64,000 nt of DNA from positions 930,001-994,000 of the forward strand of contig NZ_CP088923.1 in the NCBI RefSeq assembly GCF_021545845.1, written 5' to 3'. Both the position numbers and the translations under genes were made by a program. The stretch's first letter is position 1; every line of letters begins with the position of its first letter. Positions 1-64,000 of this stretch are shown piece by piece. The notes below the pieces were generated by a model. The model was not told the DNA's origin and searched no databases. It was given only the letters and a program-made list of their open reading frames with translations. This DNA comes from Rhodanobacter thiooxydans (lineage in GTDB: Bacteria > Pseudomonadota > Gammaproteobacteria > Xanthomonadales > Rhodanobacteraceae).

Positions 1-185
1 ACTGGATGATCGGCATGCCGGTGGGCTGGTGGCTGGCGTTCCATCACGGCATGGGTGCGCGCGGTATGTGGATCGGCCTGATCGCCGGCCTCTCGGCGGC
101 GGCCGCGATGCTGTTCACCCGCTTCTGGCGCAGCGCCTGGCGCCAGCGCTGGCGCCGCCCCGTGCCGATGACCGCGCCAGCCTGA
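1..185 (+). CDS. MATE family efflux transporter, C-terminal end (partial)
   Basis: Only the last 60 codons are present; the frame is open from the left edge (codon phase begins at base 3) to a TGA at 183-185. The visible part shows hydrophobic segments with GMPVGWWLAF and GMGARGMWIGL and a basic tail after FTRFWR, the layout of the final helices of MATE/NorM inner-membrane exporters, which expel drugs and toxins using Na+ or H+ gradients. The assignment rests on this short tail, so another polytopic exporter remains possible. sppA follows 40 bp downstream on the same strand. Confidence 0.6.
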   Translation, partial: WMIGMPVGWWLAFHHGMGARGMWIGLIAGLSAAAAMLFTRFWRSAWRQRWRRPVPMTAPA

Positions 186-225
186 GCGGCTACGCTTACC
201 CCGACGATTCCGGATACCTGCCGAC

Positions 226-2106
226 ATGACGCTTCCCCCGCCGCCACCGCCCCGCCGCAACGGCTTCTGGGCCTTCCTGCGCACGCTCGGGCGCGGCATC
301 AACCTGCTGCGGCTGGTGATCCTCAACCTGGTGTTCTTCGGCGTGCTGGGCGTGCTGCTGTTGCTGCTGGCCGCGGGCGTGCTGGGCAGCCGCAGCGCGC
401 GCACGGTGCAGGACGCCAGCGTGCTGGTGCTCCGGCCGCAGGGCCAGCTGGTCGAGCAGTACAGCATCGACCCGCTGCAGCGCGCGCTGGCCGGCCTGTC
501 CGGCGAACAGCCCAGGCAGGTACAGCTGCGCGATCTGGTCGACGCGATCGACGCGGCGGCGAAGGACCAGCGGATCAGCCGCATCCTGCTGCTGCCGGAC
601 CAGCTGCAGGGCGGCGGCTTTGCCGCGCTGCGCGAGGTCGGTGCGGCGCTGGACCGTTTCCGCGCCGCGGGCAAGCCGGTGGTGGCCTGGGCGGTGAACC
701 TGGACCAGGGCCAGTACTACCTGGCCGCGCATGCCGACCGCCTGCTGGTCGACCCGCAGGGCGGCGTGATGATCACCGGGCTGGCCAACTACCGGCTGTT
801 CTACAAGGACCTGCTGGACAAGCTCGGCGTCGACGTGCACCTGTTCCGCGTGGGCGAGTTCAAGAGCGCGGCCGAGCCGTACATCCTCGACCACGCCTCG
901 GCCGAGGCGAAGCAGGCCGACAGCTACTGGATGGGTGGCCTGTGGAACGGCTGGGTCGACGAGGTGGCGGCCATGCGCAAGCTGGACCCGGCCACGCTGC
1001 GCGACGACATCGACAACCTGCCACAACACATCGCCAGCACCCAGGGCAACCTGGCCCAGCTGGCGTTGCAGCAGCACCTGGTCGACGGCCTGGCCACCCG
1101 CGCCGAGCTGATCGCGATGATGCGCAAGGAAGGCGTCCCGGCCGACCGGAAAGGCCACAGCTTCCGCCAGGTCGACTTTGCCCGTTACGCGGCCGCTCTA
1201 CCGCACGACGCCGAAGCGTTCGCGCCGGGCGTGGCGATCGTGGTGGCCGAGGGCGAGATCGCCGGCGGCAAGCGTGGGGCCGGCTCGGTCGGCGGTGAAT
1301 CCACCGCGGCGCTGATCCGCGAGGCGCGCGAGGACCGCAAGACCCGCGCGCTGGTGCTGCGGGTCAACTCGCCCGGCGGCGAGGTGTACGCGGCCGAGCA
1401 GATCCGCCGCGAGATCGAGCTGACCCGCAGCGCGGGCATCCCGGTGGTGGTGTCGATGGGCGACGTGGCGGCCAGCGGCGGCTACTGGATCGCGATGAAC
1501 GCGAACCGCATCTATGCCGAACCGAACACCATCACCGGCTCGATCGGCATCTTCGGCATGTACTACACGGTGCCGAACACGCTGGCCAAGCTCGGCATCA
1601 AGAGCGATGGCGTCGGCACCGGCCCGCTGGCCGGCGCGTTCGACATCAGCCGCCCGCTCGACCCGAAGGTCGGCGCGGTGATCCAGGCGATCATCGACAA
1701 GGGCTACCGCGACTTCGTCGGCAACGTGGCCAAGGCACGCGGCAAGAGCTACGGGGCGATCGACACGATCGCGCAGGGCCGGGTGTGGACCGGCCGGCAG
1801 GCGCTCGCGCGCGGCCTGGTCGACCAGCTCGGCGGGTTGCAGGACGCGGTCGCCGACGCGGCCAGCCTGGCCAAGCTCAGCAAGGGCTATCCGGTGCGCT
1901 ATGTGGAAGCGCCGCTGGGCGGCTTCGAGCGCTTCCTGGTCGGACTCAACCAGAACGCGGCCATGCACGTGCTGCAGTCGTGGGGCGTGCGCCTGCCGGA
2001 CTGGTTCGCCCAGCTGCCGGCGCTGGCGCCGGAACTCGAACTGCTGCGCCACGCGAAGGCGGGCACGCCGAACATCTACGCGGACTGCCTGTGCCGCCCG
2101 CGCTAG
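226..2106 (+). CDS. sppA: signal peptide peptidase SppA, 67K type
   Basis: Inner-membrane serine protease of 626 residues that degrades cleaved signal peptides; the length fits the long double-domain form found in E. coli. One membrane anchor spans about residues 28-52, and the rest faces the periplasm. The Ser/Lys dyad is visible: the general-base lysine is K213 in GEFKSAAEPY of the N-terminal repeat, and the nucleophile is S417 in DVAASGGYW of the C-terminal repeat, preceded by the NSPGG oxyanion-type motif near 381-385. The N-terminus is proline-rich (PPPPPP), which is unremarkable. The TAG stop lies in a short match to a dispersed inverted repeat (see 2104-2126). Confidence 0.93.
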   Translation: MTLPPPPPPRRNGFWAFLRTLGRGINLLRLVILNLVFFGVLGVLLLLLAAGVLGSRSARTVQDASVLVLRPQGQLVEQYSIDPLQRALAGLSGEQPRQVQLRDLVDAIDAAAKDQRISRILLLPDQLQGGGFAALREVGAALDRFRAAGKPVVAWAVNLDQGQYYLAAHADRLLVDPQGGVMITGLANYRLFYKDLLDKLGVDVHLFRVGEFKSAAEPYILDHASAEAKQADSYWMGGLWNGWVDEVAAMRKLDPATLRDDIDNLPQHIASTQGNLAQLALQQHLVDGLATRAELIAMMRKEGVPADRKGHSFRQVDFARYAAALPHDAEAFAPGVAIVVAEGEIAGGKRGAGSVGGESTAALIREAREDRKTRALVLRVNSPGGEVYAAEQIRREIELTRSAGIPVVVSMGDVAASGGYWIAMNANRIYAEPNTITGSIGIFGMYYTVPNTLAKLGIKSDGVGTGPLAGAFDISRPLDPKVGAVIQAIIDKGYRDFVGNVAKARGKSYGAIDTIAQGRVWTGRQALARGLVDQLGGLQDAVADAASLAKLSKGYPVRYVEAPLGGFERFLVGLNQNAAMHVLQSWGVRLPDWFAQLPALAPELELLRHAKAGTPNIYADCLCRPR

Positions 2107-2126
2107 CAGCGTGGGCGGTGGAAACG
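2104..2126. repeat. half copy of the TAG-ended inverted repeat, on the sppA stop codon
   Basis: The sppA stop codon TAG is followed by GCGTGGGCGGTGGAAAC, which matches the terminal repeat of the 166-bp element at 43236-43401 (TAG, then AACGTGGGCGGTAGAAAC) with a few differences. No partner in inverted orientation was seen nearby, so this is a solo or decayed end. Confidence 0.5.
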
Positions 2127-2212
2127 TTCGTGGCGAAAAGGCCTCTGCAGGAGTCCATCCCTGGAGCCAGTCGGTGGCAGGCTCCGCGGGCGATGCCGTT
2201 CGTTACAGCATC

Positions 2213-2283
2213 GTAGGGCGGGCACTGCCCGCCGCTCCTGGCGCGGATCGTGGAAGAGCTGGCGGGCCGTGCCCGCCTCTACG
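2213..2283. repeat. REP-like inverted pair (GTAGGGCGGGC type)
   Basis: Two REP-like units in inverted orientation lie in the 200-bp gap between sppA and the small lipoprotein. The left unit is GTAGGGCGGGCACTGCCCGC, itself a hairpin, and the right unit is GGCGGGCCGTGCCCGCC followed by TCTACG. A second pair of the same type is at 59737-59804. The rest of 2107-2306 holds no gene; 2141-2210 looks like degenerate repeat sequence. Confidence 0.65.
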
Positions 2284-2306
2284 AAGAGCTGTTGTGCACG
2301 AGGGGC

Positions 2307-2513
2307 CTATTGCGTTTGCGCCTCGATCTGCTTGCGCTGTTCCTCGGCCTGCTGGTCGACCGTCTTCTGCACGTCCTTGGCGCGCTGTTCGGCCTTCTTC
2401 ATCTCGTCGAACGGCGTGGCCACCTGTTGCGCGGGCTTGGCCTGCGGCTCCGGCGGTTTGCCGGAGCAGGCGGCGAGGGCGAGGACGCAAAGCAGGGGCG
2501 GCAGCAGCTTCAT
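2307..2513 (-). CDS. small secreted lipoprotein
   Basis: A 68-residue protein with a lipoprotein signal peptide (lipobox LAAC, lipidated Cys at residue 16). The mature part has a short proline-rich linker (KPPEPQAKP), then a charged Glu/Lys/Gln-rich helix from about residue 35 to the end, likely a coiled coil. The start at 2513 was chosen because it begins directly with the signal peptide; the frame extends upstream but without signal-like sequence. It converges with sppA and diverges from the SDR gene. I recognise no named family; a small outer-membrane-anchored accessory protein is an inference. Confidence 0.7.
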   Translation of the reverse strand: MKLLPPLLCVLALAACSGKPPEPQAKPAQQVATPFDEMKKAEQRAKDVQKTVDQQAEEQRKQIEAQTQ

Positions 2514-2621
2514 GGCGGTTCTCGTGGGGAATCGGCGGCGCCGAGTGTCCCGCCGCGGCGGCCCGGCTGGCAAGGCACCGCGGGCTATGCGGAGGTATTG
2601 GGCAGGCTCTAAGCTGCGCCC

Positions 2622-3404
2622 ATGAACAGCCGCCTCGACGCCTGGCAACTGCATGGCCACACCGCCCTGATCACCGGCGCCAGCAAGGGCATCGGCTACG
2701 CCACCGCGCGCGAGCTGGCCGGGCTGGGCGCCGACCTGCTGCTGGTGGCGCGCGACGAGGATTATCTCGAACAGGTGCGGGTGGAGCTGGCCGACGAGTT
2801 CGCCGGCGTCGAGGTGCTGGCGTTCGGCGCGGACCTGACCGAGGCGGAGGACCGCCTGGCGGTGTTCGACTGGATCGCCGACCTCGGCGCGCCGGTGTCG
2901 CTGCTGGTCAACAACGCTGGCGGCAACCAGCCCGGGGCCACGCTGGACTACCGCGAGGACGACTACCGCGCGATCTTCGAGCAGAACCTGTTCTCCGCCT
3001 TCGAAATGTGCCGGCTGGCGCATCCGCAGCTGGTGCAGCACGCGAACGCGGCGATCGTCAACGTCGGTTCGGTCTCCGGCATCACCCACGTGCGCACCGG
3101 TTCGCCCTACGGCATGAGCAAGGCGGCGCTGCACCAGCTCACCCGCAACCTGGCCGCCGAATGGGCGGTGGACGGCATCCGCGTCAACGCGGTGGCGCCG
3201 TGGTACATCCGCACCCAGCGCACCGATCCGGCGCTGGCCGATGCCGACTACCTGGACGAGGTGCTCGAGCGCACCCCGTTGGAGCGCATCGGCGAGCCGG
3301 AGGAAGTGGCCGCGGCGATCGCCTTCCTGTGCCTGCCGGCGGCCAGCTACATCACTGGCCAGGTGCTGGCGGTGGACGGCGGGTTCCTGAACTACGGCTT
3401 CTGA
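2622..3404 (+). CDS. SDR family NAD(P)-dependent oxidoreductase
   Basis: Classical short-chain dehydrogenase of 260 residues, the usual length. The cofactor-binding glycine motif is TGASKGIG (18-25), followed by NNAGG (97-101), the active-site serine S150 and the catalytic pair Y163/K167 in YGMSK. The C-terminal [13 protein letters not shown] is the standard family ending. Overall it resembles the tropinone-reductase-like branch, whose substrates are varied, so the substrate cannot be told. The stop codon TGA is also the first triplet of the hairpin of the dispersed repeat at 3402-3570. Confidence 0.9.
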
Positions 3405-3570
3405 GCGGTTGTGATTTTTTCAACCTCTCAGGCTGGCCACGGCGAGGGCATGGCGAGGGTATGGATGCCCGAGTTGAGGCAACGCAGGAGCAGTTGCCCG
3501 AGGGCCGGGCGTGTACCGGACTCGCGATCGAAGAAAACCACAGGATGTGGTTTTCTTCACAAGCTCTGAG
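3402..3570. repeat. stop-codon hairpin element, copy A
   Basis: This 169-bp copy begins with the SDR stop codon: TGAGCGGTTG (3402-3411) pairs with CAACCTCTCA (3421-3430) around a TGATTTTTT loop, with one mismatch. It continues with one module containing GAGTTGAGGCAACGCAGGAG and ends with the hairpin GAAGAAAACCACA / TGTGGTTTTCTTC followed by CACAAGCTCTGAG. Copies B, C and D are at 6736, 36462 and 34269. The right end has been hit by the insertion sequence at 3570. Confidence 0.85.
3567..3569. repeat. target-site duplication TGA, left
   Basis: TGA directly before the left inverted repeat of the IS, matched by TGA at 4786-4788. The repeated triplet belongs to the right terminus of repeat copy A. 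Confidence 0.65.
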
Positions 3571-4785
3571 AGGGTGTCGACAAAATAAAAATAGGCTGCG
3601 AACATGCCGTAAACAGGCACTTTGGGCGGGTTTGAATGAGCAAGACCGAGGCGACGCCGGTGAAACGAGGGCGCAAGCCGAGCCTGAACGCAGGGCATGT
3701 CACCGCCTTGCGTACCATCGTGAAGGCATCGCCGCACGCGACCTTGGACGAGGTGACCGGCGCGTTGCGTGAGCAAACGAAGGTCAAGGTCTGTTCGGCC
3801 ACGGTGCGCAAGGCGCTGCGGCAGGCCGGTATCCACAAGGCGAAGCCTGCCATCGCCAAGCCGGAACCCACGCCGGCGGATGGTGCACCCCAACGCTATG
3901 GCTATACGGCAAGGCATCGGCGCAAGGAAGGTGCCAGCGGCATGAACACCGACCTGACCGACGCGGAATGGGCGTGGGTGGCTGACTTGTTCGAGCGCGA
4001 TGGCGGGCAGGGGCGGCCCGTAAGCTATGCGCGCAAACGCGTCGTCGACGCCTGTTGTTATGTGGTGCGCACGGGGTGCGCCTGGCGCTTGCTGCCCAAG
4101 AGCTTCCCGCCGTGGGCCAGTGTCCACAAGACGTTCAGCCGCTGGGCGAAGGCCGGTTTGTTCGAAGCCATGCATGATCGTCTGCGCGCCCAGTGGCGGG
4201 AACGCGAAGGCCGCAAGCCCGAGCCCACGGCCGGCGTGATCGACGCACAAAGCAACCGCAGCAGCGCGCAAGGCGGCATGACTGGACGCGACGCCGGCAA
4301 GAAGGTCAAGGGTCGCAAACGCCACCTGTTGGTGGACACGCTCGGGTGGTTGTTGGCGGTGAGCGTGACCGCCGCCAGTGTGCAGGATCGCGATGCCGCG
4401 CCCGCCGTTGTGGATCAAGCCGTTGCCAAGGTTCCTGGACTGCTCAAGCTCTATGCCGACGGCGCCTACGCCGGCAAGTGCAAGGAAGGCATCGAGGCCG
4501 CGCACCCGAGCTTGAAGGTCGAGATCGTTCGCCACCCGCAAAACCGCAACACGGGATCGTGGCAGGGTGCACAGCTTCCGCTACTGCCCGACCCCGTGGC
4601 CAAAGGCTTCGTCGTCCTTGCCAAACGCTGGGTTGTTGAGCGCACCCATGCCTGGAACGAGCGCGCCCGGCGACTGATGGTGCACCATGATCGCTCCGCA
4701 TGGGCGCCGGTGGCTTGGGTCTGGTTAGTCGAAGCGCGTATCCCCGCCACTAGACTCGCAAGCTGATTGTTTTGTCGACACCCTC
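3570..4785 (+). mobile_element. IS5-family insertion sequence (IS1031-like)
   Basis: A 1216-bp element with inverted ends GAGGGTGTCGACAAAA at 3570 and its complement ending at 4785. It is flanked by TGA at 3567-3569 and 4786-4788, consistent with the 3-bp TNA duplication of the IS1031 group (a reading as a 5-bp CTGAG duplication is also possible). Excising it restores CACAAGCTCTGAG, the normal right end of repeat copy A. It carries one intact transposase. Confidence 0.88.
3636..4766 (+). CDS. IS5-family transposase with N-terminal HTH domain
   Basis: A 376-residue DDE transposase that is intact and probably active. Residues 105-340 form the standard IS5-type core: a start-like LTDAEWAWVADLFE region, then catalytic D203 (GVIDAQS), D275 (YADGAYAG) and E335 (RWVVERTHAW). 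Residues 1-70 add a helix-turn-helix region (RGRKPSLNAGHVTALR through SATVRKALRQAGIHK) resembling IS630-type DNA-binding domains, joined by a linker rich in Ala, Pro and Lys. Many IS5 transposases would begin at M103 here, so an internal start could give a shorter form. The start used is 66 bp inside the left end of the element. Confidence 0.9.
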   Translation: MSKTEATPVKRGRKPSLNAGHVTALRTIVKASPHATLDEVTGALREQTKVKVCSATVRKALRQAGIHKAKPAIAKPEPTPADGAPQRYGYTARHRRKEGASGMNTDLTDAEWAWVADLFERDGGQGRPVSYARKRVVDACCYVVRTGCAWRLLPKSFPPWASVHKTFSRWAKAGLFEAMHDRLRAQWREREGRKPEPTAGVIDAQSNRSSAQGGMTGRDAGKKVKGRKRHLLVDTLGWLLAVSVTAASVQDRDAAPAVVDQAVAKVPGLLKLYADGAYAGKCKEGIEAAHPSLKVEIVRHPQNRNTGSWQGAQLPLLPDPVAKGFVVLAKRWVVERTHAWNERARRLMVHHDRSAWAPVAWVWLVEARIPATRLAS

Positions 4786-4797
4786 TGAGCGGCTGCC

Positions 4798-5742
4798 TCA
4801 GAACTCGGCCTCGTGCTCCTCGGCGGCAAAGCCGACGGTCACCGCGCCTTCGCCCACGTTGACCATGCCGGTGATGCTCATCGGCGCCGCCATCAGTTCG
4901 ACGCCGCATTCCGCACAGGCCTGGCGCAGCTCGGTATAGCCCGGCAAGTGGGGCAGCATCTCCAGGTCGCCGCCATAGCTGACGCAGACCACCGGCACCA
5001 GCAGGCCAGCGCGCACCCGCCGCGCCACGTAGCCGAACAGTGCCTCTGCGCCCTGGTCGAAACCGCGCACCTTGCCGACCGGGCTGGTCTCGCCGCGGAA
5101 GCAGCGCAGGATGGGCTTGATGTCCAGCGCGGTGCCCACCATCGCGCTGAGCAGGCTGACGCTGCGGTCGCCGCGCTTCTTGATGCGGTTGCGCAGGTGA
5201 ATCAGGTCGCGCGGCAGCATGTAGCCGTAGCTGTGGTTGGCGATGTGCACCAGGCGTTCGCGGATCGTCGACGGCGGCTCGTTGGCGGCGATCAGCCGGG
5301 CCGCTTCGCAAACGGCTGGGGCGGCGCCGGTGAAGACGTTGCCGGTGTCCACCACGCGCATCATGAACGGACCGGTCACGCCGGCCTTCTCGCGCACCTG
5401 GCGGTAGTTCTTCAGGATCGCGAAGCTGGCCCTGTTGACGTTCTCGTTGATCGGGCTGCGGGTGGCGGTGATGGTCAGGCAGAACACGCAATCCTGCTCC
5501 AGCACCAGCTTTTCCAGGAACAGCTTCTGCACCTCTTCCACCGGGCAGGGCTCGGTCTCCGCCGAGTGGCTGCGGTGGCCCAGGCGGCGGTCGATGAAGC
5601 GCTGGATCTCGGCCGCGTTGCGGTCGTCCATGAAGACCTCGCCGTCCAGCCGCACGGTAATCGGCATGATCGCGACACGGTGCTCCTGCAGGAATTCCTG
5701 CGGCAGGTCGCAGGATGCATCGATTGCCAGGCCCATCCTCAT
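4798..5742 (-). CDS. DegV family protein (fatty-acid binding)
   Basis: A 314-residue cytoplasmic protein of the DegV fold, which binds a fatty acid and in Gram-positive bacteria presents it to fatty-acid kinase (FakB role). Visible family features are the opening GLAIDASCDLP, a conserved hydroxyl/Thr region around LTITATRSP (about 92-100), VVDTGNVFTGAAP and a final VNVGEGAVTVGF. No FakA-like kinase is nearby, so the partner is unknown. It is convergent with the SDR gene, with repeat A and the IS in between, and divergent from the AMP nucleosidase gene. Confidence 0.85.
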   Translation of the reverse strand: MRMGLAIDASCDLPQEFLQEHRVAIMPITVRLDGEVFMDDRNAAEIQRFIDRRLGHRSHSAETEPCPVEEVQKLFLEKLVLEQDCVFCLTITATRSPINENVNRASFAILKNYRQVREKAGVTGPFMMRVVDTGNVFTGAAPAVCEAARLIAANEPPSTIRERLVHIANHSYGYMLPRDLIHLRNRIKKRGDRSVSLLSAMVGTALDIKPILRCFRGETSPVGKVRGFDQGAEALFGYVARRVRAGLLVPVVCVSYGGDLEMLPHLPGYTELRQACAECGVELMAAPMSITGMVNVGEGAVTVGFAAEEHEAEF

Positions 5743-5946
5743 CGCGTGACCCCCCGATCATCAATGGCAGGGGAAACATAGCATGGTGGCTGCTGTAGCG
5801 GCATTCGCCGATGGTCGCGCGCGGTGGCACGCCGGTGCGGCAGCGTCGTCGCCGGGTGCGTGCGAACAGGCTCTAAGATGGCGCGACTGATCTGGCATCC
5901 CGCCGGCGTGGCGTCGCCGGCAACCCCACCGGGCATCGCTTCACTC

Positions 5947-6738
5947 ATGAAAAGCAAACAGGAAATCGTCTCCAACTGGCTGCCGCGCTACACCGGCGTG
6001 CCGCTCGAGCAGTTCGGCGAGCACATCCTGCTGACCAACTTCGGCCACTACGTGGAGTTGTTCGCGCAATGGCACGGCGTGGAGGTACAGGGGCGCGACC
6101 GGCCGATGCCGAGCGCCACCGCCGACGGCATCACCCTGATCAACTTCGGCATGGGCAGCCCCAACGCCGCCACCATGATGGACCTGCTCAGCGCGATCGG
6201 ACCGAAGGCCGCGCTGTTCCTCGGCAAGTGCGGCGGGGTCAAGAAGAAGAATCAGCTCGGCGACCTGGTGCTGCCGATCGCGGCGATCCGCGGCGAGGGC
6301 ACCAGCAACGACTACCTGCTGCCGGAGGTGCCGGCGTTGCCGGCGTTCCAGCTGCAGCGCGCGGTCTCCACCATGATCCGCGACCTCGGCCACGACTACT
6401 GGACCGGCACGGTGTACACCACCAACCGGCGCGTGTGGGAGCACGACGAGGCGTTCAAGGACTACCTGCGGCGTACCCGCTGCATGGCGGTGGACATGGA
6501 AACCGCGACCATCTTCGCCGCCGGCTTCGCCAACCGCATCCCGTGCGGCGCGCTGCTGCTGGTTTCCGACCAGCCGATGATCCCGGAAGGCGTGAAGACC
6601 GAGGCCAGCGACCGCCGGATCACCTCGGCATTCGTCGAGGCGCATATCCGCATCGGCATCGAGGCACTCAAATTGGTGCGCCGCAACGGCCGCAGCGTGA
6701 AGCACCTGCGTTTCGAGGCCGAGGCGGAGACGGACTGA
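5947..6738 (+). CDS. amn: AMP nucleosidase, short form
   Basis: Predicted to hydrolyse AMP to adenine and ribose 5-phosphate in purine salvage. The 263-residue protein is a PNP/UDP-phosphorylase-fold enzyme without the N-terminal domain of the longer E. coli Amn. Family signs are INFGMGSPNAATMMDLL, GKCGGVKKKNQLGDLVLP and the catalytic-type MAVDMETATIFA stretch. The start at 5947 begins with MKSKQEIVSNW, as in short AMP nucleosidases; in-frame ATGs at 5824 and 5878 would add arginine- and proline-rich residues that look non-coding. The TGA stop is the first triplet of repeat copy B. Confidence 0.85.
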   Translation: MKSKQEIVSNWLPRYTGVPLEQFGEHILLTNFGHYVELFAQWHGVEVQGRDRPMPSATADGITLINFGMGSPNAATMMDLLSAIGPKAALFLGKCGGVKKKNQLGDLVLPIAAIRGEGTSNDYLLPEVPALPAFQLQRAVSTMIRDLGHDYWTGTVYTTNRRVWEHDEAFKDYLRRTRCMAVDMETATIFAAGFANRIPCGALLLVSDQPMIPEGVKTEASDRRITSAFVEAHIRIGIEALKLVRRNGRSVKHLRFEAEAETD

Positions 6739-6986
6739 GAGGTTGTGATTTTTTCAACCTCTCAGACCGGCCACCGCGAGGGCATGGCGAGGGCATGGAT
6801 GCCCGAGTTGAGGCAACGCAGGAGCAGTTGCCCGATGCCCGAGTTGAGGCAACGCAGGAGCAGTTGCCCGCTGGCCGGACATGAAACAGTCACGCCAGTG
6901 ACTGTTTCATGTGACCGAGTCCGGGCGCGTACCGGACTCGCGATCAAAGAAAACCACAGGATGTGGTTTTCTTCACAAGCTCTGAG
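6736..6986. repeat. stop-codon hairpin element, copy B (full length)
   Basis: This 251-bp copy is the most complete. It starts with the amn stop codon in a perfect 10-bp hairpin (TGAGAGGTTG / CAACCTCTCA, loop TGATTTTTT). Next come two 36-bp units (6799-6870), a perfect 15-bp stem at 6879-6893/6898-6912 (ACATGAAACAGTCAC), a 9-bp stem CGAGTCCGG/CCGGACTCG at 6916-6940, and the final AGAAAACCACA/TGTGGTTTTCT hairpin at 6948-6972, ending CACAAGCTCTGAG. Unlike the other copies it lies between two genes on the same strand. Confidence 0.9.
6799..6870. repeat. two 36-bp tandem units inside repeat copy B
   Basis: Two identical 36-bp units (6799-6834 and 6835-6870) begin ATGCCCGAGTTGAGGCAACG. Each has a short internal inverted repeat GGCAAC/GTTGCC. 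Copy C at 36462 also has two units, with slight differences in the second; copy A has one. Confidence 0.9.
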
Positions 6987-7083
6987 CCCATCGGACGCCG
7001 CGGGGCTCGCGTGGAATCGCGTGGCCACCGCTATCGGGGGCGGATCCGGCACAAAACGCAAGAAGTTTCGTGTTTTGAAATAG

Positions 7084-7111
7084 TTGACAAGATGTAAACA
7101 CCGCGTAATAC
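7084..7111 (+). promoter_or_regulatory. sigma-70 type promoter of the TonB receptor gene
   Basis: A perfect -35 box TTGACA (7084-7089) is followed after 16 bp by TAATAC (7106-7111), five of six matches if read as a TATAAT variant with shifted bases. The surroundings are AT-richer than the rest of the window. Transcription would start near 7118 and leave a leader of about 230 nt. The stretch 6987-7083 between repeat B and this promoter holds no gene. Confidence 0.7.
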
Positions 7112-7117
7112 AGTAGC

Positions 7118-7348
7118 CGTCGGAACGCCGGCTGCATCGGCCGAACCGCGGGACGCGTGGACGACCACCAAGCCGCCTCGGCAAGGTCTGCCAGTGATGC
7201 AAGCTCGCACAGAGTGTTATTTGCCTGTTAGTATCGGCCCGGTCTGGGTTCCCCGGGTCAGGGGTTCGGCAACCCGGTCGGATGGTGTTTCGGGGCAGGA
7301 CTCATGCAGATTCCGGCTTACGACAAAAATTAATCGGAGGGTGTTTTC
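7118..7348 (+). other. long 5' leader of the TonB receptor mRNA
   Basis: About 230 nt without a gene. It contains overlapping short inverted repeats, CCGGGT (7253-7258) with ACCCGG (7272-7277) and the tighter GGGTT-CGGC-AACCC inside it, which cannot form at the same time. A good Shine-Dalgarno GGAGG lies at 7336-7340, eight bases before the ATG. No recognised riboswitch consensus was seen. Confidence 0.4.
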
Positions 7349-10288
7349 ATGAAACTTGGGGTCACAAAACTTTCTTCATCAGTCCGCCTCGCGCTTTCGT
7401 TGGGTGCGGTCATCGCAGTAGGTACCTCGGGCACGGTCTTCGCCCAGGACACGGGTAGCCAGGACACGAGCAAGCCCAGCCAGGAAAAGGCCCAGACACT
7501 GCAGACCGTCGTGGTCACCGGCTCGCACATCCGTCGCGTGGACCTGGAAACGTCCAACCCGGTCGTGACCATCGATGCCGCGCAGATCAAGGCCACCGGC
7601 AAGCTGACGCTGGGCGACATCGTGCAGCAGCTGCCGGCGGTGACCGGCGGCAACATCAACCCGCAGGTCAACAACAGCGGCGGCACCGGCGGCAGCAGCA
7701 TCGGCCTGCGCGGCCTGGGCGCTCAGCGCACCCTGATCCTGATCGACGGCAAGCGCATCATCAACAGCGATCCGAACTCGATCCCGGCCGACATGATCGA
7801 GCGCATCGAAGTACTGACCGACGGCGCCTCCTCGGTGTACGGCTCCGACGCGATCGGCGGCGTGGTCAACTTCATCCTGAAGAAGGACTACCAGGGCGCC
7901 CAGTTCTCGGCGACCTACGGCGAGTCCGACCACAATGATGGCGCTACGACCGGTTACCGGTTCACGTTCGGCCAGACGTCCGACAAGGGCAGCATCATGG
8001 GCGGCGTCGACTACAACAAGACCGAAGCTGTGCTGGCCAAGAACCGCGACTTCTCCAAGAACGCGGTGTCGATCTACGGCAGCAGCCAGACCCCGATCTA
8101 CAGCTACGTCGGTGGCTCCAGCTTCCCGGCCTACGGGCGCGTCCAGTTGCCGACCCAGTATCGGGGCACCGGCCCGGGACAGTACAACTGCAAGAACGTG
8201 GCGCTGAATCCGGGCGCCAGTGGCCAGAACATCGCCACCGACTACCACTGCTTCACCAATGCCGACAAGTACAACTATGCGGCGGTCAACCTGATCCAGA
8301 CCCCGCAGGAGCGCACCAGCCTGTGGCTGAAGGGCACCTACAACCTGGGCGACCACGTCCAGGCCTACATGGACGCGTACCACAACAAGACCAGCTCGGG
8401 CTTCCAGCTGGCCCCGGCGCTGCTGGGCAGCCTGTACGGTGCGGTGATCTCCAAGGATGCGTACTACAACCCGTTCGGCCGGGAGTATTCGGCGGCCGGT
8501 CTGGACTACCGTGCACGCCTGGTGTCCGCCGGCAGCCGCGCGGCCAACTACGGCACCACCACCGACCAGATCCACACCGGTTTCAAGGGTGACTTCAACC
8601 TGCTGAACCACGACTGGAACTGGGACGTGGGCATGAGTTACGGCCACTTCTCGCAGCAGACCATCACCCGCGGCCTGCCGAACCAGGACAAGATCAACAA
8701 GGACCTGGGTCCGTCGCGTCTGGATGCTGCCTCCGGCAAGGTGGTTTGCAATTCTGGCGCGGCCGGCTGCATGCCGTTCAACCCGTTCAATCTGTTCGAC
8801 CCGAACTCGGTGGCGGCCCTCCAGGCGGCCGCGGTGCCGGCGATCAGCAACCAGTTCAACATCGAGCGCGTGTACTCGGCCGACGTCAACGGCGGCGTGT
8901 TCGATCTGCCGGCCGGTACCGTGCAGTTGGCCGCGGGCGCTTCCTACCGCAAGGAGTACACCCGCGCGGAAATCGATCCGCTGCTGCTGATCGATCCGTC
9001 CACCGGCAACTGCACCCTGGGCAGCCAGTGCAGCTCGCCGCTGCGTGGCGGCTACAACGTGAAGGAGGCCTACGCCGAGGTGTTCGTGCCGATCCTGACC
9101 GACATGCCGTTCGCACAGTCGCTGAACGTCACCATCGGTGACCGCTACTCGAAGTACAGCACCTTCGGCAGCACCAACAACAAGAAGTTCGCGGTGGAAT
9201 ACCGCCCGATCACCGACCTGCTGCTGCGCGGCACGGTGTCCGAGGTGTTCCGTGCGCCGACCATCGGCAACGTCTTCGGCGCGCCGATCAGCGACGCACC
9301 GAAGCTCAGCAGCGACCCCTGCGACCACATCACCACCGCCAATCCGGCCTGCGTGGGCGTGCCGACCGATGGCAGCTTCGTCAACCAGGACGCGGCGCTC
9401 GGCCAGCAGATCAAGGGCATTTCCTCCGGCTCGAAGTACGCCGGGTTCCCGCTGGGGCCGGAGAAGGGCAAGTCGTTCGACCTCGGCCTCGTCTACTCGC
9501 CGAGCTACGTGCCGGGGCTGTCGCTCAGTGTCGACGCGTGGCACCTGTACCTGAAGGACACGATCTCCTCGATCGGCGCGCAGACCGTGCTCGACCTCTG
9601 CTACGCCGGCCTCAACCAGTACTGCCCGCTGGTCAGCCGCTTCCCGACCGGCAGCGCCAACCCCGGCCAGATCGCGCAGATCATCGAGCCGACCGGCAAC
9701 CTGGGCCGCACGGACGTGGCGGGTGTCGACTTCTCGGCTCGCTACAAGCTGCCGGAATTCTCGTTCGGCAAGTTCGTGGTGGGCTTGGATGGGACCTACA
9801 TGTCGCGCTATGACCAGCAGACCGCGCCGGGCACCAGTGCCAACACGGTGTTCCACGACGCCGGCCACTTTATGCCGTTCGGCTCCAGCCAGGCGTCGAC
9901 CTGCCCGAGCGGTGGCGGCGTGTGCCTGTTCCCGCGCTGGCGCGGCAACGGCTTCGTGAACTGGGACCTGGGCGATTGGAGCGCTTCCTGGCGCATGCGC
10001 TACATCGGCGCGTTCCGCAACGGCTCGAAGAGCCCGTCGCAGGACACCAACCCGGTGCAGAACCTGCCGGGCGTGGTGTTCAAGTACGGCGCGACGATCT
10101 ACAACGACGTGTCGATCGGCTACAACATCGAACAGTTCAACACGCGCCTGGACTTTGGCGTGAACAACCTGTTCGACAAGCAGCCGCCGTTCCTGTACGC
10201 CAACAACACCCTCAACGCCAACACCGATCCGAGCGACTTCGACCTGCAGGGCCGCTACTTCTGGGGCCGCGTGACGGTGTCGTTCTGA
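7349..10288 (+). CDS. TonB-dependent outer-membrane receptor
   Basis: A 979-residue outer-membrane transporter. A signal peptide ends after VFA (about residue 32), then a glutamine/lysine-rich spacer, a TonB-box-like LQTVVVTGS near 50-58 and a plug domain to about residue 180 (IDAAQIKATGKLTLGDIVQQ, SIGLRGLGAQRTLILIDGKR, ASSVYGSDAIGGVVNFIL). The remainder is a 22-strand-type barrel that ends WGRVTVSF with the terminal Phe needed for barrel insertion. Several paired cysteines in loops suggest extracellular disulfides. The plug type is that of the many Xanthomonadales receptors of unknown ligand. It has its own promoter and terminator and is followed by sulfotransferase genes, which suggests a modified peptide or saccharide ligand, but this is inference. 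Confidence 0.93.
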   Translation: MKLGVTKLSSSVRLALSLGAVIAVGTSGTVFAQDTGSQDTSKPSQEKAQTLQTVVVTGSHIRRVDLETSNPVVTIDAAQIKATGKLTLGDIVQQLPAVTGGNINPQVNNSGGTGGSSIGLRGLGAQRTLILIDGKRIINSDPNSIPADMIERIEVLTDGASSVYGSDAIGGVVNFILKKDYQGAQFSATYGESDHNDGATTGYRFTFGQTSDKGSIMGGVDYNKTEAVLAKNRDFSKNAVSIYGSSQTPIYSYVGGSSFPAYGRVQLPTQYRGTGPGQYNCKNVALNPGASGQNIATDYHCFTNADKYNYAAVNLIQTPQERTSLWLKGTYNLGDHVQAYMDAYHNKTSSGFQLAPALLGSLYGAVISKDAYYNPFGREYSAAGLDYRARLVSAGSRAANYGTTTDQIHTGFKGDFNLLNHDWNWDVGMSYGHFSQQTITRGLPNQDKINKDLGPSRLDAASGKVVCNSGAAGCMPFNPFNLFDPNSVAALQAAAVPAISNQFNIERVYSADVNGGVFDLPAGTVQLAAGASYRKEYTRAEIDPLLLIDPSTGNCTLGSQCSSPLRGGYNVKEAYAEVFVPILTDMPFAQSLNVTIGDRYSKYSTFGSTNNKKFAVEYRPITDLLLRGTVSEVFRAPTIGNVFGAPISDAPKLSSDPCDHITTANPACVGVPTDGSFVNQDAALGQQIKGISSGSKYAGFPLGPEKGKSFDLGLVYSPSYVPGLSLSVDAWHLYLKDTISSIGAQTVLDLCYAGLNQYCPLVSRFPTGSANPGQIAQIIEPTGNLGRTDVAGVDFSARYKLPEFSFGKFVVGLDGTYMSRYDQQTAPGTSANTVFHDAGHFMPFGSSQASTCPSGGGVCLFPRWRGNGFVNWDLGDWSASWRMRYIGAFRNGSKSPSQDTNPVQNLPGVVFKYGATIYNDVSIGYNIEQFNTRLDFGVNNLFDKQPPFLYANNTLNANTDPSDFDLQGRYFWGRVTVSF

Positions 10289-10321
10289 TTGACTGGACAG
10301 CACTGAGTAGCTGAAGCTGAC

Positions 10322-10357
10322 GAGCCGCGCGGGCAACCCGCGCGGCTCTTCTTTTTT
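10322..10357 (+). terminator. Rho-independent terminator after the TonB receptor gene
   Basis: A perfect 12-bp stem GAGCCGCGCGGG / CCCGCGCGGCTC with a CAA loop (10322-10348) is followed by TTCTTTTTT. It lies 34 bp after the receptor stop and 18 bp before the next gene. Confidence 0.92.
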
Positions 10358-10374
10358 GGATAGTTGCCTCTCCC

Positions 10375-12204
10375 GTGATCAACGACATTCTCAGCGCCCT
10401 GCAAAGCGGCCGGCCGGCCGAGGTGGAGCGCCTTTCCCGAGCCGCCCTGGCCGAGCGTCCCGACGATCCAGACCTCGCCTTGTTCCTGGCGATCGGCCTG
10501 CAGCAGCAGGGGCGCCTGGCCGAGGCGCTGGAGGTTTACGCGGCCTTGGCGCAGAAGCACCCCGACGACTCGCTGCACTGGGGCAATTACGCGACCGCGC
10601 TGCGTGAGGCGGGGCGCGTACAGGAAGCCGAGAACGCTTATCTGCGTTCGATCGCACTGGCGCCGGACAACGAGGAACAGCTGACCAACCTGGGCCTGCT
10701 GCAGCTCGAACGAAAGGATTACCCGGCCGCCCGCGACACGCTGCTGCGCGCCCATGCGCTGGACCCGGCAGCGCCGGCTGTACGCATTCATGCCGCGCGC
10801 GCCTGTTCAGCCTGCCGCGACTCGCGCGCGGAAGAGCTGCTCCGTCCCTGGCGCGACTGGACCTCGCTGGACGATCCGCTGCAGCTGGAACTCGCCGACC
10901 TGCAACTGGTGCTCGGCGAGGCGAACATTGCCCGCGTGTTGCTGGAGGAGCTGCTGGAGCGCAGCCCCGGCCATCTGCCGGCGCGTCTGTTGCTGGCCGC
11001 GGTCTATGAACGCGTCAACGACCTCGACGGCAGCGCGGCCCTGCTCGACCAGGTGGAGCGAAATCATCCGGCACTGGACGCCGAGGCGCAGCTGGAGATC
11101 GTCCACCAGCGCGCAAAGCTGGCGTTGCGCCGCGGGCAAACGGGGCAGGCGCGGCGGCTGCTTGAGCAAGCCGGACCGCGCACAGCCGACGACTATGCGC
11201 ATTTCTTCTCCCTGGCCGAGGCCTGCGACAAGCTGCGCGATTACCCGGGCGCGATCGCCGCGCTGCACGAGGCGCATGCGCGCCAGATCGAGGAGCTGAA
11301 GCGCAACGCGCCGCGTCGCTTCGACCCCGCTGCGCCGGTGCTTCCGGCCGCGGTGGAACGCATCGGCGCCGAGGAGTTCCGGCGCTGGCCGGTGCTGCAA
11401 GGGCCCGACAGCACGAGCTCGCCCGTATTCATCGTGGGCTACCCGCGCTCGGGCACGACCCTGCTGGAACTGATGCTCGACGCCCATCCGGCACTGCAGT
11501 CGATGGACGAGCGGCCGTTCTTCACGATTCTCTCCGACCAGCTCGCCGATCACGGCATCACGGTGCCGCAGGATCTGCACAAGCTCGACCAGCATGCCTG
11601 CGACGAATTGCGCAAGGGTTACGTGAGCCTGGTCTGCTCGAAGATCCAGCGGCGCTGGAGCGCGCAGCTGGTCGACAAGAATCCGCTGAACATGCTGTGG
11701 CTGCCGCTGATCCATCGGCTGTTCCCCGAGGCGAAATTCATCCTCGCATTGCGTCATCCGTGCGACGTGCTGGTCAGCAACTACATGCAGAACTTCCGCG
11801 CCGCCGTGCTGGCGGTGGCGTGCGCCTCGATGGAGAAGCTGGCCACCGCCTACGTGACGGCGATGGAGTGCTGGCTGCACGACGTGGCGCTGTTCCAGCC
11901 GAACGTGTTCGTTTCCCGCTACGAGGATCTGGTGGCCGACCCGGCTGCACAGACGCGGCGCATCGCCGACTTCCTCGGCCTGGAGGACGCCACGCCGCTG
12001 CTGCATTTCGATCGCCACGCGCGCGACAAGGGCTTCATCGCCACGCCGAGCTACGCACAGGTCACCCAGCCGGTGAACCGCAAGGGGCTCGATCGCTGGA
12101 AGCGCTATCGCGAGGCGCTGGCACCGGCGCTGCCGATCCTCGATCCGATGCTCCGGCACTGGGGCTATTCGGTCGCGGACGCCGACGAATCCGCTGGTGG
12201 CTGA
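10375..12204 (+). CDS. TPR-containing sulfotransferase (1 of 3)
   Basis: A 609-residue protein starting with GTG; no upstream ATG fits. Residues 1-310 are tetratricopeptide-like helical repeats (ALAERPDDPDLALFLAIGLQ, YLRSIALAPDNEEQLTNLG). Residues 350-600 are a sulfotransferase domain: the PAPS 5'-phosphosulfate loop PRSGTT is at 357-362, and the 3'-phosphate motif is LALRHPCDVLVSNYM near 460, as in protein-tyrosine sulfotransferases. The expected reaction is transfer of sulfate from PAPS to a hydroxyl group of a peptide or glycan, in the cytoplasm since no signal peptide is seen. It begins 18 bp after the receptor's terminator with no clear Shine-Dalgarno, so it may depend on readthrough or its own weak promoter. 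It converges with the next gene with only 3 bp between the stops. Confidence 0.88.
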   Translation: MINDILSALQSGRPAEVERLSRAALAERPDDPDLALFLAIGLQQQGRLAEALEVYAALAQKHPDDSLHWGNYATALREAGRVQEAENAYLRSIALAPDNEEQLTNLGLLQLERKDYPAARDTLLRAHALDPAAPAVRIHAARACSACRDSRAEELLRPWRDWTSLDDPLQLELADLQLVLGEANIARVLLEELLERSPGHLPARLLLAAVYERVNDLDGSAALLDQVERNHPALDAEAQLEIVHQRAKLALRRGQTGQARRLLEQAGPRTADDYAHFFSLAEACDKLRDYPGAIAALHEAHARQIEELKRNAPRRFDPAAPVLPAAVERIGAEEFRRWPVLQGPDSTSSPVFIVGYPRSGTTLLELMLDAHPALQSMDERPFFTILSDQLADHGITVPQDLHKLDQHACDELRKGYVSLVCSKIQRRWSAQLVDKNPLNMLWLPLIHRLFPEAKFILALRHPCDVLVSNYMQNFRAAVLAVACASMEKLATAYVTAMECWLHDVALFQPNVFVSRYEDLVADPAAQTRRIADFLGLEDATPLLHFDRHARDKGFIATPSYAQVTQPVNRKGLDRWKRYREALAPALPILDPMLRHWGYSVADADESAGG

Positions 12205-12207
12205 TGC

Positions 12208-13764
12208 TCAGTCGTCCGCCATCCGTGCGAGCTCCGGCAGCAGTGTGGCGTAGGCGCGCCAGCGCTGCACCGAGCGGGAGTGCACGGGCTGGCGCGCCTG
12301 CCACAGGCTGGCCGTGTTGATGGCGCGTTCCTGGCCGGGCGCCATGGGCGGGATGGCGGCGGGCAGCCCCAGCCAGTCGGCCAGGGCGCCGATGCAGCTG
12401 GCGGGGTCGGCGACCAGGTCTTCATAACGCACTTCGCGCACGGCGGTCGGGTAACGCCGTTGCCAGTGCGCCATCAGCCGCCGTGTGCCGTGGATGACCG
12501 CCGCGATGTCGGCGAAATCACCGGCAAAGTCCTGCGTGCCGGGATGGAACGACTGCATCCACAGCGAGAGTGCGTTGTCCCGGGCGTTGCGGCGGCAATG
12601 GATCACCCGCGCCTGCGGGAACAGCGCGAGGATCAGGTCTACGTGCATGTCGTTGTGCGGCTGCTTGTCGATGTACCAGCGCGCGGGGGCATCGTCCTGC
12701 ACCAGTTGGGCCGCATAGGCCGTGGCGGCCAGCGGCATCTGCGCGGCGCGTTCGCGCTCCGAGGCGATGGCATCGAGGCGTGCTGCTAGCGTCGGCAGCC
12801 AGGGCAGCTCCCCGCGATGCCGCACCGCCGGGTGTTGGGCCAGCTGTTCGGCCAGCAGCGTGCTGCCGGACCGCGGCATGCCCACGATGAAGACAGGCGT
12901 CCACGCGTGGTCCCCTGCCGGCTGGACGGGCGGCGCCGGCCGCGTCAGCCGCAGTTCCACGCTGCGCCGCCATGCCTTGCGGTTCCATGGCTGCCGTTCG
13001 CGCACGAGGCGGTTGGCCTCGGCCCAGGCAGCGGCGGCGCGGGCATGCTCGCCGAGATCGTCGCAGGCCTTGCCCAGTGCGAACAGCAGGCCGCTGCGCG
13101 CGTGCGGACTCAGGTCGTTGCGCGCCAGGTGGTGTTCGAACAGCGCGAGGTCCGGATGCCGGCGGTCGCGGTAGCGCTGCAGGCCGGCCAGGCCGAGCGG
13201 GACGTGCCATTCCAGCGCCAGCGGGCTGCCGGCCAGCGCCGCCTGCTGGTGCAGGCGCGCCTCGTCGAAGCGTCCCAGCTGCGATGCCAGCGCGCCGGCG
13301 TGCGCGCGCAGGCGGGGATCGTCGAGGCCGCGGGCGAAGGCGTCTGTGCACAGCTGCAGCGCCTGCGCCTGGCGCCCGCAGTCGTCGAGCAACTCCACTG
13401 CGGTGATCCGCTGCTCCAAGCTGGCCGTGCGGGCCGTGCTGGCCGTGCTGGCACTGGTCAGAACCTCGCCGGCGGCCACCATCCGGCCCTGCTCGCGCAG
13501 CAGGCGCGCCAGCACGAAGGCGGCGGGCAGATGGTCCGGCGTGCGCTGCAGGATGCCTCGCAGGCGCCGTTCGGCGCTGGGTCGATCGCCCCGCTGGATC
13601 GCCAGGCCTGCGAGCGCCAGCGCAAGCTCGTCGGATCCAGGATGAGCAGCGACGGCCGCTTCCAACGTGTTCGCCGCAGCCGCCACGTCGCCACGCAATA
13701 TCTGCGCCTGCGCGGCTTGCAGCAACAGCTGCTCATCCGGAAGTGCAGGCGTGGTCGGCGTCAT
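12208..13764 (-). CDS. TPR-containing sulfotransferase (2 of 3)
   Basis: A 518-residue protein with TPR-like repeats over residues 10-265 and a sulfotransferase domain from about 290. The PAPS loop is PRSGST (297-302) within VFIVGMPRSGSTLLAEQL, and the 3'-phosphate motif is CRRNARDNALSLWMQSF. It is a diverged paralogue of the genes on either side. It is transcribed after the third sulfotransferase gene, 20 bp apart, so the two probably form one operon. A serine/alanine/threonine-rich stretch (about 103-115) interrupts the TPR region. The acceptor is unknown. Confidence 0.86.
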   Translation of the reverse strand: MTPTTPALPDEQLLLQAAQAQILRGDVAAAANTLEAAVAAHPGSDELALALAGLAIQRGDRPSAERRLRGILQRTPDHLPAAFVLARLLREQGRMVAAGEVLTSASTASTARTASLEQRITAVELLDDCGRQAQALQLCTDAFARGLDDPRLRAHAGALASQLGRFDEARLHQQAALAGSPLALEWHVPLGLAGLQRYRDRRHPDLALFEHHLARNDLSPHARSGLLFALGKACDDLGEHARAAAAWAEANRLVRERQPWNRKAWRRSVELRLTRPAPPVQPAGDHAWTPVFIVGMPRSGSTLLAEQLAQHPAVRHRGELPWLPTLAARLDAIASERERAAQMPLAATAYAAQLVQDDAPARWYIDKQPHNDMHVDLILALFPQARVIHCRRNARDNALSLWMQSFHPGTQDFAGDFADIAAVIHGTRRLMAHWQRRYPTAVREVRYEDLVADPASCIGALADWLGLPAAIPPMAPGQERAINTASLWQARQPVHSRSVQRWRAYATLLPELARMADD

Positions 13765-13784
13765 GGGCGCTTCCGCGGATGCGC

Positions 13785-15362
13785 TCAGGCCTGCCAGGGC
13801 GGCTGGCCGAGCGCGGTGCGCAGCGGGTCGAGCAGGGCGCCATAGCGTGTGCTGTGCGCGGTGTCGCCGCGCAGTGGCTGGCGCACCTGGCTGGCGCTGG
13901 GCGAGCGCACCTCGCGGGTATTTTCATGGAAACTCAGGCAGGCCGGGTCGAACGGCAGCCCGCAGAAGTCCAGCAAGGCGCGGATGCGGGCTTCCGGCTC
14001 GGCCAGCAGCGCCTCGTAGTCGTGCAGCAGCACTGCCTGCGGATGGCGCGCGGCGAGCCGCTGCAGGCTGCGCTCGCAGTTGCGCCAGAAACTGGCCAGG
14101 TCGCCGAAGTCGCGGCTGTACTCGTTGTTGTCCAGGCGCTGGCGATAGCAGGAGAAGCAGGTCTCCAGCGCGTCGCGACGGCAGCCGACGATGCGCGCCC
14201 CCGGCAGCATGGCACGGATGGCTTCGGCGTAGATCCAGTTGCTCGGCAGCTTGTCGGTGAAACGCGGGCGGTGCTTGCGCCAATGGGCCGTGCGTTCGAG
14301 ATAGCGGTGGCCAAGTCGCGACCAGTCGGCGGGCTGCATGTGCGGCACCCAGCGCGGAAACGGCTGCCCGCGCCAGCGCGACTCCTCGGCCAGCACCTGC
14401 GGCAGGTCCGGCAGCTCGCCGGTGCCCTCCACCTGCGGATGCGAGGCGAGGATCTGCTCGGCCAGCGTGGAGCCGGAGCGCGGCAGGCCGACGATGAAGA
14501 TCGCCTCGTGCCCCAGGCCGGGCTCGTCCGCGCCCGCCGGCGGCGGATCGAAGGCCGCCGCCAGGGCGTCGATCGCCGCCGAGTAGCCGGCGGCGTTCCA
14601 CTGCTGGCGTCGCCGCGCGATGGTGTTCGCCGTGGCGATCGCCTGCAGTGATTCGGCGTACTGGCCCTGATCGTCCAGCGCGCGCGCCAGTGCGAAGCCG
14701 ATCGCGATGCGGTCGTCGTCGGTGGCGCGCGGTTCCCGCAGCGCGGCCCGCATGGCGGCGACGTCGGCCTCGCCCATGCGCGTGGTCTTCAGATCGGCCA
14801 GCCCCCACCACGCCATGCCGGCCCATGCCCGTTCGGTCAGCACACGCCGGTATTCGGCGGCGGCTTCGGCTGGTTGCCCGCGCATGCGCAGCATGTCCGC
14901 CCGCAGTGCGCGTGCGTCGGTGGCGTGCGGGTCGAGTTCCACCGCGCGGCGCAGGGCGGCCTCGGCCTCGTCGTTGCGCACGCTGCGGGTCAGCATCACG
15001 CCGAGGTTGTACCAGGCCAGCGCCATGTCCGGCTGCAGCCGGCAGGCGGCCCGCAGGGCATCGATGGCGCCGTCGTATTCGCCGGCCTGGCCGAGCAGGG
15101 TGGCCAGCGTGTTGAGGTAGATCGGATCGTCCGGGTGGCCGGCGAGTGCCGTCCGCATCAGCGCGATGGCCTCCTGGTGGCGCCCCTGCATGCCCAGGAT
15201 GCCGGCGTGCAGGCGCTGCACTTCGGGGTGATCGGGCTGGCCGGCGAGCAGTGGCGCCATGCGCGCGGTCGCGACATCGAGACGGCCGTCGTCGAGCGCC
15301 CGCGCGACGGCGGATACGGCCCGCGTCAGGTCAGGGGTGAGGCCATGCAGTCGTGCCGACAT
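13785..15362 (-). CDS. TPR-containing sulfotransferase (3 of 3)
   Basis: A 526-residue protein counted from MSARLHGLTPDL at 15362; an upstream in-frame ATG would add 31 Arg/Ser/His-rich residues that look non-coding. Residues 10-270 contain clear TPR units, for example DPIYLNTLATLLGQAGEYDG and MALAWYNLGVML. The sulfotransferase domain follows: PAPS loop PRSGST at 294-299 and 3'-phosphate motif CRRDALETCFSCYRQRL. It is the promoter-proximal gene of the two-gene minus-strand unit and diverges from the beta-hydroxylase gene across 117 bp, which would let one regulator control both sides. Confidence 0.86.
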   Translation of the reverse strand: MSARLHGLTPDLTRAVSAVARALDDGRLDVATARMAPLLAGQPDHPEVQRLHAGILGMQGRHQEAIALMRTALAGHPDDPIYLNTLATLLGQAGEYDGAIDALRAACRLQPDMALAWYNLGVMLTRSVRNDEAEAALRRAVELDPHATDARALRADMLRMRGQPAEAAAEYRRVLTERAWAGMAWWGLADLKTTRMGEADVAAMRAALREPRATDDDRIAIGFALARALDDQGQYAESLQAIATANTIARRRQQWNAAGYSAAIDALAAAFDPPPAGADEPGLGHEAIFIVGLPRSGSTLAEQILASHPQVEGTGELPDLPQVLAEESRWRGQPFPRWVPHMQPADWSRLGHRYLERTAHWRKHRPRFTDKLPSNWIYAEAIRAMLPGARIVGCRRDALETCFSCYRQRLDNNEYSRDFGDLASFWRNCERSLQRLAARHPQAVLLHDYEALLAEPEARIRALLDFCGLPFDPACLSFHENTREVRSPSASQVRQPLRGDTAHSTRYGALLDPLRTALGQPPWQA

Positions 15363-15406
15363 CCGGGCTCCGTGTGTGTGGTGGGCGCGGCAGCGCCGCG
15401 AACGGC

Positions 15407-15412
15407 TATTAT
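15407..15412 (+). promoter_or_regulatory. possible -10 box before the beta-hydroxylase gene
   Basis: TATTAT (five of six consensus bases) in the 117-bp divergent spacer, 68 bp before the ATG. No convincing -35 box is present at the right distance, so this is weak. Confidence 0.25.
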
Positions 15413-15479
15413 GCCTGCTCGGCGACGGTCCGCTTCGTGCGGGCGGCAGTGGCATGGCACAACCCGCGGAGCACCATCG

Positions 15480-16805
15480 ATGAGCGTTTCCTCTTCGCCC
15501 GACCCCGTGTCGTCATTGCGGGAGACTGTTCGCGTGCAGTTGCAGGGCGGACAGATGGCGGCGGCGGAATCCTCCTGTCGGCAATTGCTCGAGCACGAGC
15601 CCAATGACGTCGACGCACTGATCTTCCTGGCCGACCGCGAGCTGGCCCAGCGCAACGCGCCGCAGGCGATACTGCTGCTGAACCGGGCCGAGCGGGCGCA
15701 TCCCGACCATCCCGGCGTGGCTCACCAGCTGGGCAACGTGCATCTTGCTGGCGGCGACTTCGAGGCCGCCGCCAGCTACCTTCAACGGGCGCTGGCGGTG
15801 GCGCCGCGCATGTTCCTGGCGCGGTTGCGCCTGGGTATCGCGCTGGAGCAGCTGGGGCAGGAGCAGCAGGCGCTGACCGCCTACTTCATGGCGGTGCGTA
15901 GCGCGCAGGAGCAGGGCCGCTGGCTCAGTGACGCGACCACCGCGCCCGGCCTGCGCGAGCCGGTGAAGTACGCCATGAGTTACGCCAATGCCGGGCGCAG
16001 GCGCCTGTTCGATGCGGCGCTGGAGCCGTTGCGCGAGCGTTACGGCCGCTCCGAGCTGCGCCGGGTGGATCGTGCGCTGGCGATCCATCTCGGGCTGGAG
16101 CCGATGCCGTCGATCGATCCGCGCCAGCGTCCGCTGTTCCTCTATTTTCCCGACGTCCCCAGCCAGCCGTTCTATCCGCGTGAGCGCTTTCCCTGGCACG
16201 AGACGCTGGAGGCGGCTGCTGCGGCGGTGCGCGAAGAACTGCTGGCCGTGCTGGCGAGCGAGCAGCCGCTGGAATCCTTCCTCGGCGTGGACGACCCCGC
16301 CCAGGCGCAGTCGATGCTGCGCGGGTCGGATGGCCACGCCGCCGCATGGGATGCCTACTTCTTCCATCGCCATGGCGACCGCTACGAGGATCATTGCGCC
16401 GCCTGCCCGCGCACCAGCGCTGTGCTGGATGCGGTGCCGCTGGTGCGCATCCGCGACCATGCGCCGGAAGCGCTGTTTTCGGTACTGCGCCCGGGCACCC
16501 ATATCCTGCCGCACCGCGGCGTGACCAACACCCGCCTGGTCACCCACCTGCCGCTGATCGTGCCGTCCGACTGTGCGCTGCGCGTGGCCGGGCAGATCCA
16601 CTCCTGGCGCGAGGGAAGTTGCGTCACGTTCGACGACACCTTCGAGCACGAGGCCTGGAACCGCAGTCCGTTCACCCGCGTGGTGCTGATCCTGGACAGC
16701 TGGAACCCCGACCTGACCGAGGCGGAGCGGGCGGCGGTGACCGACCTGGTCGAGGCCATCGGCGACTTCAACGCGTCGTGCGAGCTGGCCGCCGACCCGG
16801 CCTGA
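15480..16805 (+). CDS. TPR-linked aspartyl/asparaginyl beta-hydroxylase
   Basis: A 441-residue protein beginning MSVSSSPDPVSSL. Residues 10-140 are TPR-like (DVDALIFLADRELAQRNAPQ, EAAASYLQRALAVAPRMFLA). Residues 250-430 are a 2-oxoglutarate/Fe(II) aspartyl-asparaginyl hydroxylase domain. The two iron-binding histidines expected for this family are H345 in ILPHRGVTN and H390 in FDDTFEHEAWN; the position after the first His is Gly, as in human AspH, which binds iron with only two histidines. The spacing of 45 residues also matches AspH closely. It would hydroxylate Asp or Asn side chains in a peptide. It diverges from the sulfotransferase pair and shares the TPR architecture, which suggests one common client. 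Confidence 0.87.
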   Translation: MSVSSSPDPVSSLRETVRVQLQGGQMAAAESSCRQLLEHEPNDVDALIFLADRELAQRNAPQAILLLNRAERAHPDHPGVAHQLGNVHLAGGDFEAAASYLQRALAVAPRMFLARLRLGIALEQLGQEQQALTAYFMAVRSAQEQGRWLSDATTAPGLREPVKYAMSYANAGRRRLFDAALEPLRERYGRSELRRVDRALAIHLGLEPMPSIDPRQRPLFLYFPDVPSQPFYPRERFPWHETLEAAAAAVREELLAVLASEQPLESFLGVDDPAQAQSMLRGSDGHAAAWDAYFFHRHGDRYEDHCAACPRTSAVLDAVPLVRIRDHAPEALFSVLRPGTHILPHRGVTNTRLVTHLPLIVPSDCALRVAGQIHSWREGSCVTFDDTFEHEAWNRSPFTRVVLILDSWNPDLTEAERAAVTDLVEAIGDFNASCELAADPA

Positions 16806-16828
16806 TCGGCGCCGCATCGGCTCCAGCG

Positions 16829-16854
16829 AAAACGGCGCCTCGAGGCGCCGTTTT
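16829..16854. terminator. bidirectional terminator between the beta-hydroxylase and glutaredoxin genes
   Basis: The perfect palindrome AAAACGGCGCC-TCGA-GGCGCCGTTTT gives an 11-bp stem with a T-tract on either strand. It sits between two convergent genes. Confidence 0.88.
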
Positions 16855-16880
16855 CCCGTGTCGGCCGGCTGCGATGCCGC

Positions 16881-17804
16881 TCAGTAGCGCGGCACGCCCG
16901 GGTCGATCTCGCTGGCCCACGCGTCCATGCCGCCTTCCACGTTGTGCAGATTGCTGAAGCCGTGCGCGGCGAAGCGTTCGGCCATGGCGCGGCTGGACAT
17001 GCCGTGGTGGCAGATGAAGGCCAGCGCGGTGTCCTTTGGCAGGCTGGCCAGCTTTTCGTAGCCTTCCTCTTCCAGCACCCGGGCCTGCGCCAGCGGCGCG
17101 GCCACGGCGCGGTCGGCGGCGGGGCGCACGTCGACCAAGGTGATGTCATGGGCGGCCAGACGCTGCTGCAGCTGCTGCACACTGAGCGACTTGATCTCGA
17201 CGGCGCCGGGGAACTTCAGGCTGAGGCCCTCGCCCTGCACGGTGGAGACCCAGTCGATTACGATGCCCTTCGCGCGCTGCGCGCTGGCCGGGTCGAAGTG
17301 GACCTCCAGCCCGTTTGCCGTGGCCACGATGTCGTGTTCGCCAGCCGGCGCCAGCTGGAAGCCGGCGCTGTGGTCGGGGCCGATCTCCAGGTGCAGCGCC
17401 ATGCCCTGCGCGCCGGCGGTACCCTGGCGGATCGCCTCGGCGGCGGCGTCGGTGATGGTGATTTCCGGCGGGGTACGGTCCGGTGCGGCGATGCCGAACA
17501 GCGCGTGCAGCTCGCCGCTGCCGTACATCTGGCGGATGATGTCGGCGCCGCCGACCAGCTCGCCTTCGACGTACAGCTGCGGGATGGTCGGCCAGTCGCC
17601 GTAGGCCTTGATGCCTTCGCGGATTTCCGGATCGTCCAGCACATTGACCGTGTGGTACTCCGGCAGCAGCTCGTTCAGCGTGTTGGTGGCGGCGGCGGAG
17701 AAGCCGCACATCGGCTGTTGGCGGTCGCCCTTCATGAACAGCACCACGCGGTGGTCCTTGAGCAGGGTTTCAATACGTTCGCGGGTGGCGGCGTCGAGGG
17801 ACAT
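16881..17804 (-). CDS. monothiol glutaredoxin / A-type-like / rhodanese fusion
   Basis: A 307-residue three-domain cytoplasmic protein. Residues 1-108 are a Grx4-type monothiol glutaredoxin with the CGFS active site at C33 and the conserved WPTIPQLYV. Residues 112-200 resemble an A-type iron-sulfur carrier (EITITDAAAEAIRQ, GLEVHFDPASAQRAKGIVID) but contain none of the three cysteines that carriers use. Residues 205-307 form a rhodanese domain with the active-site loop CHHGMSSR (C265). Monothiol glutaredoxins hold and deliver [2Fe-2S] clusters; the rhodanese may add a sulfane-sulfur function. Start at 17804 begins MSLDAATRERI, typical of Grx4. Confidence 0.9.
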   Translation of the reverse strand: MSLDAATRERIETLLKDHRVVLFMKGDRQQPMCGFSAAATNTLNELLPEYHTVNVLDDPEIREGIKAYGDWPTIPQLYVEGELVGGADIIRQMYGSGELHALFGIAAPDRTPPEITITDAAAEAIRQGTAGAQGMALHLEIGPDHSAGFQLAPAGEHDIVATANGLEVHFDPASAQRAKGIVIDWVSTVQGEGLSLKFPGAVEIKSLSVQQLQQRLAAHDITLVDVRPAADRAVAAPLAQARVLEEEGYEKLASLPKDTALAFICHHGMSSRAMAERFAAHGFSNLHNVEGGMDAWASEIDPGVPRY

Positions 17805-17881
17805 AGGAAACTCCGGGGAAGAAGCACAATGATACGCCGTCCGATATGCGGCGATCCCGCCGGCCTTCAAGCCCGCCCGCC

Positions 17882-18754
17882 TCAGGCGGCCCGGTGCAGT
17901 TCGCCAAGGTCGTGCCGGCGCGCGCCCAGCGGCGCCAGTGCCAGCACCGCGGCCGGCGAGGGCCACACCAGTTCGCGGCTGGCCCGGCCCAGCGCGGTGG
18001 GCTGCTCGCTCCAGTGGATCAGCTCCATGGCGCCGGTATGGTCCTCGATCAGCGCGGTGCAGTGCTCGACCCAGTCGCCGTCGTTGAGATAGAGCACGCC
18101 GTCCAGCTCGCGCACGTGCCCAAAGTGGATGTGCCCGCAGATGTGGCCGTCGAAGCCGCTCGCGCGCGCATCGGCGGCCACGCGCTGCTCGTAGGCGCGG
18201 ATGTACGCCAGCGCCCGCGCGATGCGCGACTTGAGGATGATCGACAGCGGCAGGTACGGCAGTTCCAGCCGCTGGCGCAGCGCATGCAGCCGGCGGTTGC
18301 TCCAGCAGATGAGTCGATGCATCGCCTCGCCGAGCTGCAGCATCCAGCGGCGGCCGAGCGGGCTTCGATCGAGCTCGCACGGGTCGAATTCGTCGCCGTG
18401 GCTGACCCGGTAGCGGCGACCGTCGGCGCCGATGTGCACGGCGTCCAGCGCAATCCGCACGCCGCCGATGCATTGCCCATGCAGGCTGCGCATGGGCGCG
18501 TCGTGGTTGCCGGGGATGTAGGTCACCTCGACGCCGCGGCGCGCCAGCGCCAGCACCTCGGCGATCACCGCGCCGTGTTCGGCGCGCCAGCCCTGGCGGC
18601 GGGACAGCGCCTCCAGATCGACGATGTCGCCGACCAGGTAGAGCTTCTCGCAGCGCAGCCGGCGCAGGAAGTCGAGCAGGTAGGCGGCCTTGCAGTCCGG
18701 CGTGCCCAGGTGCACGTCGGAGATGAAGGCGCTGCGGCAGTGCAGGCTGGTCAT
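17882..18754 (-). CDS. UDP-2,3-diacylglucosamine diphosphatase-like metallophosphoesterase
   Basis: A 290-residue calcineurin-like phosphoesterase. All metal motifs are visible: SDVHLG with D13 and H15, VGDIVD with D43, GNHD (82-85), SHGDEFD and GHIHFGHV. The arrangement matches the LpxH/YbbF-like branch. True LpxH makes lipid X in lipid A synthesis, but proteins of this longer type often have other or unknown substrates, so I do not assign the symbol. It stands between the glutaredoxin fusion and an SGNH hydrolase gene, all on the minus strand, with gaps of 77-90 bp. Confidence 0.83.
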   Translation of the reverse strand: MTSLHCRSAFISDVHLGTPDCKAAYLLDFLRRLRCEKLYLVGDIVDLEALSRRQGWRAEHGAVIAEVLALARRGVEVTYIPGNHDAPMRSLHGQCIGGVRIALDAVHIGADGRRYRVSHGDEFDPCELDRSPLGRRWMLQLGEAMHRLICWSNRRLHALRQRLELPYLPLSIILKSRIARALAYIRAYEQRVAADARASGFDGHICGHIHFGHVRELDGVLYLNDGDWVEHCTALIEDHTGAMELIHWSEQPTALGRASRELVWPSPAAVLALAPLGARRHDLGELHRAA

Positions 18755-18841
18755 GGCGCATTCCCCGGTGGTGGCCCGGGGCGCCAGTGTGCGATCGCCA
18801 CGTCACCGTGCGATGGCGGAATGGTTGCAGGGTCGTTGCGG

Positions 18842-19441
18842 TCAGGAGCGAAGCGCCGCGCGCGCGCCCGGCTCGATCGCCTCCGCCCACAGCACGTACT
18901 GCGCGGCGGAAGGGTGCAGGCCGTCCTCGGCGAGCAGTTTGGGGTGCCGGCGCGAGATGCCGGTGACGTCGACGAAACGCACGCCGGCGCGGCGGCAGGC
19001 GTCGCCGGCGATCGCGTTGTAGGCATCCAGTTCTGCGGCGATGCGCGCGCCGTCGCGGCCCTGCCTGGCGGCGAAGCGGGTGACGCCCCAGTCGGGGATC
19101 GACGCCACCACCACCCGCGTCGCGCGCTCGCCGGCCAGCATGATCGCGCGGGCCAGCAGGCCGGCGAACTCGCTGCGGTAGTCCTCGGCCGGACGGCCGC
19201 GGTACTGGTTGTTCACGCCGATCTGCAGCGTCACCAGCGCGTAGGGCGGCGCTAGCGGCGCGGCGTCCATGCCCTGCGCCAGTTCGTCGGTGGTCCAGCC
19301 GGTGACGGCGACGATCTGCGGCTCGCCGATCGGCGCGCCGGCCCGGCGCAGCCGCTGCGCCAGCACCGCCGGCCAGCGCTCGTGCGTGGCCACCGCTTCG
19401 CCGATGGTGTAGGAGTCGCCGAGGGCGAGCCAGCTCGGCAT
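18842..19441 (-). CDS. SGNH/GDSL family hydrolase
   Basis: A 199-residue esterase-type protein with the SGNH blocks: GDSYTIGEA (nucleophile Ser near residue 9), the Gly block around TGWTTDEL, the Asn block GVNNQYRG and the final DGLHPSAAQY with Asp and His. No signal peptide is visible, so it is probably cytoplasmic. The start at 19441 (MPSWLALGDS) puts it 4 bp after the aminotransferase stop; an ATG at 19483 would overlap that gene by 38 bp. The substrate is unknown; the tight spacing suggests co-transcription with the aminotransferase. Confidence 0.82.
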   Translation of the reverse strand: MPSWLALGDSYTIGEAVATHERWPAVLAQRLRRAGAPIGEPQIVAVTGWTTDELAQGMDAAPLAPPYALVTLQIGVNNQYRGRPAEDYRSEFAGLLARAIMLAGERATRVVVASIPDWGVTRFAARQGRDGARIAAELDAYNAIAGDACRRAGVRFVDVTGISRRHPKLLAEDGLHPSAAQYVLWAEAIEPGARAALRS

Positions 19442-19445
19442 GCGG

Positions 19446-20693
19446 TCAGGCCACCGCGACGGCGGGGTTGGGCGACTGCTCATGCGCCATTCGCGAGAGC
19501 ACCCGCTCGATCCGCACGAATACCTCGCGCAGCTGCGCCGGCGGCGGCAGCAGGGTCAGCCGGAAGTGGCGGCTGCCCGGCACGTTGAAGCTGCTGCCGG
19601 GCACCACCAGCACCGATTCCTCTTCCAGCAGGCGCAGCGCGAAGGCCTCGTCGTCGAAGCTGGGGATGCGCTCGGCGCGTACCTGCGGGAACGCGTACAG
19701 CGCGCCACCCGGGGCGACCAGTTCCAGATGGTCGCTGGCCGCCACCCCTTCCAGCACGATCCGGCGCGCCTCGTGCAGGCGCCCGCCGGGCGCGGTCAGC
19801 GTGCCGATCGTGGGCGCGTCCTGCAGCGCCGGCAGCACCGCCCACTGCGCGGTGACGTTTGCGCACAGGCGCAGCGCGGCCAGCAGCTGCAGCGCATCGC
19901 GGTACGCGGTGGTGCGTGCGCGAGCACCGGACAGACTCATCCAGCCGACCCGGTAGCCGCAGGCGCGGTGCACCTTGGACAGGCCGCCGAAGCTGAGGCA
20001 GGGCACCTCGCCGGCCACCTCGGCCAGCGGCTGGAATGCGGCGCCGTCGTACAGGATCTCGTCGTAGATCTCGTCGGACAGCAGCAGCAGCCGGTGCCGC
20101 GCGGCGATGTCCACCAGCCGCTGCAGCAGCGCGCGCGGGTACACCGCGCCGGTGGGGTTGTTCGGGTTGATCAGCACCAGCGCGCGAGTGCGCGGGGTGA
20201 CCAGCGCCTCGACCTCGTCCGGATCGGGCAGGTGGCCGTCGCGGGCCAGGCAGCGGTAGTAGCGCGGCTGGCCGCCGTTGAGAATGGTGGCGGCGCTCCA
20301 CAGCGGGTAGTCGGGGCTGGGCAGCAGCACCTCGTCGCCGGCCTGCAGCAGCGCGCGCAGGCTCAGGTCGATCAGTTCGCTGACGCCGTTGCCGATGAAG
20401 ATGCGCTCGGCCTCGACGCCGCGCGCACCGCGTGCGCGCTGCTGCGCGGCGATCGCTTCGCGGGCCGGTTCCAGGCCCTGCTCGTGGCCGTAGGCCTCGC
20501 TGTCGTGCAGGTGGGCGGCGATCGCCTCGCGCAGGTGCGCCGGCGTCGCAAAGCCGTAGCGGCCGGGGTTGCCGATGTTGAGCTTGATGATGTCGAGGCC
20601 GGCAGCCTCCAGCTCGCGCGCGCGCCGGGTCAGCGCGCCGCGGATTTCGTAGCGCACGTCCGCCAGGTGCGCACTGGGTGTGATCGGGGCCAA
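19446..20693 (-). CDS. alaA: alanine aminotransferase AlaA-type, PLP-dependent
   Basis: A 415-residue class I/II aminotransferase that closely resembles E. coli AlaA (pyruvate + glutamate to alanine + 2-oxoglutarate). Shared stretches are VRYEIRGALTRRARELEAAG, KLNIGNPGRYGF, IGNGVSELI, NPNNPTGAVY (176-185) and SDEIYDEILYD. The PLP-binding lysine is K240 in SFGGLSKVHRACGYRVGWM. It diverges from rsgA across 157 bp. The downstream SGNH hydrolase gene follows at 4 bp. Confidence 0.88.
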   Translation of the reverse strand: MAPITPSAHLADVRYEIRGALTRRARELEAAGLDIIKLNIGNPGRYGFATPAHLREAIAAHLHDSEAYGHEQGLEPAREAIAAQQRARGARGVEAERIFIGNGVSELIDLSLRALLQAGDEVLLPSPDYPLWSAATILNGGQPRYYRCLARDGHLPDPDEVEALVTPRTRALVLINPNNPTGAVYPRALLQRLVDIAARHRLLLLSDEIYDEILYDGAAFQPLAEVAGEVPCLSFGGLSKVHRACGYRVGWMSLSGARARTTAYRDALQLLAALRLCANVTAQWAVLPALQDAPTIGTLTAPGGRLHEARRIVLEGVAASDHLELVAPGGALYAFPQVRAERIPSFDDEAFALRLLEEESVLVVPGSSFNVPGSRHFRLTLLPPPAQLREVFVRIERVLSRMAHEQSPNPAVAVA

Positions 20694-20850
20694 TGCTGGT
20701 GTCCTCTGTTGCCTGGGATGGGTTCGACGGGTCTGATGCTAGCAGCGTGGTGCAGTGCAGCGCGAGCGGGTTTTGAGCCGGTTTCCGGTTCATCGTCGGG
20801 CAATCTTCAGGCAGGGCATAATCGCCGGACCGTGCCGACCGATCCGCCCC

Positions 20851-21906
20851 ATGAGTGAAGCCGAAACGATCGAACGCCTGCGCCGCATCGGCTGGCGCGG
20901 TGGCGCGCAGCCCGGCGCCGGGCTGCGGCTGGCGCGGGTGGTGGCCCAGCATCGCGCCGGCTACGAGCTGCACGACGGCGAGAGCCTGTTCGGCGCGCAG
21001 CCGGACGGGCGTTTTCTCAGGCGCGGCCTCGATCCGGCCGAGCGGCCGGTGGTCGGCGATTTCGTCGAGGTCGAGCCGGGCCGGCCGCCGCACATCGTCA
21101 AGGTGCTGGCGCGGCGCACGCTGCTGTCGCGCGCGGCGGCGGGCGAGCGCTACGAGCGCCAGCTGATCGCCGCCAACATCGACTACGTGCTGGTGCTGAC
21201 CGGGCTGGACGGCGACTTCAACCCGGCGCGGATCGAGCGCTACCTGTCGCTGACCGAGGGCTCCGGCGCGCAGCCGGTGGTGCTGCTGAGCAAGCTCGAT
21301 ACCCGCGAGGACGCCGCCGCCCAGCTCGACGCCCTGCGCGCGCGGCTGCCCGCGGGCACGCCGATCCACGCACTGAACGGCAAGGACCCGACCAGCGTGG
21401 CGCCGCTGGCCGCCTACCTGCAGCCGGGCGACAGCGCGGTGCTGGTGGGTTCCTCCGGCGCCGGCAAGTCCACCTTGACCAACACCTTGCTCGGCATCGC
21501 CCGCATGGCTACCGCCGAGGTGCGCCGCCACGACAGCCGCGGTCGCCACACCACCACCCATCGCGCGCTGCTGCAGCTGCCCTCGGGCGGCTGCCTGATC
21601 GACACCCCCGGCATGCGCGAGCTGAAGCTGACCGGCGAGGAAAGCCTCGACCTGTTCGCCGACATCGAGGTGCTCGCCGAGCAATGCCGTTTCGCCGACT
21701 GCGGCCACGGCAGCGAGCCGGGCTGCGCGGTACAGGCGGCGCTGGACAGCGGCGAGCTGGCGCCGGGGCGCTGGCGCAGCTTCCTCAAGCTGCACGATGA
21801 GCGCGAGGAGCAGGCGGCGACCCTGGAAGCGCGCCTGCGCCGCCAGCGTGGCGGCCGGCCGAGCGAACGCCCGCACGGCCATCGCGGGCAGCGCGAGCGG
21901 GATTGA
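20851..21906 (+). CDS. rsgA: ribosome small subunit-dependent GTPase RsgA
   Basis: A 351-residue circularly permuted GTPase that helps mature the 30S subunit. The G motifs appear in permuted order: LLSKLD (G4) precedes GSSGAGKST (G1) and DTPGMREL (G3). An N-terminal OB-fold region carries VVGDFVEVE, and the C-terminal zinc knuckle is CRFADCGHGSEPGCAV. The start MSEAETIERL at 20851 was chosen because the in-frame upstream ATG at 20755 would add basic residues lacking family similarity. A possible CATAAT -10 lies about 30 bp upstream. The Arg/Gly/His-rich tail (RQRGGRPSERPHGHRGQRER) is common in RsgA. Confidence 0.93.
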   Translation: MSEAETIERLRRIGWRGGAQPGAGLRLARVVAQHRAGYELHDGESLFGAQPDGRFLRRGLDPAERPVVGDFVEVEPGRPPHIVKVLARRTLLSRAAAGERYERQLIAANIDYVLVLTGLDGDFNPARIERYLSLTEGSGAQPVVLLSKLDTREDAAAQLDALRARLPAGTPIHALNGKDPTSVAPLAAYLQPGDSAVLVGSSGAGKSTLTNTLLGIARMATAEVRRHDSRGRHTTTHRALLQLPSGGCLIDTPGMRELKLTGEESLDLFADIEVLAEQCRFADCGHGSEPGCAVQAALDSGELAPGRWRSFLKLHDEREEQAATLEARLRRQRGGRPSERPHGHRGQRERD

Positions 21907-22050
21907 GCCGGCGCGCGTGGCCATGCGGACGGGGCACGCCAAAGCATCTAGTATCGCGGCATCGTTGCAGCGGAGGGCAGGCATGCGCCGGTTGTCGTCG
22001 TCAGGTCCCGGGCCGCGCCGTCGTTCCGGTGCGTCGCGTGGGGCCGCGCG

Positions 22051-23340
22051 ATGAGCGCGGCGGACGGCGCCGTGGCGCCGCAGCTGCAGCGCTACGCCGC
22101 GCTCGACCAGCGCCTGCTGGCGGCGGTGCGCGGCATCCGCATCCTGCCCACGGTGGCGTGGCCGGCGTCGCTGGAGGACCGCATGATCGCGGACTACGCC
22201 GGCGGCCGCTTCGCCTTGCCGCAGGTGAGCTACGCTCGGCCGGACCTGTCCGCGGCGCGCGCCGAACTGGCGGCGATCGAGGCGGCCGCGGGCGGCGGTG
22301 ACCCGGCGGATAGCGACCCGCTGGGCGATTACCTGCGCCGCACCGCCGAATCCTGGCGCATCGCCGCCGGCATGCTGGAGTCGGTCGGCAGCGCCGGCGT
22401 CACTGCGCCGTCGATCGCGCTGTATGGACGGCCGGACGACACCATCCCCGGCAGCCAGCGCAGCAACCTCGACGCGGCGCGCTACTTCGTCGAGCTGTCC
22501 GACGAACTGGGCGCGGACCTGCTGGCCGACGACAGCAGCGTGAACATGCCGGCCGACGTATTGCGCAGCGACCTAGCCGCCACTCTGGACGAGTTCTTCG
22601 GCGCGGGCACCATCAGTGTCGAGGTCGACCCCGAGCTCACCGCCAAGGCCGCCGCCGGCGCCACCCGCATCCGCCTGCGCGGCGGCGCCAGCTTCAGCGC
22701 ATACGACCGCCACCAGCTGCTGGCGCACGAGGCGTTCGTGCATTCGTTGACCGCGCTGAACGGCCGTCGGCAGCCGCTGCTGGCCTCGCTGGCGCGCACT
22801 TCGCCGCGGGTCACCGCCACCCAGGAAGGCCTGGCGGTGTTCGCCGAGCTGATGTCCGGCGCGATCGACATCGCCCGGCTCAAGCGCATCAGCCTGCGCA
22901 TCCTGGCGATCGACATGGCGCTCAATGGCGCCGACTTCGTCGAGGTCTACAAGTATTTCAGCGCCTGCGGCCAGAACGCGGCGGACAGTTTCCATTCGGC
23001 CCAGCGCGTGTTCCGCGGCGTGCCGCTGGGTGGCGGTGCGGCGTTCGCCAAGGACAACGTCTACCTGTCCGGCCTGCTTACCGTGCACACGTTCTTCCGC
23101 TGGGCGTTGCGGCAGCGGCGGATGGACCTGCTGCGGCATCTGTTTGCCGGCAAGCTGACCCTGCACGACGTGGTCGCGCTGCAGCCGCACTTCGAATCCG
23201 GCGCGATCCTGCCGCCGCGCTGGCTGCCGCCGTGGATGCAGCATGTGCACGGGCTGGCCGGCAAGCTGGCGTTCTCGGTCTTCGTCAACGGCATCCACAT
23301 GAGCAAGGTGCAGGCCGGCGATCTGTCGCTGGACGTCTGA
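22051..23340 (+). CDS. DUF1704 protein with QEGLA motif (MATCAP-like metallopeptidase family)
   Basis: A 429-residue protein of the family named after its QEGLA motif (flavohemoglobin expression-modulating QEGLA motif protein, DUF1704). The motif is TATQEGLAVFAE, and a metal-site-like HEAFVHSL (HExxxH) lies about 30 residues before it. The same pattern forms the zinc site of MATCAP, the eukaryotic tubulin tyrosine carboxypeptidase, so a zinc carboxypeptidase activity is likely but unproven in bacteria. No signal peptide is visible. It lies between rsgA and maeB on the same strand, with gaps of 144 and 109 bp. Confidence 0.82.
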   Translation: MSAADGAVAPQLQRYAALDQRLLAAVRGIRILPTVAWPASLEDRMIADYAGGRFALPQVSYARPDLSAARAELAAIEAAAGGGDPADSDPLGDYLRRTAESWRIAAGMLESVGSAGVTAPSIALYGRPDDTIPGSQRSNLDAARYFVELSDELGADLLADDSSVNMPADVLRSDLAATLDEFFGAGTISVEVDPELTAKAAAGATRIRLRGGASFSAYDRHQLLAHEAFVHSLTALNGRRQPLLASLARTSPRVTATQEGLAVFAELMSGAIDIARLKRISLRILAIDMALNGADFVEVYKYFSACGQNAADSFHSAQRVFRGVPLGGGAAFAKDNVYLSGLLTVHTFFRWALRQRRMDLLRHLFAGKLTLHDVVALQPHFESGAILPPRWLPPWMQHVHGLAGKLAFSVFVNGIHMSKVQAGDLSLDV

Positions 23341-23449
23341 CCTGGCGTGTCGGGACTGCCGCGGCTACTTCCGCAGCCGGTGCCATGACAGCGTGCCGAC
23401 ATGTGGTCCCTGATAACATCACGGGACTCATTCAAGCAAAGCTGCAACC

Positions 23450-25741
<2,292 letters not shown>

Positions 25742-25934
25742 GTGCGTCGGCCACCGGCCAGGAACGGTCGGTGCGGCCACGGCAACCCGGTTTCCGTGCG
25801 CCGCCGCATGGAGCCTGCATTGGCGGCCCTCCGGGCCAGCGGCTAGACTTGGACAATGATCCCGCCGTCATTCCCCCGGTGGCGGGGTATCCCCCTCAAG
25901 CATGGGCGCTGCAACGGCGCCGCGGAGAATCTTC

Positions 25935-28649
25935 ATGGATCAGCTCGACGACATCCTCAACCAGGACATCGACCCCACCGAAACCCGGGAGTGGATCGAC
26001 TCGCTCGATGCGGTGATCCATCACGACGGCACCGAGCGCGCGCATTTCCTGCTGGAGCAGATGGTCGACACCACCCGCCGCTCGGGTGGCCACCTGCCGT
26101 TCGACCCGACCACCGCCTACGTCAACACCATCGCGCCGGCGAACGAGGCGAAGAGCCCGGGCGATGCGGCGATGGAGTGGCGCATTCGCTCGCTGATCCG
26201 CTGGAATGCGATGGCGATGGTGGTGCGCACCAACCGCAAGCCCGGCATGCTGGGCGGCCACATCGCCAGCTTCGCCTCCTCGGCCACGCTGTACGACGTG
26301 GGCTTCAACCATTTCTGGCGCGCGCCCAGCGCGGAGCACCCCGGCGACCTGATCGGCTACCAGGGCCACATCAGCCCCGGCATCTACGCGCGCTCCTTCC
26401 TCGAAGGCCGCATCAGCGAAGACCGGCTCGACCTGTTCCGCGCCGACGTGATCGGCGGCGGTCGCTCGCTCACCTCCTACCCGCACCCGTGGCTGATGCC
26501 TGACTACTGGCAGATGCCCACGGTGTCGATGGGCCTGGGCCCGATCCAGGCGATCTACCAGGCGCAGTTCTTCAAGTATCTGGAGAACCGCGGGCTGGTG
26601 CCCAAGTCCGACCGCAAGGTGTGGTGCTTCCTCGGCGACGGCGAGGTGGACGAGCCCGAGTCGCTGGGCGCGATCTCGCTGGCCGGCCGCGAGGGGCTGG
26701 ACAACCTGATCTTCGTGATCAACTGCAACCTGCAGCGCCTGGATGGCCCGGTGCGCGGCAACGGCAAGATCATCCAGGAGCTGGAAGGCCAGTTCCGCGG
26801 CGCCGGCTGGAACGCGATCAAAGTGATCTGGGGCAGCTACTGGGATCCGCTGCTGGCGCGCGACAAGGACGGCATCCTGCGCAAGCTGATGATGGAAACC
26901 GTCGACGGCGAATACCAGGCGTGCAAGGCGTTCGGCGGCGCGTACACGCGCGAGCACTTCTTCGGCAAGTACCCGCAGACGCGCGAGATGGTCGCCAACC
27001 TCAGCGACGACGACATCTGGCGCCTGAACCGCGGCGGCCACGACCCGCACAAGGTCTACGCGGCCTACCACGCCGCGGTGAACACCCAGGGCATGCCCAC
27101 CGTGATCCTGGCCAAGACGGTGAAGGGCTACGGCATGGGCATTGGTTCGGGCGAGGCGGAGAACCCCACCCACCAGCAGAAGAAGATGACCGGCGACGCG
27201 GTACGCCATTTCCGCGACCGCTTCCAGATCCCGATCACCGACGACAAGCTCGACAGCGTGCCCTACTACCACCCCGGCGCGAACTCGGCCGAGGTGGAAT
27301 ACATGCTGGAGCGTCGCCGCGCGCTGGGCGGCTTCCTGCCGCAGCGCCGCCGCCGCACCGACGTGCCGTGCAAGGCGCCGGAGCTGTCCGCCTTCGCGCA
27401 GATCACCGCCGGCACCGGCGAGCGCGAGATCTCCAACACCATGGCGCTGGTGCGCGGCATGAACCTGCTGCTGCGCGACAAGCAGCTCGGCCCGCGCCTG
27501 GTGCCGATCGTGGCCGACGAGGCGCGCACCTTCGGCATGGAAGGCATGTTCCGCCAGATCGGCATCTATGCGCCGTTCGGCCAGAAGTACCGCCCGCAGG
27601 ACGCCGACCAGCTGCTGTACTACCGCGAGGCGCAGGACGGCCAGGTGCTGCAGGAAGGCATCTCCGAGGCCGGCGGCATATCGGCGTGGATCGCCGCAGC
27701 CACCAGCTACTCGGTGTCCAACCAGCCGACGCTGCCGTTCTTCATCTACTACTCGTTCTTCGGCTTCCGCCGCGTGGGCGACCTGATCTGGGCCGCCGGC
27801 GATCAGCGCGCGCGCGGCTTCCTGGTCGGCGCCACCGCCGGCGCCAGCTTCCCCGGCGAGGGCCTGCAGCATTCCGACTGTGCCTCACAGCTGATGGCCG
27901 GCACCGTGCCCAACTGCCGCGCCTACGACCCCACCTTCTCCTACGAGGTGGCGGTGCTGCTGCATCGCGGCGTGCAGGAGATGTACGAGGAGCAGCAGGA
28001 CGTCTTCTACTACATCACCACCACCAACGAGAACTACACTCATCCGGACATGCCCGAGGGCTGCTACGACGGCATCGTCAAGGGCATGTATCTGTTCCGG
28101 GATTCGGGCGCCGGCGCCGCCAAGGGCAAGGGCAAGAACGGTGCACCGCGCGTGCAGTTGATGGCCGCGGGCGGCTCCGTGCTGGAGGCGGTCGCCGCCG
28201 CGGAGCTGCTGGATGCCGACTTCGGCGTGAAGGCCGACGTGTGGTCCTGCCCCAGCTTCAGCGAGCTGTCGCGCGACGGCTTCGATTGCGAACGCTGGAA
28301 CCGCCTGCACCCGGAAGCCAAGGCACCGCGCGTGCCACACGTGGCGCAGTGCCTGGCCGGGCACGACGGCCCGGTGGTCGCCGCCAGCGAGTACGTGCGC
28401 GGCGTGGTCGACCAGGTGCGCGCCTTCGTGCCCGACGGGCGCTCCTTCACCGCGCTGGGCGCCGACGGCTTCGGCCGCTCGGACACCCGCGAGCACCTGC
28501 GTGAGTTCTTCGAGATCAGCCGCTACTGGATCGCCCACGCCGCGCTGGCCGCGCTGGCGAAGGAAGGCAAGGTCAACGCCAAGGACGTGGCGCGCGCGAT
28601 CCGCGAGTACAAGCTCGACCCGGACAAGCCGAACCCGCTGACCGTCTGA
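25935..28649 (+). CDS. aceE: pyruvate dehydrogenase E1 component
   Basis: A 904-residue homodimeric-type E1, close to the 887 residues of E. coli AceE. It decarboxylates pyruvate with thiamine diphosphate and passes the acetyl group to the lipoyl domains of E2. Visible marks are the opening MDQLDDILNQDIDPTETREW, the ThDP-binding FLGDGEVDEPES with INCNLQRLDGPVRGN, and TFGMEGMFRQIGIY of the second domain. The start at 25935 has a GGAG at a proper distance. The E2 and E3 genes are about 20 kb away at 48276-51521. A palindromic repeat starts 10 bp after the stop codon. Confidence 0.96.
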   Translation: MDQLDDILNQDIDPTETREWIDSLDAVIHHDGTERAHFLLEQMVDTTRRSGGHLPFDPTTAYVNTIAPANEAKSPGDAAMEWRIRSLIRWNAMAMVVRTNRKPGMLGGHIASFASSATLYDVGFNHFWRAPSAEHPGDLIGYQGHISPGIYARSFLEGRISEDRLDLFRADVIGGGRSLTSYPHPWLMPDYWQMPTVSMGLGPIQAIYQAQFFKYLENRGLVPKSDRKVWCFLGDGEVDEPESLGAISLAGREGLDNLIFVINCNLQRLDGPVRGNGKIIQELEGQFRGAGWNAIKVIWGSYWDPLLARDKDGILRKLMMETVDGEYQACKAFGGAYTREHFFGKYPQTREMVANLSDDDIWRLNRGGHDPHKVYAAYHAAVNTQGMPTVILAKTVKGYGMGIGSGEAENPTHQQKKMTGDAVRHFRDRFQIPITDDKLDSVPYYHPGANSAEVEYMLERRRALGGFLPQRRRRTDVPCKAPELSAFAQITAGTGEREISNTMALVRGMNLLLRDKQLGPRLVPIVADEARTFGMEGMFRQIGIYAPFGQKYRPQDADQLLYYREAQDGQVLQEGISEAGGISAWIAAATSYSVSNQPTLPFFIYYSFFGFRRVGDLIWAAGDQRARGFLVGATAGASFPGEGLQHSDCASQLMAGTVPNCRAYDPTFSYEVAVLLHRGVQEMYEEQQDVFYYITTTNENYTHPDMPEGCYDGIVKGMYLFRDSGAGAAKGKGKNGAPRVQLMAAGGSVLEAVAAAELLDADFGVKADVWSCPSFSELSRDGFDCERWNRLHPEAKAPRVPHVAQCLAGHDGPVVAASEYVRGVVDQVRAFVPDGRSFTALGADGFGRSDTREHLREFFEISRYWIAHAALAALAKEGKVNAKDVARAIREYKLDPDKPNPLTV

Positions 28650-28659
28650 TGCGCCTGAG

Positions 28660-28768
28660 CCCCTCTCCCGTCGGGAGAGGGGTTGGGGAGAGGGTTCGGT
28701 CGCGCTGGGCGCTGCGCTCCGCCCGAACCCTCACCCGCCTGTCGGCACCCTCTCCCGCTGGGAGAGGG
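28660..28768. repeat. palindromic CCCTCTCCC element, intergenic copy
   Basis: A 109-bp element built of the hairpin CCCCTCTCCC-GTC-GGGAGAGGGG (28660-28682), a GAGGGTTCGG/CCGAACCCTC inner inverted repeat and a second hairpin CCCTCTCCC-GCT-GGGAGAGGG (28748-28768). It lies between the convergent aceE and MFS genes. Related copies are inside aceF (48551) and lpdA (49958). Confidence 0.85.
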
Positions 28769-28818
28769 CATGGTCGGGAAGCCCTCGGCAGCTGCTTCGA
28801 CCTTGGTGCGTGCGGCAA

Positions 28819-30423
28819 CTATTCCGACAGTGCCTGCTGGATCGCTTCCAGCCCGTACCCGCGCGTTTCGATACCGCTGCGCGCGAGCATCCAGCCGGCC
28901 AGCGCCATCGGCAGCGCGAGCAGCAGCGCCGACAGCATGAAGTGCTCGAACAGGCCGGCCACGCCGATCAGTGCGCCGAGGATGCCGCCGAATTTCGAGC
29001 CGCCGGCGATCAGCCCCGCGCCGGTACTGCGCAGGTGCACCGGGTAGATCTCCGCCGCGTACGGAATCAGCGTGGCGATCACCCCGCTGATGCACAGCAG
29101 CAGCGCCACCGTGCCTGCCGTGGTGAGCGCGGTCGAGCGCAGGTTGACCAGCGCGATGGCAAAGAAGAACAGCAGCGACAGCGCGGTCAGCGCGATGAAC
29201 AGCACCAGGCTGCGGATGCTGCTCCAGCGCTGGTAGGCCCACACCACCACGCCGATGCCGGGCAGGGCAATGATCGCCGAGCGCGCCAGCAGCGCCGCGC
29301 TGGCCTGCGCGTCGATGCCCAGCGTCACCAGGTTCGCCGGCAGCCACAGCAGGAAGCCGAAGTTCGCCAGGCCCCAGGCCACCGCGCATACCATCAGGCC
29401 CCAACTGATCGCCGCATGCCGGCCGCGCAGCAACTGGCGCATGCCGGTGCGTGCAGGTGCGGGCGACGGCGCGTGGGCGGCGTCGCCGGCAGGCGTGACG
29501 GCCACCGGCGCCACGCCGCCCGAGAAGCGCTGCAGTACTGCGCGTGCCTGCTGCTCCAGCCCGGCCAGGGCGAGGAAGCGCGGCGACTCGGGGATGTAGC
29601 GGTTGAGCAGGATGATCAGCGCGCCGGTGGGCAGGTTGAGCAGCCACAGCGAGCGCCAGCTCCACGCCGGCTCGAACAGGGCGGCGGCACCCGAGGCCAG
29701 CAGGTAGCCGGCCGAGGTGCCGACGCCGCCCAGCGCCACCAGCAGCCAGCCGCGGTGGCGGGTCGGGATGGTCTCGGCCATCAGGGTGAAGGTGATCGGC
29801 AGCATGCCGCCGGCGGCCGCGCCCATCATGAAGCACATCACCAGGTTCCAGCCGAAGCTCGGCATCGCGCCGCAGATCGCGGTGCCCATGAACATCAGCG
29901 CCGACAGCAGGATCGTCGCGCGGCGGCCGAACAGGTCGCCGAGCCGGCCCCACACGATCGAGCCGACCGCGGTGCCGGTCAGTGCCGACAGCGCCAGCCA
30001 GCCGGCGGTCGCGCCACTGATGCCGTACTCGGCCGACAGTCCGGGCATCACGAAGCCGATCGTGGCCGGCTTCATCACGTCCACCGCCAGCGCGATGGTC
30101 AGCACCGCCACCAGTTTCCAGTGCTCGCGGTTGAGCGGCACGTGGTCGGCGGCGTGGAACGGCAGCGGCTCGCGGTCGGGGTGCAGCGTGCGCCGCATCT
30201 GCTGCAGCCGCGGCATCAGGCCATAACCGGCGAGCAGCACGCCGAGCGGCACCAGCGCCATGCCGGCCAGCATCAGGTTGTCCATCGGCATGCCGGCGAG
30301 GCGGAAATGCATCGGCGCGGCCATCGCCAGCATCGGCAGATGCGCCAGCACGCCGGCGATCACCATGGCGCAGCCGAGCCAGAACGCCACCGGGTGGTGG
30401 AAGGTGAGGTCCCTCGAACGCAT
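28819..30423 (-). CDS. MFS transporter
   Basis: A 534-residue inner-membrane protein. Two hydrophobic segments (about 12-36 and 47-66) precede a standard 12-helix major facilitator core beginning near residue 100. The signature between helices 2 and 3 is GRLGDLFGRRATIL, and IPESPRFLALAG after helix 6 is typical of sugar-porter or aromatic-acid transporters. GTAVGSIVWGRLGD supports the same group. The substrate cannot be told. The extra N-terminal pair of helices is unusual for the superfamily. It converges with aceE across repeat 28660-28768. Confidence 0.85.
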   Translation of the reverse strand: MRSRDLTFHHPVAFWLGCAMVIAGVLAHLPMLAMAAPMHFRLAGMPMDNLMLAGMALVPLGVLLAGYGLMPRLQQMRRTLHPDREPLPFHAADHVPLNREHWKLVAVLTIALAVDVMKPATIGFVMPGLSAEYGISGATAGWLALSALTGTAVGSIVWGRLGDLFGRRATILLSALMFMGTAICGAMPSFGWNLVMCFMMGAAAGGMLPITFTLMAETIPTRHRGWLLVALGGVGTSAGYLLASGAAALFEPAWSWRSLWLLNLPTGALIILLNRYIPESPRFLALAGLEQQARAVLQRFSGGVAPVAVTPAGDAAHAPSPAPARTGMRQLLRGRHAAISWGLMVCAVAWGLANFGFLLWLPANLVTLGIDAQASAALLARSAIIALPGIGVVVWAYQRWSSIRSLVLFIALTALSLLFFFAIALVNLRSTALTTAGTVALLLCISGVIATLIPYAAEIYPVHLRSTGAGLIAGGSKFGGILGALIGVAGLFEHFMLSALLLALPMALAGWMLARSGIETRGYGLEAIQQALSE

Positions 30424-30515
30424 GCATCCGCCCCTGACATACAGGCGACCAGCATACCGCGGTGGACGCGCACCGCTGCGCCGCTCCGCGTGCGCGTTCT
30501 AAGGGTGCGCGGCGC

Positions 30516-30845
30516 TCACTCGTCGTCGTTGCGGAACACGCGGCGCAGCAGCAGGAACGCCCCGAGCGTACCGGCCACGACCGCCGCGGTGGCCAGCGGG
30601 TGGCGGTTTACCTGGCGGCGCAGGCGGCGGTATTGATAGTTCGCCTCGTCGGCGAAATCCTCGGCTGCGTGCGACAGCTGACGGCCGTACGAATCGCGGC
30701 GCCGGCTCCAGCGCGAGCCCAGCTCGTGGCTGCGTTCCAGCAGGGTATGCGCGTGGTCGGCAGCGCCGTCGGCGTAGCGGTGCGCCTGTTGGCCGGCGCG
30801 TTCGCCGGCATCGCGGAGCCGGCTCTCGATATCGTGGTGGCGCAT
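30516..30845 (-). CDS. DUF883/ElaB-like inner-membrane-anchored protein
   Basis: A 109-residue protein with a long charged amphipathic region (residues 1-80, His/Arg/Glu-rich, probably coiled coil) and one C-terminal membrane segment HPLATAAVVAGTLGAFLLL. The build matches the ElaB/YqjD (DUF883) group, tail-anchored proteins that associate with ribosomes in stationary phase in E. coli. The start at 30845 has a strong Shine-Dalgarno GAGGAGA upstream. Family membership is suggested by layout more than by clear motifs. Confidence 0.65.
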   Translation of the reverse strand: MRHHDIESRLRDAGERAGQQAHRYADGAADHAHTLLERSHELGSRWSRRRDSYGRQLSHAAEDFADEANYQYRRLRRQVNRHPLATAAVVAGTLGAFLLLRRVFRNDDE

Positions 30846-30935
30846 GGGGTGTTCTCCTCGGCGGGCTTTCGAGGCTGCCAGCGCCATCGTGAGCGACGCG
30901 TAAACAGCGCCGCGTTCGTCGCGCCCGGTTCGGCC

Positions 30936-32789
30936 TCAGGGCCTCAGCGGGGCGATCCGCGACAGCGTCGACACGCCGCGTTCGTCGAACGCCTCGACCG
31001 CCACGACGTAGGCCACGCCCTTGTTCAATGCGTGCAGGGTCAGTCGCGCCGGCTGGTCGGCGAAACGCTGGTACGTCTCGTGCAGGCGATCGGCGGCCAG
31101 CCCCCAGCGCACGTTGTAGCCGACCGCGCCGGGCACCGGTTGCCAGACGACCTCGGCATCGCGGGTGTCGGCCAGGCGGCGGGCGGAAACCAGCACTGGC
31201 GCCGGCGGCGGCGGGCCATCGGCGTTGCCGAACACGCGCAGGTCGGAGATCGCCAGCGTGCGTGCGCCGACGTGGCCGTGCACGTAGCGCAGGTAGCGGA
31301 TGCGTGCCGGATGGTCGAGTTCGAGATAGGCGTTCGGCCGGTCGCGGGTTTCGTGCGAGAGGTCGGCCAGGGTGGTCCATCGCCTGCCGTCCGCCGAGCC
31401 GTCGAGGCGGAACCGGGTGACGATGTCGGGCGCGTCGCCGTAGCGGCCGGAGCGGTAGTCGGCGTAGTCCACCTGCACGGCGCGCACCGTGCGCGGGCCG
31501 CCCAGGTCGAGTGTGAGCGTCTGTCCGGCGGTGTTGCTTGCCGCCGCCCAGAACGTGCGCGGGTTCTCGTCGGTGACGGCGGAGGGCGGGTGCTCCGGCA
31601 GTTGCGACGAAGCGTGCGCGGACTTGCGGTACGACAGCAGCATCCAGCCGGTGAAGGTGCTTTCGCCCTCGCCCAGCGCATGGTCGGGCATGCGCTGCGG
31701 GAAATCGCCGAAGCGCGTGTCGACCCACATCTGGCCGTCCGCGTGGAAGCCGGCGGGGAACAGTTCGATGCGTCGCTCGAACGTCCAGTTCAGGCCCACC
31801 CACATGGTGCCGCTGTTCCACCAGTTGCCGTACGCGTCCTGGAAAGTGGAGCCGTGCCCGGCGCCGGTGGCGAAGCCGCCGGGCTTGTAGCCGACCGGGT
31901 TGTACGGTGCGTAGGTGAACGGTCCCAGCGGGTTGCTGCCGACGTAAACGCCGGTGGCGTACGCGTTGTACTCGGTGCCGGGCGCGGCGTACTGCAGGTA
32001 GTAGCGGTCGCCGTGGCGGTTCATCCAGGCGCCCTCGAGAAAGGGCGCGATGCGGGTGTCGGCGTGGTCCTGCCCGAAGCGTTCCCAGCCATGCGCGGCG
32101 GGGTCGGCCTTGAGCAGCGCGGCCGGCTTGGTGACGAAGGCCATCCGCTTGCCTTCGCCTTCGTCGGCGCGGTCCAGCGCCAGGTCGATCTGCGCGCCGT
32201 ACAACGGAAAGACGTTGGAGGAATCCCAATACAGATAGGTCCTGCCGTCCTCGTCGCGGAACAGGCCGGGGTCCCATGGACCGGGCGGCAGCTCGCCCGC
32301 TTTCATTTCGCTCTCGTGCCCGGCCCACACCGCGCCGGGTACCGCCGGCAGCAGGCGCGTCCAGAACTGCCAGCGGCCATGCGCAGGATCGGTCGAGTAC
32401 AGCAGCGGGCGCGGCTCCATCGCCGACGACATCAGGAACAGCTTGCCGTCGGCGACCAGGGTGGCCGGCGCCACCGGGCCGTCGAACGGCCATCGGTCCG
32501 GCTGCACGAACTGCCAGTGCAGCAGGTCGGTCGAACGCCAGTAGCCGTCGGCCAGGGTCAGGAACAGGTAGTACGCATTGCCGTAGCGCACGAACGCGGG
32601 GTCCGCGCCGGTGCGGTACGAGATGCCCTGGTTCATCTGCTCGTAGTTGTAGCGGTAGTCGATATCCAGCGGATTGGCCCAGGTGCGCCCGCCGGTGGCG
32701 GCGGGCGCGGCCCGCGCGCCGGCCGCGGCCAGCAGGATCGCGAGCACGATCGAGCGCAGCAGGCGTGTGCAGGGTATCGACGCTGACAT
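30936..32789 (-). CDS. secreted GH43-like glycoside hydrolase with discoidin and FN3 domains
   Basis: A 617-residue exported protein with a signal peptide ending ARA (about residue 27). Residues 35-375 form a five-bladed GH43-type domain (ADPAFVRYGNAYYLF, WDPGLFRDEDGRTYLYW, FLEGAWMNRHGDRYYL), residues about 400-515 a F5/8 type C domain (HPPSAVTDENPRTFWAA, LTLDLGGPRTVRAVQVDYAD), and residues 525-617 a fibronectin type III domain. GH43 enzymes cleave arabinan, xylan or related side chains; the exact activity is open. The carbohydrate-binding tail fits degradation of plant cell-wall polymers. No transport genes for sugars adjoin. Confidence 0.84.
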   Translation of the reverse strand: MSASIPCTRLLRSIVLAILLAAAGARAAPAATGGRTWANPLDIDYRYNYEQMNQGISYRTGADPAFVRYGNAYYLFLTLADGYWRSTDLLHWQFVQPDRWPFDGPVAPATLVADGKLFLMSSAMEPRPLLYSTDPAHGRWQFWTRLLPAVPGAVWAGHESEMKAGELPPGPWDPGLFRDEDGRTYLYWDSSNVFPLYGAQIDLALDRADEGEGKRMAFVTKPAALLKADPAAHGWERFGQDHADTRIAPFLEGAWMNRHGDRYYLQYAAPGTEYNAYATGVYVGSNPLGPFTYAPYNPVGYKPGGFATGAGHGSTFQDAYGNWWNSGTMWVGLNWTFERRIELFPAGFHADGQMWVDTRFGDFPQRMPDHALGEGESTFTGWMLLSYRKSAHASSQLPEHPPSAVTDENPRTFWAAASNTAGQTLTLDLGGPRTVRAVQVDYADYRSGRYGDAPDIVTRFRLDGSADGRRWTTLADLSHETRDRPNAYLELDHPARIRYLRYVHGHVGARTLAISDLRVFGNADGPPPPAPVLVSARRLADTRDAEVVWQPVPGAVGYNVRWGLAADRLHETYQRFADQPARLTLHALNKGVAYVVAVEAFDERGVSTLSRIAPLRP

Positions 32790-32836
32790 GCGCCGAGCAT
32801 GCCCCGGCGCTGGTGGCCGCGCAACGCGGGCCTGCT

Positions 32837-33754
32837 TCAGTAGATCTCGCCCACGCAGCAGCGCAGGCTGCCGCCGGCCTTCTCGATCTCGTCCAGTGCC
32901 ACCGCGCCCACTGCGAAACCGTAGCCGGCCAGCGCTTCGCGCTGGGCGTCGGTAAGCGAACGGGCGGCGCGGGCGCTCATCCAGACGCGGTGCCCGGAGA
33001 GGGTGATCGCATTACCGGCGAAGGCCTGTTTCTGCGCTGGGCTCAGCCAGACTGCGCGGTCGCCACAGGCGGTGGCGATCGCCCGCACCGCAGCCGGGTC
33101 GCGGAAGCCGTCGGCGGCGATGATCGCGGCACGGCCGGCCAGCAGGGTCAGCACCACGTTGGTGTGGTATTCGTTCTCGGCCAGCTCGAAGCAGTAGGTC
33201 AGGCGCAGGCCGAACGCCTGGTGCATCGCCTCGGCGCCGGCCGGGTCGCAGCGCTCGCTGAGGCCGCAGTAGCCGACGCCGCGGGCACGGTCGATGACCA
33301 GCGAGCCGGTCAGTTCGGCGACCAGGTCGCTGCGACCGGACAGGTCGATCTCCTCATAGCCCAGCACGTCGCCGAAGAAGCCGCGGATGTCGGCGCGCGC
33401 GGCCTCGCGCTGGCGTACCGGGTGGCGCATGCGGCCGACGATCAGTCGTCCCGGCGCGGTGGCGAACACGTTGTTCGGAAACACCGCGTCGGGCGTCGCC
33501 GGGTCGCCGGGAAAGGTGATCACCGGCACGTCCGCGCGCAGCGCCTGCGCCAGCGCGCCGTGCTGGGCCAGCGCCCTCAGTGGGTCGACCGCCAGGCCCA
33601 GGTCCATGTAGCGGTTGTCGCGCGCCGATTCCTGCGCCAGGGCGAATTCGGCCGGCGCCACCATGAATGCGGCCCGCGCGGTCGCCGCCGCTCCCGGCAA
33701 TGGCGCCAGTGTGGCAAATGCTTCGAGGAATTCGCTCGGTGAAGTGGTGATCAT
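32837..33754 (-). CDS. arginine deiminase-related hydrolase (CtlX-like)
   Basis: A 305-residue protein of the amidinotransferase/guanidine-modifying fold. Visible family motifs are FPNNVFA near 75-81, the catalytic His in ENEYHTNVVLTLL and a Cys near the end in SLRCCVGEIY, the position of the nucleophile in DDAH and arginine deiminases. It best fits the CtlX group proposed to hydrolyse citrulline or a related compound. The start MITTSPSEFLEAF at 33754 was chosen because an upstream extension is Lys/Pro/Arg-rich and unlike the family. It diverges from the DUF3247 gene across 214 bp. Confidence 0.78.
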   Translation of the reverse strand: MITTSPSEFLEAFATLAPLPGAAATARAAFMVAPAEFALAQESARDNRYMDLGLAVDPLRALAQHGALAQALRADVPVITFPGDPATPDAVFPNNVFATAPGRLIVGRMRHPVRQREAARADIRGFFGDVLGYEEIDLSGRSDLVAELTGSLVIDRARGVGYCGLSERCDPAGAEAMHQAFGLRLTYCFELAENEYHTNVVLTLLAGRAAIIAADGFRDPAAVRAIATACGDRAVWLSPAQKQAFAGNAITLSGHRVWMSARAARSLTDAQREALAGYGFAVGAVALDEIEKAGGSLRCCVGEIY

Positions 33755-33968
33755 GGCGCAGCTCAATACAGGGGCGTGAAAGCATATCCGCTGCGGGTTC
33801 TTGCCGCGCGGCGGCTTCCATCTGTCGCCTGCAGCCAGATCCGTTACCGCGCGGTGCATGGCGTTCGCCGTCCCGCCTGCCGTTCAGCTGGCAGATAGAC
33901 GAATTGACGCGCGCTTGCCATGTGGCCAACCACCCTGATGCCCGATCACGTCACGCGAGGCAAATGCC

Positions 33969-34271
33969 ATGGGCAGAGCAGCGGAACGCGTCTACACCGA
34001 CCGGGCCAGCATCCAGCAGCTCGAATCACTGGTGGAGGAACTACCGGCCAACGGCCATGTGGTGCTGCTGCTCAAGGACGGCAGCAGCTGCGATGGCGTG
34101 GTCGTCACGCGACCGAACGTGCAGATGTTCCGCGACGCCGACGAGCGCGAAGGCATCAACGCCACCGTGCGGCTGGAACGGCCCGACGTGCCGGAATGGA
34201 GCCAGCAGGTCTGGCTTGACCAGATCGTGCGGGTCGAGCACCTCGACTCGTCCATGGCCGGCGAAAACTGA
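33969..34271 (+). CDS. DUF3247 Sm-like protein
   Basis: A 100-residue protein matching the small family typified by Xanthomonas XC5848, whose structure has an Sm-like fold. The beta-rich core includes GHVVLLLKDGSSCDGVVVTRP and QQVWLDQIVRVEHL, resembling Hfq-type strands. The function is unknown; RNA binding is an inference from the fold. The Shine-Dalgarno GAGG lies 10 bp before the ATG. The TGA stop opens the hairpin of repeat copy D. Confidence 0.82.
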   Translation: MGRAAERVYTDRASIQQLESLVEELPANGHVVLLLKDGSSCDGVVVTRPNVQMFRDADEREGINATVRLERPDVPEWSQQVWLDQIVRVEHLDSSMAGEN

Positions 34272-34349
34272 GAGATTGCGAATTTCTCAAGCTCGAAGCC
34301 CGACCACTCGTGAAGAAAACCACGGGAAGTGTTTTCTTCACGAGCTCAG
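34269..34349. repeat. stop-codon hairpin element, copy D (short)
   Basis: This 81-bp copy starts with the DUF3247 stop codon. TGAGAGATT and AATTTCTCA pair around GCG with one G-T pair (34269-34289). The final hairpin GTGAAGAAAAC / GTTTTCTTCAC is present, then CGAGCTCAG. The middle modules of copies A-C are absent, and the sequence has diverged, so this looks like an old or minimal version. Confidence 0.75.
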
Positions 34350-34402
34350 GGCGCAGGCGGGTTGCCGTTCCAGGTCTGCAATCGGGTGAAGCCGTCCGCG
34401 CT

Positions 34403-34952
34403 TCACTGCTCGCTGCCGACGCCGTGGTGCACGAAGAACAGCCCGCCGGGGTCGTACCTGCGCTTCGCCGCGGCGAGGCGCGGAGAGTTGCCGCCCCAGA
34501 ATCCCCGCTGCCAGTCGTGCAGGAAGTAGTCGCTTTCCGAGACGTAGGAGCCGGCTTCGGGCGCCACGGCACGCAGCGCCTTCATCGTCTTGTCGACGGC
34601 CGCCGCCATGCGCCGCGCCATGGCCAGGTCCGGTTTCGCACCCGGCATGCCGGGAAAGGCGGGGTCGTCACCGCTGGCGCTGATGGCCGTCGGCGGTGAC
34701 GATCTCCGCCTCCAGCAGGTTGGACGCCGCCGTGCCCCAGTGCTTGGAGAGGCTGCCGAAGCCACCGCTCTGCACCAGTCCGGCCACGCCCACCGTGGTG
34801 CAGCCGCCGCCCTGCACGTAGCGGCCGCCGCGGCTGGTCACGGCGTCGTAGGCGTCGATCCACATCGCGCCCGCCTGCACGCTTGCCGCCGCCTGTGGCG
34901 CCAGATGGCCGGCGCAGCCTTGCGGCACGAAGGCGTCGTGCAGGTTCACCTG
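34403..34952 (-). pseudogene. FAD-linked oxidase remnant (PCMH start plus BBE end)
   Basis: Two pieces of one gene type are joined in different frames. From about 34952 to 34683 the frame reads HDAFVPQGCAGHL, AGAMWIDAYDAVTSRGGRY and GGFGSLSKHWGTAASNLLEA, the FAD-binding half of a vanillyl-alcohol-oxidase/berberine-bridge type enzyme. From about 34680 to 34403 another frame reads AMARRMAAAVDKTMKALRAV, ESDYFLHDWQRGFWGGNSPR and KRRYDPGGLFFVHHGVGSEQ, the C-terminal BBE domain. The middle part, roughly 250-300 residues, is missing. The true start is also lost where the sequence meets the LytTR remnant. Confidence 0.8.
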
Positions 34953-34964
34953 GTTCAGGTGGCG

Positions 34965-35144
34965 CTGGATCCGGCGCGCTTCGTACGGGTGCATCGCGGC
35001 TACTTCGTCAACCTCGATTATCTGGCCGAGATCGAGCCGCTGGAAACCGGCGACGCGCGTCTGCAGATACGCGGCGGCGTGAAGATTCCCTGCAGCCGCC
35101 GCCATCGCGCCGCGCTGCGCGAACGCTTCGGCCGGCGGGATTGA
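34965..35144 (+). pseudogene. LytTR DNA-binding domain remnant
   Basis: An open stretch of 59 codons ending in TGA reads LDPARFVRVHRGYFVNLDYL then GVKIPCSRRHRAALRERFG. This is the C-terminal half of a LytTR domain, as in AlgR/LytR response regulators (HRGYFVN and SRR are the typical marks). No receiver domain or start lies upstream; that sequence is the FAD oxidase remnant on the other strand. The gene was cut by the same rearrangement. Confidence 0.78.
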
Positions 35145-35214
35145 ACACGGACGGTTGCACGGCGGCGGCCGCTCGTTCCAAGCTAGCCGCCTGTTCCCGC
35201 CTGGCAGGTCGCCG

Positions 35215-35949
35215 ATGAATCGCGCTTTTCTCCGTTATGCCCCACTGGCGTTCTGCGCCGCCTGGCTGCTGGCCGGCTGCTCGCCCCAGGGTGGCGCGCC
35301 GGCACCGACGGCGGAGCAGCAGCAGGCCCAGTCGCAGACGGCCGACGCGGCGCGCAACCTCGACACCTACCGCCAGCTGCTGCGCATCCGCAACGACGAG
35401 ATGGCGGTGTCGATGGGCAAGGACATCGTCAAGCGGTTTCCGGACAGCGCCGCGGCGAAGGAGGTGCTGCAGACCCTGCCGGCGATCGAGCAGCGCTACA
35501 CCGCGGCCAGCGAGAAGAACCGACTGGCCGGGCTGTGGTTGTACCAGGTGGCGCCGATGGCCGGCGGCACGCAATCTACCGCCACCATCGAGAACAGCCA
35601 GCCCGCCAGCGGCGAGCGCGTGCGGCTGGTGCTGCGCCGGCACACCGAGTGGGGCCAGAGCGTGTTCCTGTACGGCAGCAAGCCCGGCTTCGTCTGCCGC
35701 GGCAACTGCACCATCGCCGGCACCGCCGACGGCAAGCCGGTGCGGATCAAGGCGTTTGCGCCGTCCACCGGCGAGCCGGCGCTGATGATCCGCGACGACA
35801 ACGGCTTCATCGCGATGCTGCGCAAGGCGAAGAAAATTACGCTCGACGTCACCCTGGTCGATGGCGAGAAGAAGCAGAGCCTGGTCTACGAAGTGGGCGG
35901 CTTCGACCCGGCCAAATGGGGCGCTGTGGGCAAGCCGAAAAAGAAGTAG
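35215..35949 (+). CDS. lipoprotein of unknown function
   Basis: A 244-residue protein with a lipoprotein signal (lipobox LAGC, Cys at about residue 22) and a Gln/Ala-rich linker. The first half of the mature part is helical (LDTYRQLLRIRNDEMAVSMG), and the second half looks beta-rich with two cysteines in GFVCRGNCTIAG that could form a disulfide. I recognise no named family. It is followed 62 bp later by another lipoprotein gene, so both may be co-expressed. The start at 35215 was chosen because the signal peptide begins there. Confidence 0.75.
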   Translation: MNRAFLRYAPLAFCAAWLLAGCSPQGGAPAPTAEQQQAQSQTADAARNLDTYRQLLRIRNDEMAVSMGKDIVKRFPDSAAAKEVLQTLPAIEQRYTAASEKNRLAGLWLYQVAPMAGGTQSTATIENSQPASGERVRLVLRRHTEWGQSVFLYGSKPGFVCRGNCTIAGTADGKPVRIKAFAPSTGEPALMIRDDNGFIAMLRKAKKITLDVTLVDGEKKQSLVYEVGGFDPAKWGAVGKPKKK

Positions 35950-36011
35950 CGCGGTAAGCCGGGAGCCGCCTCGCGCGTTTGCATGTATCCCGCCCGATGG
36001 AGATGGATGCC

Positions 36012-36464
36012 ATGAAAACGCCACGCCTCATGCTCGCCGCCAGCCTGCTCGGCCTGCTCGGTGCCTGCTCCAGCGTGCCTTACGCCCAGCGCGTGGGCGA
36101 GCGCCAGGCCGCCTATGCCGCGGCGGTCGGTGCGCCGGTGAACAGCTTCCGCTTCTTCAACCTGTACTCGTGGGAGCCGCTCGGCGACACCGAGCTGGCC
36201 GTCTATACACGGCCGAACGAGGCGTGGCTGCTGGACCTCGGCGGCTGCCATGACCTGATGTTCGTCAACGCGATCGGGATCACCTCCAACGTCGGGCAGG
36301 TGATGGTTGGCTTCGACAAGGTGCTCACCGGGGCGCGCAATTTCCCCTGCACGATCATCCGCATCCGCCCGGTCGACGTGAAAAGCCTCAAGCTCGCGCA
36401 GCAGAAGCAGCGGCAGATCGAGAGTGCGGCGCGCGAAGGGCCGCCGCCCGCCGCGGCGCACTGA
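36012..36464 (+). CDS. lipoprotein, DUF6491-like
   Basis: A 150-residue protein with lipobox LGAC (Cys at about 19). The mature part contains FRFFNLYSWEPLGDTELAVY and a central AWLLDLGGCHDLMF, as in the small DUF6491 lipoproteins of Xanthomonadales, and a second Cys in NFPCTIIRIRPVD. Its role is unknown. The start MKTPRLMLAAS fits a signal peptide better than an ATG 33 bp upstream. The stop TGA is the first triplet of repeat copy C. Confidence 0.75.
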   Translation: MKTPRLMLAASLLGLLGACSSVPYAQRVGERQAAYAAAVGAPVNSFRFFNLYSWEPLGDTELAVYTRPNEAWLLDLGGCHDLMFVNAIGITSNVGQVMVGFDKVLTGARNFPCTIIRIRPVDVKSLKLAQQKQRQIESAAREGPPPAAAH

Positions 36465-36713
36465 GAGGTTGTGATTTTTTCAACCTCTCAGGCCGGCCAC
36501 GGCGAGGGGCATGGCGAGGGCATGGATGCCCGAGTTGAGGCAACGCAGGAGCAGTTGCCCGATGCTCGAGTTGAGGCAACGCAGGAGCTGCTGCCCGATG
36601 GCCGGACATGAAACAGTCACGCCAGTGACTGTTTCATGTGAGCGAGTCCGGGCGTGTACCGGACTCGCGACGGAAGAAAACCACAGGATGTGGTTTTCTT
36701 CACAAGCTCTGAG
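36462..36713. repeat. stop-codon hairpin element, copy C (full length)
   Basis: A 252-bp copy nearly identical to copy B. It has the 10-bp TGAGAGGTTG/CAACCTCTCA hairpin on the stop codon (36462-36490), two 36-bp units (the second begins ATGCTCGAGTTGAGGC and has CTGCTGCCCG), the ACATGAAACAGTCAC stem, a 10-bp GCGAGTCCGG/CCGGACTCGC stem and the last hairpin GAAGAAAACCACA/TGTGGTTTTCTTC. It lies between convergent genes. Confidence 0.9.
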
Positions 36714-36730
36714 TCCCGCGCCGACGCCGG

Positions 36731-37552
36731 TCAGTGCAGGAACAGCTTCTCGGTGATTTTCGCCAGCGGCTTTTCCAGCGCGTTCTGCAGGCGCGGCGGC
36801 AGGTCCAGCGGCTTGAGCAGCATCTTCACCGTCATCGCGGCCGGGATGTTCCGGCGCAGGCGGCCCTGCGCGCGGTCGCTGATGCGGCGGAATTCGGCCT
36901 CGTTGCCCTGGTGCTGCGGGTAGCACTGGTTGAACACGTGGCGCAGCGCGATGTCGCTGTCCTCGCTCTTGATCTCGTTGACCCGGCGCAGCAGCGCGCG
37001 GAACACCGGGTAGCGACCGAAGCCCTCGTGCTCGCGGTAGCGCCGGTAGTGCTGGTAGAAATACTTGAAATGGCGCACCTCGTCGCTCTTGATGCGGTTG
37101 GTCAGCTGCTTCAGCACCGGCTCGTCGGTGATGTCGTTGAGCGCCCGGTACAGGCTGGCGGTGCCGGTTTCCACCACGCAGCGCGCGGCCAGCTCCAGCC
37201 CGCGGCACGACTCCAGCTGCTCGGCGGTGCACACCGCGCCGTACTCCTGCCAGAACGCGGCAAAGCCCTTGTCCCAGTCGAACTCCGGCCAGGCTTTCCT
37301 GACGTAGGCGGCCAGCGCGCGGCCATGCTGCAGTTCTTCCTGCTCCCAGTGCTGGCGGAGCCAGCCGCCCAGCTCCTCGTCGCCGGCGAAATGGTCGACC
37401 AGGTTGCGCGCGTACAGGTCCGAGCCGCTTTCGACGAAGGACGCGCTGCACAGCAGGAAGAACAGGTCTTCGTCGTGGCGCACGCGGGCGACCTCGATGC
37501 GGTCGAGGTCGATGCTTTCCAGGGTCCAGGGCAGGTCGGCAGCTTGGCTCAA
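36731..37552 (-). CDS. ferritin-like diiron protein
   Basis: A helical protein of about 273 residues with two ExxH iron motifs in the pattern of ferritin-like or acyl-ACP-desaturase-type diiron proteins: EQEELQHGRAL and SDEVRHFKYFY, with further Glu in VVETGTASLYRAL. Whether it is an oxygenase, peroxidase or storage protein cannot be told. The start is uncertain. A TTG at 37552 begins LSQAADLPWTLESIDLDRIE; the ATG at 37633 would add 27 Cys/His/Arg-rich residues that look non-coding. It converges with the DUF6491 gene across repeat C. Confidence 0.78.
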   Translation of the reverse strand: MSQAADLPWTLESIDLDRIEVARVRHDEDLFFLLCSASFVESGSDLYARNLVDHFAGDEELGGWLRQHWEQEELQHGRALAAYVRKAWPEFDWDKGFAAFWQEYGAVCTAEQLESCRGLELAARCVVETGTASLYRALNDITDEPVLKQLTNRIKSDEVRHFKYFYQHYRRYREHEGFGRYPVFRALLRRVNEIKSEDSDIALRHVFNQCYPQHQGNEAEFRRISDRAQGRLRRNIPAAMTVKMLLKPLDLPPRLQNALEKPLAKITEKLFLH

Positions 37553-37688
37553 GGCAGGTTTCCCCGTATGGCGATGGCCGCGGCAGCGGCAAGGCGCTTC
37601 CTGACGGCCCGTGAGATGACAGCACGATGACAAAGCATACGGCGTGGTCGCGGCAACGGATTAACGCCGGCCGACTTGGCGCTCCAGC

Positions 37689-38105
37689 TCAACGCACCAC
37701 TGTTACCGGCACGTGGGCGCGCGCCAGCACGTTGCCGGATACCGACCCGAGCAGCCAGCGCGCCAGCGCGCCGCGTTCGGTATGGCCGATCACGATGTGG
37801 TCCACGCCGTGCTGCTCGACCTGGTTCAGCAGCACGTCGCCGGGGCTGCCCAGGGTCAGTTCGACGTCGATCAGGTCGGCCGCGTCGGGCACGATTGCGG
37901 TCAGTTCCTCAAGCAGTTCCCGCGCGCGTTCGGCGCCGTTGTCGGTCATCAGCAGGGCGCAGGCGTCGGCGCCGCCCTCGGTGACCTGCAGCACCGACAC
38001 TACGCGCACCCGACCGGCGCAGGCACGGGCCAGATCCATCGCGAACTGGAATGCACGCCGCGACGCATCGGAGCCGTCATATCCGACCAACGCGTACTTC
38101 GGCAT
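37689..38105 (-). CDS. universal stress protein (UspA family)
   Basis: A 138-residue single-domain Usp. The opening KYALVGYDGSDASRRAFQFA and the ATP-loop region GHTERGALARWLLGSVSGNV, followed by ARAHVPVTVVR at the C-terminus, are typical of ATP-binding members. Such proteins are induced by stress or oxygen limitation; the target here is unknown. It is followed by the ferritin-like gene on the same strand and preceded 49 bp upstream by the glycine-zipper protein gene. Confidence 0.9.
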   Translation of the reverse strand: MPKYALVGYDGSDASRRAFQFAMDLARACAGRVRVVSVLQVTEGGADACALLMTDNGAERARELLEELTAIVPDAADLIDVELTLGSPGDVLLNQVEQHGVDHIVIGHTERGALARWLLGSVSGNVLARAHVPVTVVR

Positions 38106-38154
38106 GCAGCCTCTGCAACCTGGGTGAGGAATCGGACGGACCGACGGCTCGAAA

Positions 38155-38613
38155 TCAGTCGGTGACTTCGTGGCAGCGGCGTTCGGTATGGGTGTTCTTC
38201 GCCTGCTGATGCTCTTCGATCTTCTTGCCCGCATAGCCGCCGCCCACGGCGCCGGCCACGGTAGCCAGCGTCTTGCCCTTGCCGCCACCGACCTGGTTGC
38301 CGAGCAAGCCGCCGGCGACCGCGCCGATCGCCATGCCGGCGATCTGGTTCGAATCCTTCGGCGCGTCCTGCACCACCACGTCCTCGCACACCGTGCGCGT
38401 TTTCGGTTGCGCGACCTTGCTGCCCGCGGCATTCGTGCCGGTATGCGACTTCGAGGTGGTCTGGCGCGGATGGTGCTTGGTGGAATGTTGGGTGCTGTGG
38501 TGCGTGGTTGTCGTGGGCGTGGCCGGCGTGGCGGCGGTCGATGTCTGTGCGTAGACGGCCGGTCCTGCCAGCAGCAAGCAGAGACCGGCAACGAGCAGCA
38601 TGGGCAGTTTCAT
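38155..38613 (-). CDS. exported glycine-zipper protein
   Basis: A 152-residue protein with a signal peptide cleaved after VYA (about residue 22) and a Thr/His/Ser-rich linker. A glycine-zipper membrane segment follows (IAGMAIGAVAGGLLGNQVGG, then AGAVGGGYAGKKIEEHQ), as in SlyB/17-kDa antigen-like envelope proteins, although there is no lipobox. Two cysteines flank this segment (VCEDVVVQ and RRCHEV). It diverges from the small secreted protein gene at 38835 across 221 bp of AT-richer sequence that must hold both promoters. Confidence 0.8.
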   Translation of the reverse strand: MKLPMLLVAGLCLLLAGPAVYAQTSTAATPATPTTTTHHSTQHSTKHHPRQTTSKSHTGTNAAGSKVAQPKTRTVCEDVVVQDAPKDSNQIAGMAIGAVAGGLLGNQVGGGKGKTLATVAGAVGGGYAGKKIEEHQQAKNTHTERRCHEVTD

Positions 38614-38834
38614 GGCGTTACCTTGGGTACGGTTCGGTTAGATTCAGTGTGCACGGTAGTTTGTTAGCGAAGCATCAAGAACTTCAAGAGGCGTTTTCCA
38701 TTTTTTTGCACGCATGCGTCACATGGGGATGTTGATGCTGAACGGTACGGCGCCAACTGGCCGCTGCGTTCAGTTGAGACAAAGAATACTGATCGTGCAA
38801 TACGTGTCATCCCATGAATCCCAAGGAGACGACA

Positions 38835-39293
38835 ATGATCAAGCGTACTTTTGGAATGGCTGTCCTGGCCTTGACCTGTGCCGGCGCAATGGCCGCCTGG
38901 CCCGCGGGCAGCGCGCAAGCCGCCGAAGCGTCGGTCAAATGCGACCTCACCTACAACCTGTCCGGCTGGTCGCTGCTCTACAAGCACGCCGAGGGCAGCG
39001 GCACCATCACCTGCAGCAACGGTCAGCGCGCGAACGTGAAGATCGCCGTGGTTGGCGGCGGCCTCACCGCCGGCAAGTACCGCATCGACAACGGCAAGGG
39101 CGAGATCAGCAAGGTGCACGACATCGACGAGGTGTACGGCAGCTACGCGCAGGCCGGCGCCGAGGCTGGCGTGGTGAAGAGCGGCACCGCGCAAGTGCTG
39201 ACCAAGGGCACCACCTCGCTGGCGCTGGCCGGTACCGGCCAGGGCGTGAATCTCGGCATCTCGGTGGGCAAATTCACCATCAGCAAGCGCTGA
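38835..39293 (+). CDS. small exported protein of unknown family
   Basis: A 152-residue protein with a signal peptide (about 30 residues, AQA cleavage) and a beta-rich, glycine-rich mature part with two cysteines (VKCDLTYNL and TITCSNGQ) that probably form a disulfide. No domain was recognised; lipid-binding-like barrels and YSC84-type proteins have similar composition. The Shine-Dalgarno AAGGAG at 38823-38828 supports the start. The region upstream is AT-rich, with TTGAGA at 38774-38779 as a possible -35 box, but the -10 is not clear. Confidence 0.68.
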   Translation: MIKRTFGMAVLALTCAGAMAAWPAGSAQAAEASVKCDLTYNLSGWSLLYKHAEGSGTITCSNGQRANVKIAVVGGGLTAGKYRIDNGKGEISKVHDIDEVYGSYAQAGAEAGVVKSGTAQVLTKGTTSLALAGTGQGVNLGISVGKFTISKR

Positions 39294-39451
39294 TCCGCAC
39301 CGGGTGACGAAGCAGGGCGCCGCATCGCGCCCTGCTGCGCGGGCGCGGGTACACTGCCACGGCTGCAACCGTGCCCTTGCCCGAGTGGAGAATCCGCGAT
39401 GTGCCGTCCCCGCCGTCTGTTTGCCCCGGCCAGCCCGAAGGTGGCCGCCTG

Positions 39452-39925
39452 ATGCCGCCGGCGATGCGCAGCGACGCCGCGCCGGCACGGCGCTTCGCGG
39501 CATGGGCGGTCGGCCCGTGGGTGCTGCTGCTGTTCGCCGCGCTGGGTTTCGTGCAGTACCTGCGGCACGCCGAATACGGCTACCTGGCCGCCGCCGTGCT
39601 GGTCATCGTGACCTGTGCCGGCTGCATCCTGCGCCAGGCATGGGCGCGTCCGGCGCTGCAGGTGCTGGCCGTGATGCTGGCCGCGTGGGCGCTGGCGACC
39701 GGTGCGCTGATGCTGCGGCAATGGGGTGATTTCGACATTGCCAGACAGCACGCGCTGGCGCAGCCGCAACTGGGCGAGGTCGCGCTGTGGATGATCGCGC
39801 GGGCCGAGCGCACCTGGCAGGTCGGCCTGGCGCTCAAGGCCGCCGCGATCCCGCTGCTGCTGTGGCTGGCTTGGGCGTTGGGCCGGCCGGCGGTGCGCGC
39901 GCAGTTCCGCCCGTGGCGCCGTTGA
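39452..39925 (+). CDS. small integral membrane protein
   Basis: A 157-residue inner-membrane protein with about four hydrophobic segments (residues 17-36, 43-62, 66-84 and 119-139) and Arg-rich ends (RPWRR). I recognise no family. The start at 39452 follows a GGTGG-type weak ribosome site; an earlier frame start at 39371 is possible. It is followed 67 bp later by the DUF2884 gene on the same strand. Confidence 0.6.
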   Translation: MPPAMRSDAAPARRFAAWAVGPWVLLLFAALGFVQYLRHAEYGYLAAAVLVIVTCAGCILRQAWARPALQVLAVMLAAWALATGALMLRQWGDFDIARQHALAQPQLGEVALWMIARAERTWQVGLALKAAAIPLLLWLAWALGRPAVRAQFRPWRR

Positions 39926-39992
39926 GCGGCCAGTTCAGCAGCGGTTGCGTCGGCGTCGGCTATCGCTGGGAAAATCCATCCGGAAGCCGTCC

Positions 39993-40745
39993 ATGCGCCT
40001 GCCACGATTGCTGTTGCTGCTCGCCTTGCCCCTCGTCGCCGCCTCGCTGCACGCACAGGACCTGTCGACCACCTGCCACGCCAGCAGCAGCTACGACGTC
40101 ACCCTGAAGCCCGGCAGCCTGCTGTTCGATCGACCGTCGTCGGCGCCGTTCCACGTTGAGCTGCAGCACGGTGCGCTGCGCACCGACGGCGCCGTGGTGA
40201 AGTTGAATGCGGAGGACGAGGACCGCCTGGCCGTGTTCGAGCGCGAGCTGCGCGCGCTGGCGCCGCGGGTACGCACGGTGGCGCGCAACGGCGTGGACAT
40301 CGCCGCGCAGGCGTTGCGTGCGGAAGCCGACGGCATGGGCCTGGGCGCCGATACCCGCGCCGAGTTCAACCGCCGGCTGGACGCGCATGTGGCCGAGCTG
40401 AAGCGGCGTATCTCGGTCAGCCAGAGCACGCACGACTGGCAGGGCGACGCCGCCACCCAGGCGATGAACCAGATTGCCGGCGACCTGTTGCCGCTGCTGG
40501 CGGCCGACCTCGGCCAGCAGGCGATCAACGCCGCGCTGGCCGGCGACCTGCAGGCCGCCGCCAGCCTGCGCGACCGCGCCGCCGACCTCGCCACCGCGTT
40601 GCGCCCGCGCCTGCAAGCACGCCTGCAGGTGTTGCGCCCGCAGGTCGAGGCGCTGTGCCCGTCGATCCAGCGGCTGGCGGCGTTGCAGCAGGGCGTGCGC
40701 GGCGGCAACGGGCAGCCGCTGAATCTGCTGCAGGTCGGACAATGA
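39993..40745 (+). CDS. DUF2884 family periplasmic protein (YggN-like)
   Basis: A 250-residue exported protein with a signal peptide ending LHA (about residue 21). The mature part opens with beta-type sequence (TCHASSSYDVTLKPGSLLF) and is then helical, with ERELRALAPRVRTVARNG, the pattern of the DUF2884/YggN family. Two cysteines (near 28 and 231) may pair. The function is not known. The start MRLPRLLLLLALP was preferred to an ATG 48 bp upstream because it begins the signal peptide. Confidence 0.75.
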   Translation: MRLPRLLLLLALPLVAASLHAQDLSTTCHASSSYDVTLKPGSLLFDRPSSAPFHVELQHGALRTDGAVVKLNAEDEDRLAVFERELRALAPRVRTVARNGVDIAAQALRAEADGMGLGADTRAEFNRRLDAHVAELKRRISVSQSTHDWQGDAATQAMNQIAGDLLPLLAADLGQQAINAALAGDLQAAASLRDRAADLATALRPRLQARLQVLRPQVEALCPSIQRLAALQQGVRGGNGQPLNLLQVGQ

Positions 40746-40842
40746 GCGAGGCTGACCGGCGGGCGCTTGCTCGCGCGGGGTTAATCTGCGGCTAAGTGGG
40801 CCGGGGCGAGGATGGCGCACCGTCCATGGCCCCCGATCCCGC

Positions 40843-41283
40843 ATGCCGCCGCAGTTGCCTACTTCCACCTGCAATGCCCTGATCCGGCGCAGCATCGACC
40901 TGCGCCAGCTTTACCGGCATGCCGCGACGGCCTGCGAGCCGGGCTTGCGCATGGTGCTGAACGACAACGCGCACACGCTGGACCTGCTGGTCGCCGACCT
41001 GCAGGCGCCGCTCTCCGACCGTGGCGCCCGGCCGTGCCGGCGCGGCAGCTGGCGTGGTGTCGTACGCCGCCATCTGGCCGGCTGGCTGATGCGTACCGCC
41101 GCACGCCGCGACCATGCCTGGATCCACCTGCTGGCGCACGACGAGAGCATGCTGCTGCGCCGCTTCGAGCAAGCCATCGCCGCGGCGCCGGCGGACTCGG
41201 TGCTGGTGCTGCGCCGGCAATTGCCGCGCTTGCGCGGCATCCACCTGGACATGCACAGTCTGGGCGGTAGCGCACGCTATTGA
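40843..41283 (+). CDS. DUF2383-like four-helix-bundle protein
   Basis: A 146-residue, mostly helical, Arg-rich protein. The opening CNALIRRSIDLRQLYRHAAT and the central HDESMLLRRFEQAI resemble the PA2169/DUF2383 family of ferritin-like four-helix bundles, which have no known function. The metal-ligand pattern is not clear here. The DUF924 gene follows after 12 bp, so co-transcription is likely. Confidence 0.6.
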   Translation: MPPQLPTSTCNALIRRSIDLRQLYRHAATACEPGLRMVLNDNAHTLDLLVADLQAPLSDRGARPCRRGSWRGVVRRHLAGWLMRTAARRDHAWIHLLAHDESMLLRRFEQAIAAAPADSVLVLRRQLPRLRGIHLDMHSLGGSARY

Positions 41284-41295
41284 ACGAGGTTGCTG

Positions 41296-41871
41296 ATGCC
41301 GACGATCGCGCAGGACGTGCTGGATTTCTGGTTCGCCGAGGCGAATGCCACCCGCTGGTTCGTTGCCGATGACACCTTCGACGTACAGATCCGCGAACGC
41401 TTCGGCGCCGTCGCACAAGCCGCCGCCGAAGGGCGGCTGGACGACTGGGCGCACACCCCGCCGGGCTGGCTGGCGCTGCTGATCCTGCTCGACCAGTTCC
41501 CGCGCAACCTGTACCGCAACGACCCGCGCGCCTGGGCGGTGGACGCCGGCGCGCGGCGCGTGGCGCTGTCGGGGCTGGCTCGTGGTGACGACCGGCAACT
41601 GCCCGCCGTGCAGCGCGTGTTCGCCTACCTGCCGCTGGAGCATGCCGAGGACCTGGCGTTGCAGCGGCGTTCGGTGGCGTTGTTCGAGGCGCTGGCGGCG
41701 GAAGTGGAGCCCGAACGGCGACCGCTTTTCGAGGATTACCTGGATTATGCTCGGCGCCATCATCAGGTGATCGCGCGTTTCGGCCGCTTCCCTCATCGCA
41801 ACGCCGTGCTCGGTCGTCCCAGCACGCCGGAAGAACTGCACTACCTGGCGCAGCCGGACGCCGGTTTCTGA
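41296..41871 (+). CDS. DUF924 family protein
   Basis: A 191-residue cytoplasmic helical protein with the family's marks: QDVLDFWFAEANATRWF at the start, LALLILLDQFPRNLYRNDP in the middle and RFGRFPHRNAVLGRPSTPEE at the end. The structure of family members is TPR-like, and the function is unknown. A GAGG at 41286-41289 supports the ATG at 41296; a TTG six bases earlier is less likely. Confidence 0.88.
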   Translation: MPTIAQDVLDFWFAEANATRWFVADDTFDVQIRERFGAVAQAAAEGRLDDWAHTPPGWLALLILLDQFPRNLYRNDPRAWAVDAGARRVALSGLARGDDRQLPAVQRVFAYLPLEHAEDLALQRRSVALFEALAAEVEPERRPLFEDYLDYARRHHQVIARFGRFPHRNAVLGRPSTPEELHYLAQPDAGF

Positions 41872-41907
41872 GGCACGGAGCGGCCCGCGGATTGCGACGC
41901 TACGGCA

Positions 41908-41977
41908 ATCGTTCCAACCAGATCATTCCAACCAGATCATTCCAACCGGATCATTCCAACCGGATCATTCCAACCGG
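41908..41977. repeat. 14-bp tandem repeat, five units
   Basis: Five consecutive 14-bp units of the form ATCATTCCAACCRG. The first (41908-41921) reads ATCGTTCCAACCAG, the second ends AG and the last three end GG. They lie between the DUF924 stop and the Shine-Dalgarno of the DUF2845 gene, so they would be in the 5' leader of that gene. Confidence 0.93.
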
Positions 41978-41992
41978 ACCAGGGAGCAGGTC

Positions 41993-42301
41993 ATGCGCAT
42001 TCGTCTCGTCGTCGCCTTGTTCGCGTTCAGCGCCGCCGTGCAGGCGTCCAGCACGCTGCGCGTGGGCAACCAGGTGCTCACCGCCGGCGACAGCCGTGAG
42101 CGGGTGGTCGAGCTGCTCGGCCAGCCCACCTCGAAATCGCATGCGCGCAAGCCGCGCAGCCATGGCAGTCGCCGCGGGGGCGTGCGCGTGGTGGACCAGC
42201 ACCAGGGCGGCGAACAGTGGCGCTATCGCCGCGGCGACCACGTCACGGTGGTGACCATCGTCGACGGCCGGGTCAGCGAGATCGAGGATCGCAGGCTCTG
42301 A
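41993..42301 (+). CDS. DUF2845 family exported protein
   Basis: A 102-residue protein with a short signal peptide (cleaved after about VQA, residue 17). The mature part LRVGNQVLTAGDSRERVVEL and GQPTSKSH, then RYRRGDHVTVVTIVDGRVSEI, matches the DUF2845/SmpA-OmlA-like small beta proteins. It may take part in envelope assembly, but this is inference. GGAG at 41983-41986 precedes the ATG, just after the 14-bp repeats. Confidence 0.78.
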   Translation: MRIRLVVALFAFSAAVQASSTLRVGNQVLTAGDSRERVVELLGQPTSKSHARKPRSHGSRRGGVRVVDQHQGGEQWRYRRGDHVTVVTIVDGRVSEIEDRRL

Positions 42302-42371
42302 AACCCTTGCTTGGCGGTGATTTCATCGCTGCCCTGCTAGGCTGGCTGCGGTTCCTTCCGGAGTCGAGGCG

Positions 42372-43238
42372 ATGTTCGAGATCTCCGCCGCAGCGCTGGC
42401 ACGCGTTGCAGCGATGCGCGACGCGTCCGCCTACACCGACCAGGCGATGCAGCTTGGCCTGCGCCTGCTCGGTGCGCTGCTGGTGCTGCTGGTCGGCATG
42501 TGGGTGGCGCGCCGGCTGGCGAATTTCGCCCGCGCGGCGCTGGGCCGGGCCAACCTGGATTCCACCCTCAGCGGCTTCCTGCGCAACCTGATCTACGGCG
42601 TGCTGGTGGTCCTGCTGGTGGTCACCGCGCTGGGCGTGCTGGGCGTGCCGTCGGCGCCGATGGTCGCCGCGCTCGGCACCGCCGGGCTGGCGGTGGGGCT
42701 GGCCCTGCAGGGCTCGCTCAGCAACCTGGCGTGGGGCGTGCTGCTGGTGTTGTTCCGCCCATTCCGGGTTGGCGACTACGTCAGCGCCGGCGGCACCGAG
42801 GGCACCGTGCAGAGCATCAACCTGATGCACACCCAGCTGCTGCTGCCGGACAACCGCGAGGCGATCCTGCCGAACGCGAAGGTCGGCGGCGACGCCATCA
42901 TCAACTACAACCGCCGGGGTACGCGCCGCTTCGAGCTGAAGCTCGGCATCGCCTATCGCGACGATGCGGAGCAGGTGATGGCCGCGATCAGGCAGCTGAT
43001 GGCGGCAGACCCGCGCATCCTGAAGGACCCGGCGCCCGGCGTGTGGATCGAGAACCTGAGTGGGCAGACGGTGAACCTGGTGCTGCGCGGCTGGACCCTC
43101 GTCAGCGATGGCTGGGACGCGCAGACCGATCTGCTGCACGCGATCAAGCGGCAGATCGACGCGCAGCAGATCAGCATTCCGGTGGGGCCGCAGCAGGTCA
43201 CCCTGGTGCGCGGCAACCCCGGCCCCGGCGGGGCCTAG
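42372..43238 (+). CDS. small-conductance mechanosensitive channel (MscS family)
   Basis: A 288-residue inner-membrane channel that opens under membrane tension to release solutes. Three transmembrane segments lie in about residues 27-48, 69-90 and 95-120. The pore helix is MVAALGTAGLAVGLALQGSL, rich in Ala and Gly as in E. coli MscS, and the beta domain starts FRVGDYVSAGGTEGTVQSI, a standard sequence. The length matches MscS (286). The stop codon TAG is the left end of the inverted repeat element at 43236-43401. Confidence 0.93.
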   Translation: MFEISAAALARVAAMRDASAYTDQAMQLGLRLLGALLVLLVGMWVARRLANFARAALGRANLDSTLSGFLRNLIYGVLVVLLVVTALGVLGVPSAPMVAALGTAGLAVGLALQGSLSNLAWGVLLVLFRPFRVGDYVSAGGTEGTVQSINLMHTQLLLPDNREAILPNAKVGGDAIINYNRRGTRRFELKLGIAYRDDAEQVMAAIRQLMAADPRILKDPAPGVWIENLSGQTVNLVLRGWTLVSDGWDAQTDLLHAIKRQIDAQQISIPVGPQQVTLVRGNPGPGGA

Positions 43239-43401
43239 GAACGTGGGCGGTAGAAACCAAGCAGGCGAGGCAAAGCCGTTTTGAGCCAGCTTGCGTGACG
43301 GTTTGCCGGCCCATAGTGGTTCTATGGGCCAAAAATCGGCGCGGAAGGTGGCCAAAACGGCGCAGCCGCAGCCGCTTGTGTTTCTGCCGCCCACGTTCCT
43401 A
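43236..43401. repeat. 166-bp inverted repeat element carrying both flanking stop codons
   Basis: The element begins TAGGAACGTGGGCGGTAG and ends with its complement ending ACGTTCCTA; the 22-bp ends differ at one position. Inside are CCGTTTTG/CAAAACGG and a central hairpin GGCCCATAG-TGGTT-CTATGGGCC followed by AAAAATC. The first TAG is the stop of the mscS gene, and the final CTA is the stop (TAG) of the minus-strand peptidase gene. It may fold as one long hairpin and act as a bidirectional terminator. No transposase is encoded. Confidence 0.88.
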
Positions 43402-46400
43402 GGGCAGCGTGACGGTGCGGCGGTTGTCGCTGGAGACCTTGTCGATCAGCTCGTTGTAGGGGTCGATGCCGGCCACGGCGGGCTTGCCGTCCACGGTGAC
43501 GGTGAGCGTGCTGTCGCCGTCGGGCAGCAGGCGCTTTCCCAGGTACAGCGGCCTACCGTCCCTGCCGTCGCCCGTTGATGCGGCGAACACGCCGATCTCG
43601 ATCGGGATGTCCGGCTTCGCCGCGGTCTCTTTGCCGGTGCCGTCCACGTGGACCTTGCCGGCATGCAGTTTCAGGGTCACCTCGTAGAGGCCGTCGGGCA
43701 GCTTCCTCGCGTAAGCGTCGGTGAGGCGGTTGTCGAACAGAGTGATCTTCCAGAAGAAGTCGTTCAGCAGCGGCTGCCATTTCGGTCCGAGCGCCTTGCT
43801 GAGTGCATTCATGAACTCCCGCGAGGTGGTGTACGGCGGCTGCTGGAAACCCTTGTCGAGCAGGAACTGCTTGAGCACCGCGTTCAAGCTGCCTTCGCCG
43901 ACGTAGTCCTGCAGCGCGTAGAACACCAGTGAGCCCTTCTTGTAGTGGATGTACTGCTGGTTCTCCACCTTCGCCAGCGGCTCCTCGGCCAGTTTTTCGG
44001 TGGCGCGGCCGGCCAGGTAGCCGTCCAGTTCGTATTTCAGGAACTTGTGCATCTGGTCGGCGCCGTACTTGTGCTTCATCACCATCAGCGCGGAGTACTG
44101 CGCCAGCGACTCGCTGAGCATGGTCGAACCCTGCATGTTCGCGCCGATCACCCGGTGCGCCCACCACTGGTGCGCCACCTCGTGCGCGGTGACGTAATAG
44201 ACGTAGTCGATCTTGCTCTTGTCGCGCGGGTCGGCGATGAAGCCGATCGACTCGGAGTACGGGATGGTGTTGGCGAACGACTGCGCGTAGCTGGCGTAGT
44301 TTGGGAACTCCAGGATGCGCAGCTGCTTGAACTGGTACGGCGTGAAGTTCGCGTCGTAGTAGTCCAGCGCGTCCTTCGCGCCCTGGGTCATGCGCTGCAC
44401 GTTCCAGGCATGCGCGGGGTTGTAGTACACCGCGATGTCCACGCCCTTCCGCGCCTCGTGCTTCACCGCGTAGCGCGCCGACAGGTACGAGAAGAACGGC
44501 AGCATCGGCTGCTCCCTCCCGTCTTGCGCCATGGCGTAGTGGAAATAGCGCCGGCCGTTGGCTGTCCATTCCTTCTGCAGCGTGCCCGGCGCGATGGCGA
44601 TCTGGTCAGGCGCGGTGGAAACGGTGGTGTCGAAGTCGATCCAGTCCGCGTCGTTGCTGATGTAGGTGTTCGCACGAGCTTCCTCGTCGCCCAGTTTCGG
44701 CATCCGCGGTACTTCGGCGGAAAGCCCGTACTTGCGGCGGTCGTTGCGGTCGGTGAGCTGCGCCTGCGTCTGATAGCCGAACTGCGGCATCACGCTGTTG
44801 TTGAAGAACGTGCCGTTGTGGGCAAGGAAGCTGCCTTCCGGGCTGTTGGTGAAGCCCTTCGGCGCGTATTCCAGCGCGAAGTCGAACGCCATCGACGCGC
44901 CTGGCGACAGCGGCGTCTTCAGCCGGTAGATGGCGTAGCCGAGCGCCTTGTCCGCGCTGAGCGTGTCGTGCGGGGCGAACGCCAGCGACTTCACCGTGAA
45001 GCCGTCGCTGAAGTTCACATGCAGCTCCGCGATCGGCGCGGCGGTCTTGTTGACCAGGGTGTAGCGGCCGCGGATCTCCAGCCGGCGCCGGTACGGGAAG
45101 ATGTCCACCGCGGCCGTCACCGCGGTGATGCGCGGCTGCGGCAGGTGCTTGTATCTCGCGTATTTCTTCTCGTAGTCGGCGCGCTGCTGCAGCTTGTCGC
45201 TGCTGCTCCGGTAGTGGTTGAGCACATTGGTGTTGTAGTAGATCCACGCGCCGCTGGCGGCGAATGCGAGCAGGCTGAGCGTCAGCACGATCTTCGCCGG
45301 CGCATGCAGCCGCGTGCGCGCCTCGCGCAGGCGTTCGCGCCACGACTGCCCGGTGCCGCGCACCCAGAACAGCGCGGCCAGCACCAGCAGCGCCACGGCA
45401 AAGCAGGCCCAGTAGAAGTCGAACCACAGCACGGCCCGGAGGAAATGGCCGAAGCCGTTCATGTCCGAGTACGGCAGCCCCGGCGCACTGCCGTAGGTGT
45501 ACAGGTTCTGTTCCCAGTGCAGCAGGTCGAAGCCGATCGTGCCCAGCACCAGCCACACGATGGTCAGCAGGTAGCCGAGGAACTTGTTGTTGGCGACCAC
45601 CTGCAGGAACAACGCCAGCACCGCCAGCAGCACGAACGGGATCGCATTCAGCGCCAGCGTGGCCAGGTACAGCCCCGGTTCCAGCTGCGTGTAGCCGTGG
45701 CCCAGCTGCCAGCCGATGCCCACCACGGCGCCGACCAGCAGGAACGCAGCGATCACCGCCAGCAGCGCGCCCAGCTTGGCGGTCAGCGGCACCCAGTCCG
45801 GCACCGGAAACGCGTCGGTGACCTCGGCCGAGCGCTGGCTGCGCTCGCGCCACACCAGTTCGCCGGCGTAGAACGTGACGATGATGTACAGCAGCCACTG
45901 GAAGCCGCCGCGTACGTTCTCCAGCACCTGGTGAGTCACCGGCCAGGTGGCGGTGCCGTAGATATGTCCGGACAGCTCCAGCGCAAAGATCAGGTTGAAC
46001 AGCCCCAGCGCCAGCATGACCAGGAACGGCACGCCGCGCAGTACGCCGAGCGTGTCAAACGCGAACTGCGTGCGCAGCTGCAGCAGGTGTGCGCGCAGGC
46101 CGTGGGCCAGCCGCACCTTCGGCAGTGCCAGCGCGGCGGTGCCGGCCTGCGGGCGCAGCAGCGGCGGCTCGCTGCGCTTCCTGCGCCGCGGCAGTTGCAG
46201 GCCTTCGCGGTTCGGCCGGAACAGCCCGGCAGCGGCGCCCAGCATGGCCACGCCGACCGCGCTCCACAGCACGCGGTTGAACAGCAGTACGCCGTCCAGC
46301 GCGGGCAGCTCGTGGTTGGCCTGGTCGGCCGACCAGTAGCGCGTGACCAGGGCCAGGGTGCGGCCGCCGAACGGGTCGAGCATGGCGGCGATGAAGTGGT

Positions 46401-47016
46401 TGTTGACGTCGCGGCTCAGCAGGCCGACCACGGCGTTCAGCACGAAGTAGACGATCAGGCCGATATAGGTGGCCAGCAGCGAGCGCGTGGTGGTGGCGAG
46501 CAGGAACAGCAGCGCGCCGATGAACAGCAGGTTCGGCAGCACCATCACGCCGAACGCCCAGGCATAGCCGTGCCAGCTCGCCGGGCCCAGCCGCGTCGCG
46601 TCGATCCACGGCATCATCCCGCCAGTGGCCAGGCCCAGCGCGCAGGCCAGCATGACCGCCAGCGCGGCGAGGTAGCCGGCGGCGAAGCGGCCGCCGAGGT
46701 AGGCGCCGCGACTGATCGGCGTGCTGAAGAACAGTTCGGACGTGCGCTGGTCGAAGTCGCGCAGCGCCGCGCCGACCACGAACACCGTGACCAGGAACAC
46801 GCTGAGCACGGTGAGCACGGCGAGCAGCCGCGCGATCACCAGCGGCGCATTGCGCAGCACGTTGCCGCTGGCGCCGCCGACGAGCACTGCATCGGTGCTG
46901 GCCAGCGCGAAGGCCAGCGCGCCGAATGCCGCCGCGACAATCCAGAACAGCGGCGCCTTCAGCTGCTGGCGCAGTTCGAAGTGGAGTATTTCGAAGAAGG
47001 TCGACTGCGAGAACAT
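43399..47016 (-). CDS. ABC-2 type permease fused to M1 family aminopeptidase
   Basis: A 1205-residue inner-membrane protein. Residues 1-620 hold about 12 hydrophobic segments in two ABC-2-type permease halves (FFEILHFELRQQLKAPLFWI at the start, a second set after residue 330). Residues 650-1205 form an M1 metallopeptidase, with the zinc site TAHEVAHQWWAH near 940-950 and the third ligand Glu in TMLSESLAQYSAL. The peptidase is predicted to lie outside the membrane. The ATP-binding partner gene is just upstream at 47164-48048. The fusion is known in Xanthomonadales; its substrate is unknown. The start at 47016 was chosen because the upstream extension is translated GGGATTC repeat. Confidence 0.9.
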   Translation of the reverse strand: MFSQSTFFEILHFELRQQLKAPLFWIVAAAFGALAFALASTDAVLVGGASGNVLRNAPLVIARLLAVLTVLSVFLVTVFVVGAALRDFDQRTSELFFSTPISRGAYLGGRFAAGYLAALAVMLACALGLATGGMMPWIDATRLGPASWHGYAWAFGVMVLPNLLFIGALLFLLATTTRSLLATYIGLIVYFVLNAVVGLLSRDVNNHFIAAMLDPFGGRTLALVTRYWSADQANHELPALDGVLLFNRVLWSAVGVAMLGAAAGLFRPNREGLQLPRRRKRSEPPLLRPQAGTAALALPKVRLAHGLRAHLLQLRTQFAFDTLGVLRGVPFLVMLALGLFNLIFALELSGHIYGTATWPVTHQVLENVRGGFQWLLYIIVTFYAGELVWRERSQRSAEVTDAFPVPDWVPLTAKLGALLAVIAAFLLVGAVVGIGWQLGHGYTQLEPGLYLATLALNAIPFVLLAVLALFLQVVANNKFLGYLLTIVWLVLGTIGFDLLHWEQNLYTYGSAPGLPYSDMNGFGHFLRAVLWFDFYWACFAVALLVLAALFWVRGTGQSWRERLREARTRLHAPAKIVLTLSLLAFAASGAWIYYNTNVLNHYRSSSDKLQQRADYEKKYARYKHLPQPRITAVTAAVDIFPYRRRLEIRGRYTLVNKTAAPIAELHVNFSDGFTVKSLAFAPHDTLSADKALGYAIYRLKTPLSPGASMAFDFALEYAPKGFTNSPEGSFLAHNGTFFNNSVMPQFGYQTQAQLTDRNDRRKYGLSAEVPRMPKLGDEEARANTYISNDADWIDFDTTVSTAPDQIAIAPGTLQKEWTANGRRYFHYAMAQDGREQPMLPFFSYLSARYAVKHEARKGVDIAVYYNPAHAWNVQRMTQGAKDALDYYDANFTPYQFKQLRILEFPNYASYAQSFANTIPYSESIGFIADPRDKSKIDYVYYVTAHEVAHQWWAHRVIGANMQGSTMLSESLAQYSALMVMKHKYGADQMHKFLKYELDGYLAGRATEKLAEEPLAKVENQQYIHYKKGSLVFYALQDYVGEGSLNAVLKQFLLDKGFQQPPYTTSREFMNALSKALGPKWQPLLNDFFWKITLFDNRLTDAYARKLPDGLYEVTLKLHAGKVHVDGTGKETAAKPDIPIEIGVFAASTGDGRDGRPLYLGKRLLPDGDSTLTVTVDGKPAVAGIDPYNELIDKVSSDNRRTVTLP

Positions 47017-47038
47017 CAGTGATCCCTGTCTGATCGTC

Positions 47039-47146
47039 GTAGAAGCCCGCTCGCGGGCGATGCCTTGAAAGCCGGGATTCGGGATTCGGGATTCGGGATT
47101 CGGGATTCGCAAAAGCTAAGGCATCGCCCGCGAGCGGGCTCCTACC
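47039..47146. repeat. REP pair with five GGGATTC heptamers
   Basis: Inverted REP units (GTAGAAGCCCGCTCGCGGGC at 47039 and GCCCGCGAGCGGGCTCCTAC ending 47146) flank a tandem run of five GGGATTC heptamers at 47074-47108. It lies between the ABC ATPase and permease genes of one operon. A related pair with three heptamers is at 52368-52454. Confidence 0.9.
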
Positions 47147-47163
47147 GCGGAATATCGGCGCCT

Positions 47164-48048
47164 TCAGGCGGCGCGGGCGGTGGCCTGCATGCGCAGGCGG
47201 CCGAAGTAGACGTCCTCCAGGTCGGGCGCGACGGCTTCGAAGCCTTCTTCCGGCAACGCATCGGCCAGCACGTGCAGCAGGGTGCGGCCACCGGCGAGGC
47301 GGGTGGACAGGATGTTCATGCGGGCGCGGTAGCCGTCCAGCTCGGCCTTGTCGATCGTGCGCCGCCAGACGCGGCCCTCCAGCGAGCGGATCGCCTCGGT
47401 CGGCTCGCCGCTGAGCAGCACCTGGCCCTGGCCGATGATCGCCATGCGCTGGCACAGGTCGGTGACGTCCTCCACGATGTGGGTGGACAGGATCACCACC
47501 ACCCGCTCGCCGATCTCGGCCAGCAGGTTGAGGAAGCGGTTGCGCTCCTCCGGGTCGAGACCCGCGGTGGGTTCGTCCACGATCACCAGGCGCGGGTCGC
47601 CGAGCAGCGCCTGGGCGATGCCGAAGCGCTGGCGCATGCCGCCGGAGTAGGTGCCGAGCTTGCGCTTGCGCACGTCCCACAGGTTCACCTGGCGCAGCAG
47701 CGATTCCACCAGCTCGCGCCGCTCGGCCTTAGTGGTGACGCCCTTGAGCACGGCGAAGTGCTCCAGCATCGCCTCGGCCGACACCTTAGGGTAGACGCCG
47801 AATTCCTGCGGCAGGTAGCCGAGCAGGCGGCGGGTGGCCTGCTTGTCGGCCAGCAGGTTCATCCCGTCCATGCGGATCGTGCCTTCGTCCGGATCCTGCA
47901 GCGTGGCGATGGTGCGCATCAGCGAGGACTTGCCGGCACCGTTCGGGCCGAGCAGGCCGAACATGCCGCTGGGGATGTCCAGCGACACCCCGCGCAGCGC
48001 CCGCACGCCGTTGGCGTAGGTCTTCGACAGCTCGCGTATGGTCAGCAT
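47164..48048 (-). CDS. ABC transporter ATP-binding protein
   Basis: A 294-residue ATPase. Walker A GPNGAGKS (34-41), Q-loop LPQEFGVYP, signature YSGGMRQR near 136 and Walker B LVIVDEPTAGLDPEE are all present. The C-terminal 80 residues (after HIVEDVTDLCQRM) are of the type seen in ABC-2 exporters. It pairs with the permease-peptidase fusion encoded 147 bp downstream, beyond the REP pair, and probably powers transport through it. Confidence 0.92.
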   Translation of the reverse strand: MLTIRELSKTYANGVRALRGVSLDIPSGMFGLLGPNGAGKSSLMRTIATLQDPDEGTIRMDGMNLLADKQATRRLLGYLPQEFGVYPKVSAEAMLEHFAVLKGVTTKAERRELVESLLRQVNLWDVRKRKLGTYSGGMRQRFGIAQALLGDPRLVIVDEPTAGLDPEERNRFLNLLAEIGERVVVILSTHIVEDVTDLCQRMAIIGQGQVLLSGEPTEAIRSLEGRVWRRTIDKAELDGYRARMNILSTRLAGGRTLLHVLADALPEEGFEAVAPDLEDVYFGRLRMQATARAA

Positions 48049-48275
48049 CGGGGGTTTCCTGCGCCGCCCGTGCGGCAGGGTGATGCGACCAGACTAGGGG
48101 AAGGCGCGGCCGTCCCGCGTGCGCTCAAGGTCATGCATACGCGAGCGCATGGTGGGCGAAAAGTCGGCCGGATCAACGCCTGCGGGGATACGGATCGGGC
48201 CTGCCTTCGTTATGATTGAGGTCTTGTATGCGGCCGCCATCCCCGAGCGGTACGCCATCGCCAGCAGGAGTCACC

Positions 48276-49691
48276 ATGGCCGACCTCAAAGAAGCCCGCG
48301 TTCCCGATATCGGCCACGCGGACGTTCCCGTCATCGAAGTGCTGGTCAAGGCCGGCGACCGGGTGGAGAAGGAGCAGAGCCTGATCACGCTCGAATCGGA
48401 CAAGGCCACCATGGAAGTGCCCGCGCCGTTCGCCGGCACGGTGAAGGAAATGAAGCTGAAGGTGGGCGACGAGGTGTCCGAAGGCGCGGTGATCGCCCTT
48501 ATAGAAATCGACAGCCATAAGGAAGCCGACGGCGCAGCCGTCTCCGCGTCCCCCTCTCCCGCTGCGGGAGAGGGCAGGGGTGAGGGTGCGCCCGAAGCGG
48601 TGAAGCCGCCAGCTGCCGCCCCCGCTCCTGCGCCAGCCCCCGCCCCCGCCCCCGCTCCCGCCGAACCGAAACCCGCGCCGATCGCCGGCCAAGGCGTGCA
48701 GCCGGGGAACGCGCCCGAGGGCGACATGCCGCCGCGGGCGCGCCCGCCGATGGACGCCAGCATCGTGATGCCCGGCGACGCGCCGTACGCCAGCCCGGCG
48801 ATCCGCGCGTTCGCGCGCGAGCTGGGCGTGGACATCCAGCAGGTGAAGGGCAGCGGCCGCGGCGGCCGTATCCAGCGCGAGGACGTCAGCACCTACGTCA
48901 AGCACGCGCTCGCTTCCGGTGCGCGTCCGGTGGCCGGCGCCGCCGCTTCGGTGGGCGGCCTGAACCTGCTGCCGTGGCCGAAGGTCGATTTCGCCAAGTT
49001 CGGCGAGATCGAGGAGAAGCCGCTTACCCGCATCCAGAAGATTTCCGGCGCGAACCTCTCGCGCAACTGGGCGATGATCCCGCACGTCACCCAGCACGAG
49101 GACGCCGACATCACCGAGATGGAGGCGTTCCGCAAGCAGCTCGGCGCCGAGAACAAGGATCTGAAAATCTCACCGCTGGTGTTCCAGATCAAGGCGGTGG
49201 TGGCCGCGCTGAAGGCGTTCCCGCAGTTCAACGCCTCGCTCGACGAATCCGGCGAGAAGCTGATCCTGAAGAAGTTCTTCCACATCGGCATCGCAGTGGA
49301 CACGCCCGACGGCCTGGTGGTGCCGGTGATCCGCGATTGCGACAAGAAGGGCCTGCTCGACCTGGCCCGCGACCTGGCCGAGATCTCGAAGAAGGCGCGC
49401 GAGAAGAAGCTCGGCCCGGCCGAGATGTCCGGCGGCTGCTTCTCGATCAGCTCGCTCGGTGGCATCGGCGGCACCTACTTCACGCCGATCGTCAACGCGC
49501 CGGAGGTGGCGATCCTGGGCGTCTCCAAGTCGGTGACCAAGCCGGTGTGGAACGGCAAGGAATTCGCGCCGCGGCTGATCCTGCCGCTGTCGCTGTCGTA
49601 CGACCACCGGGTGATCGACGGCGCGCTCGCCGCGCGCTTCGCCAGCTTCCTGGCCAACCAGCTCGGCGACATCCGCCGGCTGCTGCTCTGA
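48276..49691 (+). CDS. aceF: pyruvate dehydrogenase E2, dihydrolipoamide acetyltransferase
   Basis: A 471-residue E2 with one lipoyl domain (residues 1-80, lipoylated K43 in LESDKATME), an Ala/Pro-rich linker, a peripheral-subunit-binding domain (170-207, [16 protein letters not shown]) and a catalytic domain with [12 protein letters not shown] near the C-terminus. It transfers acetyl from lipoamide to CoA. E. coli AceF has three lipoyl domains, so this is the short type. The first part of the linker, about residues 92-105 ([13 protein letters not shown]), is encoded by a palindromic repeat. CAGGAG supports the start. lpdA follows after 15 bp. Confidence 0.95.
48551..48590. repeat. palindromic CCCTCTCCC element inside aceF
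   Basis: CCCTCTCCC-GCTGC-GGGAGAGGG (48552-48574) followed by GGTGAGGGTG, the same modules as the intergenic copy after aceE. It is read in frame as part of the E2 linker. Only the left half of the element is present. Confidence 0.85.
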
Positions 49692-49706
49692 CCGGAGGTG
49701 ACGACC

Positions 49707-51521
49707 ATGGCGAACACGATCGAGATCAAGGTTCCCGACATCGGCGGCCACGACAACGTGCCGGTGATCGAGGTGCTGGTGAAGGCCGGCGACACGGTGG
49801 CGAAAGAACAAAGCCTGATCACGCTGGAGTCGGACAAGGCGACCATGGAGATTCCCTCCAGCGCCGCCGGTGTGGTCAAGGAGCTGAAGCTCAAGGTGGG
49901 CGACGAGGTTTCCGAGGGTGCGGTGATTGCCGTGCTGGAGGTGGCCGGCGCTTCGCTCCCCTCTCCCAGTGGGAGAGGGGCCGGGGGTGAGGGTACGGGC
50001 GAAGCGAGGTCTTCGGCTCCGACCGAACCCTCACCCGCCCCTTCGGGGCACCCTCTCCCGCAGGGAGAGGGGAAAGCGTCGCAGGCGGCTTCCGGCACCG
50101 GCCGCAAGGCTGACATCGAATGCAAGCTGGTCGTGCTCGGCTCCGGCCCGGGCGGCTACAGCGCCGCGTTCCGCGCTGCCGACCTCGGCGTCGACACCGT
50201 GCTGGTGGAGCGCTACGGCACGCTCGGCGGGGTCTGCCTCAACGTGGGCTGCATCCCGTCCAAGGCGCTGCTGCACGCCGCGGCGGTGATCGACGAGGCC
50301 GAAGCGATGGCCGCGCACGGCGTCACGTTCGGTGCACCAAAAATCGACATCGACAAGCTGCGCAGCTTCAAGAGCAAGGTGGTCGGCCAGCTCACCGGCG
50401 GCCTTGCCGGCATGGCCAAGGCGCGCAAGGTGCGCACGGTCGAAGGCAGCGGCACGTTCGTGTCGCCGCATGAAATGGAAGTCCAGACGAAGGACGGCGT
50501 GAAGCTGCTCCGCTTCGAGCACGCGATCATCGCCGCCGGTTCGCAGTCGGTGAAGCTGCCGGCGTTCCCGTGGGACGACGAACGCGTGATGGATTCCACC
50601 GGCGCGCTGGAACTGAAGGACGTGCCGAAGAACCTGCTGGTCGTCGGCGGCGGCATCATCGGCCTGGAAATGGCCACGGTGTACTCGGCGCTGGGCAGCG
50701 CGGTGACCGTGGTCGAGTTCATGGACCAGCTGATCCCCGGCGCCGACGCCGATCTGATCAAGCCGCTGGCCAAGCGCCTGGGTGGCAAGCTCAAGGGCGT
50801 GCACCTGAAGACCAAGGTGGTCAGCGCCAAGGCCACCAAGAAGGGTATCGAGGTCGGCTACGAGGGCGACAGCATTCCCGAGACCACGCTGTTCGACCGC
50901 GTGCTGGTCGCGGTGGGCCGCTCGCCGAACGGCAACAAGATCGGCGCGGACAAGGCCGGCGTGGCGGTGACCGAGCGCGGTTTCATCAACGTCGACACGC
51001 AGATGCGCACCAACGTGCCGCACATCTACGCCATCGGCGACCTGGTCGGCCAGCCGATGCTGGCGCACAAGGCCACCCACGAGGCGCACGTCGCGGCGCA
51101 GGCAGTGGCCGGGCAGAAGAGCCACTTCGACGCGCGGGTGATCCCGTCGGTGGCGTTCACCGACCCGGAAATCGCCTGGGTCGGCGTGACCGAGCGCGAG
51201 GCGAAGGAAAAGGGGCTGAAGGTCGGCGTGGGCAAGTTCCCCTGGGCCGCCTCGGGCCGCGCCATCGGCATCGACCGCACCGAGGGTTTCACCAAGCTGA
51301 TCTTCGACGAGGCAACCCACAGCATCGTCGGCGCCGGCATCGTCGGCGTGCACGCCGGCGACCTGATCTCCGAACTGGCGCTGGCGATCGAGATGGGCAG
51401 CGAGGCGGCCGACATCGCGCTCACCGTCCACCCGCACCCGACCCTGGGCGAATCGGTCGGCATGGCAGCGGAAATCTACGAAGGCACCATCACCGACCTG
51501 TACCTGCCGAAGAAGAAATGA
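49707..51521 (+). CDS. lpdA: dihydrolipoyl dehydrogenase (E3) with N-terminal lipoyl domain
   Basis: A 604-residue E3. Residues 1-80 are a lipoyl domain (lipoylated Lys in LESDKATME), residues about 83-125 a linker and residues 130-604 the FAD enzyme that reoxidises dihydrolipoamide. The redox disulfide is [13 protein letters not shown], the FAD motif [15 protein letters not shown], the NAD motif [11 protein letters not shown] and the C-terminal HPHPTLGES provides the active-site His. The lipoyl fusion is usual in Xanthomonadales and Neisseria. The linker is encoded by a repeat element (49958-50072). GGAGG at 49692-49696 precedes GTG 49698 and ATG 49707; I chose the ATG. Confidence 0.95.
49958..50072. 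repeat. palindromic CCCTCTCCC element inside lpdA
   Basis: A complete 115-bp copy: hairpin CCCCTCTCCC-AGT-GGGAGAGGGG (49958-49980), inner inverted repeat GGTGAGGGT/ACCCTCACC, and hairpin CCCTCTCCC-GCA-GGGAGAGGG (50051-50071). It is translated in frame as the E3 interdomain linker ([12 protein letters not shown] through [10 protein letters not shown]). Confidence 0.9.
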
Positions 51522-51570
51522 TCGTTGCGCCGCGCTCCGGCGCGGCGTGCGCCCGCCAAACGAGGTGACC

Positions 51571-52371
51571 ATGTCGCTGAAGGTATGTCTCGCCGGCGCC
51601 ACCGGCTGGGCCGGCTCGGAACTGGCGCGCGGTATCGCCGCGAGTGCGGATCTGGACCTGGTCGCCGCGGTGTCGCGGCGGCATGCCGGACAGCCCCTGG
51701 GCATGGCGCTGGGCGATGCGGCGATCGCCGCGCCGGTCTACGCCAGTGCGGCCGCAGCGTTGGCCGCGCCCTGCGACATATTCGTCGAGTACACCCATCC
51801 GGACAGCGCGAAGGCGAACATCCTCGCTGCGCTGGAACGCGGCGCACACGTGGTGGTCGGCACCTCGGGCCTCAGCGATGAGGACTACGCGCAAATCGAT
51901 GCGCTGGCGCGCGAGCGGCGGCGCGGCGTGCTGGCCTGCGGCAACTTTGCGCTCACCGCGGTGCTGCTGATCAAGTTCGCCGAGATGGCGGCAAAGCTGA
52001 TCCCGCAGTGGGAGCTTGTCGACTACGCCAGCGCTGGCAAGCCGGATGCGCCCAGCGGCACCGTGCGCGAGCTGGCCACGCGCATGGGCAAGGTGCGCCA
52101 GCCGCAGCTTGAAGTGCCGCTGGAGCGGACCGTCGGCCTGCGCGAGACGCGCGGTGGCACGCTGGCCGGCAGCCAGGTGCATGCGCTGCGCCTGCCAGGT
52201 TTCGTGATCGGCGCCGAGGCGATCTTCGGCATGCCGGACCAGACGCTGACGATCCGCCACCACACCGGCAACAGCGCGAAGCCCTACGTGGACGGCGCGT
52301 TGCTGGCGATCCGCAAGGTGGGCGGCTTGCTCGGCCTGCATCGCGGGCTGGACGTCGTGCTGGAACTGTAG
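51571..52371 (+). CDS. dapB: 4-hydroxy-tetrahydrodipicolinate reductase-like protein
   Basis: A 266-residue protein of the DapB fold. DapB reduces the lysine/diaminopimelate precursor with NAD(P)H. Visible motifs are the N-terminal GATGWAGSELA nucleotide loop, VEYTHPDSAKANILAAL, VVGTSGLSDE, CGNFALTAVLL and GKPDAPSGTVRELA. The catalytic Lys is kept (K157), but the paired histidines of E. coli DapB (H159, H160) are Ala and Ser here (DYASAGKPDAPSGT), so it may be a divergent or re-purposed member. The TAG stop belongs to the REP element downstream. It follows lpdA after 49 bp. Confidence 0.75.
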   Translation: MSLKVCLAGATGWAGSELARGIAASADLDLVAAVSRRHAGQPLGMALGDAAIAAPVYASAAAALAAPCDIFVEYTHPDSAKANILAALERGAHVVVGTSGLSDEDYAQIDALARERRRGVLACGNFALTAVLLIKFAEMAAKLIPQWELVDYASAGKPDAPSGTVRELATRMGKVRQPQLEVPLERTVGLRETRGGTLAGSQVHALRLPGFVIGAEAIFGMPDQTLTIRHHTGNSAKPYVDGALLAIRKVGGLLGLHRGLDVVLEL

Positions 52372-52454
52372 GAGCCCGCTCGCGGGCGATGCTCTCTGTC
52401 CGGGATTCGGGATTCGGGATTCGCAAGAGCATCGCGCGCCAGCGCGTTCCTACA
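52368..52454. repeat. REP pair with three GGGATTC heptamers, carrying both flanking stop codons
   Basis: GTAGGAGCCCGCTCGCGGGC at the left and GCGCGCCAGCGCGTTCCTAC at the right are inverted REP units around three GGGATTC heptamers (52402-52422). The TAG in the left unit is the stop of the dapB-like gene, and the CTA in the right unit is the stop of the minus-strand membrane protein gene. Confidence 0.88.
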
Positions 52455-52926
52455 ACGGCGTTGCGGTTGTTGGTGGCTGATGCCAGCGTCCCAGCAGCCA
52501 GGACGTGGCGAGGCAGCCGCCCAGGGCCAGCAGCCAGCCGAGCGTCGGCGCGTGGAACGGCGGCAGCAGGTCGCTGAACTGCTGCAGCCAGGCGCGACCG
52601 TAGATCGCCGTGACGATGCCGGCGCTGGCGACCAGGGCAGCGGCGAGCGCGAACAGCAGCGCGAATTCGAAGTGGATGACTGACGTGGGCTGCCGAACGC
52701 TGGCGACGCGGGCGGCCACCTGCTGCGCGAAATCCGCCGGCAATGCCTCCGGCAGCGGTTCGCGCAGCACGCGCGCGAGCAGCCGGTAGCGCCGGCCGCG
52801 CGCATCGTCGTCGACGGGATCGAGCTGCAGGCGCTCGCGCCGCATCGCGCTTTCCTGCGCCAGCCATTCGCGCTCGTGCGCCGGGTCGTCGAAGGGAGGA
52901 ATGTCATCGTCGGTGTGCTGGTTCAT
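52450..52926 (-). CDS. membrane protein, probable anti-sigma partner of the ECF factor
   Basis: A 158-residue protein with a soluble, charged N-terminal part (residues 1-85, DPAHEREWLAQESAMRRERL) and two hydrophobic segments (about 88-108 and 128-146). Its start overlaps the sigma factor stop as ATGA, giving translational coupling, which is the usual arrangement for anti-sigma factors. No zinc HxxxCxxC motif is seen, so it is not the ZAS type. The role as anti-sigma is inferred from context. The C-terminus ends inside the REP unit. Confidence 0.68.
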   Translation of the reverse strand: MNQHTDDDIPPFDDPAHEREWLAQESAMRRERLQLDPVDDDARGRRYRLLARVLREPLPEALPADFAQQVAARVASVRQPTSVIHFEFALLFALAAALVASAGIVTAIYGRAWLQQFSDLLPPFHAPTLGWLLALGGCLATSWLLGRWHQPPTTATPL

Positions 52927-53501
52927 GCTGCAACTCCGGTCCGCGCTTCGAGCGCGCCGCGCAGGCGCAAACGCGAGCGGAACAAGTGGCTCTTGATGGT
53001 ACCGCTGGCCAATCCGGTGATCTGGGCGATCTCCGGGATGGTAGTTTCTTCGAGGTAGTACAAGGTCAGCAGCGTGCGCTGCAGCGGCGGCAGGGCCTCG
53101 ATCGCCGCGTGCAGGTGGCGCGCTGTTTCGGCGTCCGCGCAGGCCGCCTCCAGGTCGAAGCCATCGCCGAGATTTTCCACCAGCGCGAAGTCGTTGTCCG
53201 CGCCGGGTTCGACCAGCGCAATGCGCTTGTGCTGCAGGTGGCGCAACGCGATGGTGTAGGCCACGCGGCCGATCCAGGATTTCAGCGCGCTCTCGCCGCG
53301 GTACTGGTGCAGGCACTGGTGCACGCGCAGGAAGGTGTCCTGGCACAGCTCGCGCGCGTCCTCCGGGTTGCGCACCATGCGCTGGATGATGTGCCAGCAC
53401 AGCCCCTGGTACTCGCGCACGAGCCGTTCGAACGCGCCCGGCCGGTTGGCCAGCACGGCGTCGACCAGCTCGCGGTCGGGGTCGCTGCGGATGTCATCCA
53501 T
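52923..53501 (-). CDS. ECF-type RNA polymerase sigma factor
   Basis: A 192-residue sigma factor with region 2 (about 24-92, AFERLVREYQGLCWHIIQRM, DARELCQDTFLRVHQ) and region 4 (about 134-185, LPPLQRTLLTLYYLEETTIP and GLASGTIKSHLFRSRLRLRG). No regions 1 or 3 are present. It is expected to be held by the co-encoded membrane protein until a signal arrives. A promoter-like motif CAACC-N15-GTATCC lies directly upstream, and the same motif faces the divergent gene, which suggests autoregulation. The ATG is only about 10 bp from the -10 box, so the mRNA may be leaderless. Confidence 0.92.
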   Translation of the reverse strand: MDDIRSDPDRELVDAVLANRPGAFERLVREYQGLCWHIIQRMVRNPEDARELCQDTFLRVHQCLHQYRGESALKSWIGRVAYTIALRHLQHKRIALVEPGADNDFALVENLGDGFDLEAACADAETARHLHAAIEALPPLQRTLLTLYYLEETTIPEIAQITGLASGTIKSHLFRSRLRLRGALEARTGVAA

Positions 53502-53510
53502 GGAGCCAAG

Positions 53511-53536
53511 GGATACGCGTAGGCGGCAGGCGGTTG
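53511..53536 (-). promoter_or_regulatory. ECF-type promoter of the sigma factor gene
   Basis: On the minus strand CAACC (53536-53532) is followed after exactly 15 bp by GTATCC (53516-53511). The same arrangement is found on the plus strand in this spacer. Confidence 0.65.
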
Positions 53537-53550
53537 CAAGCGGTCGGCTG

Positions 53551-53576
53551 CAACCGGCGTGGGGACGGCTGTATCT
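53551..53576 (+). promoter_or_regulatory. ECF-type promoter of the divergent membrane protein gene
   Basis: CAACC (53551-53555), 15 bp spacer, GTATCT (53571-53576). It matches the sigma factor's own putative promoter in both boxes and in spacing. The ATG is at 53625. Confidence 0.65.
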
Positions 53577-53624
53577 ATGCTTCCGACAGCCACCATCACG
53601 ACGTCCATTCACCAGGAGGGCACC

Positions 53625-53951
53625 ATGAATTTCGGCGAACTCATCCCGATCAGCCTGTTTGTCTGCATCGCCTACTCGATCAAGGTCTGCGTCGACGCCA
53701 TGGTGCGCCGGCACATGGTCGATGCCGGTGGTTCGGAGGATCTGGTCCATTCGATCCTGCGCGACGAGGATCAGCGCCGGCGCCATTCCTCGCTGCGCTG
53801 GGGCATCGTGCTGGTGGCGCTGGCGCTCGGCTTCGGCCTGATCCAGTGGTTCGACTGGCACGAGGTCACCCCCGGCCTGATCGCCGTGCTGGCCGGCGCC
53901 ACCGGCGTGGGCAACCTGGCGTTCTTCGCGATCTCGCGCAGGCTTGGCTAA
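53625..53951 (+). CDS. small membrane protein divergent from the ECF sigma factor
   Basis: A 108-residue protein with three hydrophobic stretches (about 5-20, 57-76 and 83-102) and a charged, Arg/Asp/Glu-rich middle (GGSEDLVHSILRDEDQRRRH). It resembles the small DUF6249-type membrane proteins often near ECF factors, but I am not certain of the family. AGGAGGGCACC before the ATG is a strong ribosome site. It is probably a target of the adjacent sigma factor. Confidence 0.7.
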   Translation: MNFGELIPISLFVCIAYSIKVCVDAMVRRHMVDAGGSEDLVHSILRDEDQRRRHSSLRWGIVLVALALGFGLIQWFDWHEVTPGLIAVLAGATGVGNLAFFAISRRLG

Positions 53952-54008
53952 AGCTGGTTCAATGGCGGCATCGCCGCACCGTCGGCATGCCCGCGAGCGT
54001 TCGGCCAC

Positions 54009-54635
54009 ATGAACGAACGGCTGATGTTCAACCTGGTGGACCTGGCTGGTACGTTCGCGTTCGCGATCAGCGGCGCCACTGCGGCCCGGCGCCGCAACCT
54101 CGACCTGTTCGGCATCCTGGCGATCGCCTATATCACTGCCTGCGGCGGCGGCATCGTGCGCGACCTGTGCATCGGTGCGATCCCGCCGGCGGGCCTGTCC
54201 GACTGGCGCTACCTGCTCACCGCGGTGGTGGCGGCCCTGCTTACCATCCTGGCGTACCGCTGGGTGGAGCGGCTGACCTACCCGGTGCGCCTGTTCGATG
54301 CGATGGGGCTGGGCCTGTTCGCGGTGTACGGCGCGAACAAGGCGCTGGCGTTCGGCCACAACGCGGAGGTGGCGATCCTGCTTGGCATGGTCACCGCGAT
54401 CGGCGGCGGCGTGGCGCGCGACGTGCTGCTGGCGCGCGTGTCGGTGGTGCTGCAGAAGGAGATCTATGCGCTGGCCGCGCTCGCCGGCGCCGCGCTGGCG
54501 GTGATCGGCGAATACCTGCACTGGCCCGTGCTGTGGGCGACCTGGCTGCCGATCCTGTTGTGCTTCGCGTTGCGCATCCTGTCGCTGTACTTCCACTGGA
54601 ACCTGCCGCGCTTCGGCAGCGACCCGCAGGCGTGA
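54009..54635 (+). CDS. TRIC-type cation channel family protein (UPF0126)
   Basis: A 208-residue inner-membrane protein with seven hydrophobic segments in two homologous halves, each holding the family's signature glycine-rich break: ACGGGIVRDLCIG and AIGGGVARDVLLA. Bacterial members form trimeric potassium-permeable channels. The opening MFNLVDLAGTFAFAISGA is typical. The start is 57 bp after the previous gene. Confidence 0.9.
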   Translation: MNERLMFNLVDLAGTFAFAISGATAARRRNLDLFGILAIAYITACGGGIVRDLCIGAIPPAGLSDWRYLLTAVVAALLTILAYRWVERLTYPVRLFDAMGLGLFAVYGANKALAFGHNAEVAILLGMVTAIGGGVARDVLLARVSVVLQKEIYALAALAGAALAVIGEYLHWPVLWATWLPILLCFALRILSLYFHWNLPRFGSDPQA

Positions 54636-54666
54636 CGCCCGCGGCTGCATGCAGGCGCGGACAGAC

Positions 54667-54698
54667 GAAGGGGCCGGATCACGCGATCCGGCCCCTTC
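54667..54698. terminator. hairpin between the TRIC gene and the His-rich protein gene
   Basis: A perfect 14-bp stem GAAGGGGCCGGATC-ACGC-GATCCGGCCCCTTC lies between convergent genes. There is no T-run, so it may stop transcription only weakly or with Rho. Confidence 0.65.
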
Positions 54699-54712
54699 GC
54701 GACACGAGATAC

Positions 54713-54991
54713 TCAGTGCTTATGGTGGGTCTTGGCGTGGCCCTTGGCCTCGTGCTTGCCCTCGTTCTTGTCGTTGGCGACCTGGCTGACGGCCTTGCCG
54801 ACGTTAGTGTCGTCCGCCTTCGCCTCGTGCGCGGCGGTGGACACCGCGTCGCCGTGCGCGTCGTGGTTCATCGACGCCGACGGCGGGCTCGGCGGGGTGT
54901 GGCCACCGCCGTGCTGCGGTGCCGCCAGGGCGTACGACAGTGGCAGGGCGAAGGCAGCGGCGATCAGGGCGGCGGTGATGGTCTTGGTCAT
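54713..54991 (-). CDS. small exported histidine- and lysine-rich protein
   Basis: A 92-residue protein with a signal peptide ending ALA (about residue 23). The mature part is low-complexity: HGGGHTPPSPPSAS first, then Ala/Asp/Lys-rich, and a basic tail GKHEAKGHAKTHHKH. Such tails can bind metals, but no family was recognised. Start at 54991 follows GGTTATG on the minus strand. Confidence 0.65.
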   Translation of the reverse strand: MTKTITAALIAAAFALPLSYALAAPQHGGGHTPPSPPSASMNHDAHGDAVSTAAHEAKADDTNVGKAVSQVANDKNEGKHEAKGHAKTHHKH

Positions 54992-55117
54992 GACATAACC
55001 TCGGTTGGGTTGAGCCATGCGGCGCATGGCGAAATTACGATAGGGCCGGGTCAGGGCGGCAGGATGAACGGCGGATATGCGCAGGAAATTGCGTGAGAGC
55101 TGCGTCACGCGCCGGCG

Positions 55118-56212
55118 TCAGCCGACTTCGAACAGGTCGGTCTGCGCCTGGTAGCTGTCGGCGTCGACGAAGCCGGCCAGGCCCACGCCAACCAGCCGGT
55201 ACAGGCTGTCGGCGGGGCGTTCGACGCGCCCGCGCAAGGCGCAGGCGAGGTCGGCCAGCTCGGTGGCCGAGGCTGGCCGCAGCGTCGGGGTGAGGCTGCG
55301 CGTCAGGGTGTGGAAGTCGGCGGTCTTCAGCTTCAGCACTACCGTGCGCGCCACCCGGCCGCGCTCGCGCAGGTGCGCCGTCCAGGCCTTGTCGGCGAGG
55401 CGGCGGATGTGCGGCTCCAACTGGTCGAGACGCAGATCGTGTTCGAAGGTGTCCTCGGCAGAGACTTGCAAGGTGGGGCGCTCCGGCTCGACCGGACGTT
55501 CGTCGATGCCGCGTGACAGCTCGTGCAGGCGCTGTCCCCAGCGGCCGAAGCGCTGTTCCAGCTCGACCGGCGCGAACGCGCGCAACTCGCCCACGGTGGC
55601 GATGCCGAGCACGGCCAGCTTCGCCTCCATCACCTTGCCCACGCCGGGCAGGCGGCCCACCGGCAGTGGCGTGAGGAAGGCCACTACCTGCTGCGGACGC
55701 ACCACGTACAGGCCGTCCGGCTTGCGGAAATCCGAGGCGATCTTGGCCAGGAACTTGTTCGGCGCCACCCCGGCCGAGGCGGTGAGCCGGGTTTCCTCGC
55801 GGATCGCCGCGCGGATCGCCTCGGCGGTGGCGGTGGCCGAGCCCAGTGCGCTCTTCGTCGTGGTGACGTCGAGGTAGGCCTCGTCCAGCGACAGCGGCTC
55901 GATCAGCTCGGTGTGCCGCGCGAAGATCTCGCGGATCTGCCGCGACACCGCCTTGTAGCGCACGAAATCCGGCGGCACGAAGATCAGCTGCGGGCACAGC
56001 CGCTCGGCACGGATCGCCGGCATCGCCGAGCGCACGCCGAACACGCGCGCCTCGTAGCTGGCCGCGCACACCACCGAGCGCGCACCACGCCAGGCCACCG
56101 CCACCGGCTTGCCGCGCAGCGAGGGGTCGTCGCGCTGCTCCACCGACGCGTAGAACGCGTCCATGTCGACGTGGAGGATCTTGCGCGGTGAGGCGGACAC
56201 ACGGACGACCAT
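55118..56212 (-). CDS. dinB: DNA polymerase IV
   Basis: A 364-residue Y-family polymerase that bypasses DNA lesions. Catalytic motifs are VDMDAFYASVEQRDDPSLRG (first Asp pair and the Phe/Tyr steric gate) and SLDEAYLDVT (second acidic pair). GVAPNKFLAKIASDFRKPDG and PVGRLPGVGKVMEAKL (helix-hairpin-helix) are standard. The final VDADSYQAQTDLFEVG lacks a clear beta-clamp QLxLF peptide but QTDLF is similar. The ATG at 56212 was preferred; one five codons upstream is possible. No LexA box was identified upstream. Confidence 0.94.
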   Translation of the reverse strand: MVVRVSASPRKILHVDMDAFYASVEQRDDPSLRGKPVAVAWRGARSVVCAASYEARVFGVRSAMPAIRAERLCPQLIFVPPDFVRYKAVSRQIREIFARHTELIEPLSLDEAYLDVTTTKSALGSATATAEAIRAAIREETRLTASAGVAPNKFLAKIASDFRKPDGLYVVRPQQVVAFLTPLPVGRLPGVGKVMEAKLAVLGIATVGELRAFAPVELEQRFGRWGQRLHELSRGIDERPVEPERPTLQVSAEDTFEHDLRLDQLEPHIRRLADKAWTAHLRERGRVARTVVLKLKTADFHTLTRSLTPTLRPASATELADLACALRGRVERPADSLYRLVGVGLAGFVDADSYQAQTDLFEVG

Positions 56213-56258
56213 GGCGGGGCGATGCACCGATTCTAGAGGCGAGCGCCGTCGGTGGGTG

Positions 56259-57221
56259 TCAGCAGTGATGCCGCGCCGATCGCCGCAGGCGCCATTCGAA
56301 GCCGGCCAGCGCCGCGCTGGCCAGCACGAACGGCAGCAGGTTGTAGGTCAGCCGGTAGCACAGCATTGCGGCGAGCAGGTCGGCGCGCGCCTCCGGCGGA
56401 AACGAGGCCAGCATGATCGTCTCGAACACGCCCAGGCCGCCCGGCGCGTGGCTGACGATGCCGGCCAGCACCGCGCCGACGTAGATCGGCAGGAAATCGA
56501 CGAACGGCGGCGCTGCACCGGCCGGCAGCAGCACGTACAGCGCGCTGATCGCGGCGAGCATCTCCACGCCGCCGATCAGCATCTGTGCCGCCGCGGTGCT
56601 GGCGCCCGGCAGCGGCAGCGTCAGCCGTCCCAGCGCGAGCGTGCGCGGTCGTGCCAGCCAGCCCAGCAGGGCGAGCAGCAACAGGGCCAGCGCCATGCCC
56701 GGCCAGCGCCCCCAGCCTTGCGTGATCTGCGGCTGCCAGCACAGCGCACCGGTGATCACCACGGCGAAACCCAACCCCACGCCGAGCCCGGCCAGGGCCA
56801 CGATGCGCGCGACGTCGCCGGCGCCCAACCCGACCGCCGCATAGATGCGGTAGCGCAGTGCCGCGCCGGTGATCGCATGGAAGCCCAGCGTGTTCGAGAT
56901 GCCCTGGGTGACCGCGCCGGCGAACGCCGCCAGCCGCGCGGAGACACGATCGCCCACCACCGTGCGCGCCGCCAGCACGTCGAACAGCGCCAGCATCGTC
57001 AGGCTCACCGCCGCAGCGATGACCGAGGCTGCGATGTGCCGCGCCGGCAGCTGCGCCCAGGCGGCCACCACCTCGCGCCACGACAGCCCGGTGACGTAGC
57101 GCTGCAGCAACCACGCCGCCAATGCGAACGCCGCCAGCGAACCGCCCCACGAGGCCAGCCGCAGCCAGCGCGGCGGCGAACGCGCGGCGTCGTCTTGCCG
57201 CTGCGGCGGCTCAGCGCGCAT
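56259..57221 (-). CDS. lysylphosphatidylglycerol synthase TM region protein (YbhN/UPF0104-like)
   Basis: A 320-residue inner-membrane protein with about eight hydrophobic segments. It lacks the synthetase domain of MprF. Family signs are GAVTQGISNTLGFHAITGAA and SHAPGGLGVFETIML, the flippase-type motif. The start MRAEPPQRQ overlaps the upstream ATP-grasp gene by 11 bp, so the two are translationally linked. The role may be lipid translocation, but this is inferred from MprF. Confidence 0.8.
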   Translation of the reverse strand: MRAEPPQRQDDAARSPPRWLRLASWGGSLAAFALAAWLLQRYVTGLSWREVVAAWAQLPARHIAASVIAAAVSLTMLALFDVLAARTVVGDRVSARLAAFAGAVTQGISNTLGFHAITGAALRYRIYAAVGLGAGDVARIVALAGLGVGLGFAVVITGALCWQPQITQGWGRWPGMALALLLLALLGWLARPRTLALGRLTLPLPGASTAAAQMLIGGVEMLAAISALYVLLPAGAAPPFVDFLPIYVGAVLAGIVSHAPGGLGVFETIMLASFPPEARADLLAAMLCYRLTYNLLPFVLASAALAGFEWRLRRSARHHC

Positions 57222-58125
57222 GGGCCACCGCGACTGCATCCGGGCGGTCGATCCGCGCGGCCACTTCCTGCGCCAGCCGCTGTGCCGCCGCCGGATGTCC
57301 GGCCAGGTGCAGGAACGGCTCGATCAGTTCCAGCTCCATCACCAGGAAGCGCCCGCCGCTGACCACGCCATCCACGCGCAGGTAAGCGTGGTTGCCGTGG
57401 CCGAGCGCCGCCAGCGCGGCCAGCGCACGATTGGCGGCGGCCAGGATCGCCGCGTCGGGCTGCGCCGGCTCGGCGCTGCCGCCGTATTCGCCCTGCACGC
57501 GGTAGTCGCCGGCGGCCGGGCGCTTGATCACCGCATGGCCGAATTCGCCAGCGAAATACAGCAGCGACCATTCGCCGTCGCTGACCACTTCCGGTATGAA
57601 CGGCTGCACCAGGTAGTCGCGTTCGCGCGGCAGCTGCGCCACGGCATCGGTGAACGCCGCGTCGCCGGCGGTGCCGCGCAGCGTGTGCCAGGCGCTGCCG
57701 CTGACGCTGGGCTTGATCACCACCGATTGCCCCGCCAGCGCCGCCAGCGTATCGGGCAGCGCTGCGGCATCGGCCAGCCGGGTGGGGATGATGGCCACGC
57801 CGTGCTGTGCCAGTTCGAGCAGGTAGCGCTTGTCGCTGTTCCAGCGCAGCAGCGCGCTGTCGTTGATGGTGGGAACGCCCAGCGCATCGAGCCGGTCCAG
57901 CCAGTGCAGGAACGCCGCATGGTGCCTGAAGTAATCCCAGATGGTGCGGATCAGCACCGCGTCGAACGCCGACCAGTCCACCGCCGGGTCATTCCACACG
58001 CAGACCGCCGGCGGCAGGCCGAGCTGCTCCAGCGTGGCGGCCAGATGCACGTCGTCGGGTTGAACCGATGGATGGTCCGCGGAAGTGGCGAGGGCGAGCC
58101 GGCGAGGGGCGGCGGGAATGGGCAT
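57211..58125 (-). CDS. ATP-grasp domain protein
   Basis: A 304-residue enzyme with an ATP-grasp fold: LRWNSDKRYLLELAQHGVAI, then the ATP-binding QSVVIKPSVSGSAWHT, YLVQPFIPEVVSDGEWSLLYF and metal-binding RFLVMELELIEPFLHL. It resembles the glutathione-synthetase-like proteins related to DcsG of the cycloserine pathway, which ligate or cyclise using ATP. The substrate is unknown. The start at 58125 follows 41 codons of open but GC-biased sequence without similarity. It shares an 11-bp overlap with the YbhN-like gene and diverges from the amino-acid permease gene across 266 bp. Confidence 0.82.
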   Translation of the reverse strand: MPIPAAPRRLALATSADHPSVQPDDVHLAATLEQLGLPPAVCVWNDPAVDWSAFDAVLIRTIWDYFRHHAAFLHWLDRLDALGVPTINDSALLRWNSDKRYLLELAQHGVAIIPTRLADAAALPDTLAALAGQSVVIKPSVSGSAWHTLRGTAGDAAFTDAVAQLPRERDYLVQPFIPEVVSDGEWSLLYFAGEFGHAVIKRPAAGDYRVQGEYGGSAEPAQPDAAILAAANRALAALAALGHGNHAYLRVDGVVSGGRFLVMELELIEPFLHLAGHPAAAQRLAQEVAARIDRPDAVAVAHAR

Positions 58126-58391
58126 GGCGACGTCTCCAGTGTGCGGAAAGGGCGCCCTTGCGACGGATTCGCACATCGAGCGTGGCGGACGGCGTCCGCT
58201 GCAGCACCCCTCGACGGCGATGGCGCGGCGGCATCGCCGCAACGCCAAAAACTGACGGCACCTGCCGTGCCGACCACGACAGTTTTCCGGTGCGGCCGCG
58301 CCTTGTCAATTTACCGGATGGCATGCTGCCGGAGCGTGCGCGCGCCAGACGGGACTGGTGGAGACCGCATCGACGATGGCAAGGTAGCTGG

Positions 58392-59723
58392 ATGCCGATC
58401 GAACCCGCCAACGCCTATGCCCGCCGCCTGAACACCTGGGACGCCGCGATGATCGTCATCGGCGGCGTGATCGGTGCGGGCATCTTCCTCACCCCGGCCA
58501 CGGTCGCGCGCAACACCTCCTCGGGTACGGAAGTGCTGGTGCTGTGGGCGATCGGCGGCCTGCTGACCCTGGCCGGCGTACTGTGCTACGCCGAGCTGGG
58601 CGCGCGCCGACCGCAGGCGGGCGGCATCTACGTCTACCTGCGCGAGGCGTTCGGCTTGCTGCCGGCGTTCCTGTTCGGCTGGACCATGGCGCTGATCAAC
58701 TATCCCGGCAGCGTGGCCGCGGTGGCCACCATGTTCGCCGAGTATTTCTGCGCCGCGCTCGGCCTGCCGCAGCTGTACGTGAAGCCCGCGGCGGTGGGTG
58801 CGATCGTGTTCATCGTGGGCGTCAACCTGTTCGGCATCCGTGCCGGCGCTTGGATGCAGAATGTATTCACCGTGCTGAAGCTGGCGGCGATCGCGCTGCT
58901 GGTGGTCGCCGGGCTGGTGCTGGCGCATGGCCGGCTGGGGTCGGTGCTGGCGGTGGACGCGGCGCCGCCCGTGTCGCCGTGGTCGTTCGTCGGCGCGCTG
59001 CTGCCGGTGCTGTTCACCTACGGCGGCTTCCACTACCTCAACGATCTTGCCGGTGAAGTGCGCAACCCGCAGCACACGCTGCCGCATGCGCTGGGCCTGG
59101 GCATGGCCGGCGTGGTGATCTGCTACCTGCTGGCCAATTTCGCCTACCTGGCGGGCCTGGGCCATGCCGGCCTCGCCGCCAGCCAGGCGCCGGCGGCGGA
59201 CCTGATGCGCCGGCTGTTCGGCGAGCAAGGCGCCACCGTGATCGCCGTCGGCATCGCCTGCTCCACCTTCGGCTACTGCGCCATCGCGATCGCCGGCGGC
59301 GCGCGGGTGCTGCAGACGATGGGTGCGGACGGCGTGTTCTTCCGTGCCGCGGGCCACGTCGATGCGCGCACGCGCGCGCCGCAGGTCGCGCTGGTCCTGC
59401 TCGGCGCGTGGGCGGCGGTGCTGGCCTATTCCGGCAGCTTCAATCAGCTGCTCAACTACACCACGGTGGGTGAGTGGCTGGGCCACGTGTTCGGCATCGG
59501 CACGCTGTTCTGGTACCGCAAGCATTTCATCGACCAGCCGGCGCCGTACCAGGTGCCGTTCTATCCGCTGCTGCCGCTGATCTTCGTGATCACCGTGTTC
59601 GGCGTGATCGTGGCCAGCGCCATCCACGCGCCGGGCGACGCCGGCATGAGCCTGCTGATCATCGCGCTGGGTGTGCCGGTGTACTACGGCTGGCAGCGCT
59701 GGACGCGCCGCCAGCCGGCGTGA
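58392..59723 (+). CDS. APC family amino acid permease
   Basis: A 443-residue inner-membrane transporter with 12 predicted helices. The opening TWDAAMIVIGGVIGAGIFLTP holds the GxG unwound helix of the APC fold, and YAELGARRPQAGGIYVYLRE is the consensus following helix 2. The LAT-like (y+LAT/LAT1) branch is most similar. The substrate is not predictable. The start at 58392 begins with MPIEPANAYARRLN; the upstream open frame lies in the divergent spacer and has no membrane character. Confidence 0.88.
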   Translation: MPIEPANAYARRLNTWDAAMIVIGGVIGAGIFLTPATVARNTSSGTEVLVLWAIGGLLTLAGVLCYAELGARRPQAGGIYVYLREAFGLLPAFLFGWTMALINYPGSVAAVATMFAEYFCAALGLPQLYVKPAAVGAIVFIVGVNLFGIRAGAWMQNVFTVLKLAAIALLVVAGLVLAHGRLGSVLAVDAAPPVSPWSFVGALLPVLFTYGGFHYLNDLAGEVRNPQHTLPHALGLGMAGVVICYLLANFAYLAGLGHAGLAASQAPAADLMRRLFGEQGATVIAVGIACSTFGYCAIAIAGGARVLQTMGADGVFFRAAGHVDARTRAPQVALVLLGAWAAVLAYSGSFNQLLNYTTVGEWLGHVFGIGTLFWYRKHFIDQPAPYQVPFYPLLPLIFVITVFGVIVASAIHAPGDAGMSLLIIALGVPVYYGWQRWTRRQPA

Positions 59724-59736
59724 GGTATTACGCTGC

Positions 59737-59804
59737 GTAGGGCGGGCGCGGCCCGCCGGCTCCAGGCTCCGTAATGCAGGAGCGGCGGGCAGTGCCCGCC
59801 CTAC
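59737..59804. repeat. REP-like inverted pair (GTAGGGCGGGC type)
   Basis: GTAGGGCGGGCGCGGCCCGC at 59737 and GCGGGCAGTGCCCGCCCTAC ending at 59804 form an inverted pair, with each unit itself able to fold. Same type as 2213-2283. It lies between the permease and glycosidase genes. Confidence 0.85.
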
Positions 59805-59829
59805 AAAGCCGGTTCACGCGAGGATGCCG

Positions 59830-61968
59830 ATGATGAAACGTCATGCATGGATCTGGCTGGGCCTGTGCGGTCTCGGTGCCTGCTACGCCACTACAACACC
59901 GGGCGTGGCCGACCTGACGGCGCGCAATGCCAGGGTCCGCATCAGCCTCGACCACGTGCAGCGCATCGGCGGCACCGAACGCGCCGCCGACGGTGTGGCG
60001 CAACAGCGCTACGCGTTCCAGCCGGCGGCGCAGCCGCAGCTCGTGATCGCGCCAGCGAGCGGTGCATGGGATTGGTCGGGCCGTGGTGAGCTGCGCCTGC
60101 GCGTGCAGAACGCGATGCCGTGGGCGGTGACGCTGCAGATCGCCGTCGACGGTACCGCGGCAGGCCAGCGTCTGCAGGCCAGTGTGGGGGTGCCGGCCGG
60201 CCCCGCGCAGACCGTGGTGCTGCCGTTGCACGCCACCTCGCCGCGCGCGCAAGGCATGCAGGCCGGGCCGCCGATGCCGTACGACGCGCACGGGCAACGC
60301 ATTTTACTGGCGACTACGGTAGAGGGCGCGCTCGACCTGCGCGCGGTGCGCGCGGTCACCCTCGCCATGCCGGCACCGCAGGCCGCGCAGACCCTGCTGC
60401 TGGGCACGATCGACGCCGTGCCAGGCGAGGTCACCCTGCACGAGGCCTACGCCGGCATCGTCGACCGCTACGGACAGTACGTGCGCGGGCGCGGGCCGGA
60501 GAAGATCGACACCGACGAGGCGCTGCGCACCGCCGTGCGGGCGGCCACGGCGGAGTCGAAGCCGGTGGGGCTGGATCGCTACGGCGGACGTCTGGACGTC
60601 CAAAGCCTGGAACGCACCGGCTGGTTCCACGCACAGAAACGCGGTGGCCGCTGGCATCTGGTGACACCCGACGGCCATGCGTTCTTCTCGCTCGGCGTCA
60701 ACGCGGTGGTCACCGACGGTGGGCGCAGCTACGTCGAGGGCCGTGAGTTCATGTTCCGCGACCTGCCGCTGGACGGCGGCGAATGGGCGGCGTTCTACGG
60801 TCATGACGACAACCGCAACCCGGAGCAGGGCGCCAGCCGCGGCATCGGCTACCACCACGGCCGCTGGTTCGACTTCTACGCGGCGAACCTGTACCGCGTC
60901 GACGGCAAGCACTGGCTGGCCGCATGGCGCACGCGCGCACTGCAGCGCCTGTCGGCCTGGGGCTTCAACACCCTCGGCAACTGGAGCGACGACGCGCTGG
61001 GCCAGGCGCATCGCCTTGCCTACACGCGCTCGATCGACATTGGCGGCGACTATGCGAACGTTTCCAGCGGTTACGACTACTGGGGCCGCATGCCCGATCC
61101 GTTCGATCCGCGCTTTGCGCAGGCCGCCGAGCGTGCAGTGATCAAGGCCAGCGCCGGCGTGCGCGACGATCCGTGGCTGCTCGGCTACTTCGCCGATAAC
61201 GAACTGGCCTGGGCCGGCAGCGGCCTGCAAGGCCGCTGGGGGCTGGCGCTGGGCACGCTGGCCGGCGACGCGAACAGCCCCGCCAAGCGGGCGTTCATCG
61301 CCGAGCTCAGGGCGAAGTACCGCACGCCGGCGCAGCTGGCCGCGGCGTGGGGCATCGCGCTCGCCTCATGGGGCGCGCTCGACGCCACCGGCTTCGCCGC
61401 ACCTGCGCCGAACGAGGCGCATCCGGCGATCACCCGTGACTACGGCGCCTGGCTGCGGCGCTATGCGGACACCTATTTCCGTATCGTTGCGGAAGCGATA
61501 CGTCGCCACGACCCGCACCACCTGTTCCTCGGCGGCCGCTTCGCGGTGCGTACGCCCGAGGCCGTCGCCGCCTGCGCCGCGTACTGCGACGTGCTCAGCT
61601 TCAACGTCTACGCCGACCTGCCGCAGCACGGCCTCGACCTCGCCGCGCTGCACGCGCTCGACAAGCCCGTGCTGATCGGCGAATTCGCGTTCGGCTCGAC
61701 CGACCGCGGCCCATTCGGTGCGGGACCGGTGGCCGTCTGGAACGAGCAACAGCGCGGCGAAGCCTATGCGAAGTTTGTCGCCGCGGCGGCAAGCGATCCG
61801 AACATCGTTGGTGCGCACTGGTTCGACTACGCCGACCAGCCCGTCACCGGCCGCCTGCTCGACGGCGAGAACAGCCACTTCGGGCTGGTGGGGATCACCG
61901 ACATCCCGTTCGGCGGGTTCGTGGAGGCGGTGCGCATGGCAAACCAGCAGGTGCGGGGAGGGCGCTGA
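59830..61968 (+). CDS. secreted glycoside hydrolase, GH50 beta-agarase-like
   Basis: A 712-residue protein with a lipoprotein-like signal (LGAC, Cys near residue 17). Residues about 25-200 are a beta-sandwich, and residues 240-700 a TIM barrel. Family marks are GWFHAQKRGGRWHLVTPDGH, LSAWGFNTLGNWSDDALG, LLGYFADNELAW (acid/base Glu) and VLIGEFAFGSTDRGPFG (nucleophile Glu). This is the pattern of GH50 and related GH42-like enzymes that act on agar or galactans. In a soil-type bacterium the target may be a plant galactan instead. ATGs at 59824, 59830 and 59833 are all possible; GAGG at 59819-59822 fits the second. Confidence 0.78.
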   Translation: MMKRHAWIWLGLCGLGACYATTTPGVADLTARNARVRISLDHVQRIGGTERAADGVAQQRYAFQPAAQPQLVIAPASGAWDWSGRGELRLRVQNAMPWAVTLQIAVDGTAAGQRLQASVGVPAGPAQTVVLPLHATSPRAQGMQAGPPMPYDAHGQRILLATTVEGALDLRAVRAVTLAMPAPQAAQTLLLGTIDAVPGEVTLHEAYAGIVDRYGQYVRGRGPEKIDTDEALRTAVRAATAESKPVGLDRYGGRLDVQSLERTGWFHAQKRGGRWHLVTPDGHAFFSLGVNAVVTDGGRSYVEGREFMFRDLPLDGGEWAAFYGHDDNRNPEQGASRGIGYHHGRWFDFYAANLYRVDGKHWLAAWRTRALQRLSAWGFNTLGNWSDDALGQAHRLAYTRSIDIGGDYANVSSGYDYWGRMPDPFDPRFAQAAERAVIKASAGVRDDPWLLGYFADNELAWAGSGLQGRWGLALGTLAGDANSPAKRAFIAELRAKYRTPAQLAAAWGIALASWGALDATGFAAPAPNEAHPAITRDYGAWLRRYADTYFRIVAEAIRRHDPHHLFLGGRFAVRTPEAVAACAAYCDVLSFNVYADLPQHGLDLAALHALDKPVLIGEFAFGSTDRGPFGAGPVAVWNEQQRGEAYAKFVAAAASDPNIVGAHWFDYADQPVTGRLLDGENSHFGLVGITDIPFGGFVEAVRMANQQVRGGR

Positions 61969-62086
61969 ACACTCTCGCCGCGGGAGACGCCAGCGTGGCC
62001 ATCGGTTAGGCTGGCGCGACCGCCGGGGAGAGCGGACGGCATGGGGATGCCGACGGGCGGTTTCCTTCCACTGACCAGGGGGTTGT

Positions 62087-62515
62087 ATGGGTACTTCTTC
62101 GTTGGCCGCACTGGCCGGCATGGGGTTGTTCGGGATGCTGGTGATGATCGTCGTCGGCATCCTGCTGGCGGCGCTGGTGCTGAGCGTGTCGTTCCGGCTG
62201 GTGGTCGGCTACATGCCGTCCTACCTGCGCGCGATCGGTGCGCTGGTGCTGACCTGGATTGCGGTGGCCATTGCGATGGTGGTCGTGGGCATGGTGATGC
62301 ATGGGGCCGCCGGTGGGCTGTTGTCGTTGATCGTGAATTTCCTGGTCGGCGCCGCCGTGGTGAACTATCTGCTGCTGGCGCAGAACGGCAGCCAGATCGG
62401 CTACGGCAAGGCGTGCATGGTGCAGCTGGTCTACAGCGTGATCGGCATCGTGCTGGGGGTGATCATCTTCGGCATCATGGCGGTGTTCTTCGGCAGCATG
62501 CTGGCGCACGCATGA
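62087..62515 (+). CDS. small integral membrane protein
   Basis: A 142-residue protein with four hydrophobic segments (about 10-36, 46-69, 72-97 and 110-138) and few charges. No family recognised. Start context GGGGGTTGTATGG supports 62087. A strong terminator follows 5 bp after the stop codon. Confidence 0.65.
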   Translation: MGTSSLAALAGMGLFGMLVMIVVGILLAALVLSVSFRLVVGYMPSYLRAIGALVLTWIAVAIAMVVVGMVMHGAAGGLLSLIVNFLVGAAVVNYLLLAQNGSQIGYGKACMVQLVYSVIGIVLGVIIFGIMAVFFGSMLAHA

Positions 62516-62520
62516 GTCGT

Positions 62521-62552
62521 GCGCGGGGCGGGCAATCCGCCCCGCGCGTTTT
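62521..62552. terminator. terminator between convergent membrane protein genes
   Basis: An 11-bp perfect stem GCGCGGGGCGG-GCAAT-CCGCCCCGCGC is followed by GTTTT. It lies between the stops at 62515 and 62561. Confidence 0.85.
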
Positions 62553-62560
62553 CACGGATC

Positions 62561-62968
62561 TCAGGCCAGGCTGGTGGCCACGCCGAAGCTGATCGCCATG
62601 ATCACCGCCACCGCCATGCAGGCGCTGCCGGGGCGGATGCGGCGGGCGTCGATGCGCGGCACCAGCCGCCACAACAGCACGCTGCCGATCAGCATGTCCA
62701 GCACCAGCATCCAGCGCAGCAGGCCGGAGCTCAGCAGCGCGCCGTAGGGCGGATGCAGGTGGCCTTCGTAAGCGGCCACGCCGACCACCAGCAGCAGGCC
62801 GAGCAGGGTCCACAGCAGGCAGGCGAGGTAGATGCGGTTGAACACCACCGCGCAGCGTTCGGCCCAGCGCAGCACCGACCAGCCGATCAGGGCGAACACC
62901 AGCGCAGCCATGCTGCTGTACAGCACCCACCAGAGCAGGCTGCTGATCACGGTAAGCAGGGTGGTCAT
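62561..62968 (-). CDS. small integral membrane protein
   Basis: A 135-residue protein with four hydrophobic segments (about 7-31, 47-67, 84-101 and 117-133). No family was recognised. Its start overlaps the stop of the DUF962 gene as ATGA, so it is translated with it. Confidence 0.68.
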   Translation of the reverse strand: MTTLLTVISSLLWWVLYSSMAALVFALIGWSVLRWAERCAVVFNRIYLACLLWTLLGLLLVVGVAAYEGHLHPPYGALLSSGLLRWMLVLDMLIGSVLLWRLVPRIDARRIRPGSACMAVAVIMAISFGVATSLA

Positions 62969-63456
62969 GTGACTTGCTTGAATCCCAGTTTGCGCAGCAG
63001 CTTGGCCATCAGCCAGGCCGGGCCGATCAGCAGGTAGGCCAGGTCGGTGAGAAAGCTGGGCTTGCGTCCCTCGAACTTGTGCCCGATGAACTGGCCGATC
63101 CAGGCGACCACGAATACGCCGACCGCGAGCCAGCACAGCTGCGTGGGGCCGAGTCGCCCATACAGGAAGTTGGTGAGCAGGCCGAGCAGGGCAAACGCGA
63201 TCAGCAGCGCGATGGCCAGCCGGTGCGAGCGCTTCCAGTACCAGTAGAACGCCAGCACCATCACCAGCACCGCCCAGGCGCCGGGCCGGGCGAATGCGGC
63301 CGGTACCGGAATCGCCCACAGCAGCGCGATCACCGACCACACGATCGGCGGCACGCAGAGCCAGTGGAACAACCGGTTGGTCGGGTTTTGATGGTCGCCG
63401 CTGTAACTGTCGAGCCAGTCCTGCATGCTGCGCTGGTTTGCGGCTCGCGTGGTCAT
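62965..63456 (-). CDS. DUF962/Mpo1-like protein
   Basis: A 163-residue membrane protein of the DUF962 family, whose yeast member Mpo1 is an Fe-dependent dioxygenase that shortens 2-hydroxy fatty acids. Visible family marks are the N-terminal WLDSYSGDHQNPTNRLFHWL (His and Asn conserved), and the later WIGQFIGHKFEGRKPSFLTDL with the second His set. Four hydrophobic segments lie between and after these. The start at 63456 begins MTTRAANQRSMQDW and is preceded by a G-rich ribosome site. Confidence 0.88.
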   Translation of the reverse strand: MTTRAANQRSMQDWLDSYSGDHQNPTNRLFHWLCVPPIVWSVIALLWAIPVPAAFARPGAWAVLVMVLAFYWYWKRSHRLAIALLIAFALLGLLTNFLYGRLGPTQLCWLAVGVFVVAWIGQFIGHKFEGRKPSFLTDLAYLLIGPAWLMAKLLRKLGFKQVT

Positions 63457-63529
63457 GGTGCGTTCCCCCCATGGGTCAGGCCTGCAATAGCAGCACGCCG
63501 GCGGCGGCCGTCGCAAGCAGAGAGCAAGT

Positions 63530-63626
63530 GTAGGAGCGCACCCTGTCCACAAGGAACTTCCTTCGGTCGTGCGCGATGCTCTTTCGTCACGTGACGAAGA
63601 GCATCGCGCACAGGGCGCGCTCCTAC
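63530..63626. repeat. REP pair with a long central hairpin, carrying the purC stop codon
   Basis: GTAGGAGCGCACCCTGT at the left and its partner ACAGGGCGCGCTCCTAC at the right flank a 19-bp hairpin GCGCGATGCTCTT...AAGAGCATCGCGC broken by one extra T. The CTA at 63623-63625 is the stop (TAG) of the minus-strand purC gene. Confidence 0.88.
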
Positions 63627-64000
63627 GACAGCCGGATACCGGCCAGGCGCTGCAGCGCCTCGGCGTACTTGGCGGCGGTGCGCGCGATCACCTCGTCTGG
63701 GATCACCGGGCCTGGCGCGGTCTTGTTCCAGTGCTGCGTCTCCAGCCAGTCGCGCACGAACTGCTTGTCGTAGCTGGGCGGGCTGATACCGACGCGGTAT
63801 TCGTCGGCCGGCCAGAAGCGTGAGGAATCCGGCGTCAGCATCTCGTCCATCACGTACAGCTTGCCGCTGGCGTCGGTGCCGAACTCGAACTTGGTGTCGG
63901 CGATGATGATGCCGCGTTCGGCCGCGTAGGCGGCGGCCCACTGGTAGATCGCCAGCGTGGCGTCGCGCACCTGGTTGGCCAGCTCGCTGCCGACCGCGTC
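63623..64000 (-). CDS. purC: SAICAR synthase PurC, C-terminal part (partial)
   Basis: The last 125 codons of phosphoribosylaminoimidazole-succinocarboxamide synthase, which joins aspartate to CAIR in purine synthesis; the gene continues past the right edge. The signature [11 protein letters not shown], the catalytic-region [17 protein letters not shown] and [12 protein letters not shown] are typical. The frame is open to base 64000. The stop is supplied by a REP unit. Confidence 0.92.

Follow-up and report, generated by a model that had tools for sequence, protein, structure and literature searches.

In the IS1031 group of the IS5 family, insertion sequences have GAG ends and make 3-bp duplications of the form TNA, and PATEs are non-coding, hairpin-ended elements derived from IS200/IS605. 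According to excerpts of the relevant reports, RUP (with IS630-Spn1), Correia/NEMIS and MITEAba12 are short, non-coding MITEs with terminal inverted repeats, target duplication and structured transcripts (PMC2229807, PMC6382973); the duplications described in these excerpts are TA-type or 9 bp long, and a stop-codon preference is not mentioned there. REP elements are described, again in excerpts, as occurring also in Stenotrophomonas and Xanthomonas (PMC2817692) and as serving as IS targets (PMC1525189).

The element described here, from Rhodanobacter thiooxydans, resembles RUP, Correia and MITEAba12 as portrayed in those excerpts in being short, non-coding, inverted-repeat-ended and target-duplicating, but it duplicates TGA, has a fixed orientation and lies mostly on stop codons. 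It shares the 3-bp TGA core and GAG ends with the IS5/IS1031 group, as does an IS5-family IS found beside it, but its orientation is strict and no transposase gene bounded by its own ends was found. Like REP/BIME sequences, as the excerpts present them, it is a palindromic extragenic repeat, but it starts on a stop codon. It is hairpin-ended and non-coding like PATEs but has inverted repeats and a C..G context on both sides, and no Y1 partner was seen. The copies of the element in the window (the whole 64,000-nucleotide stretch of contig NZ_CP088923.1 that was analyzed) comprise the following parts:

2622..3404, + strand: SDR gene (PF13561); copy 1 targets its stop
3402..3404, + strand: TGA stop of the SDR gene, the left target copy of copy 1
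3405..3566, + strand: element copy 1, a short variant with ends GCG...CTC and a hairpin array
3567..3569, + strand: TGA, the right target copy of copy 1
3570..4785, + strand: IS5-family IS of 1216 bp with ends GAGGGTGTCGACAAAA, within the right-hand TGA of copy 1
3636-4766: transposase of the IS5-family IS in copy 1
4786..4788, + strand: TGA copy beyond the IS, followed by the genomic flank
5824..6738, + strand: amn-like gene (phosphorylase superfamily, PF01048); copy 2 targets its stop
6736..6738, + strand: TGA stop of the amn-like gene, the left target copy of copy 2
6739..6982, + strand: element copy 2
6983..6985, + strand: TGA, the right target copy of copy 2
33969..34271, + strand: DUF3247 gene; copy 3 starts at its stop
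34272..34347, + strand: element copy 3, short and decayed, its right-hand TGA gone
35979..36464, + strand: DUF6491 gene, start codon uncertain; copy 4 targets its stop
36462..36464, + strand: TGA stop of the DUF6491 gene, the left target copy of copy 4
36465..36709, + strand: element copy 4, a full-length hairpin array that served as query
36710..36712, + strand: TGA, the right target copy of copy 4

A first-pass annotation had placed the starts of all four copies exactly at the TGA stops of the SDR, amn, DUF3247 and DUF6491 genes, and all four placements are correct. Its reading of the copies themselves stands for these starts but not for copy 1, which is TGAGCGGTTG instead of TGAGAGGTTG; copy 3, TGAGAGATTG, is a short decayed copy. 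It had also noted that three of the four lie between convergent genes. As a general rule this was rejected: of the 37 stop-codon copies across the genome, 18 are followed by a gene on the same strand, 17 by one on the opposite strand and two by no called gene.

Comparison with relatives supports the suspected mobility of the element. Occupied sites have the form TGA-[GAG...CTC]-TGA, and at 11 of the 17 loci tested a relative carries an uninterrupted site with a single TGA, which is a stop codon in 10 of the 11. The copy 1 locus is empty in the relatives L031 and L032 (TTC-TGA-GCG), and the copy 2 locus in L031 (GAC-TGA-GCCCATCGGA). At the SDR and amn loci, R. thiooxydans LCS2 and this strain form presence/absence pairs. 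The empty sites already hold one TGA, and the stop is therefore not supplied by the element, contrary to the earlier suggestion that it brings its own; the TGA of the gene precedes insertion, and insertion is precise, leaving TGA on both sides. Right-hand TGAs without a following G (six of 33 copies) have TGAG on the left nonetheless, and locus 3087693 reads CTGAC where it is empty in two relatives, which establishes the duplication as TGA. A target duplication with matching empty sites is as expected of a MITE. We give next to no credence to the alternative of an immobile, vertically inherited 3' UTR structure. Some sites do appear common to close genomes (in L201 and L193, for example, those of copies 3 and 4, from unaligned comparison, including a copy at the apparent matching site of copy 3 in L201), but the uninterrupted sites in relatives refute it.

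The element occupies at least 46 places in the host genome and, across 45 listed copies, is 82–298 bp long. Its left end is readable in 45 copies; in 37 it coincides with the stop of a called gene, and in two more with the stops of genes absent from the calls (by ORF reading, one is a MerR gene and the other an outer-membrane-like ORF), so that 39 of 45 start at the TGA stop of the upstream gene. Among readable copies retrieved from sister genomes the same holds for 44 of 56, and among those from other genera for 12 of 14. Starts at stop codons are genome-wide, and chance does not account for them: if every non-genic CTGAG were equally usable, the expected stop share would be 32–35% (P for ≥37/45, 7e-12 to 1e-10), and without sites between divergent genes 41–45% (P 1e-8 to 3e-7). 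One copy lies inside an open frame that resembles an IS3-type orfA, and in the tandem pair 3563717/3563468 the first copy's right-hand CTGAG is where the second begins.

These counts could reflect an insertion machinery that reads translation or transcription ends, for which CTGAG would be just a favored context. We consider this unlikely, although the high stop shares and the P value of about 1e-10 against all non-genic CTGAG speak for it. The first-pass annotation had offered stop codons as the target; most copies do sit on them, but the motif targeted is CTGAG. C precedes TGAG in 34 of 37 copies that start TGAG, compared with 146 of 279 for all TGA stops, and G follows the right-hand TGA in 27 of 33 readable copies, compared with 113 of 279, so that the C..G context is evident even against other TGA stops. 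CTGAG accounts for 61 of 358 called stops, and other stop contexts are common yet little used. The called stops at sister copies are TGA in 44 of 44 cases, with TAA and TAG at zero, although one additional copy, in L203, may have TAA. Copies away from stops also favor TGA in the same orientation: 15 of the 18 that are away from called stops have TGA, the others TGC, AGA and TCG. A left-end pattern left open at the base that separates TGA from TCA (one mismatch allowed) retrieved TGA but no TCA.

The copies were also compared with sites just 3' of genes, on codon-based gene calls. Stops hold 85–93% of same-strand CTGAG in this zone (55–58 CTGAG stops versus 4–10 same-strand CTGAG within 60–150 nt downstream), and against this background most of the stop excess disappears (Fisher P 0.04–0.32). 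Most of the stop-codon match thus arises because a CTGAG directly downstream of a gene is in most cases a stop codon. When both strands of the zone are counted, 39 of 42 copies are at stops compared with 71–81% of sites (P 0.003–0.06), a residue that favors stop recognition. Stop recognition is therefore unneeded for most of the pattern, and a modest excess stays when both strands are considered.

The terminal inverted repeats are short and imperfect (left GAGGTTGTGA, right read inward GAGCTTGTGA, 9 of 10 positions equal), and, like the short, non-coding, multi-copy nature of the element, they are features of MITEs. Orientation is fixed, with the left end after TGA. The hairpins show compensatory changes in a structure drawn by hand and analyzed on the 80 in-register rows of 103. 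RNAalifold gave a poor consensus on a mixed 99-row alignment because the modules vary. The element occurs in several genera. In one genus the hairpin core is conserved and the ends differ, which suggests that the array, not the ends, is kept. This is consistent with a family-wide mobile 3' UTR module that inserts one way round at CTGAG stops, appends one shared multi-hairpin array to about 1% of genes, immediately behind the stop, and acts in RNA, where the array may protect mRNA 3' ends or bind a GGA-loop regulator; we regard this reading as tentative and rather doubtful. GGA, a loop motif of the CsrA/RsmA-like kind, occurs in the right hairpin loop of at least 82 of the 88 pattern-parsable rows (of 99). 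Such binding is only a lead, since the G124 and G156 copies have CACGACG-type loops without GGA. The terminator that the element had been supposed to bring is not supported, as a scan of copy 4, the single copy scanned, found no terminator-like site. Rfam gave no match to the element at gathering score (the only match in the window was a SAH riboswitch at another site) and just sub-threshold matches near copy 4 at E≤10, and plasmid records gave none at E≤1e-5.

Searches for an autonomous transposon with the ends of the element (end searches in its own genome, Y1, Transposase_20 and the window IS) found none. The search for extra copies of the ends in the host genome revealed no partner carrying them. 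By eye, the ends of the IS5-family IS look related to those of the element but differ, and all four copies of the IS lie in the right-hand TGA of this element; the IS matches only two of 45 genus genomes, its own included, a rarity that speaks against it as partner. Single-strand transposition of IS200/IS605 or REP type, 3' of CTGA and with CTGA also as right cleavage site, would involve no true duplication. Hairpins at both ends and an orientation fixed relative to a short target word fit this model, which we nevertheless consider improbable: it does not need the G favored 3' of the core, terminal inverted repeats are present, and strand use by chromosome half shows no bias (26:20, with an assumed position of the origin). 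All Y1 transposases examined either differ in their ends or lack similar repeats, the four IS200-type copies in the host genome ending in CTTAC, and Y1 (RAYT-like) loci from six genomes show no meaningful similarity to the element, which by eye has no GTAG-type head. An IS110/IS1111-type, RNA-guided or site-specific insertion with a TGA core would account for the fixed orientation, precise insertion and short core. It is very improbable, as the 17 IS110-type copies in the host genome, of two types, differ from the element in ends and flanks; Transposase_20 searches in seven genomes found no partner with the element ends, and copy-rich G043 has no Transposase_20 match.

We conclude that the element is probably MITE-like and non-autonomous, about 75–300 bp long, with a CTGAG target, TGA duplication and stop sites kept by selection. 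A mechanism is proposed in which it would insert at CTGAG and duplicate the 3-bp core; as TGA would be copied on landing at a stop, the gene would keep its own. The mover would be an IS5-like DDE transposase, as suggested by the 3-bp core in CTnAG context, the GAG ends and the IS5-family IS with the same TGA core. Insertions within genes or promoters would be lost, whereas insertion at a CTGAG stop would spare both the protein and the leader of the next gene, so that CTGAG stops would be the main safe harbor and hold most survivors. The stop share lies far above the level for all non-genic CTGAG, and the selection step must therefore be strong. Against this reading, a symmetric CTnAG and a DDE transpososome should give both orientations and one is found; the reading explains neither this strictness nor why the hairpin array persists in different genera.

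That the element lies one way round at a near-symmetric target is a mechanistic puzzle. Integrators at tRNA genes restore their target, and duplication of a stop may be seen as analogous; duplicating the stop on which it lands would offer a simple, testable path to a near-harmless mobile element. Dozens of genes carry the same structured 3' UTR, and since insertion sites differ between close strains, its effect on mRNA is measurable through natural presence/absence pairs.

The first-pass annotation had placed four copies of the element at stop codons. These are real, each beginning at the TGA of its gene (SDR, amn-like, DUF3247 and DUF6491 at window 3402, 6736, 34269 and 36462, respectively); the starts thus stand, with the sequence of copy 1 corrected to TGAGCGGTTG and copy 3 found to be short and decayed. 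The genome is 4.2 Mb long, and its closest named relatives, judged by the SDR gene, are Rhodanobacter. DNA searches and pattern searches, two of each, located the element at 46 or more places in it. This list is perhaps incomplete, since the DNA searches scored a capped set of candidates (the best 40 of 94 in one of them), and it includes a left-end remnant (3663593) and a copy whose left end could not be read (1565492). Genes were called by codon scores trained on the window first and then on 464 kb; the left end coincided with the TGA stop of such a gene in 37 of 45 copies, and stops of genes missed by the caller raise this to 39/45. The 300 codons before the stop gave a Pfam family match at nine of the ten stop-codon copies compared. 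Copies starting away from called stops are as follows (genome positions):

2230029: stop of a MerR gene missed by the caller (PF13411 match)
2235537: stop of a 333-aa outer-membrane-like ORF missed by the caller, without Pfam match
1738259: non-stop, within an open frame that we take to resemble an IS3-type orfA
659853, 546581, 3087693 and 3563717: non-stop, intergenic or directly past a gene
3563468: non-stop, second member of a tandem pair

A convergent-gene setting, initially noted for three of the four copies, is not a rule, since the gene downstream of the 37 stop-codon copies lies on the same strand in 18 cases and on the opposite strand in 17 (uncalled in two). With 368 genes called in 464 kb, the 39 copies would mark about one gene in a hundred (1%). 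The copies at C1:933402 and C1:3473394 (genome G000) have the short variant and the IS in common and differ mainly near the left hairpin; they may have moved together or undergone gene conversion. Elsewhere in the window, an SAH riboswitch match (RF01057) lies at 58143–58218 on the minus strand.

Element matches (E≤1e-4) were found in at least 30 of 45 Rhodanobacter genomes, own included, a lower bound with 17 candidates scored per genome. Sixty of about 150 listed places in relatives were fetched, picked for strong matches; all except L197, L198, L200 and L244 have a readable left end, and this falls at a called-gene stop in 44 of 56 copies, which are partly non-independent because some pairs look like one site in two genomes. 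The remaining 12 may include stops that escaped the caller (L203, L205 and L225 by frame reading). In the wider family, at least 41 of 197 genomes drawn matched at E≤1e-5 with three candidates scored per genome; 12 of the 41 are Rhodanobacter and many others are weak. Among 30 other-genus places inspected (17 + 13), 12 of 14 distinct copies with a readable left end start at a called stop; the other places inspected were weak or partial matches, unreadable, or a sister variant. Stem sequences in these genera diverge much and the layout is unchanged. The sister element, seen in two genomes of another genus (L286, L287, L390–L392), has a similar hairpin core and ends of another sequence (CAGGCTGCTGAAAAA ... 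TTTTTCAGCACCCTG); of its five copies, L391 starts directly past the TAG stop of a called gene.

Comparison with uninterrupted sites addresses the proposal that the element brings its own stop. An uninterrupted relative with a single TGA was found at 11 of 17 loci tested, 10 of them stop codons, with small indels nearby at some; one further locus gave only an uninformative 74% alignment and five had no alignment through the junction. The SDR site is uninterrupted in R. thiooxydans LCS2 and one other Rhodanobacter, and the amn site in LCS2, where GAC-TGA-GCCCATCGGA corresponds to the filled GAC-TGA-[GAGGTTG...AAGCTC]-TGA-GCCCATCGGA; the other Rhodanobacter reads TAA there. The aligned sites show the stop to be the gene's own. 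At 3087693, which is not a called stop, the empty site is CTGAC in two relatives, and the filled site reads TGAG on the left and TGAC on the right, which shows that the duplicated core is TGA and that the left G is the element's.

Target preference was analyzed in the 37 of 45 listed copies that begin TGAG. C precedes the TGA in 34/37 copies versus 146/279 of all TGA stops, and G follows the right-hand TGA in 27 of 33 copies where it is readable versus 113/279, thus defining the target as CTGAG. Among 358 called stops this is the commonest context here, with 61 cases. A pattern that leaves the central target base free and tolerates one mismatch found TGA beside the element's left ends and never TCA; the 18 copies off called stops (6 own, 12 relatives) have TGA in 15, the others being TGC, AGA and TCG. 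The CTnAG target is nearly symmetric, and its use in a single orientation is not accounted for by an ordinary DDE transposase. No clear strand bias by chromosome half was observed (26:20, origin assumed near base 1).

Whether stop recognition is needed depends on the null, and all null and safe-zone counts are approximate because called genes span only ~80% of bases. Against all non-genic CTGAG sites (stop share 32–35%), the probability of at least 37/45 is 7e-12 to 1e-10, and without sites between divergent genes (41–45%) it is 1e-8 to 3e-7; both presume equal tolerance at every site. In the post-gene zone (DNA past genes, at least 40 nt from the next start), there are 55–58 CTGAG stops versus 4–10 same-strand CTGAG sites within 60–150 nt, and the observed 39:1 represents a nil or slight excess (Fisher P 0.04–0.32); the single exception is 546581, with 3087693 excluded because the next start is too close. 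Counting both strands adds 9–16 opposite-strand sites, which hold two copies (659853 and 3563717), and stops are then 71–81% of sites versus 39/42 copies (P 0.003–0.06). In place of stop-codon targeting as first proposed, targeting of the motif together with purging of harmful insertions thus accounts for the greater part of the pattern; what remains is a modest excess, attributable to selection or to stop coupling.

No enzyme gene bearing the element's ends was found among the elements and genomes searched. Copy 1 carries an IS5-family IS (NF033580, PF13340/PF01609; window 3570–4785), of which four near-identical copies were found in this genome (L266, L268–L270). All four sit in the right-hand TGA of the element, in the same orientation and with TGA on both sides, an arrangement showing the same TGA core to be used here by an IS5-type enzyme. 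The IS1031 group makes TNA duplications and has GAG ends. Only two of 45 genus genomes match the IS of copy 1 (the own one, and a second with 72% identity across part of it), which makes this IS an improbable candidate for the element's original mobiliser. Also in this genome, four IS200-type copies (L246, L252, L256, L259) end CTTAC, unlike the element, and two IS110-type families of 12 and 5 copies (L360, L364–L379) also have different ends.

Folded as RNA, copy 4 reaches −133.5 kcal/mol (z −9.2). Of 103 rows, 23 were dropped; among the 80 kept in register (36 from this genome and 44 from relatives), double-sided changes exceed the shuffle maximum in hairpins A (90 cells versus 35), B (18 versus 9) and C (5 versus 3); by the number of pairs that show such a change, the maximum is exceeded in C (4 versus 3) and not in A (9 versus 10) or B (4 versus 5). 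Palindrome repair at the DNA level could also yield such changes, which therefore do not prove a role as RNA. The idea that the element brings a terminator found no support in copy 4, the only copy scanned, where no terminator-like site was detected. The right hairpin (e.g. window 36670–36705) usually has the loop AGGA[AT], which we take to resemble CsrA/RsmA sites; of 88 rows that could be parsed, at least 82 contain GGA there, and the GGA loop is absent from copies in some other-genus genomes.

Among the papers listed by searches confined to open-licence literature, none describes a repeat inserting at stop codons in its title or abstract; literature consulted for comparison was PMC6382973, PMC1525189, PMC3196728, PMC2229807 and PMC2817692. 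The stop-codon observation is confirmed and widened, and the element is a MITE-like repeat with TGA duplication.
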